A DNA stretch of 37,336 bases. It comes from a virus. Where the stretch lies: the IMG/VR virus record IMGVR_UViG_3300042731_004948, positions 1-37,336 of that record; one strand, written 5' to 3'. Shown here piece by piece: positions 1 to 37,336 of this stretch. A program made the position numbers and the translations under genes. The notes beneath the pieces are model-generated. The model was not told the DNA's origin and did not search any database. It saw only the letters and a list, made by a program, of their open reading frames with translations. The stretch's first letter is position 1; each line of letters starts with the position of its first letter.

Positions 1-1570
1 CGCCTTCATCATCGATAAAACCTAAATCCTTATCCTTTTTAAGCCCCTCAACGTTTTTAGTAATATCATCCTCTGTCCAATGGAGCATTTCTTTCATCAG
101 GTAATATTTGCTAATTTCAGGTCTGTCGGCCAATGCCTGATAGTTATTAAATCGGGATTCTAAAAAGTTCTGTTCCATTTGCTCCTTGTAATTTGAAGGC
201 GGATTAAGCGTAACCTTAATTTTTTTAATATCTAAGTCGTACTGCTTCGCCAGTCCCTTAAACTCAAGGTGGATTAAGAACAGTCTTGTAAACTCCCGAC
301 AGAATTTATTCTGTTGACGTTCTAAAAATTTAGCCCATTTAACTTCGTCCCGGCCAATTTCTCCGGTACTATTTCCGCCAAACATAATATCGGCAGAGCT
401 TCTATTGGCTTCGGCCTCAACTCGACTCATCGGATATTTTAGCGCACGGTACATCTTACGAGCGAAATAGTAAATATCGTCTAATTCAGAGAAGCCTGCG
501 GGGTTACCTCCTATCGTCTCAATCTGACTACCTCTACCTTCTGCAGATTGCGGTAGGTAAAAGTTTTCAAGCATCGAGAAAATCTCCGGCTCGTGCGTTA
601 GTTGACCGCTTTTTGGGTCATATGTTTGTTTACGGGTTAGTTTATTTTTAATCTTTTCAACGTATTTTAACGCCTTATCCCTTGGCATATTGCCTGTATC
701 AATTCTAAATACGAGTCTTTCGGGGGCCCGGATAAGACGATAAATAACAACTGAGGTCTCTAAAAGTTTTAACTGGTTATACGGCACTCTAACCTTTTCC
801 AGATAACCGAATATTTCTTGTTTTGTTCGGCCATAAATACCATAATTTACAAACCCAATCTGTTCAGGGTTAAACAATACCACATCATTGCGCTTTTCGG
901 CCTCCTCAATTGACTTAGGTCGGCCGCCATCCCTTTTTAGGTACTGCATAAAGGCTAAAATCTTGCCGGTGGTCGGGTCGTATATATAATCCATAGACTC
1001 TGACGGCAGTTTTTTTACATTTACAATGCCTTTTTGTTTTTTCTTTGTATTAATTACACGCTCGTAATAGCATCTGCCGTCTATATAATAGGAACGAAAC
1101 ATATCCCATATTATATCTAAAAAATCATCCAGTTGCTTATAGAATAGGTCGTTAAATTCTCGTGTTATATTGTTTACGATGTTTTCGTTTTTTGCTAATT
1201 CGGGGTCTACTATTTCAAGGTGGATGTAACGGTCATCGTGGTCAACTTGAGTGGATTCATTAGTGGCATCCTCAATAACATCGGCAATTTCGGTATAATC
1301 CGCCATTTGGCGATACTCCATAATCTTATTAAACTCATTTTCGTACATTCTATTAATATAACTATTATAGAACGTATTAAATGAGGCCAATGTAATATTA
1401 GCTACGCCCGGAATTGTGGCTAAATGCTCCCAGCCCTCACCTCTCTCGGCGTGTAGCATATCGTCTGTACGCCTATCCCCGACTGCTGTAAAAGCAGGAA
1501 TGGCCTCGTGTATGACCTCTGTACTCTGCTCTTCCTGTTCGGGTTCTCTAAACCAATCTAAAACACCCAT
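1..1570 (-). CDS. 20: Portal vertex protein, T4 gp20-like (C-terminus cut by window edge)
   Basis: The dodecameric portal forms the DNA entry and exit channel at one capsid vertex and docks terminase and the neck. Translating the minus strand from ATG 1570 gives 523 residues without a stop, about the full length of T4 gp20 (524 residues), so only a short C-terminal tail should be missing. The diagnostic stretch includes FVNYGIYG, then RAPERLVFRIDTGNMPRDKA with DTGNMP at residues 291-296, a hallmark of gp20 proteins. The N-terminus begins MGVLDWFREPEQEEQ. GGGAG lies 5 bases before the start and a TATAAATA octamer at 1594-1587. In T4 the order continues with core proteins, protease and major capsid protein, so those are expected to the left of the window. 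Confidence 0.93.
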   Translation of the reverse strand, partial: MGVLDWFREPEQEEQSTEVIHEAIPAFTAVGDRRTDDMLHAERGEGWEHLATIPGVANITLASFNTFYNSYINRMYENEFNKIMEYRQMADYTEIADVIEDATNESTQVDHDDRYIHLEIVDPELAKNENIVNNITREFNDLFYKQLDDFLDIIWDMFRSYYIDGRCYYERVINTKKKQKGIVNVKKLPSESMDYIYDPTTGKILAFMQYLKRDGGRPKSIEEAEKRNDVVLFNPEQIGFVNYGIYGRTKQEIFGYLEKVRVPYNQLKLLETSVVIYRLIRAPERLVFRIDTGNMPRDKALKYVEKIKNKLTRKQTYDPKSGQLTHEPEIFSMLENFYLPQSAEGRGSQIETIGGNPAGFSELDDIYYFARKMYRALKYPMSRVEAEANRSSADIMFGGNSTGEIGRDEVKWAKFLERQQNKFCREFTRLFLIHLEFKGLAKQYDLDIKKIKVTLNPPSNYKEQMEQNFLESRFNNYQALADRPEISKYYLMKEMLHWTEDDITKNVEGLKKDKDLGFIDDEG

Positions 1571-1586
1571 AATTTCTCCCTAAACC

Positions 1587-1594
1587 TATTTATA
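1587..1594 (-). promoter_or_regulatory. T4-type late promoter candidate upstream of portal
   Basis: The minus strand reads TATAAATA, an exact match to the T4 late-promoter octamer, 16 bases before the portal ATG, followed by a GGGAG ribosome site. The implied leader is very short. It overlaps the end of the preceding small gene. The match is seen; use as a promoter is inferred. Confidence 0.5.
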
Positions 1595-1748
1595 CAACAG
1601 TTACCTCAAATGTTAAATATTGGGTACTATTTAATATATTTATATCGTTTGTTAGCTCAAGGGTTAATAATGGCGCAGAAACTTTATATTTTACGTCATT
1701 TGTTAACTCAAACGTGAGCAATGGCTCTTCATTGTTATTAGTTTCCAT
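1590..1748 (-). CDS. Small repeat protein, 52 aa, unknown function
   Basis: The 52-residue frame starts METNNNEEP and ends FEVTVV. Its ATG overlaps the TAA of the upstream gene (TAATG) and follows AAGGA by 7 bases. The protein consists of about three imperfect copies of a 17-residue unit: PLLTFELTNDVKYKVSA (9-25), PLLTLELTNDINILNST (26-42) and a truncated QYLTFEVT (43-50). The units look like alternating beta-strands. I do not recognise the family. Its place directly before the portal suggests a late, possibly structural, role. The overlap, ribosome site and repeat make it more convincing than its length suggests. Confidence 0.6.
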   Translation of the reverse strand: METNNNEEPLLTFELTNDVKYKVSAPLLTLELTNDINILNSTQYLTFEVTVV

Positions 1749-2269
1749 TATCTATCCTTACGTTTCGGGGCTTTTCCGGTCCTGCGGGTTTTTTTGGCCC
1801 GTCTAAACACTCCCCTTAGTTTATTAATAATGGATGATTTAACTTTTTTACTAAAATCTTTAGAATATGTACTTACAACCGCTTTCTCAAAATCCTCAAA
1901 TGGCACTTCCGTAATTTGAGATATATAAGTTTTCGGCCGGGTCAGGTATCTGCGTACTGCGTGTTGTATATAAGGATATTTACGTTTTATATATTCCCAT
2001 CTAAATCGTGGATTATTTGTTTTACTTAGTATTTTAAGCCAGTCTTTAGCAAACTTTTTACGCTGACCTCGGGGGATATATGTAAAATTTATACCCTGAA
2101 ATAAGCTCCAATTATGCTTTGAGACCGGATGTACGCCTTGCAAATGGTACATTAATATAATAGTCGGCTTGGGGTCGTTCTCCCATGCGGTATATTTGAA
2201 CGAATACACATGACCGCTTTTCCATTCTGTACCTTTAAATCTCTTTTTATAAATTCTGCGTACTGCCAT
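1748..2269 (-). CDS. Basic 173-aa protein of the head/neck block, unknown
   Basis: The product is strongly basic, with a Lys/Arg-rich C-terminus (about residues 145-173, KKTRRTGKAPKRKDR). The middle carries FQGINFTYIPRGQRKKFAKDW (roughly 57-77); GINxxYxP is a motif I associate with small proteins near the structural genes of T4-like phages, but I cannot name the family. There is no packaging-tag N-terminus (MAVRRIYKK). It lies three bases from the next upstream gene and overlaps the small repeat ORF by one base, so it is co-transcribed toward the portal. A DNA-contacting head or neck role is only an inference from charge and location. Confidence 0.75.
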   Translation of the reverse strand: MAVRRIYKKRFKGTEWKSGHVYSFKYTAWENDPKPTIILMYHLQGVHPVSKHNWSLFQGINFTYIPRGQRKKFAKDWLKILSKTNNPRFRWEYIKRKYPYIQHAVRRYLTRPKTYISQITEVPFEDFEKAVVSTYSKDFSKKVKSSIINKLRGVFRRAKKTRRTGKAPKRKDR

Positions 2270-2271
2270 TA

Positions 2272-2676
2272 TTACCTATCGGTTGCTGAAATTCGACCGC
2301 CTCCATGCCAAAATTCCCAATCGCTAAAATCTCGAGGGATAAATTTAGGCATTCGTCTCTCTACTTGAGTCGAATCTATGGAACTACGGTCAGCGGATAT
2401 AGTGCCAAACTTTTTTAAAAATTGTTTCCATTTCGGGCTTTTTAATGCTTCGGCTGCAATTCTTTGTACTAAATCATGCTCCTCATTAGGATTCCCGAAT
2501 GAGGATATCGGCTTGCCCGGTCCTTTTAACCATTTATCGTAAAAGGTTTTATTTTTCCATTTAAAGCGTATCTCTACGCCATACCATTCATCTACAGAAA
2601 TGGGAATAAAATCTAAGTCCTTTAGCATTTTAGCAGGCCATTTAAACTCCTCATTTAAGTAGTCTCTAAATTTCAT
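2272..2676 (-). CDS. Tagged small protein (MKFRDYLNE|E)
   Basis: This 134-residue product starts with MKFRDYLNE, a clean copy of the shared tag, with predicted cleavage after Glu9 at L-N-E. The remaining 125 residues are unrecognised and rich in aromatic residues and Lys; the end reads DWEFWHGGGRISATDR. The gene overlaps the 3' end of the gp4-like nuclease gene by four bases (ATGA type), which indicates translational coupling inside the minus-strand late block. Packaging into the head is inferred from the tag and the head-gene neighbours. Confidence 0.78.
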   Translation of the reverse strand: MKFRDYLNEEFKWPAKMLKDLDFIPISVDEWYGVEIRFKWKNKTFYDKWLKGPGKPISSFGNPNEEHDLVQRIAAEALKSPKWKQFLKKFGTISADRSSIDSTQVERRMPKFIPRDFSDWEFWHGGGRISATDR

Positions 2677-3122
2677 TTGTTAAATAACTCCTTTTCCGTT
2701 AATATCTTAAACTCCATACCCATCTTCTTACAATATGCAGAAGCGGCTTTAAATTTAGCCGCATTCCGTGCGTACATTATTTCTCTTTCCATCAGGGTAT
2801 TCTTAGATTTCTTACCTCTCCTCGGCGGTCTGGTCTCCCTGTAAGGCTTTATTTCAATCAAGTATTTACGACCACCAGTCTCTAAATAAACATCTGGATA
2901 ATAACGCCTTACAGCAGGCTTGCCCTTATGTAACGTGGTCGGGTCTTGGTATTTTATTTCTATGCTTTCTGAAGACCATTTATCAATAGCCCAATTAGCA
3001 TCGCACCATTGAAAAAACAACCGTTCCCATGAACTCCGTACTAATATAGGATATTTACCTATGTATTTCTGTGGGTTTTTAGGAACATATTCTTTTGTGT
3101 TTTTCTTATGGCGTTTTATCAT
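2673..3122 (-). CDS. 4: Head completion nuclease, T4 gp4-like
   Basis: Proteins of this family (T4 gp4, formerly gp50/gp65) are needed to finish DNA-filled heads and have a PD-(D/E)XK nuclease-like fold. The 149-residue product shows YIGKYPILVRSSWERLFFQW (20-39) with the family's RSSWE, then YYPD (74-77) and LIEIKPYRET (88-97). This gives the core D77, then E90-I-K92. The C-terminal EFKILTEKELF is also typical. Length and motif order match the family. It carries no packaging tag, unlike both neighbours. It overlaps the following gene by four bases and the preceding gene by one. Confidence 0.87.
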   Translation of the reverse strand: MIKRHKKNTKEYVPKNPQKYIGKYPILVRSSWERLFFQWCDANWAIDKWSSESIEIKYQDPTTLHKGKPAVRRYYPDVYLETGGRKYLIEIKPYRETRPPRRGKKSKNTLMEREIMYARNAAKFKAASAYCKKMGMEFKILTEKELFNK

Positions 3123-3592
3123 TATTTTAAGCGTTTTAATTTAGGACCGACAAACTTTCTCTGACGTTTCATAGTCGATGTCCGGCCAAATTTAGAGAAT
3201 CGTTTTGCCTTACGAGCTGTTTTTTTACCTTTTGCGGAGCGTCTATATCTCCGACCTGCGACTCTGCGTTTAGCCCGTTTTCTTAAATGCTCCCGTCTAC
3301 GCTTACGGGCAGTTGCTAAGTCACGGCGTACCCTCTTTTTAAAAACTTCCATAAGAGCATCTTCATCTAACTGCTCTTCTGCATCGTTTTCTTCGTCATA
3401 ATCGGGGTCAAGTCCGTCCACGACTTCCATAATCATATATGCCTGTGCGTCTGATATCTGCTCTTCTTCAAGTGAAAAAAGTATACCAAGCATCGCATCT
3501 ACGATATCATCGTCCTCGGCTAAACCGTTATACTCGTCCATTTCAATGGTTTCATCCTCTAAAAACGATTCTATTTTATCTAAGGTTCTCAT
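3122..3592 (-). CDS. Acidic/basic bipartite protein, protamine-like tail, long-type tag
   Basis: The 156-residue product has two halves of opposite charge. Residues 1-80 are highly acidic, including EEEQ, DPDYDEENDAEEQLDEDA. Residues 84-156 are extremely basic, with repeated KR and RR clusters such as RRREHLRKRAKRR and GRRYRRSAKGKK, like a protamine or histone tail. The N-terminus MRTLDKIESFLEDE resembles the longer tag form (K-I-E-x-F-L-x-D/E), without a perfect [I/L]-x-E. Between the gp4-like nuclease and other tagged genes, a role in DNA condensation or in the prohead core is plausible but inferred. It is preceded by an AAGGAG-type site just before 3593. Confidence 0.75.
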   Translation of the reverse strand: MRTLDKIESFLEDETIEMDEYNGLAEDDDIVDAMLGILFSLEEEQISDAQAYMIMEVVDGLDPDYDEENDAEEQLDEDALMEVFKKRVRRDLATARKRRREHLRKRAKRRVAGRRYRRSAKGKKTARKAKRFSKFGRTSTMKRQRKFVGPKLKRLK

Positions 3593-3602
3593 TAATTACT
3601 CC

Positions 3603-4295
3603 TTATGCTGGTTCTGTATCATATCCACCACATTTAGGGCATTTAACCTCAAATGTGTTTTTGCCGATTTTCTTTTTAAAGCGTTTACCACATTCCATGC
3701 ATTGCATCGGGGTCGATGTTCCTTTGGCTTCGTTTACTTTTATGCCGAATTCTAATTGAAAATCACGTTTAGACATAGTCCACCACGGCTGCCAGCCTTT
3801 ACCTTTGCCTTTTTCAAAAACAGTTACGGTATCAGCCATCCACTCTGGGTCTCCCTTTTCATACGGATTTCCGATAACATATGCTTGAGTTGCATTTATG
3901 AGTTTAGCCCCTTTCGGCAATTTTCTTTCAGAATAATTACCTTTTAAAGCCTTTCCACGCTTTAATCCTTCCATCATACCGTCACCTTCGGCATATTCGG
4001 CATCTTCATCTTCACCATCTCCGGTATCAAAGGTTAAATTATTACCTTCTGGTGGATTAGTTTCTCCGGCATCACTACCTCTGGCAACTTGAAGCAACTT
4101 TTCTCCGGCTAATGCACTGACGACAGGGTCGTCATTAAGTTCACGAAACATAATCTCATTCCAGAGAACATCGTCAGTCGGGTTACGCCTAAATTTAGCG
4201 ATTAACTCCTCATCGGTATAATCCTGCGCTATGTACTCGTCAACTTGTTTAGTGGAATCCGCTAAGTATAAATTAATCTTTTTTACAACGCTCAT
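3603..4295 (-). CDS. 230-aa protein with C-terminal zinc ribbon and long-type tag
   Basis: The N-terminus MSVVKKINLYLADS matches the longer tag form (K-I-N-x-Y-L-x-D), with Asp in place of the cleavage-site Glu. The middle contains an acidic linker (DTGDGEDEDAEYAEGDG) and a segment with DTVTVFEKGKGKGWQPWW. The C-terminus is a zinc ribbon: MQCMECGKRF followed by FEVKCPKCGG, two CxxC pairs about 17 residues apart. An internal VNEAKG precedes the ribbon. Nucleic-acid or protein binding by the ribbon is likely; the actual target is unknown. AAGGAG stands 6 bases ahead of the ATG. Confidence 0.75.
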   Translation of the reverse strand: MSVVKKINLYLADSTKQVDEYIAQDYTDEELIAKFRRNPTDDVLWNEIMFRELNDDPVVSALAGEKLLQVARGSDAGETNPPEGNNLTFDTGDGEDEDAEYAEGDGMMEGLKRGKALKGNYSERKLPKGAKLINATQAYVIGNPYEKGDPEWMADTVTVFEKGKGKGWQPWWTMSKRDFQLEFGIKVNEAKGTSTPMQCMECGKRFKKKIGKNTFEVKCPKCGGYDTEPA

Positions 4296-4361
4296 TTTAA
4301 TCTCCTTATATTATTGTCCAAGCCCTCGTCCCGGAGGGGTTACGCATTTGCCTTTTACAGG

Positions 4362-4823
4362 TCACCATTTTTGTCCGGGCGGACATTTTTGGTCTTCTTC
4401 TTCTATACCGGCATCTTTTTCCATCTTTTTTAAGCGGTTATAATAGTCCGGTATTTCGTCAAGGTGGTCTAAAGCAATTTCCGCTGATAATTTGCGGTCA
4501 TTAACGTGCTCCATTTCAACCTCGATACCCATTTTTAATTGCTGTTTAATTTTATCAACCGATACACCATGTTTTTTGGCTATATCTTCTGGTGTTTTAT
4601 TATCGGCTTTCCCGCCTTTTATTTTATCCTCTTTAACGTACTGCGTTAATATAGCGTATATATGCTCTTCAAATTTATGAGGGTCTATGCCCATATCTTC
4701 CGCAAAATCGTGTACTGCATCATCAGAAGGATTGGGATTCTCCTTAAAGAACTTTTTAATTTTAGCCTTTATATCGCCATCCTTTTTGGCCTGCTCCTCC
4801 CTTAAAAATGCCCGTAGCTTCAT
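4362..4823 (-). CDS. Tagged protein (MKLRAFLRE|E); reading frame continues past an in-frame UGA
   Basis: The 153-residue product starts MKLRAFLREEQ, a standard tag with predicted cleavage after Glu9. The body is helical and charged; residues 24-70 contain two short helix-turn-helix-like repeats ending FAEDMGIDPHKFEEHI and AKKHGVSVDKIKQQL. It ends CPPGQKW then TGA. After the TGA the same frame continues PVKGKCVTPPGRGLGQ to TAA at 4311, completing a CPxGxxW-x-PxxxKCV motif found intact in the protein at 8471-8962. The 3' end may therefore be a nonsense variant or a readthrough site. It overlaps the upstream gene by four bases. Confidence 0.78.
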   Translation of the reverse strand: MKLRAFLREEQAKKDGDIKAKIKKFFKENPNPSDDAVHDFAEDMGIDPHKFEEHIYAILTQYVKEDKIKGGKADNKTPEDIAKKHGVSVDKIKQQLKMGIEVEMEHVNDRKLSAEIALDHLDEIPDYYNRLKKMEKDAGIEEEDQKCPPGQKW

Positions 4824-5233
4824 GTGTTATACTCCACTTTATGACGGCCGGTCGGGGTCTTACGTTGCTTGGCCATAATAGGTTTCATCCTATTACGCAC
4901 TTTCCCATCGGCGGACCGTTCTAAATCTTTTTTCTTTTTCTTAACCTTACCTTTATTCTGACGGTAATATTGGTCGGCATACATCTTTTTAGTTTTAGCC
5001 GTTTTTTTAGCCTTGACTTCTTCGTTTGCCCGTCCACCATGCCTTTTTAAAGCATTAAAATATTTCCAATAAAGGTCAGCAGTTTTTTTGCTTAGTTTAT
5101 CAAATAAAACATCACCAGTTACTCGGCGGTCCCAGTTTTTGCCCAGTTCCTTTTTAGCTGCTTTTTCAAATTCAAACCACAAAGAATCTATAATGTTTTG
5201 CGCTTCGTTTGCCATCCAATCGCCAAATTTCAT
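4820..5233 (-). CDS. Small basic protein with weak tag (MKFGDWMANEA)
   Basis: This 137-residue product starts MKFGDWMANEAQ, which has the layout of the shared tag but Met-Ala-Asn-Glu instead of [I/L]-x-E, so processing is uncertain. Residues 70-137 are very basic (KAKKTAKTKKMY, KGKVKKKKKDLERS, GRHKVEYNT), suggesting contact with DNA in the head. The N-terminal third is a probable helix bundle (DSLWFEFEKAAKKELGK). It overlaps the following gene by four bases and shares one base with the gene before it. The family is unrecognised. Confidence 0.75.
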   Translation of the reverse strand: MKFGDWMANEAQNIIDSLWFEFEKAAKKELGKNWDRRVTGDVLFDKLSKKTADLYWKYFNALKRHGGRANEEVKAKKTAKTKKMYADQYYRQNKGKVKKKKKDLERSADGKVRNRMKPIMAKQRKTPTGRHKVEYNT

Positions 5234-5826
5234 TATTTTACGTCTCTCCAGAAATTCTCAAGGTCGTCATCGTCCCATCTCCAATTAGCGGCTTTAGCAA
5301 CCTCAAAGAATTTTTCTTTTTTAATGGTTTTAGTTTTTACCTTCTTCTTTAAAAGATGGATGGTATCTTGGTACATTTCTTTAGTATATTTATCCCATGT
5401 ATCCGCAGTGAACCTATTAAGAGTTTGTATAACAGGCAATAATTGCTTTTTAGCATCCGCTTTTAATTCCTTTTTAGTCGGTTTCTTCTTTTTAACATTT
5501 ATTGAAAACCAAGATTTTTCACTATCTTCAACTGAAAATCCAATGCCTTTTAATACCGGAGATATCATTTTGATTAGTTTTTTATAGCCCGTAAAATCTG
5601 GCCAATCGTCATCTTCTTCGCCGGGACGGGGTGTATAAAAATCATATGCCCTAAACTGTAAATCCCACCATTCTTCATCCTTCCATTTATTAAGGGTTAT
5701 CTGGTCAGTCATATCAGGGCGGATTAGCCTTTTTAATTTAGCATATATATCGTTTATTTCTTCCCAAGTAACGCCTTTGCCTTTTGTGGTATCTCGTGCT
5801 TCGGTCAAATATCGTTTTAATCTCAT
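5233..5826 (-). CDS. Tagged 197-aa protein (MRLKRYLTE|A)
   Basis: MRLKRYLTEARD is a near-perfect copy of the tag, with Ala following the predicted cut after Glu9. The remaining 188 residues are unrecognised, rich in Trp, Tyr and Lys, with an acidic turn (PRPGEEDDDWPDF, about 67-79) and a basic centre (NVKKKKPTKKELKADAKKQL, about 110-129). The C-terminus ends WRWDDDDLENFWRDVK. It overlaps the upstream gene by four bases. Delivery as an internal head protein is inferred from the tag alone. Confidence 0.78.
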   Translation of the reverse strand: MRLKRYLTEARDTTKGKGVTWEEINDIYAKLKRLIRPDMTDQITLNKWKDEEWWDLQFRAYDFYTPRPGEEDDDWPDFTGYKKLIKMISPVLKGIGFSVEDSEKSWFSINVKKKKPTKKELKADAKKQLLPVIQTLNRFTADTWDKYTKEMYQDTIHLLKKKVKTKTIKKEKFFEVAKAANWRWDDDDLENFWRDVK

Positions 5827-6092
5827 CTTCTTATCCTCGGCCCGGCTTTGACTATATCACCAAATGCTACATCAAAATGACTTATTAAATCATCCAATCG
5901 GTCATAATCAGCAGCCATTTTTACATCTATAAACTCTTTTAATTCTCGGGCTTGTGTTTTATCGGCCACTTTTTTAAGGTCGGAAAGAGCTTTAAAATAT
6001 TTCTTTTGTGCAGCTCGTAGATTATCCCATTGTTTTTTATAAAATGGATTTTCTTCGTTTAAATGCTCATCAATCCTATCTAATATACTCAA
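5823..6092 (-). CDS. Small helical protein with long-type tag (MSILDRIDEHLNE|E)
   Basis: The 89-residue product begins MSILDRIDEHLNEEN. This is the longer tag form (R-I-D-x-H-L-x-E) with a perfect L-N-E at residues 11-13. The rest is predicted to be nearly all helix (KKQWDNLRAAQKKYFKALSD), ending in a basic GPRIRR. Four-base overlaps on both sides place it firmly in the minus-strand operon. The family is unrecognised. Confidence 0.76.
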   Translation of the reverse strand: MSILDRIDEHLNEENPFYKKQWDNLRAAQKKYFKALSDLKKVADKTQARELKEFIDVKMAADYDRLDDLISHFDVAFGDIVKAGPRIRR

Positions 6093-6289
6093 AGCAAACC
6101 TCCCTCTCGTATCTCCTCTATCTTCTCCTTAACGTCAGGCGCAAGGCCGGATATAATTTCCTCTATATTATCAGGCGAACCTGTAATAAGCTCCAACGCC
6201 TCATCTAAGGTTAGTTTTCGATATTTAAGTTTTTCTTTAAAATCGACTTCATACAGGTATCGATTTAATCTGGTAAGAGTCGTTACCAT
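6089..6289 (-). CDS. Small protein with long-type tag (MVTTLTRLNRYLYE|V)
   Basis: The 66-residue product starts MVTTLTRLNRYLYEVD, the longer tag form with L-Y-E at residues 12-14. The remaining ~50 residues are acidic and helical (LTLDEALELITGSPDNIEEI, APDVKEKIEEIREGGLL). It overlaps neighbours by four bases downstream and seven bases upstream. Despite its small size, both overlaps and the tag pattern argue that it is real. Its function is unknown. Confidence 0.72.
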   Translation of the reverse strand: MVTTLTRLNRYLYEVDFKEKLKYRKLTLDEALELITGSPDNIEEIISGLAPDVKEKIEEIREGGLL

Positions 6290-6573
6290 TCCTGTACCTC
6301 GAGTTTTGTAACATGGTAATAAGTATTGCCGTCCTTTTTAATTTGCCATATTACTTTATAGTCACCGGCTGTTCCGGTAACGGTTGTATCTATATTTTTA
6401 GTAACCACGTTTTCCGATACGGCCGCTGATGCCGCCACTACCGTTGTGCCGTTTTCATTTTTTATATTTACAGCGGCGGCACTGGGCGCAAAAGAAGCAC
6501 CATCTTGGTCGTGTATGGTTAACTGTAAGTCCCTAACCTCATTTATATAAAATGCTTGGTATGTTTCGGCCAT
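6283..6573 (-). CDS. Small all-beta (Ig-like) structural protein
   Basis: The 96-residue product alternates short beta-strand-like segments: FYINEVRDLQLTIHDQDG, AAAVNIKNENGTTVVAA, VTGTAGDYKVIWQIKKDG, YYHVTKLEVQEW. This resembles the Ig-like modules of phage decoration or appendage proteins and the N-terminal part of the protein at 14660. There is no tag. It shares one base with the upstream gene (TAATG). A virion surface or decoration role is inferred from fold type and location. Confidence 0.7.
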   Translation of the reverse strand: MAETYQAFYINEVRDLQLTIHDQDGASFAPSAAAVNIKNENGTTVVAASAAVSENVVTKNIDTTVTGTAGDYKVIWQIKKDGNTYYHVTKLEVQEW

Positions 6574-7181
6574 TATGCTGATTTAACTCCGTCAATATTT
6601 AAATTCCAAGTTCCTTCTGGGACGAGTTTATTTAATGTTGAAACTGCTTTTTTTAGGTTATCTATTTTTTTCCTATCACTCGCATCAAACCTTTTTTCTT
6701 TATTAGTCGGTTTTTTAATATAGGTTACAAAAAAGTCGTGACCTTCGTTTGTTAATGAATACTCTATCATACCAGTTCTTTCATTTACACCTTGAGGCTC
6801 TTGTTCTGCTTCTCCGGGCGGTCCGGGCGGTCCTTGCTCTGGTGGGTTGTTTTGAAATGCAGCCCGATTTGCGAAGTTGGCATGGCCTTGGCTTCTGGGA
6901 ATTGTTTTACCTCCACCATCTATGGTTGACGCAATCCGCTTCATAGCCATTAAAAATTCCGAATGCTCCTTATTAGCGTCCGCTAACATTTGATATAGTT
7001 TTTGCTGATAAGTCGGGTTATCCTCTATTTTCTCAATTTTCTTTTCGACTTCATCAATAAAATCATCGATTTTGTCATCAAGGATTTGTACCTTACGCCT
7101 TACTCCCTTGGAACTTTCATTAAGAATGCTATCCTCGTATTTACTTTGGATATCCTCATTATTCCATTTAACTGCTCTCAT
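6573..7181 (-). CDS. Coiled-coil protein with collagen-like insert; looser tag (SILNE|S)
   Basis: First gene of the minus-strand block. The 202-residue product contains SILNESS at residues 18-24, an L-N-E site later than usual after MRAVKWNNEDIQSKYED. Residues 28-85 form a strong coiled coil (VEKKIEKIEDN and around). Residues ~118-135 hold a Pro/Gly linker, PPEQGPPGPPGEAEQEPQG, with two collagen-like GPP triplets. The C-terminal part (FFVTYIKKPTNKEKRF onward) ends WNLNIDGVKSA. The start has GGAG about 10 bases upstream. The function is unknown; packaging is less certain than for the short-tag proteins. Confidence 0.74.
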   Translation of the reverse strand: MRAVKWNNEDIQSKYEDSILNESSKGVRRKVQILDDKIDDFIDEVEKKIEKIEDNPTYQQKLYQMLADANKEHSEFLMAMKRIASTIDGGGKTIPRSQGHANFANRAAFQNNPPEQGPPGPPGEAEQEPQGVNERTGMIEYSLTNEGHDFFVTYIKKPTNKEKRFDASDRKKIDNLKKAVSTLNKLVPEGTWNLNIDGVKSA

Positions 7182-7204
7182 ACTAAAAATCTCCTAATTT
7201 AGTT

Positions 7205-7219
7205 CTGATATTATATCAG
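7205..7219. repeat. Palindrome CTGATA-TTA-TATCAG in the divergent intergenic region
   Basis: A perfect 6-bp inverted repeat with a 3-base centre lies 24 bases upstream of the minus-strand block's first gene, in the gap 7182-7297. It could be an operator half-site pair or a 5' leader hairpin. The only nearby minus-strand late-promoter-like signal is degenerate (AATAAATA in a TAAA-rich tract around 7222-7240). Confidence 0.4.
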
Positions 7220-7255
7220 TCATTATTTATTTATTTATTATGTAATATAAAAAAA

Positions 7256-7263
7256 TATAAATA
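7256..7263 (+). promoter_or_regulatory. T4-type late promoter candidate before the PAS gene
   Basis: An exact TATAAATA on the plus strand, 34 bases before the GTG start of the PAS gene, lies in a 116-base AT-rich divergent gap (7182-7297) and is followed by GTAGGAG as ribosome site. The match is seen; activity is inferred from the T4 late-promoter consensus. Confidence 0.55.
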
Positions 7264-7297
7264 TAATTGATAAAATAGAGGTGTAGGAGTCTATCAA

Positions 7298-7747
7298 GTG
7301 AAAGAAAAAGCAGATGAAATACTAAAAGAATCACCAAGCCCAATTCTCGTTTACGACTCAAGTGACAGATTGGTATATGTAAACCCATCTTTTGAGGCTT
7401 TAACTGGTTGGAATGAAGATGAAGTCATAGGGGCAAAACTACCATTTCCGTGGTGGCCCGATGAACTTATACCGAATATTACCTCCAAATTCCGTAATGC
7501 CGTTCACAAAGGCCTGCGGAATAAAGAGATGAATTACATATCTAAATGCGGACATGATTTTTATGTAGATGAAAATATGTCTAAAATAAACGGGAATGGC
7601 CAGTGTATTTCCACTTGGACTGATATTACAAATGATGTTTTGGCGAGAAAGAAAATGGAGACAATGCTCCGCCACGCTACCGCACAAATGGAAAATTTAG
7701 TGGTTGAGCAGAGGATGGCGAATGCTTCGATTATGGCACGAATGTAA
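7298..7747 (+). CDS. Stand-alone PAS-domain protein
   Basis: PAS domains sense small molecules, redox state or light, or mediate dimerisation, usually inside kinases or cyclases. The 149-residue product is one PAS domain (about residues 12-112): PILVYDSSDRLVYVNPSFEA, LTGWNEDEVIGAKLPFPWWP and a closing CISTWTDITND. A helical tail follows (residues 113-149, ARKKMETMLRHATAQMENL), like the linker helix that normally leads into an output domain, but no output domain follows. GTG start after GGAG. The FPWWP loop is typical of bacterial sensor PAS domains, so host acquisition is likely. It is followed nine bases later by a coiled-coil membrane protein. No tag. Confidence 0.85.
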   Translation: MKEKADEILKESPSPILVYDSSDRLVYVNPSFEALTGWNEDEVIGAKLPFPWWPDELIPNITSKFRNAVHKGLRNKEMNYISKCGHDFYVDENMSKINGNGQCISTWTDITNDVLARKKMETMLRHATAQMENLVVEQRMANASIMARM

Positions 7748-7756
7748 GGAGTGGAG

Positions 7757-8173
7757 ATGGACGAAAAATTATTGGATTTGTTCGGGGACTTTTTGAATAA
7801 GTCCGTGGAGTTACATACCGAATCTAAAGTTGCTCTTGGACTTATAAATAAGGATATCGGTGAAATAAAAGAAACTTTAGGCAAAAGCGATAGAACCGTT
7901 ATGAGCCTGCTCCACGGATTAGAAAGAAAGGGAGACTCTGACCAAGTAAAGAATTTTATTGAAACATATACAAAACGAAATTATACAAATGACGAAGTCA
8001 AAAATTTAGGGCATCACGTTGAGCAAGTTGACGATATGCATAGATTTTCAATGAAATTAAAAGGCCGTCTGGCTATAACAGCTGCTCTAATTGCGGCGAT
8101 TATCGGAATAGCAACGCTCGGTGAAAAAATAATAGCCCTATGGGATTTTTTAGTTAATTTAGGAGGAGTGTAA
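7757..8173 (+). CDS. Coiled-coil protein with C-terminal membrane segment
   Basis: I place the start at ATG 7757 (MDEKLLDLF) because AAGGAG lies 5 bases before it; the in-frame GTG at 7751 touches the ribosome site. The 138-residue product is helical for the first ~105 residues (ALGLINKDIGEIKETLGK) and ends with one hydrophobic helix, LAITAALIAAIIGIATLG. The architecture recalls XhlA-type holin-associated proteins and other tail-anchored phage proteins, but I see no decisive motif. Immediate neighbour of the PAS gene, probably co-expressed. Confidence 0.7.
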   Translation: MDEKLLDLFGDFLNKSVELHTESKVALGLINKDIGEIKETLGKSDRTVMSLLHGLERKGDSDQVKNFIETYTKRNYTNDEVKNLGHHVEQVDDMHRFSMKLKGRLAITAALIAAIIGIATLGEKIIALWDFLVNLGGV

Positions 8174-8175
8174 AT

Positions 8176-8460
8176 ATGAAGGTTTTAGAAGAGTATATTA
8201 AAAAGGCAATGAAAGAATGTGGGCCGGTAAGTGAAAGCGATTTAGGTATGGATGCATCTGAAGCTCAAATGTGGATGTTGGTAAACAAAGGACCGATTGG
8301 TAGAGAGTTTAGTTTTATTGAAACGACAGCAAAGCAAGCATTAAAACAAATTAAAATGAAAAAAAATGTTAATGATATTATTGAAGCTGCAAAAGTAATA
8401 AAAAAAACTGCGGAGGGTGTAGAAAAACAACTTATAGAATGGAAAAATAAAGCAAAATAA
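8176..8460 (+). CDS. Small helical protein, unknown
   Basis: The 94-residue product begins MKVLEEYIKKAMKECGP and is Lys-rich and helical in its second half (NDIIEAAKVIKKTAEGVEKQ). The start loosely resembles the tag layout but has no [I/L]-x-E, so I do not count it as tagged. The ATG follows GGAGGAG and the previous stop by two bases, so it is in the same operon as the PAS gene. The family is unrecognised. Confidence 0.68.
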   Translation: MKVLEEYIKKAMKECGPVSESDLGMDASEAQMWMLVNKGPIGREFSFIETTAKQALKQIKMKKNVNDIIEAAKVIKKTAEGVEKQLIEWKNKAK

Positions 8461-8470
8461 GGAGTAAGAA

Positions 8471-8962
8471 ATGCCAGCACCACCACGAGCAGGAGAAGAA
8501 AAAGATGAATTTTTAGGCCGATGTATTCCGGTTTACGTTAAAGAGGGCAAACCTCAAGACCAAGCAGTCGCTATTTGTTATAGTATGTGGAGACGCAAGG
8601 ACGAGGAACGGATTATCAAAAAAATTGATATGTACTTAGACGAAACCGAAGGCGGAGCAACCACTTCCGGGGATGTTGCCGTAAACACGTCCGGCAAATC
8701 GACCAGTATAGCCAAACGGGTAAGTTCTATCGGTTATGAATGCCCTAAAGGAGAAGTCTGGGACCCGAAACAACGAAAATGCGTTAAAAAAACCAGTGAA
8801 TCAGTTTTAGTCGGGGGAGCATATGTCGCCGGTGCTTCTAATGTGGCCGGTTCTGGTCAAACCAGAGTGGTCGGGGATAAGGATAATGAAATAGATGCGT
8901 TAAAAACTAAACCTAACGCACGATTTAATAAACTATTAGGAGCATATATTAGTGATGAGTGA
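8471..8962 (+). CDS. Cys-motif protein with internal tag-like site and intact CPxGxxWDP motif
   Basis: Residues 11-40 contain FLGRCIP, EGKPQDQAVAICYSMW, a paired-Cys segment I recognise from phage head and scaffold-associated proteins. It is followed by RIIKKIDMYLDETEGG (48-62), the longer tag form with L-D-E at 56-58 but placed internally. Then comes a Ser/Gly/Thr linker and CPKGEVWDPKQRKCVKK (about residues 91-107), the motif that is broken by a UGA in the gene at 4362-4823. If the internal site is cut, the 163-residue product would split into an N-terminal Cys domain and a ~105-residue C-terminal part. AAGGAG precedes the ATG. Confidence 0.74.
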   Translation: MPAPPRAGEEKDEFLGRCIPVYVKEGKPQDQAVAICYSMWRRKDEERIIKKIDMYLDETEGGATTSGDVAVNTSGKSTSIAKRVSSIGYECPKGEVWDPKQRKCVKKTSESVLVGGAYVAGASNVAGSGQTRVVGDKDNEIDALKTKPNARFNKLLGAYISDE

Positions 8963-9272
8963 AAAATTTAGACAATATTTAACAGAATCAAAAGTGGCGA
9001 GAACCATTTTAGACCAGATACGGGCTTTAGATAAATATGCTCTACCGGCTTGGGGAGCAAAGGATTTTGTAAGTTTTGATAAGGGTATCCAATTTGACGT
9101 CCGAGGTTCTAAACATCGTGGTCGGGTTATCGTGGGCTTAGATAAAGGCAAAGACCTGTATAACATTGAAATAGGTAAAATTAACCGGAATAACGATTGG
9201 GTATCGATTAAAAAAACAAAAGGGATACAAGCAGCAAATTTAGTAACTGCAATAGACGAATTGGTAGGATAA
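8952..9272 (+). CDS. Tagged 106-aa protein (MSEKFRQYLTE|S)
   Basis: The start may be GTG 8952 or ATG 8955; AGGAG ends 9 bases before the former and 12 before the latter. Either gives MSEKFRQYLTES, with L-T-E as predicted cleavage site. The rest looks like a small alpha/beta fold (GIQFDVRGSKHRGRVIVGL, NIEIGKINRNNDWVSIKK). Overlap with the previous gene's TGA indicates coupling. The family is unrecognised; packaging is inferred from the tag. Confidence 0.76.
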   Translation: MMSEKFRQYLTESKVARTILDQIRALDKYALPAWGAKDFVSFDKGIQFDVRGSKHRGRVIVGLDKGKDLYNIEIGKINRNNDWVSIKKTKGIQAANLVTAIDELVG

Positions 9273-9276
9273 CCAA

Positions 9277-9284
9277 TATAAATA
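9277..9284 (+). promoter_or_regulatory. T4-type late promoter candidate
   Basis: An exact TATAAATA on the plus strand, five bases after the previous stop codon and 33 bases before the next ATG. The leader contains the short palindrome CCTGT-AA-ACAGG (9296-9307), whose right half merges with the AGGAGAGG ribosome site. Promoter use is inferred. Confidence 0.55.
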
Positions 9285-9317
9285 TAAGGGAATAACCTGT
9301 AAACAGGAGAGGATATT

Positions 9318-9692
9318 ATGGAACCAGAGGGTGCGACCCAATTAGATAATTTTAGAAAACATTTGAATGCGCTAAAGGAAAAGGGTGTTGATATTAATCC
9401 CGATAAAGTAGTGGACGAGGTTCTGGCACCTCCCACAGAAGCCCCTAAAAAAGATACGTTTGATAGAAAACGCTGGGCTATGCTTAGAACGCAACTTAAT
9501 AAATTACTTGATGATTTTGAACATTTTCATGGTGATAAAGGTAGAGGTATTGGTGTTACAGTACATATTACTAAACCAGATAACGCTGATAGGTTTACCG
9601 AAAAATTTGAATTTGATAGTAATATAATATTATTGAGCATACAGGATATCGGTACTAAAGGCAAATATGAACCAGTAGTGCCGGGAGAGTAA
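9318..9692 (+). CDS. Hypothetical 124-aa protein
   Basis: The product starts MEPEGATQLDNFRKHLNALK and has a Pro-rich hinge (APPTEAPKK, about residues 36-44), followed by a mixed alpha/beta half (GRGIGVTVHITKPDNADRF, SNIILLSIQDIG). No tag and no recognised domain. AGGAGAGG precedes the ATG by 6 bases, and the gene is first downstream of the 9277 late-promoter octamer, one base before the first CxxCxxCC gene. Confidence 0.68.
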   Translation: MEPEGATQLDNFRKHLNALKEKGVDINPDKVVDEVLAPPTEAPKKDTFDRKRWAMLRTQLNKLLDDFEHFHGDKGRGIGVTVHITKPDNADRFTEKFEFDSNIILLSIQDIGTKGKYEPVVPGE

Positions 9693-9693
9693 T

Positions 9694-9725
9694 ATGGAAT
9701 GTGATGGATGTACTTTGTGTTGTAA
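9694..9725 (+). repeat. 32-base direct repeat, copy 1 (5' end of first CxxCxxCC gene)
   Basis: The first 32 bases of this gene are identical to 10124-10155, the first 32 bases of the next gene. The coding sequences diverge strongly afterwards. Identical synonymous choices over only this stretch point to recent duplication, gene conversion or recombination at the motif. Confidence 0.9.
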
Positions 9726-10134
9726 ACTTTTATGGGTAAAACCATTAAACAAAAAAGCAGGCGTAGAATGCGAACACTGCGAAACGGGTAAGGGTTGTAA
9801 AATATACGAAGACCGCCCGGACGCTTGTAAAGAATATCAATGTGTTTATTATAAGGCTGAAGAAGGTCCGATAGAATTAAGACCAGATAAATGCGGTATC
9901 TTATTTAACCATTTAACACGGGATGTTGTATCAGGAGATATAAACCCAAATATAGCGGAATTAAATGATTTTGTAAAAAACCAAATTCATGATTTTTTAA
10001 ATAAGGGCATATCGGTTGTATTGTTTAATGTTAAATACGATACGCCTTTTATTATTCCTGCGTTTGGGCGGCCATTAGATGGCGTATGGACTGAAGCCTA
10101 TGATGCCATTAAAGGATGTAAAAATGGAATGTGA
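9694..10134 (+). CDS. CxxCxxCC metal-binding (YkgJ-like) protein, copy 1
   Basis: The family (zinc- or iron-chelating CxxCxxCC domain, YkgJ/UPF0153) is defined by a Cys cluster thought to bind metal; its biochemistry is poorly known. The 146-residue product has MECDGCTLCCK (Cys 3, 6, 9, 10), then CEHCETGKGCKIY (26, 29, 35) and DACKEYQC (45, 50). This is the full set expected, including the family's RPxxC step. The C-terminal half is a helix plus strand (GISVVLFNVKYDTPFIIP). It ends with TGA inside the start of the paralogue that follows. Unusual in a phage structural region. Confidence 0.83.
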   Translation: MECDGCTLCCKLLWVKPLNKKAGVECEHCETGKGCKIYEDRPDACKEYQCVYYKAEEGPIELRPDKCGILFNHLTRDVVSGDINPNIAELNDFVKNQIHDFLNKGISVVLFNVKYDTPFIIPAFGRPLDGVWTEAYDAIKGCKNGM

Positions 10135-10155
10135 TGGATGTACTTTGTGTTGTAA
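10124..10155 (+). repeat. 32-base direct repeat, copy 2
   Basis: Second copy of the repeat at 9694-9725. It also spans the stop codon of copy 1's gene, because the two genes overlap by 11 bases here. Confidence 0.9.
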
Positions 10156-10579
10156 GGTACTGGATATCTCATGGATGGATTCACCGGCCGGTGAGTATTG
10201 TAAAGAATGCGAACCCGGAGTCGGTTGTAAAATATGGGATAACGTACCGGAGCATTGTAAAAAATATGAATGTGCTTATCGCCAAGTTGAAAAAGTTAAT
10301 ATAAACCTAAGACCGGATAAAAGCGGAGTGGTTTTTGAAAAAGCGACTGATAAAATATTTTTTGGAACGATTACCGAAGGTGTTTATATGTTAAACAAAG
10401 AGACTTTGGTGCAAATAGATAAATTTTTAGAAACAGGGTTTTCAGTTGTTTTAAGACATTTAGAAATTAAAGAATATTGTATTTTTAATACAGAAAATAG
10501 AACGTCAGATGACGTATGGAAGGAATATAAAGAAGCGGCAAATAAATGGCAGGAACTCCGGCATATAAAACAGACTTAA
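10124..10579 (+). CDS. CxxCxxCC metal-binding (YkgJ-like) protein, copy 2
   Basis: I chose ATG 10124 because it aligns with the paralogue's start and follows AAGGA by 8 bases; an in-frame ATG at 10079 lies inside the preceding gene. The 151-residue product repeats the metal cluster: MECDGCTLCCK (Cys 3, 6, 9, 10), then YCKECEPGVGCKIWD and EHCKKYEC. As in copy 1, the LRPDKSGVVF stretch and a GFSVVL strand follow. Outside the Cys cluster the copies are well diverged, so the duplication is old or the first 10 codons were homogenised later. It overlaps the start of the structural gene by 34 bases. Confidence 0.83.
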   Translation: MECDGCTLCCKVLDISWMDSPAGEYCKECEPGVGCKIWDNVPEHCKKYECAYRQVEKVNINLRPDKSGVVFEKATDKIFFGTITEGVYMLNKETLVQIDKFLETGFSVVLRHLEIKEYCIFNTENRTSDDVWKEYKEAANKWQELRHIKQT

Positions 10580-12180
10580 AAGACGTAACATTAAGTGACG
10601 CATTAGGCACTTGGGTTGAATTAGCTGGCCATAAAGGTGGTTCTGCACCTGTATCTGAAACTGACTATTATATCCAAGGTACAGCTTGTGTATCTCAAGC
10701 TACTGGTCAGTCGACAGATTTAGAGGCTGGTATGGGATTTGATTATGGAAGTGCTATACCTTCTTGGAGAACTGGTTATGTCTTTCTTTTTTGGCAAGTC
10801 CTTTTAGCTGCAAATAACGTATATCCCTATGCTCAAGGTGGATTGCGTTTAGGTATTGGTTCATCTAATAGTGATTACAATTGGTATGCTATTGGTGGTG
10901 ATGATTTAGGTCGTAACCCATATGGCGGATGGCAAAATATAGCCCTTGACCCAACATTAACTGCAGATTATGTAGAGGGAACACCTACCGCAGATACATA
11001 TCAATGGTTCGGCAGTTTACCAAACATGAGAGCGGCTATTACTAAAGGAAATCCACATGGTGTTGATGCTATACGTTGGGGCAGAGGTGCTATCAATGTA
11101 TCAGCCGGTGAACCCAATGACCCTTGTACTTTTGCTGGTATGGGAGCGGCAAATGATGCTCAAAGTGCAAGATGGGGTTTATTTCAGGAACAGCCCGGTG
11201 GTTATTTATGGAAAGGATTAATGCAAATTGGCAGTTCCTTTTCATCAGCAACATCTGCATACTTTGTTGATGCTAATGCTAATATTACCGTAGATAATAC
11301 ACCAAAAGTCTATCGAGAGTTTAATAAGATTGAATTTGGAAATACTGAATCTTATATTTATTGGACAGGTGTTAATGTTTTAGCAGCTTCAGCCACACAA
11401 TTATCACGTGGTATTTTTGAAATGGCCGAAGATTGTGATGCCACTTTAGATACTTGCTCGTTTACAGATATGGATTATTTTACATTCCTATCTAATAACC
11501 AAAGTTGTCTTGATACTACCTTCAGACGTTGTAATAACGTATTACAAAGCGGTGCGATATTTACACGTTGTATTTTTGAGGAGAGCACAGCAGGTATTGC
11601 CCTATCAGCAAACGACCTTCAATATGTAACATATTGTGATTTTACAAGGGCGACAAATAGAGGTGGTCAAAGTCATGCCATATCTTGTAATGTTTCGGGT
11701 TCGATTGATTTTTATGGTAATACATTTAATGATTATGGCGCAAGCGGAACCGTATCAGCCGCTTTTTATAATAACTCGGGTGCATTAATTACATTAAACA
11801 TTTTTGATGGTGGAGATTCACCTACAGTTTATAATGCACCAGACGGCTCGACCACAGATATTGTTTTAGCAGTATCACATACGTTAACTGGGCTTGTATC
11901 TGGTTCAGAGGTAACATATCAACTTCAGGGAGTGGCACCGAGCGCAGCCGGTGCTCAAATTTATCACGTAGAAAACGCAAATACTCCGGTTGATATAGGT
12001 GACCTTTCGTTAGGATATAAAACAACCTATTCTTATAACTATGTAGAGGATAGGGATGTTGATATATATGTACATAAAGTGGGTTATGTTTGGTATCCAA
12101 TTAGAAATCAAACTTTAAGCAATACAAATCAAACAATTCCAGTATTTCAACAATTAGACCGGAATTATAATAACCCATAA
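10546..12180 (+). CDS. Structural/appendage protein with beta-helix-like region
   Basis: The 544-residue product is Gly/Ser/Thr/Asn-rich with few charged residues, typical of virion surface proteins. Residues ~280-430 repeat short strand units ending in paired Cys or Asn positions (DTCSFTDMDYFTF, LDTTFRRCNNVLQ, FTRCIFEES, YVTYCDFTRATNRGG, DFYGNTFNDYG, TLNIFDGGD), the pattern of a right-handed parallel beta-helix. Its C-terminus, VFQQLDRNYNNP, matches that of the next gene product. Candidate head fibre, tail fibre or adhesin; the exact part is unknown. The start overlaps the previous gene by 34 bases, so the N-terminus is less certain than the rest. Confidence 0.76.
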   Translation: MAGTPAYKTDLKDVTLSDALGTWVELAGHKGGSAPVSETDYYIQGTACVSQATGQSTDLEAGMGFDYGSAIPSWRTGYVFLFWQVLLAANNVYPYAQGGLRLGIGSSNSDYNWYAIGGDDLGRNPYGGWQNIALDPTLTADYVEGTPTADTYQWFGSLPNMRAAITKGNPHGVDAIRWGRGAINVSAGEPNDPCTFAGMGAANDAQSARWGLFQEQPGGYLWKGLMQIGSSFSSATSAYFVDANANITVDNTPKVYREFNKIEFGNTESYIYWTGVNVLAASATQLSRGIFEMAEDCDATLDTCSFTDMDYFTFLSNNQSCLDTTFRRCNNVLQSGAIFTRCIFEESTAGIALSANDLQYVTYCDFTRATNRGGQSHAISCNVSGSIDFYGNTFNDYGASGTVSAAFYNNSGALITLNIFDGGDSPTVYNAPDGSTTDIVLAVSHTLTGLVSGSEVTYQLQGVAPSAAGAQIYHVENANTPVDIGDLSLGYKTTYSYNYVEDRDVDIYVHKVGYVWYPIRNQTLSNTNQTIPVFQQLDRNYNNP

Positions 12181-12182
12181 AA

Positions 12183-12190
12183 TATAAATA
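12183..12190 (+). promoter_or_regulatory. T4-type late promoter candidate before structural gene
   Basis: An exact TATAAATA, three bases after the preceding stop and 40 bases before ATG 12231. The leader holds AAGGAG and, closer to the start, GAGGAGAGAG. Promoter use is inferred. Confidence 0.6.
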
Positions 12191-12230
12191 AATATTAAGG
12201 AGAAATTACAATTTTTAGAGGAGAGAGACT

Positions 12231-13679
12231 ATGGCCAAATTAGTAGACCCGGATGACCTAACTCAAGGAACTGAAATCGTCATCTCACCCGGAGTATCGG
12301 GTACGATTAGATTACGGCCCGGAAAAGGAAATTTACTTGGAGAGGATGGTGTTACTTTACAATGCATCTATTCGTTCCTAAAAGAGGAATGGAAAACAGA
12401 CGACCTGTTGATTAAATATGCATTCCCTTTGGTATCAATTACCGAAGAACAATTTGAATTACAGAATGGATGGAACTGGGAAAACACTGTAACTATCCAA
12501 ACCATTCGAGACGGCGGATGGGCTTTAAAGGCTGCTGATAATGCAACATCGAAATCGGAATATATGAACCTAACAACTCTTGGTTCTTTTGTTGATTCCA
12601 ATAACGACCTTGCATACTATGTTAATACATCTCCCGTATCCGCTGGAACTCCAGTCGACTTCGTATATGCCGGTCCGGTAAACGAAGCTGTACAGATTTA
12701 TGGCGTTCCGGGTTATGGACATGGTGAAGATAGACGGGGAACATTCGTTGCGTTTTTACGTGAACAAGGCAAAACATATGACCAATATGACCTTTTAACA
12801 GAGCAGAACTTAACAGCTCTAACATATAAGAAGTATGCATTGCCGCTATCTAATAGTTCGGACGCAAAAATCAGTACCAACGACCCACAAATAGCTTCTG
12901 GTGCAAGTTATCAGGGTATAGATATTAGTTATTATACGTTACCGCAAGCAAGAGATATTGGTGGAATAACATATTATTTCCATATCATTATTGATGCAAA
13001 TGGGCAGACTGCTGAAACTGTTTATGAAAAGATTCAATATCTACTCAGACAAACTTATAATATAAATTCTAACCCTGCAACATCTGCAGGCTTTCCTGTT
13101 AGAGGTGATATAAACGATGCATTGCTACAATTTATCGGTGATACTCTTCGTACAAATTATATTACAGGCTGGGGTGGAGTTTTTATTGATAACTATGATA
13201 CTGATGATATTAACCGATTGGAATTCACTGATGATGCTAATGAAATTAGAACGTTCCCATTTACCGCTACGGGTACATTAGAATTTAATGATAACTTGGT
13301 AAATGATTCAGGTTTTGTAGCCGGTGGGTATAGCAATGCAAGATGGTGGATGTTCTTTACAAGTATTGGTACATCTGCTTATGGTACATCAGCTGCTATT
13401 ATAGTAGAGAATGCTTCCAGTAAACAATTATACGGTGAAGTATCAGCAGCATCAATACCGTGGACATTTGACTATGACGGTAATGAGCAGCCATATTATC
13501 CAAATGGCACTCCTCATCCGTCAGGAAGAACTAAGAAGACGAACGCAGCAGTTACAGTCGTTGCTATCGGTGTTGACACAGCACAATGGGTTAAGACAAC
13601 GGCGACAATTACCAGAACTACCGGACAAACGATATCACTTGTTGCCGCATTAGAAAGAAATTATAGTAACCCAGCATAA
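12231..13679 (+). CDS. Large structural protein, 482 aa
   Basis: The product begins MAKLVDPDDLTQGTEIVISP and is Thr/Asn/Tyr/Gly-rich. It has strand-rich segments such as GTIRLRPGKGNLLGEDGVTL, an alpha-helical insert (TAETVYEKIQYLLRQTYNI) and a late Ig-like region (KTNAAVTVVAIGVDTAQWVK). The C-terminus ISLVAALERNYSNPA repeats the L-[DE]-R-N-Y-x-N-P ending of the previous protein. I recognise this as a virion structural type of environmental tailed phages but not its exact position. Its own promoter-like octamer and strong ribosome site suggest high expression. Confidence 0.78.
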   Translation: MAKLVDPDDLTQGTEIVISPGVSGTIRLRPGKGNLLGEDGVTLQCIYSFLKEEWKTDDLLIKYAFPLVSITEEQFELQNGWNWENTVTIQTIRDGGWALKAADNATSKSEYMNLTTLGSFVDSNNDLAYYVNTSPVSAGTPVDFVYAGPVNEAVQIYGVPGYGHGEDRRGTFVAFLREQGKTYDQYDLLTEQNLTALTYKKYALPLSNSSDAKISTNDPQIASGASYQGIDISYYTLPQARDIGGITYYFHIIIDANGQTAETVYEKIQYLLRQTYNINSNPATSAGFPVRGDINDALLQFIGDTLRTNYITGWGGVFIDNYDTDDINRLEFTDDANEIRTFPFTATGTLEFNDNLVNDSGFVAGGYSNARWWMFFTSIGTSAYGTSAAIIVENASSKQLYGEVSAASIPWTFDYDGNEQPYYPNGTPHPSGRTKKTNAAVTVVAIGVDTAQWVKTTATITRTTGQTISLVAALERNYSNPA

Positions 13680-13698
13680 GGAATAAGGTGATGTACTT

Positions 13699-14283
13699 AT
13701 GGCTGAATTCGTTACATTTAACGGTCCAGAGAAGCTCATTATCGTTGATGATGGTGTGACTTCTCTGGACGCACAACGGGATGTATACTCTGCTTGGAAG
13801 CGATGGATGTTTTCAGAGAGTGTGCCAGTTAGTGGTGCCGACCCAATTCCTAACGCTTCGTATTTGCAAGCGATTAGGACAATTGGTGGCGACCCAATTG
13901 GTGGTGGGCAAGTTGTATCTCCATATTTCTTTTTGGTAAATGGTTGGAGAATTCGGCCATATGAAGGCAACCATAGATTAGTTTTGGATGGCAATTTGTT
14001 TGTGGATGGTGGTGGAAATCCTTTTGTACCGACTGAGGGTAATTATAATGTTGTGGTAGAATTGCAGACATCTTCAAAATCTATTACGACAACCGTATCT
14101 GTAAGTGGTGGTACGTTACTTACCCAAGAAGAATCAGACCAAATATTTGCTTTGCCTAACGAAGCTGTAATAGCAGACGCTATATGGGATGAATTTTTAA
14201 GTCAGCATACATCCGCAGGCACAGCAGGTGAAATTATAAACAAAATAAAGAGGCTTGTGTCCTTGATTCCGGCAGGTGTATAA
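13699..14283 (+). CDS. Structural protein ending in an appendage WD module
   Basis: The 194-residue product starts MAEFVTFNGPEKLIIVDDGV. It has a compact beta-rich domain containing AIRTIGGDPIGGG, SPYFFLVNGWRIRPYEGNHR and PTEGNYNVVVELQTS, a conserved phage virion domain in my reading. The tail, AIWDEFLSQHTSAGTAGEI, is one copy of a module repeated in the protein at 14660. TAATG overlap couples it to the next gene. Likely part of the same tail or head appendage. Confidence 0.76.
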   Translation: MAEFVTFNGPEKLIIVDDGVTSLDAQRDVYSAWKRWMFSESVPVSGADPIPNASYLQAIRTIGGDPIGGGQVVSPYFFLVNGWRIRPYEGNHRLVLDGNLFVDGGGNPFVPTEGNYNVVVELQTSSKSITTTVSVSGGTLLTQEESDQIFALPNEAVIADAIWDEFLSQHTSAGTAGEIINKIKRLVSLIPAGV

Positions 14284-14663
14284 TGGGCGTAATTGTAACC
14301 AGAGGTACTGGAACCGGAAGTGCAGGTGGAAGTGGTACTGGAGCATATACCATACCGGAAAAACTTGCCATCGAAATGGAGATGGAGTTTAAAGCTGCAC
14401 AGGCCGATTATTATAAAGAGCTTCTTTATGAAATAGGTGGTGTTAACGATGGTACTTTAATAAGTGCCGGTATATGGATTGATACAATTAAAACTACCAG
14501 ACTTTTTTCAAAAGATTTTACATATGAAGTTGGTGGTGGAGGTAGATACGGCAATTTAACACAAACTTTATTGCTTAGAGAATCCGATGGTGCTCAATTA
14601 CTAAAACTGTTTGGCTATGACGGTGACGATAATTTAACAAGTATACAGGTGAGCGCAGGATGA
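14283..14663 (+). CDS. Small appendage/structural protein
   Basis: The 126-residue product starts with a Gly/Ser/Thr-rich flexible segment (RGTGTGSAGGSGTGAYTIP). It continues with a helix (EKLAIEMEMEFKAAQADYYK) and a strand-rich C-terminal part (LTQTLLLRESDGAQLLKLFG). The arrangement suits a virion linker or a chaperone-like subunit between the two appendage proteins. One-base and four-base overlaps tie it to both neighbours. The family is unrecognised. Confidence 0.72.
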   Translation: MGVIVTRGTGTGSAGGSGTGAYTIPEKLAIEMEMEFKAAQADYYKELLYEIGGVNDGTLISAGIWIDTIKTTRLFSKDFTYEVGGGGRYGNLTQTLLLRESDGAQLLKLFGYDGDDNLTSIQVSAG

Positions 14664-17149
14664 ATATATTAGCATTTTTTACAAATAGTGGAGTACCTGC
14701 AACCGGCCTATCTCCTACAATTAGAATTAGAGAGTTAGCCGGGGATACACTTGTGGTCACCGATGCCGCTATGACCGAAGTAGGGGACGGGCATTATAAG
14801 TATAATTTTACCGGATATGACGCTACAATAGATTATTCAATTCGTTGTGATGGTGGGGTTACTCTTCCTGCCGCAGAACGGTATACATATGCCGGTAACG
14901 AAAATTATTTTGATGATATGGGTGAGGCTGTTTGGTCAGAGAATCCATCCGGTTATGATTCTATAACCGAATCCTCTTTTGGTCAACAATTCATTGCCCT
15001 TTTATATGGCGATTCTATTTATGTTGATGCTAATAGCGGATGGTCAGGTATTCAGCTTGGCCTTGGAATCGGGTCACAAATCAGACCCGTTAATAATATA
15101 GGAGATGCTGTAACCATTGCCGACTGGCGAGCTATTGATAAACTGCTTATACAGTCATCTATTACAATAGAAGCGGATGATAATGTTTCCCGGAAACAAC
15201 TTTATACAATTGGTACTTTAGGTACAAATGTTACTTTATCGGATGGAGCATCAGCACATCAAGCCGCTTTTAATAATATAAATTTAAGCGGAGTAATGAC
15301 AAGCGGTGATGAGATATTACTTAACGATTGTTCAATAACCGGAACCTTAGAAAATTTTACGGGTATTATGAATAAAGTTGCCTTTGGAACTGGTGTTGAA
15401 TTAATTATGGGAAGTTGGGCTGAAATAATTCAAGGCACAGCCGGTGGAGAACCCGGAAGTGACCTTGAAATAGATATCGGCACTTCTATGTTAAATTTAT
15501 CTCAGTGGACGGGCAATCTCAAATTAAAAGGAAAAACGGCAGATAATAGAACGGTTGTAAATTGTAATTCTGGTAATATATCAGTTGATGCAACTTGCGT
15601 ATCCGGTACGATACAATTATTAGGTGTCGGGGCTTTAGAAGCCGATAATTCCGGACCTAATTGTAACGTAGAAACCGAAGGTTTTGTAACAAACGAATTT
15701 ATAGCCGACCAAGTATGGGATGAGCCATTGGGTGACCACGGAGCGGCAGGTTCGACTGGTAGAAAATTACAAGATATTGGTGCATCGGTTATATTAACTG
15801 GCACGACAGCAGCGGCAACAGCCAATACAATATCTTTAGATTCTTTTGCGAGTACTGATGATGGTGCATATGACCCTGCTTTGATTACAATTGTAACAGG
15901 AACGGGTATAGGTCAATCAAGAGGAATTTTTCAATATAATGGGACAACCAGAACTGCGGTTGTGGATAGAAATTGGAAAACCTTACCGACTACCGCAAGT
16001 GGATATGTAATATCAGCTTGGCCGGGACGAGAACACGTTAATGAAGGATTAGCTCAAGCCGGTACTGCAAGCACTATAACATTAAATACCCTTGCATCCG
16101 ATGCGGATAATGCTTATGTCGGCCAAGTCGTTTTTATCCGGTCAGGAACTGGCGAAGACCAAGTAAGGGCAGTTACGGCTTATGATGGAACGACTAAAAT
16201 AGCAACTTTAGAATATGATTGGGATGTTATACCAGATACAACTTCGGCATATGTTATGTTGCCTTATCATGTTCATAGACTTTCTGAAATTTCATCGGCT
16301 ATCTGGGATGCTCAATTAGCAGACCATACTATTACTGGTACATATGGAACTGAATTAGCAACTAAGGCGGATTTATTTGCCGCAGCGGAAACAGTAAACA
16401 CTCTTCCAACTACTGGCGCAATTGTTTTTGGTGATAATGATGGCGGAGATTGGACTAATGTTTATAGTAGAGATAGTAATTACTGGACTATTGGTGAAGA
16501 TGGAACAAATGGTCTAAATGTAGAATTTAAATTTTATTTACCAAGTGCTCGACATAAAGCAGGTGCTTTTAGGGTATTTGGTAGATATGAAGGAACACCA
16601 TCAACAACTCACTTCATGGATTTATGGGCATATAATTATGAATCAATGACGTTTGAACAACTTGTTATTCCTTTTATGCCCGGTGGTATTACAAGCGATG
16701 ATGAATTTGAGCACGAATATTATGAACGAAATATTGACCGGGATAACAATAACGAAGTAAGGATAAGAATACGGCACAACCCAACAACATATGTTGGGTC
16801 ACATCAATTGTTTTTAGATTTTGTTGAGCTAACAAGTATATTAAATATTACGGCAGAGGATATAGCACAAGCCGTATGGAGTGAAAACGTATCCGGTTAT
16901 ACTAATGAAGCTCAATTTGGTGGATTAGTAAATAACGGCTTAAAACGTCTGCTCGGTTTAATGCATGAGAATATATTTATCGACAGACCAATTTATGATG
17001 GTTTTGGCAACCTAACCTCGGCGAGGGTTAGAATATACGCAAATTCGGCCTCTGTGGGGACGTCAGCGGCAGTTATAGGGCAGTACGAGATAACCGCACC
17101 GAGTCACGAAGCAGGTCGATTTAATACATGGAGTCAAATAAAGGTATGA
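14660..17149 (+). CDS. Large modular appendage/tail-fibre-like protein, 829 aa
   Basis: The N-terminal ~80 residues form an Ig-like module (PTIRIRELAGDTLVVTDAAM). A beta-rich middle (~110-350) may be a beta-helix. The WD module appears as MGEAVWSENPSGY, ADQVWDEPLGDHGAAGSTG, SSAIWDAQLADHTITGTYG and AQAVWSENVSGYTNEA. A ~65-residue domain is duplicated in tandem (start: ISLDSFASTDDGAYD and ITLNTLASDADNAYV, each ending with a VxDRNWK or LEYDWD step and SAY/SGY-V). A lectin-like beta region follows (~600-740). It ends with TGA overlapping the next gene's ATG. Receptor-contacting or decorating role inferred. Confidence 0.8.
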   Translation: MNILAFFTNSGVPATGLSPTIRIRELAGDTLVVTDAAMTEVGDGHYKYNFTGYDATIDYSIRCDGGVTLPAAERYTYAGNENYFDDMGEAVWSENPSGYDSITESSFGQQFIALLYGDSIYVDANSGWSGIQLGLGIGSQIRPVNNIGDAVTIADWRAIDKLLIQSSITIEADDNVSRKQLYTIGTLGTNVTLSDGASAHQAAFNNINLSGVMTSGDEILLNDCSITGTLENFTGIMNKVAFGTGVELIMGSWAEIIQGTAGGEPGSDLEIDIGTSMLNLSQWTGNLKLKGKTADNRTVVNCNSGNISVDATCVSGTIQLLGVGALEADNSGPNCNVETEGFVTNEFIADQVWDEPLGDHGAAGSTGRKLQDIGASVILTGTTAAATANTISLDSFASTDDGAYDPALITIVTGTGIGQSRGIFQYNGTTRTAVVDRNWKTLPTTASGYVISAWPGREHVNEGLAQAGTASTITLNTLASDADNAYVGQVVFIRSGTGEDQVRAVTAYDGTTKIATLEYDWDVIPDTTSAYVMLPYHVHRLSEISSAIWDAQLADHTITGTYGTELATKADLFAAAETVNTLPTTGAIVFGDNDGGDWTNVYSRDSNYWTIGEDGTNGLNVEFKFYLPSARHKAGAFRVFGRYEGTPSTTHFMDLWAYNYESMTFEQLVIPFMPGGITSDDEFEHEYYERNIDRDNNNEVRIRIRHNPTTYVGSHQLFLDFVELTSILNITAEDIAQAVWSENVSGYTNEAQFGGLVNNGLKRLLGLMHENIFIDRPIYDGFGNLTSARVRIYANSASVGTSAAVIGQYEITAPSHEAGRFNTWSQIKV

Positions 17150-17436
17150 GATACGATAAATTTTTAAACGAAGCGGAAGCCACAATGCAAAAACTGGCTT
17201 TTATGGCAGTTAAAGAAATTTTAGCCGCAGGGTTAAGGAAGGCAAATATTTCTGTACTAAAAAAAGATAAGACCTTAAAGATTAAAATGCCCGATAGGAA
17301 GGCAGACCCGATGCATACATTCCAAAAAGGTATGGAGTTTGTCGTGGATGTCATCGGAGAAAATAAAATTTTAATAAATAATAAACAGAAGGATGTAAAC
17401 GAGTTTATAAAGGAGTTAAATAATGAGCGCAATTGA
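17146..17436 (+). CDS. Tagged small protein (MRYDKFLNE|A)
   Basis: I place the start at ATG 17146, which overlaps the TGA of the appendage gene (ATGA) and follows AAAGG; the in-frame ATG at 17128 lies deeper in that gene and would bury the tag. The result is 96 residues beginning MRYDKFLNEAEA, with L-N-E and Ala after the cut. The rest is helix then strands (FMAVKEILAAGLRK, DKTLKIKMPDRKAD, ILINNKQKDVNEFI). The family is unrecognised. First tagged gene after the appendage block. Confidence 0.77.
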   Translation: MRYDKFLNEAEATMQKLAFMAVKEILAAGLRKANISVLKKDKTLKIKMPDRKADPMHTFQKGMEFVVDVIGENKILINNKQKDVNEFIKELNNERN

Positions 17437-17743
17437 TAGTATTGAATTTTATTTGGCATCTGAAGAAGCAATAAATGGTATAATGCGGTTAACCGAAATG
17501 TCGGAGGAACCTAAAATTACACCTGCGGTCATGAAAAAAACGCTTTTCCGGTTTAATAGTTTTGTGGAAAAGGCTAAAGATATGACCAAACTCTCTAATA
17601 TGATTAACCTTAGAACCAAAAAAATGAATAAAATCGATAAACTTTTGGCTTGGTTCAGGGTACTGGAGAATGAAAACTTCCATGACGAGGCCGGATTCGC
17701 AGCACTCAGGCTTAGAGAACTTGGCTATGATGGCCCGTACTAA
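17423..17743 (+). CDS. Helical protein with long-type tag (MSAIDSIEFYLASEEA)
   Basis: The 106-residue product starts MSAIDSIEFYLASEEA, which follows the longer tag pattern (S-I-E-x-Y-L-x-x-E) with one extra residue before Glu. The remaining sequence is helical and basic (MKKTLFRFNSFVEKAKDM, RTKKMNKIDKLLAWFR). It overlaps the previous gene by 14 bases and is followed by AAGGAG for the next gene. The family is unrecognised. Confidence 0.72.
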   Translation: MSAIDSIEFYLASEEAINGIMRLTEMSEEPKITPAVMKKTLFRFNSFVEKAKDMTKLSNMINLRTKKMNKIDKLLAWFRVLENENFHDEAGFAALRLRELGYDGPY

Positions 17744-17752
17744 GGAGTTAAT

Positions 17753-18064
17753 ATGAAATTTAGAGATTATTTGATAAACGAAAAGCTCAAAAAGATATCT
17801 AACCTTAGTGGAGCAAGTGACGAAGAATTAATGTCTTATGCCGGGGACTTTGAAAATACTAAATGGAATCCAGATAATAAAGCCGAAGTAATGAGAATGG
17901 CTAAAGCCATAAATAAGGAAATTAAAAAAAGAGGGTTCCGGGGTAATGAAATTAAACCGATATTTGAAGCCAAAGGAGAAACTTGCCCCGTATGCGGTAA
18001 AAAGAACGCAAGCGGAAAGCATATTGATAAATGCTTAAAGAAATCCGGGGAGTATGACTGGTAA
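17753..18064 (+). CDS. Tagged zinc-finger protein (MKFRDYLINE|K; CxxC-H-C)
   Basis: The 103-residue product combines the tag MKFRDYLINE (I-N-E, predicted cut after Glu10) with a C-terminal zinc finger CPVCGKKNASGKHIDKC (Cys78, Cys81, His90, Cys94). The C-x2-C-x8-H-x3-C spacing resembles UBZ4/Rad18-type and other small C2HC fingers. The centre is helical (DEELMSYAGDF, EVMRMAKAINKEIKKR). If delivered, the finger could act on host nucleic acid or protein; that is inference. AAGGAG is 6 bases upstream of the ATG. Confidence 0.78.
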   Translation: MKFRDYLINEKLKKISNLSGASDEELMSYAGDFENTKWNPDNKAEVMRMAKAINKEIKKRGFRGNEIKPIFEAKGETCPVCGKKNASGKHIDKCLKKSGEYDW

Positions 18065-18076
18065 TAGGATGAAATA

Positions 18077-18313
18077 ATGTCGATAGCAATAGCCACTATG
18101 GGAAAATATGTCCGGTATACTTTACAAACCGGCTCACGTGAGGGAGGCGGGACTTATGGTTATCCCGTATGGGAACCAGAGAGACAACGTAAACCACAAG
18201 TAGTTGTGCGCTCAGTTAGCGTAGATAATAAAGTAAGGAAAAAGAGACCAAGAGTAAAGATAGAGACCGTTGAAAACGGTAATGGTGAGATTAACTTAAA
18301 ATCTTTTAGTTAA
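18077..18313 (+). CDS. Small basic protein, unknown
   Basis: The 78-residue product begins MSIAIATMGKYVRYTLQTGS. It has a Gly-rich turn (REGGGTYGYPVWEPER) and a basic strand region (KVRKKRPRVKIETVENG). No tag and no known motif. Start supported by AGGATG seven bases upstream and by the 12-base gap to the previous stop. Likely a minor virion or accessory protein. Confidence 0.62.
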   Translation: MSIAIATMGKYVRYTLQTGSREGGGTYGYPVWEPERQRKPQVVVRSVSVDNKVRKKRPRVKIETVENGNGEINLKSFS

Positions 18314-18324
18314 GGTGAGAAACT

Positions 18325-18834
18325 ATGATTAGAATCAATACCGCAGATAGGAAAAAGCTCAAGTTTGGCGTAGCGGTAAGCGGAGTTCAGACGAGAGATA
18401 TAAACGGCGTACTTAGGCTAACGTATGAGGGAATCGAGTACGGGTTCAAAACCGAAGTCGTTGACGATAAATTAGCAGTTGAGATTCCGCCGTTGGACAA
18501 TATTATAAAAGAAGAGCTGATTGACGGGGCTAAATTAAGCGGACGTCTTGAGGTTGTGGCCGAAGATACCTTTATAATACCGTGGACGGATAATTTTAAG
18601 GTGGTTAAGCCTATTAAAGTCGAGGCAACAATTACCGAAGATGAGGATATACCGGAGAAAGAAATTAGCGTTAAGGCTACGGTAACTGAAGAAGAAGATG
18701 TTAAGGAAGGTCTAAAAGGTGCAATTGCTCGAACTGCAGTTAAAGCGGCCGGTGCTCATATAGCCAAAAAGGTCGTACAGAAAAAGAAAAAGAAGAACGA
18801 ATCTAAATTTAGTAAAGCCTTGAGGGGAGAATAA
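18325..18834 (+). CDS. Beta-domain protein with acidic repeat and basic tail, prohead-core-like
   Basis: The 169-residue product has an Ig-like N-terminal domain (KLKFGVAVSGVQTRDINGVL, YGFKTEVVDDKLAVEIPP; about 1-95). A duplicated acidic unit (VEATITEDEDIPEKE, VKATVTEEEDVKEG) follows. It ends with a helical basic tail (KKVVQKKKKKNESKFSKAL). Alternating acid and base low-complexity segments are common in prohead core proteins, and similar N-terminal domains occur in T4-like structural proteins, but I cannot name it. It shares one base with the next gene. No tag. Confidence 0.7.
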   Translation: MIRINTADRKKLKFGVAVSGVQTRDINGVLRLTYEGIEYGFKTEVVDDKLAVEIPPLDNIIKEELIDGAKLSGRLEVVAEDTFIIPWTDNFKVVKPIKVEATITEDEDIPEKEISVKATVTEEEDVKEGLKGAIARTAVKAAGAHIAKKVVQKKKKKNESKFSKALRGE

Positions 18835-19172
18835 TGAAAGTCGATTATGAAAAATATTTAACCGAGGCCAGAGGCATAAAACCAAGTTCATATGTTGATA
18901 AATGGCTAATGCGCTCGATATCAAGAAAACCGACATCATGGAGAGAAATTAAAAAAATAGATGTAGATAGCGCACCGTCTGATGTACAAGATTTTATTAT
19001 GCATTTAGAAGAATATGATGCTAAAATTGTATTTGGTAAAAATAATCCACAAATATATGATGATTTTTTACAAGCAGATTTGCCACAATGGTTCTTATTA
19101 AAAACTCGTCAAGGTTTTTTTATAATAAACACTGAAGGATATGATTACGTTAGATATGCAGTAAAAGTTTAA
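18834..19172 (+). CDS. Tagged 112-aa protein (MKVDYEKYLTE|A)
   Basis: The start MKVDYEKYLTEARGIK gives L-T-E with Ala after the predicted cut at residue 11. The body is mixed alpha/beta with many Asp and aromatic residues (DVQDFIMHLEEYDAKIVF, LPQWFLLKTRQGFFIINTEG). Last gene of this plus-strand block; its stop overlaps the stop of the convergent lytic transglycosylase gene by four bases. The tag closely resembles an internal segment of the protein at 35004 (KVDAYLNEAKKIK). Confidence 0.76.
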   Translation: MKVDYEKYLTEARGIKPSSYVDKWLMRSISRKPTSWREIKKIDVDSAPSDVQDFIMHLEEYDAKIVFGKNNPQIYDDFLQADLPQWFLLKTRQGFFIINTEGYDYVRYAVKV

Positions 19173-20011
19173 TTTTTCTGTCCCGATAATTCCTTTTTTT
19201 TGTCGTCATTGGGTTTTATCGGGACATTTTGTCCGGTTTTTTGTCCTGATAAAACATCTTCTATATTACCATTCACAGAATCCTCAATATTAAACGACCT
19301 AAATACCACAAATTTACCCATCGTTTCATAAACTTTTTTAGCATATTCAGCATTTCCACCGACATATTTATAAAGGGCTTTTTTCATATCGTTTTTAGTC
19401 TCATCAAGGTAAATCCGCAATATACGGCATCCTGAATCTATATTAATATCGATATCGTGTAAATCATATTTGCTTTTAAGTTTAAGTTTTTCACCCCATA
19501 CACCGAAGCGCACCTGCATTAAACCTCGTGCAGGGTCTTTTTTAAGTTGGCTTATCGCATATGGGTTATAGGCGGATTCCACTTTCATAACCGCTAATAC
19601 GGCTACAAAGGGGACGCCGTGTTCGGCAGATTTATTAAGAATCGTAGCGGCTATTTCTTCGGCTACTGAGGTGGGGACAATTTTATGATATTTTAGGATA
19701 AAGGCTTTAATATCGTCTCGGGCTTTATTCCCGACTGCTTCTAACTCCTTAACCCTATTCGCCTTTTTTAGAACATCTTCGGTGAGTTTATCTACAATTT
19801 TCTTTTTTGCGTCCAGTACATCGGCAACTCGCTTTAATTTTTCTTCGGATGTCATTAATTCTTCGTTAGCGACCTTTAATTCTTTAATATGTTGATACCG
19901 TTGAAAGCATAAGAAAGCAATGAGACCGATAATAATTAAGGCCAAAACCACGTGGTCCCAGCCTATCCGGTCTCTAAAACTGGTGGTTGAATCTCCTCCG
20001 GCAAAAGTCAT
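19169..20011 (-). CDS. Membrane-anchored lytic transglycosylase (SLT domain)
   Basis: SLT-type lytic transglycosylases cleave peptidoglycan glycan strands without water. I chose ATG 20011 (MTFAGGDSTT) because AAAGGAG lies 6 bases upstream; an upstream ATG would add 15 residues without a ribosome site. The 280-residue product has a short N-terminal cytosolic part, one membrane helix (about 20-36, VVLALIIIGLIAFLCF), a coiled coil (about 40-95) and an SLT domain. In that domain Glu145 sits in VMKVESAYNPYAIS and is followed by DPARGLMQVRFG, the canonical catalytic and GLMQ motifs. The C-terminus repeats LSGQK twice. Host lysis is the likely role; a virion role is less likely given the membrane anchor. 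Confidence 0.86.
   Translation of the reverse strand: MTFAGGDSTTSFRDRIGWDHVVLALIIIGLIAFLCFQRYQHIKELKVANEELMTSEEKLKRVADVLDAKKKIVDKLTEDVLKKANRVKELEAVGNKARDDIKAFILKYHKIVPTSVAEEIAATILNKSAEHGVPFVAVLAVMKVESAYNPYAISQLKKDPARGLMQVRFGVWGEKLKLKSKYDLHDIDINIDSGCRILRIYLDETKNDMKKALYKYVGGNAEYAKKVYETMGKFVVFRSFNIEDSVNGNIEDVLSGQKTGQNVPIKPNDDKKKELSGQKN
19179..19226. terminator. Long inverted repeat between convergent genes, possible bidirectional terminator
   Basis: TGTCCCGATAA (19179-19189) and TTATCGGGACA (19216-19226) are a perfect 11-bp inverted repeat separated by 26 bases, with TTTT after the right arm and T-runs near both ends. It lies just past the convergent stop codons and inside the 3' coding end of the lytic transglycosylase gene. 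The large loop makes terminator activity less certain. Confidence 0.4.
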
Positions 20012-20044
20012 AACGGACTCCTTTCCATCTTTAATTATTCCGTT

Positions 20045-20073
20045 ATTATATAACACTTTTTACCAATTGTAAA
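20045..20073 (-). promoter_or_regulatory. Bacterial sigma70-type promoter TTTACA-N17-TATAAT
   Basis: On the minus strand, TTTACA (20073-20068) and TATAAT (20050-20045) are 17 bases apart, an almost ideal sigma70 pair. It lies 34 bases before the start of the lytic transglycosylase gene. The same hexamers and spacing recur at 25841-25869. Confidence 0.7.
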
Positions 20074-20077
20074 TGGA

Positions 20078-20563
20078 TTATGCTATCTTTTGGTTATTTA
20101 ATTCGTCTATACGGGCGTTAGCCTCATCCAGTTTAGCGTTTGCTTCTTGTAACCCTGCTATCGCTTCTCTGAGTTTTTCGTTATACAATCGCTCTGCATT
20201 GGCGAATCCTTCGCTTATGCCGTCCCCTTTGCCCTCGTGCATACCTTCTTGATAGCCCTTTTCATAGCCCTGACGCTCGCCTTCTTCAAATCCATTTTCC
20301 CATCCGTCATCCATACCGGCTTCACGTCCATCCTCAAATCCATTTTCATATTCGGTATTATCATCCTCATCAATCTGAAAACCATCTCTTCGGGCTTCTT
20401 TATAGCCTTCTGTTTGTCCGACATCTAAAGCGACATCCCATAATGCGTCAATAAACATACCCATCTGGTCAGAATTTTCCCGGAAGCGCAAATAATATTT
20501 GTTATATATATCATTTGCACTATCCCTATCTATAATTTTTTCTAAGTCCGTATTAAAACTCAC
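20078..20563 (-). CDS. Gly-x3 tandem-repeat protein with C-terminal coiled coil
   Basis: The 161-residue product contains twelve glycines spaced exactly four residues apart, Gly75 to Gly119 (for example ENGFEDGREAGMDDG, GYEKGYQEGMHEG). This is a GX3 array like the deca-GX3 of Yae1/Lto1 adaptor proteins and of some bacterial flagellar and secretion proteins. It is followed by a heptad-rich coiled coil (ANAKLDEANARIDELN). The N-terminal 70 residues are helical. A continuous helix with a glycine stripe for helix packing is the simplest reading. It lies nine bases downstream of the DNA polymerase gene and is co-directional. Not tagged. Function unknown. Confidence 0.75.
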   Translation of the reverse strand: MSFNTDLEKIIDRDSANDIYNKYYLRFRENSDQMGMFIDALWDVALDVGQTEGYKEARRDGFQIDEDDNTEYENGFEDGREAGMDDGWENGFEEGERQGYEKGYQEGMHEGKGDGISEGFANAERLYNEKLREAIAGLQEANAKLDEANARIDELNNQKIA

Positions 20564-20572
20564 GACACCCTC

Positions 20573-23230
20573 CTATCCAAAAATGGAATCTATCATACGT
20601 TCTGCCGTAGCCATACTGGTTAACAAATGGTCTTTGCCCATTGGCTGAAGCAGGAACCCTATTTTTTTAGTAAAAAACTTATTAATCATAGTATCATAAT
20701 CAATAACCATATACTGGCTAAACTCCTTCGGCCAGCGGTCATTAAAGGTTACAACATCGACCTTAAACATATTATCCTTAACGTATAAAACTTTTGCTTT
20801 ATTCCCGTCATATATATCTTCATATTTGTTTGTAAGATTAAGTGCTTCTAAAAGCGTCCGATAATTATGCACTCCTCTAACATGATATGGCGTATGTTTA
20901 ATTGGGTCATTAACGTCATCATCCTCATCCCTGAATACTCCATTAAAAGCGTCACTTACTTTTACGGGTCCCCCGATATATTTTTCAATATTGTTTACAC
21001 TTAAATTACTCGCTATTTCTTCCGGGGCAACCTCTTTTAACTCCTTTTTATACTGGCGGATTGTATCTAAAATTCTATCATCCGGTTCATTTTTCATAAT
21101 CATTTCATAGACGTGTTTAAGCCGTGTACGAATAGCCTCCGCACTATCGGAGCGCACCAGTTCAAGCCCCTTGACCGCAAGCTCGTCAGTCGGAACTCCC
21201 TCTTCGTTAACTACCCAATATGAATACTTTTTCTTTTTAACGAAGAGTGCAGTCTTGGCGATAATTTCTTGCTTAAACATTATGTAAAAATCTCTAACCT
21301 GAGAATTATAATCCTTTAACTGCGTCTCCTCAAAAGTCCGTTTGTTTACATATTTTTCCAGTTCTGCAGAAAATTCTAAGATTTTTTCTATCTTTTCATC
21401 GTCTGAATAATCGACCCACCAATCAAACTGGCTAAAATAATAGCCTAACTTTATAAAGAGGGAATCTGTATCGATATAAGCGACCATATCCTCGTTCATG
21501 CCCTTCTCTTTAAAGAAGTCGTTAATAAAAACTTCGGCTTGTTTAATTGAATGTCGTCCGCAAGATGTAATACCTTCGGCTATATTAGTGTTAAAATAAC
21601 GGCTATATGGTACTGCCGTGATACCAAACATAGCATTAAGGATAATTTTTAAAGCCCATTGTAGCGCAAATAATTCGTTCCCTCTATTTCTTAACTCAAC
21701 CCGTTCATCCCCTTCCGGTAATTCAGCGGCCTTATTAAAGGTCTCTTTCATTTGAGGCTTAACTTCCTGAACCCGTTTATTAAACAACTGTCGCTGAACG
21801 GCGGCGATAACGCCTAACGGGTTAGTCCTAAAAATAGAACCACAAGGGGCTATGGCCAGAAGTCCACGGCTTACCGCTTCGTTAAATTTAGCAAGCCCAA
21901 GACCTCTAAACTCTGCCCGTTGTCCATCCGCTTTAATTATAAAAAATGGTGGGAATTCCCTATCACGGACTGCCGTTATAACTTGTTGTTTTGTAAGGTC
22001 TACAATCCGGCCAAAATAGGTTTCATTGCTCATATTTAAGGTAATAATATGGGATGGATATGATGAGGTAATATCAATATCGATAATCCAATCCCACATA
22101 CCTTTATGCGGTTCTTTAACATAGGCCGCCGGGAATGTTTCCTGCGTACCTCCTGCGTGATACGGAGCGCAGAGGTCACTCCGCCTAAAATATGTAAGCA
22201 ATGCCCCTTCAATTAACTGCGTCATCGACTGATAATACTTCATAGGACATTTTGTAAGTAGGGATAGGGCTTGTATTAGTTTAATATAACCCTTTTTATC
22301 CTCTAACTCGTCCACTCGTTTACAGTCAATTACGTTATAATCTACATACTTATTCCAGTCTTTGGTGTATAATTCCCGTAAATCTTTGTACTCTGAATAA
22401 TCCAGTTTGCCTTTTTCAAGTTCATAGTTGGCTACAAAGTCCAGAGTGTACCGTTCTAATTTATCACGGGCGTACCATTTATAGACATCTATATAGTCCA
22501 AAATATGGATACCGGCTATATCCACGTTTAAATCGTTATATTTGTTAGAACGCCACGTCCTAACGTCCCTTATTGGTGATAATTTTTTAAAAACATCGGT
22601 ATTATTACCATATAGGGTACGACAACGGTTTATGATATATGGCAAGTCAAACCCATAGACGTTCCATCCGGTAATAACATCCGGTGCGTTATCGTACATA
22701 AACTGCAGAAAGTTTTCAAGGAGTTGTTTTTCGTTAGGGCAATGGGAATAATTGATATCCTTATCGCCTGTATATTCCTTCTCCCCGAAGGTAAAAGTCC
22801 GTTTGTCTATGGAATTTCTTACCGATATTAGGCTTATTGGGTCAAGCGCATCTTGTATATCAGGGAACCCTTCATTATTGTTAACCTCAATATCTATCGT
22901 ATAGGTGAGTAATTTGGGGACTTCTAATTCGTCATCGGGGATTTTGTGGTACTGCTCCGCTAAGAATTGTATCTCCGGTTTAACCTTATTTTCAAATATA
23001 AACTCGTTATCTTTACAATATTCATAATAATGGGAATATGACCTAAAATCCTTGCGGACAACCTGAATACCGTCTATGGTTCTAATATTACTCCGCCCGG
23101 AATGACCATTAGCCCGTACAAAAACATAAGGAACCCATTCTATCGTATCATAAAACCGTTCCCCGTTTATTTGCTCCCATAAATGTATTTTATTTGTTCT
23201 ATGTTCGTAGTGTACGTTTACAAAACTCAT
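20573..23230 (-). CDS. 43: DNA polymerase, family B (T4 gp43-like)
   Basis: Replicative polymerase with 3'-5' proofreading. The 885-residue product is complete and near T4 gp43 length (898). Exo I is TIDIEVNNNE (Asp113, Glu115), Exo II is VYGFDLPYI, Exo III is YNVIDCKR. Polymerase motif A is DIDITSSYPSHI, motif B is KIILNAMFGITAVPYSRYFN and motif C is YIDTDS with both catalytic Asp. The C-terminal region ends MATAERMIDSIFG, a plausible clamp-binding end. It begins four bases inside the preceding 55-aa gene (ATGA). It belongs to the minus-strand replication operon that starts at the promoter near 25841-25869. Confidence 0.97.
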   Translation of the reverse strand: MSFVNVHYEHRTNKIHLWEQINGERFYDTIEWVPYVFVRANGHSGRSNIRTIDGIQVVRKDFRSYSHYYEYCKDNEFIFENKVKPEIQFLAEQYHKIPDDELEVPKLLTYTIDIEVNNNEGFPDIQDALDPISLISVRNSIDKRTFTFGEKEYTGDKDINYSHCPNEKQLLENFLQFMYDNAPDVITGWNVYGFDLPYIINRCRTLYGNNTDVFKKLSPIRDVRTWRSNKYNDLNVDIAGIHILDYIDVYKWYARDKLERYTLDFVANYELEKGKLDYSEYKDLRELYTKDWNKYVDYNVIDCKRVDELEDKKGYIKLIQALSLLTKCPMKYYQSMTQLIEGALLTYFRRSDLCAPYHAGGTQETFPAAYVKEPHKGMWDWIIDIDITSSYPSHIITLNMSNETYFGRIVDLTKQQVITAVRDREFPPFFIIKADGQRAEFRGLGLAKFNEAVSRGLLAIAPCGSIFRTNPLGVIAAVQRQLFNKRVQEVKPQMKETFNKAAELPEGDERVELRNRGNELFALQWALKIILNAMFGITAVPYSRYFNTNIAEGITSCGRHSIKQAEVFINDFFKEKGMNEDMVAYIDTDSLFIKLGYYFSQFDWWVDYSDDEKIEKILEFSAELEKYVNKRTFEETQLKDYNSQVRDFYIMFKQEIIAKTALFVKKKKYSYWVVNEEGVPTDELAVKGLELVRSDSAEAIRTRLKHVYEMIMKNEPDDRILDTIRQYKKELKEVAPEEIASNLSVNNIEKYIGGPVKVSDAFNGVFRDEDDDVNDPIKHTPYHVRGVHNYRTLLEALNLTNKYEDIYDGNKAKVLYVKDNMFKVDVVTFNDRWPKEFSQYMVIDYDTMINKFFTKKIGFLLQPMGKDHLLTSMATAERMIDSIFG

Positions 23231-23394
23231 TCAGCGTCCCGTGCTTCCTTCAACTTTTTAATAATATAATCGATATCCGCTTTACTTCTGATATTTAAGG
23301 TTTGGCTTGGGATGCTTTGTGGAAAAACACCAAAATAAGTCAACTCATATTCCCCTTTTTCGTTTTTTTCTACCTTTGCTCCGCTTACCCTCAT
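23227..23394 (-). CDS. Small 55-aa protein between zinc-finger gene and polymerase
   Basis: This frame, under the usual size cutoff, starts ATG 23394 (MRVSGAKVEKNEKGEYELTY) after AAAGGA and stops with a TGA that overlaps the polymerase ATG. Its first 50 bases overlap the 3' end of the zinc-finger gene in another frame. The unoverlapped part, FGVFPQSIPSQTLNIRSKAD then a charged helix IDYIIKKLKEARDAE, has normal coding character and leaves no gap in the operon. Function unknown. Confidence 0.55.
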   Translation of the reverse strand: MRVSGAKVEKNEKGEYELTYFGVFPQSIPSQTLNIRSKADIDYIIKKLKEARDAE

Positions 23395-23674
23395 TTTTCT
23401 TTCCTTTCTTAATTTTGCGTTTGGGTTTAGGTTTAGGTCGTTTTGAACATTTCATTTTATGAATATCGTATTTTTCTTCCGCTAAATTTGCGTCCCGTCC
23501 ATAAAAATTCATACCACAATGTGGACAGGTCACGCACGTTATATCCGATATGCTATCGGTAACGGGTATAGCCTTAAACTTAAAAGGTTCGGCACACGTG
23601 CGCTCACCCTGTTTAGCGGTACATAAAAAAGCGACTTTGACCTTATCGCAACCTTCTTCATGGGTACAAATCAT
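23345..23674 (-). CDS. Zinc-finger protein with Lys/Arg-rich tail
   Basis: The 109-residue product has several Cys/His pairs: MICTHEEGCDK, FLCTAKQGERTC, ITCVTCPHCG and a later HKMKC. The CPHCG...HxxxC part looks like a C2HC zinc ribbon or finger. The last 30 residues are almost all Lys, Arg and Gly (KPKPKRKIKKGKKNEGKRSK), a likely nucleic-acid-binding tail. ATGA overlap with the upstream gene. Placement between helicase and polymerase genes suggests a replication or transcription accessory; specific function unknown. Confidence 0.74.
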   Translation of the reverse strand: MICTHEEGCDKVKVAFLCTAKQGERTCAEPFKFKAIPVTDSISDITCVTCPHCGMNFYGRDANLAEEKYDIHKMKCSKRPKPKPKRKIKKGKKNEGKRSKGRKKRKRGI

Positions 23675-24117
23675 ATTTCAAATAGCTCGTCATCTAAATG
23701 TTTGGTTTTTTTAACCTTTTTAGGTTTATCCGGCATACCATCGGTTGACCATATATCATCCTCTCTTGCAAAACCATTTTCGTAAAGTTCTTTTAACATT
23801 TTCATGCGAAGTTCTTCGGCCAAATGTTCCATACGGCTTTCCGTCATTTTTCTTTCCCATTTTCTTTCCCATTCTGCTTCATAAGCACTTGAAGCCGATG
23901 CGGCAGATGAACGTGATTGTGCCATCACTTGCCTTTCTTCCCATTTTATATCGTCAATCATTTTGGAAATACGGTCCATATAATCCATACCCATATTATC
24001 TTCATATGCTTTCATTTCGTTTGCTTTTATTCTATCGATTTGTTTAGTTTGTTTTTCTAAATGCTTCCCGAATTTATGCATCCGGTCTAACCATTCTGTA
24101 TCATCTATTCCGCTCAC
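23671..24117 (-). CDS. Coiled-coil protein downstream of helicase, unknown
   Basis: I chose GTG 24117 (read as MSGIDDTEWLDRM) because AAAGGAG lies 5 bases upstream; the more upstream ATG would overlap the helicase gene by 98 bases. The result is a 148-residue, highly charged, mostly helical protein (KHLEKQTKQIDRIKANEMK, EWERKWERKMTESRMEHLA) ending in an acidic peptide DDELFEI, a type of C-terminus often used for protein-protein contact in replication complexes. Function unknown. The GTG start overlaps the helicase stop region by 17 bases. Confidence 0.72.
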   Translation of the reverse strand: MSGIDDTEWLDRMHKFGKHLEKQTKQIDRIKANEMKAYEDNMGMDYMDRISKMIDDIKWEERQVMAQSRSSAASASSAYEAEWERKWERKMTESRMEHLAEELRMKMLKELYENGFAREDDIWSTDGMPDKPKKVKKTKHLDDELFEI

Positions 24118-25468
24118 GTTCTCTCCTTTGTACCTCTGGCGCACGTTCCCGATACCCATCGGCATCCCGTATCCATAACTCCATTTCCGTTTCGTCATAG
24201 ATTTTTAGGGAACGGTCATCGTAATACCATTTCCATATATCCCCAACTCGTCCGCCTAACCTATTCTTTAATATTTTATTATGCAATTCGTGCTGATATA
24301 TCCAATCATCGGCATTTGTTCCTATCATACTCATAAAATCTGCAGTTGCAGGAACGCCTAAACTCTCCGCTATATAATTAAAATCAACCTCTTCAAAACC
24401 AGCAAACGTCCCTTCCCTGTTTAACTGGCTAACCGAAATTACAGGTGCCGCAAATTCAAAACTTAAAGCTCGAAGTTCTTCGGCAACCGCTTTAACAGAT
24501 TGATATAGGTCATTAGCCTTCTTAAAAGCGGAGCGCATAAGGTTTATATAATCAACGTATATAACGTCAATACGGATATCCCGTAAAACCAGTTCTCGCA
24601 AATAGGTCTTAAAATCCCGTACTGAAGCCGACCCTGTTGGGTATTGCTTAATATGCAATTCACCTCGACCTTCAGTTTCTTTAACCGTTTTTAAGGCATT
24701 TTTTAGGTGTACACGGTTATCTCCGAAGTACATACGATTTATATCGAGCTTGCTAAATATAGCATCAAACCGTTGAGCGAACATATCTTCAGACATTTCA
24801 AGGGTAATTAGTACCACGTTTTTACCATGAAGTACCTGTCTGGCCGCCCAGTTAGCCATTAAGCCCGACTTAAAACCATGTATTTTAGCCACTATCACCG
24901 ATAGCGTCATCGGCGGAAATCCGCCATTAATAAGTTCATCAAAGGTCGGAAAATAGGTGGGTAAACGGGTCTCCGAAACCGTAAACATCTTCCGAAGACG
25001 CTTACCCAATTCGGCAAAATACATTAAGCCGAGGTCTATCTTTAAGTCCTTACAAAGAGCATCCTCTATGCGCTCACGGAGATGTTCCAGATTTTGCCCG
25101 GAGTCGATAATATCCATCGACTGCGTCATAGCGTGTTTTATGGCTTTATCTTTCAAATACTCATTTGTATTATGTAATAAAAAACCATTTTGTTCCGCTA
25201 TATCAAAATCCAGAGCATTGACTTCGTTTAGATACTCACTTACTTCAGGTTTGTTAATTGTATTTTTTATTATATCTTGAGAAGGTAAAGTATTAAACTC
25301 GTCAAGATGCTCTGCTGAAGCCTTAAATATTTTAGCGGCTGAGTCGCTATTAAAATACTCCGGTATAAAGGCATTAGTTACTAAAACTAAAAACGCTTTA
25401 TCCGTTAAAATCCCCTTTGTTATTATTTTTTCTACAAAATTGTCGTCCGGTCTCCCTTCGTCTTGCAA
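24101..25468 (-). CDS. 41: Replicative DNA helicase, DnaB type (T4 gp41-like)
   Basis: Hexameric 5'-3' helicase that drives the fork. The 455-residue product has a DnaB N-terminal-like helical domain (~1-150) and a RecA-type C-terminal domain. The P-loop region reads AKIHGFKSG (194-202), Walker B IYVDYIN (303-309), then VISVSQLNREG and a final arginine-containing KNRLGGRVGDIW, typical of DnaB. The P-loop lacks the usual GxxxxGK[ST] glycines: Ala replaces the first and Phe precedes Lys. Start is TTG 25468 with GGGGAGG 6 bases upstream. Size is close to T4 gp41 (475). Confidence 0.9.
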   Translation of the reverse strand: MQDEGRPDDNFVEKIITKGILTDKAFLVLVTNAFIPEYFNSDSAAKIFKASAEHLDEFNTLPSQDIIKNTINKPEVSEYLNEVNALDFDIAEQNGFLLHNTNEYLKDKAIKHAMTQSMDIIDSGQNLEHLRERIEDALCKDLKIDLGLMYFAELGKRLRKMFTVSETRLPTYFPTFDELINGGFPPMTLSVIVAKIHGFKSGLMANWAARQVLHGKNVVLITLEMSEDMFAQRFDAIFSKLDINRMYFGDNRVHLKNALKTVKETEGRGELHIKQYPTGSASVRDFKTYLRELVLRDIRIDVIYVDYINLMRSAFKKANDLYQSVKAVAEELRALSFEFAAPVISVSQLNREGTFAGFEEVDFNYIAESLGVPATADFMSMIGTNADDWIYQHELHNKILKNRLGGRVGDIWKWYYDDRSLKIYDETEMELWIRDADGYRERAPEVQRRERERNR

Positions 25469-25485
25469 AAAGCCTCCCCATAAAC

Positions 25486-25800
25486 CTACCTCCAGATGCT
25501 ATTTTTGTGAACCCAAATTTGCTTTGCTCTGGTTCGGTTTTTAATATTTCTTATCCAATTTTCACGAGTGATGCTCCCATAAACACCACATACGTCATCT
25601 ATATATTTTTTTATAGGTATAAAATTCTCTGGATGGCGGACATCTTTTTTGCGCTCGATATCCTTATAAATGGTAAAGTGAGAAGCCCCGCCGCTTACGA
25701 AAACAATACCGGGTGCTTTAAGCAAACCAACCATAAATCGACCTTTTTCATCCTTAAATACCATATATAATTTAAGATTCAGCCCATCTTTCCCGTCCAT
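25486..25800 (-). CDS. Hypothetical early protein, 104 aa
   Basis: First gene of the replication operon. I chose ATG 25800 (MDGKDGLNLKLYMV) since AAAGGA precedes it; ATGs at 25824 and 25818 lack a ribosome site. The N-terminal half looks like a small beta sheet (YMVFKDEKGRFMVGLL, GIVFVSGGASHFTIY). The C-terminal half is basic and helical (RENWIRNIKNRTRAKQIW). No known domain. Stop TAG is followed closely by the helicase ribosome site. Early expression is inferred from the sigma70-type promoter 41 bases upstream. Confidence 0.68.
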   Translation of the reverse strand: MDGKDGLNLKLYMVFKDEKGRFMVGLLKAPGIVFVSGGASHFTIYKDIERKKDVRHPENFIPIKKYIDDVCGVYGSITRENWIRNIKNRTRAKQIWVHKNSIWR

Positions 25801-25823
25801 AGTATTTTTTCCTTTCATTTTCA

Positions 25824-25831
25824 TATAAATA
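25824..25831 (+). promoter_or_regulatory. T4-type late promoter candidate upstream of uvsY-uvsW
   Basis: An exact TATAAATA on the plus strand, 76 bases before uvsY, outside the coding part of the divergent gene if that starts at 25800. In T4, uvsW is expressed late, so a late signal here is plausible. Confidence 0.4.
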
Positions 25832-25840
25832 TATACAGCA

Positions 25841-25869
25841 ATTATACCTTAAAAACGGCAAGTTGTAAA
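25841..25869 (-). promoter_or_regulatory. Sigma70-type promoter TTTACA-N17-TATAAT for the replication operon
   Basis: On the minus strand, TTTACA (25869-25864) and TATAAT (25846-25841) are 17 bases apart. Transcription would run into the hypothetical early gene, helicase, zinc-finger and polymerase genes. Its -35 box is one half of the palindrome shared with the plus-strand promoter. Confidence 0.72.
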
Positions 25870-25876
25870 TTTACAA
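25863..25876. repeat. 14-bp perfect palindrome joining two divergent -35 boxes
   Basis: TTGTAAATTTACAA is perfectly self-complementary; each half supplies the TTTACA -35 hexamer for one direction. One bound protein here could control both promoters. A second inverted repeat, GCAC-N5-GTGC (25880-25892), lies in the spacer of the plus-strand promoter. Confidence 0.7.
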
Positions 25877-25898
25877 TCGGCACTTTTTGTGCTAAAAT
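25870..25898 (+). promoter_or_regulatory. Sigma70-type promoter TTTACA-N17-TAAAAT for uvsY-uvsW
   Basis: TTTACA (25870-25875) and TAAAAT (25893-25898) are 17 bases apart on the plus strand. The expected start point is only about three bases before the uvsY ATG, so this mRNA would be nearly leaderless and lack a normal ribosome site. Confidence 0.6.
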
Positions 25899-25907
25899 GG
25901 ATAAAAA

Positions 25908-26318
25908 ATGACGAATGAAGAAGTATTGGCAAAATTACACGAAGAATATCCTATTGAGGATATGGTAAAATTTACGGAATTAAATTTACAGGAAAAACTG
26001 CAGGATAATCCCTACCAGATAGTCCACTTCCGAGATTTGTACCACAAAGAACTGGCGGAGCAAGACCGCTTAACCGACCTGTATGAAAAATTAATGGGTC
26101 AACGGTACGAGTATTACCGTTTTAAGGATGACCACGAATGGACGAAGGTCGAGATAGAGAAGTATGCTCTACCTAAAGACGAAAAAATTATCCAAATGAA
26201 AAAGATTATTAGGAGGCAGGAAGTGCGAGTCCGCTTCTTTGAGATGTGCTGGCGAGCATTTGAAAAGCAAGGATGGTCTATGAAGGGCTTTATTGATACG
26301 ATTAAAGGGGGATTTTAA
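25908..26318 (+). CDS. uvsY: Recombination mediator, UvsY-like
   Basis: UvsY loads the UvsX recombinase onto single-stranded DNA coated by gp32. The 136-residue product matches T4 UvsY in length (137) and pattern. It has a charged helical N-terminus, DLYEKLMGQRYEYYRF in the middle, and a C-terminal helix with EVRVRFFEMCWRAFEKQGWS then MKGFIDTIKGGF, parallel to the T4 C-terminal region ending in a hydrophobic-helix and short-tail layout. The following gene is uvsW, as expected for a T4-like recombination module. The ATG lacks a good ribosome site; a GGA lies 9 bases upstream. Confidence 0.82.
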   Translation: MTNEEVLAKLHEEYPIEDMVKFTELNLQEKLQDNPYQIVHFRDLYHKELAEQDRLTDLYEKLMGQRYEYYRFKDDHEWTKVEIEKYALPKDEKIIQMKKIIRRQEVRVRFFEMCWRAFEKQGWSMKGFIDTIKGGF

Positions 26319-27770
26319 TTGGTAACGATTAAGGTTTTTGACCCCTTACATCTAAAAATCGATACCGATGACGCAGATTATATGGATTTAATGCGTCAGG
26401 AGTTTACACGCCGAGTACCGAATTTCCAGTTTACGGCCGCCTATAAATCCGGCCATTGGTCGGGTTCAGTCTGTCTAATTGATAGGTGGAAAAACACCTT
26501 TCCTTACGGGCTATTAATGGATTATGTACGGGAGCATAAGCGGAGTTTTCCCCGTATGTCCATTAAATTAGAACCGGCAGTTAAAGAGATATTCCGGGGA
26601 CCGGAATTCGATGTTGTATACGACCTGCCGACCCATAAAGTTCGGCCATATCAAGATGATTGCATCCGTGCCTGCATAAAATATACCAAAGGCATCATTC
26701 GTTGTGCGACTGCGTCCGGTAAATCGCTTGTTATAGCCTATGTTATCCATAATTTGATACGGGCAAGTATGATACAAAAAAGTATCATTATTGTACCGAG
26801 TACGGGTTTAATAACGCAGTTTTATCAAGACCTCGTGGATTACGGGTTTGATAGTAAAAAAATAGGTACGGCATACGCCAGACGCAAGCAATGGGATAAA
26901 CAAATCGTTATATCTACATGGCAGACCCTTGCTAAAAATGCCGAAAGATTAAACGAGTTTGATTGTATTTTCTGCGATGAAACTCACGGGGCTAAAGCCC
27001 ATGAGCTAAAAAAACTTCTGGAAAATGCCACGAAAGCAAAATATAGATTAGGTTTTACGGGGACGCTACACGCAGGAACTCTGGATAACTGGAATACAAA
27101 ATCGTATTTAGGGCCGGTAATACGGGAATACCCGGCCGGTCTGTTAGCGGACGAGGGATGGATTAGTAAAGCCGTTATCCATATGCTTAATATAGAGTAT
27201 CACCAAGATACTTGGGACGGAGAATACCACGATATTAGGGACGCTATATTCCAGAATCCATATCGTTTAGACCTGATTAAGGGTTTAACCGAATATTTAG
27301 ACCATAACGTCTTAATATTAGTTGATAAGGTGGAAAAAGAAGGCGAGCTGTTAGAGGGTCTTTTAGCGGACGGCAAAAAAGAAGTGGTATTTCTATCTGG
27401 CCGGGACGATGTTAAGGTACGGGAGGAGTGGCGAAAGGCTGCAATGAAGCGCAAGGATATAGCTCTGATAGCCACATATGGCATATTTCAGCAAGGAATT
27501 AACATCCCTAACCTAAAATACATCATCTTGGCGGCACCGTTTAAGGCTAAAATAAGGGTACTTCAGTCGATTGGAAGGGCGTTGCGGATTCATTCAGATA
27601 AGAAAGACGGAGCGCAGATTTTTGATATCCATGACCATACTAAGTTTTTTGAAAAATACGGGGATATCCGTCTGCGATATTATGACCAAGAGAAGTTTGA
27701 GGTTAAGGAACACGTCTTTTATGAGGGTGAATCTTTTGATTTTACTAAGGTTTATTCTATTTCTTCATAG
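26319..27770 (+). CDS. uvsW: UvsW-like DNA/RNA helicase (SF2)
   Basis: UvsW unwinds branched DNA and R-loops and helps switch T4 from origin- to recombination-dependent replication. The 483-residue product has an N-terminal DNA-binding domain (~1-100), then SF2 motifs: Q-like VRPYQDD (108-114), Walker A ATASGKS (130-136), DETH box (220-223), motif III GFTGTLH (245-251), QQGINIP (391-397) and QSIGRALR (416-423). Start is TTG 26319, directly after the uvsY stop, with AAAGGGGGA upstream. T4 UvsW is 503 residues. Its 3' end overlaps the convergent gene by 14 bases. Confidence 0.92.
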   Translation: MVTIKVFDPLHLKIDTDDADYMDLMRQEFTRRVPNFQFTAAYKSGHWSGSVCLIDRWKNTFPYGLLMDYVREHKRSFPRMSIKLEPAVKEIFRGPEFDVVYDLPTHKVRPYQDDCIRACIKYTKGIIRCATASGKSLVIAYVIHNLIRASMIQKSIIIVPSTGLITQFYQDLVDYGFDSKKIGTAYARRKQWDKQIVISTWQTLAKNAERLNEFDCIFCDETHGAKAHELKKLLENATKAKYRLGFTGTLHAGTLDNWNTKSYLGPVIREYPAGLLADEGWISKAVIHMLNIEYHQDTWDGEYHDIRDAIFQNPYRLDLIKGLTEYLDHNVLILVDKVEKEGELLEGLLADGKKEVVFLSGRDDVKVREEWRKAAMKRKDIALIATYGIFQQGINIPNLKYIILAAPFKAKIRVLQSIGRALRIHSDKKDGAQIFDIHDHTKFFEKYGDIRLRYYDQEKFEVKEHVFYEGESFDFTKVYSISS

Positions 27771-28128
27771 ATTTAATACTAACAATCCGTTCCCCGGATT
27801 TGAGCTGTTCTTCGGCTTGAACCTCTGCGTGGGATTCACTGGAAGCCATAATTGTAATTTTACGTTTATTGGTTTTAACGACCCATACATCAGGAAACAT
27901 TCCTTCTTTTAATCCAACCCATTTCCCTTTAGGCTTCTTTTTAGGAGCATTAATCATTTTTTCTAAACGGGAGACTATATTTTGAGTGTTATTGGCTAAA
28001 GTATCAATCGCAGTTCTATTATCCGTTGTTCTTTTTGCGGTTGCGGCTGTCCGTTGTTCGACTGCCTTCAAACGGTCTATAATTTTTTTTAAGAGTTGTA
28101 AGGTACGTTGGTCTTGTTCTTTGTTCAT
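27757..28128 (-). CDS. Helical protein with small C-terminal beta domain, unknown
   Basis: The 123-residue product has an N-terminal coiled coil (LLKKIIDRLKAVEQRTAATA, then DTLANNTQNIVSRLEKM), a basic Pro/Lys hinge (NAPKKKPKGKW) and a compact beta region (FPDVWVVKTNKRKITIMASS). No tag. It shares one base with the upstream tagged gene (TAATG). Last gene of a short minus-strand cluster, convergent with uvsW. Function unknown. Confidence 0.7.
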   Translation of the reverse strand: MNKEQDQRTLQLLKKIIDRLKAVEQRTAATAKRTTDNRTAIDTLANNTQNIVSRLEKMINAPKKKPKGKWVGLKEGMFPDVWVVKTNKRKITIMASSESHAEVQAEEQLKSGERIVSIKSMKK

Positions 28129-28382
28129 TATTCGATTACCAGTACGACTTCATTCTTTTTAGATAGATAGCGGTATTTTTTGCCCTGCATATCCAGAGCA
28201 TCTACCAAATTCATTATCACTTCATCAGCTTCGGCCGGTACGCTTATTTTATTATTGCTGGCTTTTACGTCATATCCGCCGACTTTAACCGTATTATTTG
28301 GATTTTGTACGAGTTTTAGCAGTTCTCTTTTTTCTCGGCTTGTTAGTCTTTCCTCGTTTAGTAAGTACTCTCTCAGCCTCAT
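28128..28382 (-). CDS. Tagged 84-aa protein (MRLREYLLNE|E)
   Basis: The start MRLREYLLNEERLTSREKRE gives L-N-E with predicted cleavage after Glu10. The ATG has GGGAG 9 bases upstream and lies 89 bases inside the 3' end of the zincin-like gene, in another frame. The C-terminal half is a small beta unit (GGYDVKASNNKISVPA, KKYRYLSKKNEVVLVIE). Function unknown. The only tagged gene on the minus strand outside the 2272-7181 block; it sits behind a late-promoter octamer. Confidence 0.73.
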   Translation of the reverse strand: MRLREYLLNEERLTSREKRELLKLVQNPNNTVKVGGYDVKASNNKISVPAEADEVIMNLVDALDMQGKKYRYLSKKNEVVLVIE

Positions 28383-28803
28383 TTTTTAATCTCCCTTCAT
28401 AATCCGTAGCCCACCATATATTTTCCAGTACCCGAATTATATTATGAATCTCTTCTTCAATTTCTTCTTCGTTTATATATCTTTGCCGTGCTAAAGAATT
28501 TATACGGCTCAAAAATAATTCAGTAGCCTCGTGAAAAGCCACTTTTCGTATTTCAAAATCACAGGGCGGAATTCCTGACCACGTTTTACTCAGGGTTACA
28601 AGGGCTAACCTTGCTTCCTTATCGGTACTAACCGAAGCTCTTGCGTCTTCAACATCTCCGTGTATATAGTGAAACTCCCATCCTTTAACTCCATAGTGAT
28701 GTATCCATTTAACAAATTCTTCTCTAAAAACCTCAAACCATTCATCGGTTACATCATATTCCGTTTTCAGTATCTCGTCAATTGTTTTTTCTTCATCAGC
28801 CAC
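28294..28803 (-). CDS. Zincin-like phage protein (HEATE motif) with basic tail
   Basis: The 169-residue product contains KVAFHEATELFLSRINSLAR, with His91-Glu92 and Glu95, and later EEEIHNIIRVLENIW (His120). Small phage zincin-like proteins commonly show a helix with HExxx[HE] followed by an E/H-x-hh-RRLEN helix, and I place this one there with moderate confidence. Whether it is an active metallopeptidase is unclear because the second His of HExxH is replaced by Glu. The last 25 residues are basic (KTNKPRKKRTAKTRTKSK). GTG start after AAGGAG; a TATAAATA octamer lies upstream. Confidence 0.66.
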   Translation of the reverse strand: MADEEKTIDEILKTEYDVTDEWFEVFREEFVKWIHHYGVKGWEFHYIHGDVEDARASVSTDKEARLALVTLSKTWSGIPPCDFEIRKVAFHEATELFLSRINSLARQRYINEEEIEEEIHNIIRVLENIWWATDYEGRLKNEAERVLTKRGKTNKPRKKRTAKTRTKSK

Positions 28804-28826
28804 AGCAGTCTCTCCTTACTATTATT

Positions 28827-28834
28827 TATTTATA
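28827..28834 (-). promoter_or_regulatory. T4-type late promoter candidate, minus strand
   Basis: The minus strand reads TATAAATA 23 bases before the GTG start of the zincin-like gene, with AAGGAG in between. It is one of a divergent pair with 28850-28857 in an 83-base gap. Confidence 0.5.
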
Positions 28835-28849
28835 TCTGGTAAAAATAAA

Positions 28850-28857
28850 TATAAATA
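28850..28857 (+). promoter_or_regulatory. T4-type late promoter candidate, plus strand
   Basis: An exact TATAAATA 29 bases before ATG 28887. It would drive the long plus-strand block of structural, holin and tagged genes that runs to the end of the window. Confidence 0.55.
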
Positions 28858-28886
28858 GATATGATAATTATAAATTGGATGACTAT

Positions 28887-29309
28887 ATGAAAGATGTATT
28901 TTTATGGAGAATGACACGGCACGACCAAGGAACTGAGGGGCTTTTGTTTACCGCTGGGTTCAATTGTCGGACGTTAGAATTGCCGTGGAGAGATAATCAA
29001 CGGAGTATATCTTGTATACCTCCCGGTAGCTACAAAGTCGAAATTCGACTCTCACCGAAATATGGTCGTATATATTGGGTACGAAATGTACCGAATCGTA
29101 GCTATATTCTAATACATTCTGGCAATTTTGCAGGCGATACGAAAAAAGGCTTTAAAACTCACGTAAATGGTTGTATTTTGCTTGGGCGTAAAATGGGCTA
29201 TTTAGGTGACCAACGTGCGGTACTAAATTCCCGGATAACTGTTAGAGCATTTATGGAGCATATGGGAGAAAATCCTTTTACACTTCATGTAATGGAGGCT
29301 TTTGTTTAA
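28887..29309 (+). CDS. DUF5675-family protein
   Basis: I chose ATG 28887 (MKDVFLWRMTRHDQGTEG) because it lies after the promoter octamer and has GGATGA upstream; an upstream in-frame ATG would start inside the divergent gene. The 140-residue product has the family pattern: TLELPWRDNQRSISCIPPG and SYKVEIRLSPKYGRIYWV, then ILIHSGNFAGDT and NGCILLG. The conserved IPxGxY, IHxGN and GCIxLG steps recall an L,D-transpeptidase-like beta fold. The biochemical role of the family is unknown. It shares one base with the next gene. Confidence 0.8.
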   Translation: MKDVFLWRMTRHDQGTEGLLFTAGFNCRTLELPWRDNQRSISCIPPGSYKVEIRLSPKYGRIYWVRNVPNRSYILIHSGNFAGDTKKGFKTHVNGCILLGRKMGYLGDQRAVLNSRITVRAFMEHMGENPFTLHVMEAFV

Positions 29310-29830
29310 TGGGCGGATTTTTAGGGACAGGAATAAATTTTAGTATAGGTAAACAAGGCGGAGCTGCACCAGTTGTTGAAGCGTGGGTTGATATGACAAG
29401 TAATACATATTGGCAAGCTATGACAGGAAATAATTGGGGTTCATGGAATGCTGGTGGTTGGTGGGATGCTGGCGCACAAGGAAAAGGACCAGCTTATTAT
29501 GTTGTTTTGAATCCTTTGTTCAATACAAGACTTTGGCGACCAACTAAAGTACGAGCAACTATTTCACCTGCAAGACCAGAGATGAGTTTTTTTGGAAATG
29601 ATGGAGATGGTTCGGCTGGCGATAGATTATGGGCTAATTCTGATAACACTTCTCATGCAGTATTTGAACATAACATTACTTGGGATGGAGATGCTGAAAT
29701 TGATGATATGAATGTTGATGCAGATAATGTATATGATGGTAGTACAATACAACCTTTTTATATATCCAATCAAGGTGAAGGTGATTTTGATTTGATAAAA
29801 ATCGAATTTTTTGGATTCTTACCATCATAA
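29309..29830 (+). CDS. Gly/Trp-rich virion protein candidate
   Basis: The 173-residue product starts MGGFLGTGINFSIGKQGGAA and is rich in Gly, Trp, Asn and Asp (SNTYWQAMTGNNWGSWNAGG), with beta-rich C-terminal segments (ATISPARPEMSFFG, FDLIKIEFFGFLP). Composition resembles the N-terminal part of the appendage protein at 10546. Coupled to the DUF5675 gene by TAATG. Probably a surface or decoration protein; family not recognised. Confidence 0.7.
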   Translation: MGGFLGTGINFSIGKQGGAAPVVEAWVDMTSNTYWQAMTGNNWGSWNAGGWWDAGAQGKGPAYYVVLNPLFNTRLWRPTKVRATISPARPEMSFFGNDGDGSAGDRLWANSDNTSHAVFEHNITWDGDAEIDDMNVDADNVYDGSTIQPFYISNQGEGDFDLIKIEFFGFLPS

Positions 29831-29839
29831 GGAGTATAA

Positions 29840-30352
29840 ATGAAAGCAAAACATTTTGTTAAAAAACTTACTAAATACGTTGACATATATGATTTTTTAC
29901 TTACTGAAAAAAGAAAAACAGTTGGTGAAGGGTCTGGTTGGATTGTCAAACCCGGCAAAGCAGAAGATGTTTTTTCTGCAAGTGAAGAACAAACAGGAAT
30001 ATTATTATATAAAAAATATTGGGATGAATTAAATTTAGATGGCAAGGCTTATCTATGGAAACAATTTATGCTATATCCAGAATATAGAGGAAAAGATACG
30101 GGTAGCATAAAAGCCGGGAAAATAAACCATGATTATGTTTATAAAAAACATAAATGCAGATATCTATTAGCAATACCGGAACCACTATACGTTCCTGATG
30201 ATAAAAATAGACTATCAACCCGGAATAGAGATGAAAGTGATTTTGAAAAAGCGAGGAGTGTTTTAATCGATTTATATATAAAAAAATATACTTATAGAGG
30301 AAATTATAAGAGATATAAAGATACAGGACTAATTATTAAGGAGATGAAATAA
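29840..30352 (+). CDS. 170-aa protein with shifted tag-like site (YDFLLTE|K)
   Basis: The N-terminus MKAKHFVKKLTKYVDIYDFL followed by LTEKRK gives an L-T-E at residues 21-23, later than in the short-tag proteins but with the same Y-x-h-L-x-T-E shape. The remainder is basic with many Lys and Tyr (YKKYWDELNLDGKAYLWKQF, KKYTYRGNYKRYKDTGL). AAGGAG precedes the ATG. It shares one base with the next gene. Function unknown; membership of the tagged set is tentative. Confidence 0.7.
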   Translation: MKAKHFVKKLTKYVDIYDFLLTEKRKTVGEGSGWIVKPGKAEDVFSASEEQTGILLYKKYWDELNLDGKAYLWKQFMLYPEYRGKDTGSIKAGKINHDYVYKKHKCRYLLAIPEPLYVPDDKNRLSTRNRDESDFEKARSVLIDLYIKKYTYRGNYKRYKDTGLIIKEMK

Positions 30353-30678
30353 TGGCTTTAAGAAATTTAGTAGGAGAATCAGCGGCAGGGGCTGCGGCTT
30401 CATATCCAATAGGCGTACCGACTGGTAGTCATAAAGCAACTTTTGATTCGCTAACAATATCAACCAAAGGGGCTGATGTTTCGGCGGATATAAAGGTATC
30501 AATTATTGATGGTGCCAGAACCCGTTGGGCGGCATATTTAAGAAATGGCCAAATTTATGGAGCACATTTTAACGATATTGGGGATATACAGCTTAATAAC
30601 GATACATTAACCGTAGCAACCACATCAGGTGGTGCCGGTGTTATCGTAGCAACAGCGGCTGTTATTCATATAGAATAA
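30352..30678 (+). CDS. Small all-beta virion protein candidate
   Basis: The 108-residue product begins MALRNLVGESAAGAAASYP and is built of strands with Ser/Thr/Ala/Gly-rich turns (KATFDSLTISTKGADVSADI, DTLTVATTSGGAGVIVATAA). There are few charged residues and no Cys. This composition suits a capsid decoration or tail-surface protein. TAATG overlap upstream and a GGAGG site before the next gene place it in the late operon. Family not recognised. Confidence 0.7.
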   Translation: MALRNLVGESAAGAAASYPIGVPTGSHKATFDSLTISTKGADVSADIKVSIIDGARTRWAAYLRNGQIYGAHFNDIGDIQLNNDTLTVATTSGGAGVIVATAAVIHIE

Positions 30679-30688
30679 GGAGGAAAAA

Positions 30689-31297
30689 ATGGATAAAATC
30701 CAAACAGATTACACGGATAAAATTCAGGAGGCTTATGAGCGTGTTATAGAGCAGACGCCTTATAGTGGTTCACATATTAACCACTCAAGTTCTGTCGCTC
30801 ATATTAAACGTATTTACGGGAATACTTATAAGGTTATTAAAAGTGATAGCACTGGCTCGTGGTATGTAATGGGCAAAAACGGCGGAGACTGGGTTCCTGT
30901 AACGACTCCATTTGCGGATAAAGCAGAGGCTAACAAATTTAAGAAATGGTTAGACGATTCCACAAGCGATACTCAGCAAATGGTCGGAACGACAACGGGC
31001 GGAAAACGCTTACGGGACAATAAGGATGGTACGGAGACTAAAGCCAGAACATCTGTTACCGAGGCCTGCGGAAAAGACCACGATAAAAAGAAGAAAAAAG
31101 TGGAAGAAGAGGACGATAAAAAGGGTGAAAAGTACCAAGCATTCTTTAAAAAGATGGCCAAAAAAATGGGAATTGACCCGGAAAAAATTGAAGACCTAAG
31201 TCCCGAAAAGAAAAAGAAGTTTTTTGATGCAGTCGATAAGGGCTGGAAAGCGGATAAAGAAACCGATGTTGATGAGTCAAGTCATAGGATTAAATAA
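30689..31297 (+). CDS. 202-aa protein with charged hinge and C-terminal helical domain
   Basis: The N-terminal part (MDKIQTDYTDKIQEAYERVI) is helical. A compact middle domain (YGNTYKVIKSDSTGSWYVMG, FADKAEANKFKKWLDDS) follows, then a highly charged linker (DHDKKKKKVEEEDDKKGEKY). The C-terminal helical module, YQAFFKKMAKKMGIDPEKIE followed by PEKKKKFFDAVDKGWKAD, recurs in structural or internal proteins of large phages as far as I recall. No standard tag, though ERVIEQT is tag-like. Likely virion-associated. Confidence 0.7.
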   Translation: MDKIQTDYTDKIQEAYERVIEQTPYSGSHINHSSSVAHIKRIYGNTYKVIKSDSTGSWYVMGKNGGDWVPVTTPFADKAEANKFKKWLDDSTSDTQQMVGTTTGGKRLRDNKDGTETKARTSVTEACGKDHDKKKKKVEEEDDKKGEKYQAFFKKMAKKMGIDPEKIEDLSPEKKKKFFDAVDKGWKADKETDVDESSHRIK

Positions 31298-31308
31298 GAG
31301 GTGAAATT

Positions 31309-31935
31309 ATGTTATTAGAAACTATTCTCGGTGGCGTTACCGGATTAATCGGTAACATCGTTGGTGGTATTTTTAAGTATAAAACTGCTAAACTGCAGGC
31401 CGACCACGATGAGAATATGATTAAACTGGAAACGGAAGCAATGGTTACAGAGGCTAAAGCCAATATAGCCATTACACGAGCCACAGTAGAGGGAGAAATT
31501 GAAATAGCCGATAGTAAGGCTTATATGCATAGTCAAATTGCCGGTAATAAAGCGTTATTCGGGCAAAAATGGGTTGATAAATTACTATCAGTTGAGGGAA
31601 GATGGAAGATACTTACATTGCCGGTCGCTATATTAGTAGCATTTTTATTCGGCTTCGTAGATTTTGCACGAGGTTTTATGAGACCTGCCCTAACCGGATA
31701 TTTAGTAGGTATGTCGACTTTTATTACAATTTGGGCATATAGAATTATGTCGGCAGAGGGTATAACACTAAACGCAGAGCAAGCAGTTAAAATATTTGAA
31801 GATACGACTTCGATTATAGTTTACCTAACCGTATCGTGCGTGACTTGGTGGTTCGGTGACCGCCGAATGGCTAAAACGATTATGCAACTCAAAGGTGCGG
31901 ATAGAACAAAAATCGATGATGATATAACGATATAA
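31309..31935 (+). CDS. Putative holin, 3-TM type
   Basis: Holins permeabilise the inner membrane at lysis. The 208-residue product starts with a Gly-rich amphipathic segment (LLETILGGVTGLIGNIVGGI), then a long helix with many Ala and Glu (30-75), and three hydrophobic segments near 101-118 (ILTLPVAILVAFLFGFVD), 127-147 (ALTGYLVGMSTFITIWAYRI) and 169-184 (IIVYLTVSCVTWWFGD). This order matches the GTA/3-TM holin family. It lies 11 kb from the lytic transglycosylase and on the other strand. GAGGTGAAA ribosome site precedes ATG. Confidence 0.75.
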   Translation: MLLETILGGVTGLIGNIVGGIFKYKTAKLQADHDENMIKLETEAMVTEAKANIAITRATVEGEIEIADSKAYMHSQIAGNKALFGQKWVDKLLSVEGRWKILTLPVAILVAFLFGFVDFARGFMRPALTGYLVGMSTFITIWAYRIMSAEGITLNAEQAVKIFEDTTSIIVYLTVSCVTWWFGDRRMAKTIMQLKGADRTKIDDDITI

Positions 31936-31945
31936 AGGAGACGAA

Positions 31946-32455
31946 ATGAGTTCGCTAATTAAAAGAATTAACCGGATTGTAAACGAGGTTGGTAGTCTTG
32001 ATAATTGGATGGATAAGGCAGATTATGAATATAGAGGTGGTCCTGCTAAAGAAAAAGCACAAAAAACCGTCCCTATGTATAAATCCTTAAACGATGCCGC
32101 CATATATCAACCGGAATTAAAACGGGGCAAGACCGAAGTATGGTATTATAAAGGTGATTACCAAATTATGGCCGACTGGGGATTGGGATATCGTTGGCTT
32201 GCTAAAAAAGGATTGCTCCCACGTTCACCTAAAGAACTTAGGGAAACGCATATACCACTCGGTAGCATTAAAGAGACCAATCTGGAAAAGGCATGGATGG
32301 CACTGCAGGGTGAAAACTGGAGTCCTAACGGGGAAGCCAGAAACCTAATACGCAAAAAAGGATTAACCCATACCAGTATGAGCGTTGGGGACATTCTTAA
32401 AGTCGGAAATTCATGGCATTTAGTAGACGGTGTCGGCTTTAAAAAATTATTTTAA
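31946..32455 (+). CDS. Phage protein with WSPNGEAR motif; long-type tag-like start
   Basis: The 169-residue product has a conserved C-terminal block, LQGENWSPNGEARNLIRKKG then LTHTSMSVGDILKVGNSW, which I recognise as widespread in phage-encoded small proteins of unknown function. The N-terminus MSSLIKRINRIVNEVGS resembles the longer tag form (R-I-N-x-I-V-x-E), but has Val rather than Ile/Leu at the key position. A basic central part includes DNWMDKADYEYRGGPAKEKA. AAAGGAG stands 6 bases before ATG, directly after the holin gene. Confidence 0.75.
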   Translation: MSSLIKRINRIVNEVGSLDNWMDKADYEYRGGPAKEKAQKTVPMYKSLNDAAIYQPELKRGKTEVWYYKGDYQIMADWGLGYRWLAKKGLLPRSPKELRETHIPLGSIKETNLEKAWMALQGENWSPNGEARNLIRKKGLTHTSMSVGDILKVGNSWHLVDGVGFKKLF

Positions 32456-32475
32456 GACTTGACAAGGATGGTAAA

Positions 32476-32994
32476 ATGAGGTTAAATAATTACTTAAAAG
32501 AAGAAAAAGTGGTCGGGCTTTTAGGCAAAAAACTGGCTAAACTTAAAAAAGAACACGGATATATTTCTAAATCTATGCTAACTAAAAAAGAGCTTGAACA
32601 ACTTAAAAAATCGGGTGGAAAATTGGCAGAGGCAAGCCGTCAAGGACCGAGCGCAATAGACGGCAAAAGCAAACAAGCTGCTAAAAACGCCATTCTTAAA
32701 GCGACTCAAAAGTTTACCCGAAATAAACTTTATAAAGATGATTATTGGCGTGGGCCTAATGATATTTTTAAAGTTTTTGATGAAGAATTAAATGTAAGTT
32801 GGCATCTTGAAAAAACCGAATACAGGAAGCGACCTGAAGACGATATGCCGACAAGTAAGGTATGGGATTATACGATAACCTTTGTAAACAACAAAGGCAA
32901 AGAACAAAAGATAGGCGGTCAGGTCATCGCTTCCGGTGCCGGCAGCGTAAAAGACCCCTTAGACCGCTATGATGTTGTCGTAACGGTTTGGTAA
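32476..32994 (+). CDS. Tagged 172-aa basic protein (MRLNNYLKE|E)
   Basis: The start MRLNNYLKEEKVVG matches the short tag, with L-K-E and predicted cleavage after Glu9. The body has a long Lys-rich helix region (GKKLAKLKKEHGYISKSML, TKKELEQLKKSGGKLAEASR), where LAEAS at about 51-55 is a second possible L-x-E site. The C-terminal beta region is WDYTITFVNNKGKEQKIGG, ending YDVVVTVW. Function unknown. ATG 32476 follows AAGGATGG. Confidence 0.75.
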   Translation: MRLNNYLKEEKVVGLLGKKLAKLKKEHGYISKSMLTKKELEQLKKSGGKLAEASRQGPSAIDGKSKQAAKNAILKATQKFTRNKLYKDDYWRGPNDIFKVFDEELNVSWHLEKTEYRKRPEDDMPTSKVWDYTITFVNNKGKEQKIGGQVIASGAGSVKDPLDRYDVVVTVW

Positions 32995-33006
32995 AAGGAG
33001 TATTTA

Positions 33007-33294
33007 ATGCGATTTAAAGATTATTTATCGGAAGCCAAAGACTGGCAGAAAAAAAATAAACGATTTGAACTTGAGGTTAAGTATAGTAGTGATGCCGATA
33101 AAATTCCAATTTTATTTAGGGATGCGGGGCTTAAAATTGGGAATGATTGGGATTGGTTAACCTCAAATATTATAGGAATAGGCAAAAAGGCATTTGATGA
33201 GGTAGAGGATTGGCTAATGTTCGGTAAAAAGAACAAAGATGGTTCATGGCCGATAATGAGTGTAGGGACAATTCCACCTAATAAGAGAAAGTAA
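33007..33294 (+). CDS. Tagged 95-aa protein (MRFKDYLSE|A)
   Basis: MRFKDYLSEAKDWQ is a standard tag with Ala after the predicted cut at Glu9. The rest looks like a small alpha/beta fold (RFELEVKYSSDADKIPILF, DVEDWLMFGKKNKDGSW in approximate form), ending TIPPNKRK. AAAGGAG is 6 bases before ATG. The stop overlaps the CCA-adding enzyme's ATG by one base, so the two are translationally coupled. Function unknown. Confidence 0.77.
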   Translation: MRFKDYLSEAKDWQKKNKRFELEVKYSSDADKIPILFRDAGLKIGNDWDWLTSNIIGIGKKAFDEVEDWLMFGKKNKDGSWPIMSVGTIPPNKRK

Positions 33295-34724
33295 TGCGAT
33301 TTAAACGATATCTTGCGGAGGCAAGGCAAATGTTTAAAGAGTGGCAAAAATATGTGCATGATAATAAAGAACTTACAGCCGCTGTCGGCGTCCTTGATAA
33401 AATAAATAAGTCTGGATACAAGGCTTATATAGTAGGGGGAACGGTACGGGATATTGTTCTCGGAAACCTTAAACCCCACGATATAGATATAGCAACAAAT
33501 GCGCCAATGGAAGAACTTGAGCGTATGTTTAAAACTTTTGATATCGGCAAGTCTAAAGATTTCGGTATCGTAGTGGTTAGGCAAGGCCCATTCTCCTTTG
33601 AAGTGGCGCAATTTAGGCAGGATGGAAAATACAAAGATGGACGCAGACCGGAAGCGGTTACAATTTCAGGCAGCTTTGAGCAGGATGCGGCAAGACGAGA
33701 TTTTACAATTAATGCAATGGGCATTAACGCCAGCGGAGAGATTGTTGATTATTTTGATGGAAGAAAAGATATCCAAAACAAAGTGCTTAAAACCGTTGGC
33801 GACCCTCGAGAGAGATTCGGTGAGGATTATCTCCGAATGCTCCGAGCACCAAGATTTGCTTCAAAGCTGGGCTTAGAAATTGAGAAGGGAACCGAAAAAG
33901 CAATACAAAAATTGTCGACTAATATAAAAGAGCTTGCGCCAGAACGCATATACGATGAGCTGATTAAAGCGGCTTCGCAGAGTGGCGACAAGTTTGCGGA
34001 TTATATCGTCCAGTTGGATAAATTAAAACTCTTAAAATTTATCTTACCGGAGGTCGTAAACCTTAAATGGTTTAGGGAAAATTTGCACCATCATCCCGAA
34101 ACAAGGGGGCAAGGTGGAACAGTATATAGTCACGTATTAGCTGCCCTGAGAAAGAGCGACACAGCCGACCCTATAAAGAATTTGGCTATATTATTGCATG
34201 ATGTAGGGAAGGGAACAACCTTTGCACAGAAAGAGGGGCTACCTACCTATTTTGAACACGCTAAAATGGGCATCGAACTTGTACGGCATATCGCTAACCG
34301 ACTGCGAATGAGCAATAAAGATAAGGACGCTTTACTATTTGCAGTCGGCAACCATATGAAGTTTCATAATATCCTAAAAATGAGGCCGTCTAAAATTGCT
34401 AAACTGGTAAGCGATGACCATTGGGACGTCCTTTTAGCGGTAGCCAAAGCAGACGAATTTGCACGTGGTGATACCTTTATGCACAAAGGTGAATTTGAAA
34501 AAATAGTCGATAAGGCTATTAAAATAAAAGAGAAGTTTGGTATGCCGGTCGTCAATAAACAGTTAAAACTGGTGGACGGCAAGCACGTTATGAACCTTAC
34601 CGGCCTTAAACCGGGGCCAAAAATTGGCGAGATTATCCGTAAAACTACAGAATGGATTATGGATAATAACGTGGATGACCAGACTAAAATAGATAATTAC
34701 ATTAAAAAAATTGCAGGAGAGTAA
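33294..34724 (+). CDS. cca: CCA-adding enzyme / tRNA nucleotidyltransferase with packaging tag and HD domain
   Basis: CCA-adding enzymes build or repair the 3' CCA end of tRNAs. The 476-residue product is complete for class II. The nucleotidyltransferase motif is YIVGGTVRDIVLG (45-57) with catalytic D-I-D in PHDIDIAT (Asp63, Asp65). RRDFTINAMG (134-143) and DYFDGRKDI (152-160) follow, then RERFGEDYLRMLRAPRFASK (172-191), the ERxxxD helix. An HD phosphohydrolase-type domain comes next with His280 and LLHDVGK (300-306). It begins MRFKRYLAEARQ, the best form of the tag, which ordinary CCA enzymes do not have. It shares one base with the upstream tagged gene. Confidence 0.93.
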   Translation: MRFKRYLAEARQMFKEWQKYVHDNKELTAAVGVLDKINKSGYKAYIVGGTVRDIVLGNLKPHDIDIATNAPMEELERMFKTFDIGKSKDFGIVVVRQGPFSFEVAQFRQDGKYKDGRRPEAVTISGSFEQDAARRDFTINAMGINASGEIVDYFDGRKDIQNKVLKTVGDPRERFGEDYLRMLRAPRFASKLGLEIEKGTEKAIQKLSTNIKELAPERIYDELIKAASQSGDKFADYIVQLDKLKLLKFILPEVVNLKWFRENLHHHPETRGQGGTVYSHVLAALRKSDTADPIKNLAILLHDVGKGTTFAQKEGLPTYFEHAKMGIELVRHIANRLRMSNKDKDALLFAVGNHMKFHNILKMRPSKIAKLVSDDHWDVLLAVAKADEFARGDTFMHKGEFEKIVDKAIKIKEKFGMPVVNKQLKLVDGKHVMNLTGLKPGPKIGEIIRKTTEWIMDNNVDDQTKIDNYIKKIAGE

Positions 34725-34729
34725 ATAAA

Positions 34730-34993
34730 ATGACTAAATGGAATAAATTAGATGAATATGCAGGAGAGGTTAGTGCATATGAAAAAATTTCAATAAACGA
34801 AGCCCTTACATATAATCAAGTGGTTTCGGCTATTGAAAAAGCGATGAAAGCGATTGAAGATGCATCATTTGCTTTGAATAAAGCTAAAGTACCGAGTAAA
34901 GCCAAATCGCAAAATAAAGTATTATTTAAAATAAAACAGGATTTAATTACGGCAAAACAAAATGTAATTGATTCTGTTGAATCAGAATTTTAA
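34730..34993 (+). CDS. Small helical protein with shifted tag-like site (YEKISINE|A)
   Basis: The 87-residue product starts MTKWNKLDEYAGEVSAYEKI and has SINEA, with I-N-E at residues 22-24 and Ala following. The remainder is helical and Lys/Ala-rich (VSAIEKAMKAIEDASFALNK, FKIKQDLITAKQNVID). Its ATG is five bases after the CCA gene stop, with AGGAGAG upstream. Function unknown; membership of the tagged set is likely but the site is later than usual. Confidence 0.72.
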   Translation: MTKWNKLDEYAGEVSAYEKISINEALTYNQVVSAIEKAMKAIEDASFALNKAKVPSKAKSQNKVLFKIKQDLITAKQNVIDSVESEF

Positions 34994-35003
34994 GGAGAAT
35001 TTT

Positions 35004-35657
35004 ATGCGCTTTGAACAATATTTAACGGAAAAATATGCGATAGAAGTCGCCGTCCGTGATGCGAGAAAGGCGATAGCGTTGTTAAAAGACGAAAAAATAA
35101 AGCATAAATCAGACGGGTCTAACTATTATACGTTTAAATCTGAGGATGATTTATATGCGGCAGAGGATGCTTTTAAACGGGCTAAAATCGAAATTCTTGA
35201 ACTTAAAGAAGCGGTAGAGGTTGCCTATACGGACTTGCGTAAAAACAAACGGATGCGGAAAAAGTTTAAAGACCAAAAAGCCCTTGAGAAATGGCTTGAT
35301 AAAATGGAAGGCGATATTAAAGTGGACGCTTACCTAAACGAGGCTAAAAAAATAAAATCCCGAAATACCATATGGGGTTTTTATAACGAGGTTGCTAACC
35401 GACTTGGGGATAAAATGGCACCTGAAGCCTTTAGTAAGGCCGCTAACGCTATTATGATTAGGTTTAAAGTTGATGCAGGGACGGCACGAGATTATCTGGA
35501 TTCTCGTAGCGGAAGGCATCTGGCGGATTCACTTTCGGACGCTCAATTGGGTTCCCCTAATGCGGTAAATATGATGAAACATCCTTGGATTAAAAAGGAT
35601 TTTACGAGTTTTATAAAAGGCTACGACCCTAAAGAATTTGCAAGGAGTGTACGATAA
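35004..35657 (+). CDS. Double-tagged 217-aa protein (MRFEQYLTE|K and internal AYLNE|A)
   Basis: I chose ATG 35004 because AAGGAG precedes it by 7 bases and the tag MRFEQYLTEK starts there; an upstream in-frame ATG would overlap the previous gene. A second site, KVDAYLNEAKKIK, lies at residues 106-118 (L-N-E 111-113), resembling the tag of the protein at 18834. Cleavage at both would give two ~104-residue products. The first half is helical (KAIALLKDEKIKHKSDG, RKNKRMRKKFKDQK); the second contains IWGFYNEVANRLGDKMAPEA and DYLDSRSGRHLADSL. TAATG overlap with the next gene. Confidence 0.77.
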   Translation: MRFEQYLTEKYAIEVAVRDARKAIALLKDEKIKHKSDGSNYYTFKSEDDLYAAEDAFKRAKIEILELKEAVEVAYTDLRKNKRMRKKFKDQKALEKWLDKMEGDIKVDAYLNEAKKIKSRNTIWGFYNEVANRLGDKMAPEAFSKAANAIMIRFKVDAGTARDYLDSRSGRHLADSLSDAQLGSPNAVNMMKHPWIKKDFTSFIKGYDPKEFARSVR

Positions 35658-35974
35658 TGGCGGCACCTAAATTAGTATATAAAAAGAAAGAATTGCTTAA
35701 AATGGGATGGGCTACAGTCGGTGGACGAATAGAGGATTATGCCCATATATATAATAAAAAAGGCCCGAAAGCAGCTTACGCTGCAATTAAAAGCCATTAT
35801 GGTGAAGAGAATACGGACGATGTTTATCGTGGGATGCTCGTTTACCTAAAAGGCGGGACTGATTCCTATTATAACGAGCGTACTTTTCAGTCATTAGCTG
35901 AAGATAAAATTTATGAAGCATATGAACGGTCTATTCTTCTGGTAACAGAAGCGAATTTGAATAATGAGATTTAA
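35657..35974 (+). CDS. Small protein, tag-like site near C-terminus
   Basis: The 105-residue product starts MAAPKLVYKKKELLKMGWAT, with a helical centre (EDYAHIYNKKGPKAAYAAIK, DDVYRGMLVYLKGGT). It ends IYEAYERSILLVTEANLNNE-I. The C-terminal LLVTEAN is tag-like but in an unusual place. ATG overlaps the previous stop; its own last 11 bases overlap the J-domain gene. Function unknown. Confidence 0.68.
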   Translation: MAAPKLVYKKKELLKMGWATVGGRIEDYAHIYNKKGPKAAYAAIKSHYGEENTDDVYRGMLVYLKGGTDSYYNERTFQSLAEDKIYEAYERSILLVTEANLNNEI

Positions 35975-36272
35975 ACGCTATTTACAAGAATCTAAAATGA
36001 CTGATGTGGAAGCATTATCAATCTTCGGCCTAACGCCGGATGATTTAGGGAATAGTGCGCTTATAAAAAAACGCCATCGGGATTTAGTAAAAACATATCA
36101 CCCCGATAAAATCGGTAAAAATGATATGATGGTAAAAGTAAATTTGGCGTATGAGATAATTAAAAAACTTAAACCGAGTAAAATATCAAATAAGGATGTG
36201 GAAAATTTAATGGCCGATTTATATCCCATCTTTAAAAAATCTAAACATAGATTTAAGGGAGTGTACGCATGA
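35964..36272 (+). CDS. J-domain (DnaJ-like) protein with packaging tag (MRFKRYLQE|S)
   Basis: J-domains stimulate the ATPase of DnaK/Hsp70 through their HPD loop. The 102-residue product is MRFKRYLQES (tag, predicted cut after Glu9) followed by a J-domain: TDVEALSIFGLTPDD, helix II IKKRHRDLVKTYHPDKIG with HPD at 46-48, then helix III MVKVNLAYEIIKKLK. A short basic C-terminal helix follows (LMADLYPIFKKSKHRFKGV), with no Gly/Phe or zinc region. It overlaps the upstream gene by 11 bases and the downstream gene by four. The tag suggests it travels in the virion; that is inference. Confidence 0.88.
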   Translation: MRFKRYLQESKMTDVEALSIFGLTPDDLGNSALIKKRHRDLVKTYHPDKIGKNDMMVKVNLAYEIIKKLKPSKISNKDVENLMADLYPIFKKSKHRFKGVYA

Positions 36273-36505
36273 GTAAATTTGAAAAATATATTACAGAAGG
36301 AAGTGCATCTATAAGGGCAATAAAAGGCAAAGCTAATATGGAAGTAGCCTTTGGTTCCCCTGCTATTAATATTAAAGACCCTAAAACAGGCATGGGTATC
36401 CGAGTTATTTTTCATGATAAAGATGTACAGCAAGCAGTTTTAAATTTTAAAAATAAGTTTGATGTTACATTTGATGTAACAAATTTTCCAACAGATAGTT
36501 TTTAA
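36269..36505 (+). CDS. Tagged 78-aa protein (MSKFEKYITE|G)
   Basis: The start MSKFEKYITEGSAS has I-T-E, predicted cut after Glu10. The remainder is a small beta-type protein (RAIKGKANMEVAFGSPAINI, GMGIRVIFHDKDVQQAVLNF), ending KFDVTFDVTNFPTDSF. Coupled by a four-base overlap to the J-domain gene. Function unknown. Confidence 0.75.
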   Translation: MSKFEKYITEGSASIRAIKGKANMEVAFGSPAINIKDPKTGMGIRVIFHDKDVQQAVLNFKNKFDVTFDVTNFPTDSF

Positions 36506-36514
36506 GGAGCAAAT

Positions 36515-36787
36515 ATGAGGTTCAAGGATTATTTAACTGAAGCGGATGCTAAACATTGGGTTACGAGTATTACAAGTGCGACCCATGAATATATGTTTTT
36601 AGGTGGTGGATACAAAGGCAAACCTGAAAACGATGAGGCGAGAAAAAAGGCTATACAGATTAGAAAAAAACATCCTGAATTAAAAAGCGGGACTATTAAA
36701 CAATTTAGGTTTAGAGAAAGTGATGTACGAGGCAAACTTGATAAATTAAGGGAATTGCCTGTCGGTGCAAGGAGAGGAAGAATATGA
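36515..36787 (+). CDS. Tagged 90-aa basic protein (MRFKDYLTE|A)
   Basis: MRFKDYLTEADAK is a perfect tag with Ala after the predicted cut. The rest contains ATHEYMFLGGGYKGKPENDE and a basic helical end (KKHPELKSGTIKQFRFRESD, ELPVGARRGRI). AAGGAG precedes ATG. It overlaps the next gene by four bases. Function unknown. Confidence 0.76.
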   Translation: MRFKDYLTEADAKHWVTSITSATHEYMFLGGGYKGKPENDEARKKAIQIRKKHPELKSGTIKQFRFRESDVRGKLDKLRELPVGARRGRI

Positions 36788-37302
36788 GGTTTACAAGATT
36801 TCTTAAAGAAAGTGTAATAGACGATGCTCTAAAAGTTGATGAGCCGTCAGTCCGCAGAAAATATAGCGAAGAGGGTGTAAAGAAAAAATTAGACCTTATT
36901 CAAAAGGCTATAAAGGAGCTGCGTGGTAGCTCTAAATATGACGATGACGCTAAAGACGCTATTATGGCTGATTTAGAGGATAAACAAGATAAATGGAGTA
37001 ACGTGGACTCCGAAACAAAACCCGTTAAAGTAGCACAAGCCCCACCTGAAGGCGAAGAAGGTGGCGGAGAAGCCCCACCAGAGGGCGAGGCCGAAGCCGA
37101 TGCTGAAGCTGAAAAGGAAGAAGAGGATAAGGCTAAAGAGAAGGAAGAAGAGGACGCCGCAAAAGAAGAGGATAAGGCTAAAGAAGAAGAAGATAAGGAA
37201 AAGGAAAAGGAAAAAAAGGAAAAGGAACGGATGGAAAAGGCCGATAAAGCGGCGGCTAAAAAAGAAAGTCGGCTGATTAAATCTAAAATATTATTGAGGT
37301 AA
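36784..37302 (+). CDS. Tagged protein with long Lys/Glu low-complexity tail (MRFTRFLKE|S)
   Basis: The start MRFTRFLKESVIDDALK is a standard tag. Residues ~10-75 are helical. Residues ~80-100 are Pro/Glu/Gly-rich (APPEGEEGGGEAPPEGEAEA), and ~100-160 form a continuous Lys/Glu/Asp/Ala helix (KAKEKEEEDAAKEEDKAKEE). The end is basic (KKESRLIKSKILLR). Highly charged helices of this type occur in phage scaffold and core proteins, so it may be a prohead core component. AGGAAGA ribosome site. Confidence 0.75.
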   Translation: MRFTRFLKESVIDDALKVDEPSVRRKYSEEGVKKKLDLIQKAIKELRGSSKYDDDAKDAIMADLEDKQDKWSNVDSETKPVKVAQAPPEGEEGGGEAPPEGEAEADAEAEKEEEDKAKEKEEEDAAKEEDKAKEEEDKEKEKEKKEKERMEKADKAAAKKESRLIKSKILLR

Positions 37303-37304
37303 AA

Positions 37305-37336
37305 ATGGCAAAATACGAAAAATACCTAACCGAGCA
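37305..37336 (+). CDS. Tagged protein, only first 10 codons in window (MAKYEKYLTE)
   Basis: Two bases after the preceding stop a new frame begins MAKYEKYLTE and runs off the window end. The visible part is exactly the tag, ending in L-T-E. The body of the protein cannot be seen. It shows that the tagged cluster continues to the right. Confidence 0.65.
   Translation, partial: MAKYEKYLTE

Follow-up and report, generated by a model that had tools for sequence, protein, structure and literature searches.

Phage T4 gives a short N-terminal tag to only a few proteins; the tag directs the protein into the head and is then removed. To our knowledge, injected phage proteins have been described in a handful of cases, and virion proteomics was needed to discover others. 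Mutations in the T4 internal protein IPIII show that targeting depends on residues 4 and 7, and processing on residues 8 and 10 (PMC9026906). In giant phages, mass spectrometry found eight substrates with N-terminal propeptides (PMC10052503). Here, we describe an uncultured T4-like group, known from contigs only, that probably loads dozens of different proteins with its DNA and perhaps injects them, as judged from a T4-type tag on up to about 40 unrelated proteins.

The window, i.e. the whole stretch of 37,336 nucleotides that was analysed, begins within a T4 gp20-like portal gene (2-1570, minus strand; PHROG portal, E 8.6e-99) that runs off its left end. The tag core, hydrophobic-x-x-[YF]-[LI]-x-E, is found at a plausible start of 19 window genes. 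The initial annotation had ascribed the form M-[RK]-[FLY]-x-x-[YF]-[LI]-x-E to 17 genes and a clean longer form to two more. The core is present in all 17 and in both longer forms, and the strict form is exact in only 11 of the 17. For several minus-strand genes the coordinate originally listed is the lower one, and the tag lies at the opposite end. On the minus strand, the strict form is carried by 2272-2676 (tag 2650-2676, MKFRDYLNE/E, with the slash at the predicted cut), 4362-4823 (tag 4797-4823, MKLRAFLRE/E; DUF5661) and 5233-5826 (tag 5800-5826, MRLKRYLTE/A). On the plus strand it is carried by 17146-17436 (tag 17146-17172, MRYDKFLNE/A), 32476-32994 (tag 32476-32502, MRLNNYLKE/E), 33007-33294 (tag 33007-33033, MRFKDYLSE/A), a CCA-adding enzyme/poly(A) polymerase at 33294-34724 (tag 33294-33320, MRFKRYLAE/A; Pfam PolyA_pol, 2.3e-32), 35004-35657 (tag 35004-35030, MRFEQYLTE/K), a J-domain protein at 35964-36272 (tag 35964-35990, MRFKRYLQE/S; Pfam DnaJ, 3.2e-6, just under cut-off), 36515-36787 (tag 36515-36541, MRFKDYLTE/A) and 36784-37302 (tag 36784-36810, MRFTRFLKE/S).

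The remaining eight tags are slightly longer. Six exceed the strict form by one or two residues and keep the end [YF]-[LI]-(x)-x-E: 8952/8955 (8955-9272, plus strand; tag 8955-8987, MSEKFRQYLTE/S), 17753-18064 (plus; tag 17753-17782, MKFRDYLINE, with one extra tag residue), 18834-19172 (plus; tag 18834-18866, MKVDYEKYLTE/A), 28128-28382 (minus; tag 28353-28382, MRLREYLLNE/E), which overlaps the end of the upstream gene here and in the relative, 36269-36505 (plus; tag 36269-36298, MSKFEKYITE/G) and 37305-37336 (plus; MAKYEKYLTE), the start of a gene that runs off the right end. The two long forms are 5823-6092 (minus; tag 6054-6092, MSILDRIDEHLNE/E) and 6089-6289 (minus; tag 6248-6289, MVTTLTRLNRYLYE/V). 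Over the window and its relatives, the consensus is M-[RK]-[FL]-x-x-Y-[LI]-[NT]-E or the longer ..KID.YL.E. In the tag profile, position -6 is F, L, I or Y, position -3 is Y or F, and P1 is E in 120 of 126 tags, a figure that is partly built into the profile. Some nine looser versions had also been listed. They are weaker overall; 3603, 31946, 34730, 3122, 17423 and 4820 are plausible. The candidate at 3603-4295 (minus; MSVVKKINLYLAD/S, score 4.1) has D in place of E at the expected cut, and that at 31946-32455 (plus; MSSLIKRINRIVNE/V) scores 4.6 here and 9.4 in the relative. The gene at 6283 (MAETYQAFYINE) was dropped because its homologues lack the motif, and is probably a false positive. 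As originally observed, the tag is absent from the window's large structural proteins and from the block at 19169-27770, which includes a transglycosylase, DNA polymerase B (PolB), a DnaB-like helicase and a UvsW-like helicase.

Strict tags are found at 10 of 60 automatically called starts in the window and at none of 207 internal methionines, a count that misses 33294 (called 36 bases late); 37305 runs off the end. The main relative, G1 (161.6 kb), has a portal 95% identical to that of the window and carries the strict tag at 20 of 241 starts (0.013 expected) and at none of 771 internal methionines. For the looser [YF][LI]xE near the start, 15 are observed against 0.7 expected in the window and 31 against 1.7 in G1. 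G1 has about 40 tags in all, and the initial count of 20 or more tagged proteins was low if anything. Other clade members have fewer, 11-21 in fragments of 59-128 kb, and 15 isolate T4-likes have 0-4 pattern matches. The bodies behind the tag are unrelated by phmmer, as had been claimed: the 18 scored window proteins fall into 18 families and the 40 of G1 into 40. Tags are absent from 132 G1 genes outside the structural regions, a descriptive count with boundaries drawn after the tags were seen.

When 249 T4 genes are ranked by a profile built on this clade only, gp61.1 and the tested capsid-targeting proteins IPII and IPIII take the first three places, in agreement with the earlier reading of the tag as a T4-type capsid-targeting sequence. 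T4 IPIII residues 4, 7, 8 and 10 align with the conserved clade core at -6, -3, -2 and 0. The T4 IPI propeptide is longer and different, so the capsid-targeting signal is a loose one. The gp21-like protease that would be expected near the portal is present in relatives: Peptidase_S77 (the gp21 family) is over cut-off in 17 of 20 related contigs examined and lies beside the portal gene in G1, where it occupies 106877-107500. A search of the window itself for a prohead protease found none. In relatives the gene lies just downstream of the portal, i.e. past the window's left end; the window stops inside the portal gene, before the expected place, and its own protease is therefore out of view. The same end motif recurs at the maturation site of the capsid protein, as tag cleavage would suggest: in nearly all of about 36 distinct relatives the capsid propeptide ends in [LIM]xE, mostly [YFW]LxE followed by A, T, S or G, and this end corresponds to the T4 gp23 cut point in a by-eye alignment of the sequences. 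The sole match to the capsid protein in the genome collection, a short contig in a Thermoplasmata bin, is a probable mis-binning and was not used to assign a host.

If the tagged proteins are packaged and meet the protease, their bodies might be expected to avoid its sites. The observed-to-expected ratio of [LI]xE is 0.82 in tagged bodies and 1.19 in untagged proteins (ratio 0.69, p = 2e-4), and the reversed motif, other P1 residues and [VF]xE show no depletion in tagged bodies. The result is repeated in G1 alone (0.69, p = 4e-4), in six other contigs (0.71, p = 3.5e-4) and within the G1 late region (0.67, p = 5e-4). This is a group effect, and sites are not missing from each tagged protein. 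The mature parts of T4 IPI, IPII, IPIII and gp61.1 contain zero [LI]xE; T4 Alt, also packaged, retains four between its two known cut sites, and site depletion is thus a tendency rather than a rule. Such depletion is an independent mark of putative exposure to the protease, and fits the earlier packaging and cleavage reading. Tagged bodies are also basic like the T4 internal proteins (charge per residue +0.025 vs -0.016, p = 6e-9), with 69% of tagged body families net-positive against 37%.

Most tagged bodies have no recognisable domain or function in Pfam or PHROGs. Enzymes among them include the CCA-adding enzyme, RimK ATP-grasp, CN_hydrolase, HAD phosphatases and a cytidylyltransferase; the J-domain protein can be counted with them. 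Homology of the CCA-adding enzyme to solved enzymes (PDB) begins at residue 22-29, past the tag. The gene-calling script placed its start 36 bases late, and 18 loci support the tagged start. In one tagged family of relatives (G2, G11, G12, G13), R, TT and E are conserved (alignment A1). This family gave no match when solved structures (PDB) were searched by sequence, and its AlphaFold model is poor (pLDDT 51). The R...TT...E pattern is reminiscent of the R, S-T-x and E residues of the R-S-E ADP-ribosyltransferases (T4 Alt class), which makes this a tentative identity.

Comparison with relatives reveals re-organization directly behind the tag. At 5823, the relative shares the tag DNA (37 of 39 positions) yet has an unrelated body; this is cargo exchange behind a retained tag. 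At 2272, the relative has a similar tag and an unrelated body in the same place, and at 36269 the tag DNA is identical (30/30) with a body only about 46% identical. The DNA of an untagged gene at 27757-28128 (minus) forms two genes in the relative, the second of which starts with the tag MRFKDYLCE, apparently a case of tag gain or loss in place. One genome has three MRLKRYLTE tags in three codon sets, and the tag of the CCA-adding enzyme is kept at 18 of 18 orthologous loci that include the start; selection therefore acts on the tag peptide.

We propose that the tag works as a capsid-targeting sequence like that of T4 IPIII. Its hydrophobic residues at -6 and -3, counted from the terminal E, would dock the tagged protein on the prohead core during head building, a gp21-type protease would cut after [LI]-x-E so that the tag leaves, and the freed body would remain in the head with the DNA. 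The device, at first limited to a few proteins, would have spread to about 40 per genome, enzymes included, with the tag as a plug-in socket behind which cargo bodies are swapped. Many bodies would probably enter the host along with the DNA and act there in takeover or counter-defence. As a whole, this is the best explanation, with a probability of about 0.86. Among its parts, tag-driven targeting and cleavage appear highly probable, and ejection of many bodies, argued by analogy, fairly probable. Packaging is a well supported prediction because of the protease by the portal, the profile match to T4, the capsid-site motif and the depletion of sites as predicted. That the tag may suffice to bring a foreign protein into the head is indirectly supported by the unrelated bodies and by their exchange. 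We infer presence in the virion, actual cleavage, ejection and function from sequence. Some tagged proteins may belong to the prohead core and not to the cargo, e.g. 105880, which adjoins the relative's protease and scaffold genes.

The rival closest to this proposal accepts targeting to the prohead and cleavage, and gives the tagged proteins a role in head assembly, DNA condensation or core structure instead of delivery as effectors. T4 IPIII affects head assembly (PMC9026906), several tagged genes adjoin protease and scaffold genes, and the bodies are basic. However, the tagged enzymes listed above, from the CCA-adding enzyme to the cytidylyltransferase, have no known assembly role, and the quick replacement of bodies behind a constant tag, as seen between close relatives, is more in keeping with an arms race than with assembly, which makes a purely structural role unlikely. 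Proteins consumed at maturation, like T4 gp22, gp67 and gp68, would need the same targeting signal, but cleavage motifs are scarcer in the tagged bodies (0.69 of untagged), the opposite of the clade scaffold protein with 12-13 such motifs in about 280-300 residues, and degradation of this kind is scarcely to be expected.

That the tag leads elsewhere (tail, membrane assembly site or chaperonin), with the end E as part of an amphipathic helix and not a cut site, would agree with the several tagged genes that lie amid the relative's tail and neck genes and with a role of the T4 gp23 N-terminus in directing the protein to GroEL (as cited within PMC10052503). It is very improbable given that the clade profile picks T4 capsid-targeting proteins, that P1 is so constant (again, partly by construction), that depletion is specific to [LI]xE and that the capsid-protein site is the same as the tag end. 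Common descent of diverged duplicates, or a ribosome-binding or regulatory element read as protein, is nearly excluded: the gene starts do share a Shine-Dalgarno context and tag codon diversity is slightly under random (0.42 vs 0.51), but the bodies are unrelated, identical peptides use different codons, and tags are at gene starts only, in G1 within the structural regions.

With targeting by a T4-type tag as the preferred reading, a broader one can be put forward tentatively: a delivery platform in which one cleavable tag loads and injects dozens of exchangeable proteins, the tag DNA is the cargo-joining point, and the repertoire of injected proteins turns over more quickly than the remaining genome. 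This open-ended reading counts RNA-processing and protein-modifying enzymes among the cargo. Nature may have put the T4 targeting device, a laboratory means of loading foreign proteins, to use as a general loading system. With a tag readable from sequence, and purged protease sites as a check, candidate injected proteins can be listed for phages that are uncultured, among them dozens of unknown families placed where counter-defence or takeover proteins are expected. The literature search found no report of such a tag expansion, with most subscription journals and preprints outside its coverage. What is new is the scale, the tagged enzymes and the cargo exchange directly behind the tag between close relatives.

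The closest known systems share parts of this organization. T4 IPI, IPII and IPIII (MKTYQEFIAE) likewise have a short peptide at the N-terminus that carries hydrophobic residues where targeting is governed and ends in [LI]-x-E, unrelated basic bodies that lack internal [LI]xE (depleted in the clade), and an S77 protease in the genome (in the clade, in close relatives). However, T4 has about four tagged proteins and the clade 11 to about 40 per contig, and the clade bodies include full enzymes and are exchanged behind the tag. T4 Alt, a virion ADP-ribosyltransferase, is likewise a packaged enzyme that loses a short propeptide and is injected, but this propeptide has six residues (MELITE) and the C-terminus is also cut. 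The giant phages SPN3US and phiKZ package many inner-head proteins that are cut by an S80 protease and ejected, some with propeptides cut after x-x-E; these are mostly >100 residues and without a shared ten-residue tag. The head-packaging signal of phage P1 DarB and the polyvalent and MuF-fused effectors share N-terminal packaging of host-acting proteins, but involve one protein or large fusions, in contrast to the dozens of separately tagged small proteins of this clade (PMC9024508, PMC9503650).

The window, a 37,336-base IMG/VR virus record, is a piece of a T4-like phage. A PHROG search identifies a gp20-like portal (E 8.6e-99), a gp2-like DNA end protector and a gp4-like head closure protein, and the stretch further encodes PolB, DnaB-like and UvsW-like helicases and a transglycosylase. 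Isolate phages are distant (portal ~30%), and the closest relative is G1 (IMGVR_UViG_3300027917_000020; 161,607 bases, portal 95% identical). The clade is large, with its capsid protein encoded on 99 stretches, and is represented here by uncultured, incomplete contigs, among them G2 (92 kb), G9 (59 kb), G11 and G12 (127 kb), G13 (120 kb) and G14 (81 kb). A PAS-domain protein with a GTG start lies at a switch in gene direction in the window (7298-7747) and is possibly a sensor in a phage. Tandem paralogues at 9694-10134 and 10079-10579 carry cysteine motifs of the CDGCTLCC and CEHCE type and had no match in Pfam. About eight related genes resembling GIY-YIG homing nucleases are found on G12 (IMGVR_UViG_3300002220_000189).

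Gene starts were called by our own script, blind to the tag. The strict form of this N-terminal peptide, M-[RK]-[FLY]-x-x-[YF]-[LI]-x-E, is present at 10 window starts, or 11 with the conserved start of gene 33294. In G1 it occurs at 20 of 241 starts (0.013 expected) and at 0 of 771 internal methionines. Near the start, [YF][LI]xE is observed 15 times in the window (0.7 expected), 31 in G1 (1.7), 17 in G2 (1.0) and 15 in G9 (0.6); the excess is small in phages S-SM2, Mosig and C48C1 and absent from T4 (4 vs 3.7) and RM378 (2 vs 2.2). The tag comes in two length classes ending in the same core: the window and G1 often have MR[FL]KxYLxE, and G9 often has the longer ..KIDxYLxE. In G11-G14, which lay outside the training of our tag profile, each contig has 10 to 21 starts with a score of 9 or more (0.1 to 0.5 expected). 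At this threshold G1 encodes 40 tagged proteins, and the other contigs, fragments of 59 to 128 kb, encode 21 (G13), 16 (G2), 15 (G9), 13 (G14), 12 (G12) and 11 (G11). The 17 tagged window genes of the initial annotation, together with 5823 and 6089, stand as 19 confident cases. In the protein of 8471-8962, a long-form tag-like stretch, RIIKKIDMYLDE, is internal, roughly 50-60 residues from the start and placed as in the T4 capsid-protein propeptide; this protein may have a long propeptide.

The bodies behind the tag are exchanged. Between the window and G1, gene 5823 keeps its start, upstream DNA (52/60) and tag DNA (37/39), and an unrelated body begins right behind the E codon of the tag. Gene 2272 and its G1 counterpart at 110226 follow the same pattern, and in 36269 the tag DNA is identical (30/30) while the body drops to ~46%. 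Untagged window gene 27757-28128 corresponds to two genes in G1 (135592-135980), where a local difference of ~20 bases splits the gene and gives its second half the tag MRFKDYLCE, by gain or loss of the tag in place. Identical MRLKRYLTE tags within G1 are written in three codon sets, showing that selection acts on the peptide.

Among the tagged proteins of the window, an N-terminal extension precedes the body of a CCA-adding enzyme, and its tag is kept in 18 of 18 orthologous loci with the start covered, ~13 of them distinct; a J-domain protein and DUF5661 are also tagged. Relatives add a RimK-like ATP-grasp protein, an IrrE-like metallopeptidase (weak match), a carbon-nitrogen hydrolase, a HAD phosphatase, a cytidylyltransferase with DUF6267, an amidoligase and NT5C. 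One tagged family on four contigs (G2 22934, G11 23962, G12 3388, G13 56327 and 61090) conserves LYRG...TT...E, which makes its members candidate ADP-ribosyltransferases like T4 Alt. Head-packaged ADP-ribosyltransferases and effectors are supported in myoviruses (PMC9503650). By analogy with T4, the tagged proteins would be ejected. Some of them, encoded by a few genes close to the scaffold gene, may instead belong to the core.

A gp21-like protease had been predicted next to the portal. In G1, Peptidase_S77 is indeed located just past the portal and one small gene, exactly where the window breaks off; it was found in 10 of 10 contigs first examined and 7 of 10 others. In relative IMGVR_UViG_3300022555_000017, the protease gene (12292-13965, minus strand) carries a LAGLIDADG intein (Intein_splicing 3.4e-9) inserted after WGELGHPE. 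The major capsid protein of the relatives has a propeptide of ~40 residues that ends in [YFW]LxE followed by A/T/S/G and aligns by eye with the T4 gp23 propeptide and cut site, which argues, at the level of sequence, that the tag end is the maturation site of the clade. Tagged bodies would meet the protease in the prohead and are therefore expected to avoid its motif. With one protein per homology cluster from seven contigs and expected counts from composition, observed/expected [LI]xE is 0.82 in tagged bodies and 1.19 in untagged proteins (ratio 0.69, permutation p 2e-4, the minimum possible in that run). G1 by itself shows the depletion (0.69, p 4e-4), and so do the remaining six contigs (0.71, p 3.5e-4) and the late region within G1 (0.67, p 5e-4); no difference is seen between early and late genes that lack the tag (0.96, p 0.33). 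None of the control motifs is significantly depleted (reversed 0.92, [LI]xD 1.08, [LI]xK 1.07, [LI]x[QN] 1.21, [LI]xR 1.08, [VF]xE 0.96), and scaffold proteins contain 12-13 [LI]xE each. Like the T4 internal proteins, tagged bodies are basic (p 6e-9). Both tests are independent of how the tagged set was defined, because only the first residues went into that definition. Mature T4 IPI, IPII, IPIII and gp61.1 contain 0 [LI]xE against 3.6 expected.

The T4 capsid-targeting sequence is the tag common to the internal proteins IPII and IPIII. Searched against 249 T4 genes, a profile built from the clade only ranks gp61.1, IPII and IPIII as the top three. Targeting of IPIII depends on residues 4 and 7, and its processing on residues 8 and 10 (PMC9026906); these four fall on profile positions -6 (F/L/I/Y), -3 (Y/F), -2 (L/I) and 0 (E), position 0 being the final residue of the tag. 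The initial reading of the tag as a T4-like capsid-targeting sequence is well supported by sequence. Changing residue 10 to D in T4 permits targeting and stops cutting (PMC9026906); the few clade tags with D at position 0, e.g. 3603 and G9 27750, may by analogy be targeted without cutting. The best T4 match, gp61.1 (NC_000866 18966-19130; 54 aa, hypothetical), starts with MKTFKEFIKE, has no internal [LI]xE and is a candidate for an unrecognised T4 internal protein. As a plain DNA pattern, the strict form has 25 matches in G1, 10 in G13 and 8 in G14, compared with 0 to 2 per phage in a set of 15 from isolates or single cells (T4, KVP40, Aeh1, RB49, Acinetobacter 133, phiM12, Cr30, S-PM2, P-SSM2, HTVC008M, S-SM2, Mosig, C48C1, RM378 and AG-345-F15); a T4-style pattern has at most 4 per comparison phage, the maximum being in T4 itself. 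By motif score, other T4-likes have a few likely tags each, e.g. MKSFFQFLSE in S-SM2 and MIKNFSQYLLEE in C48C1; the signal is therefore general among T4-like phages and expanded here.
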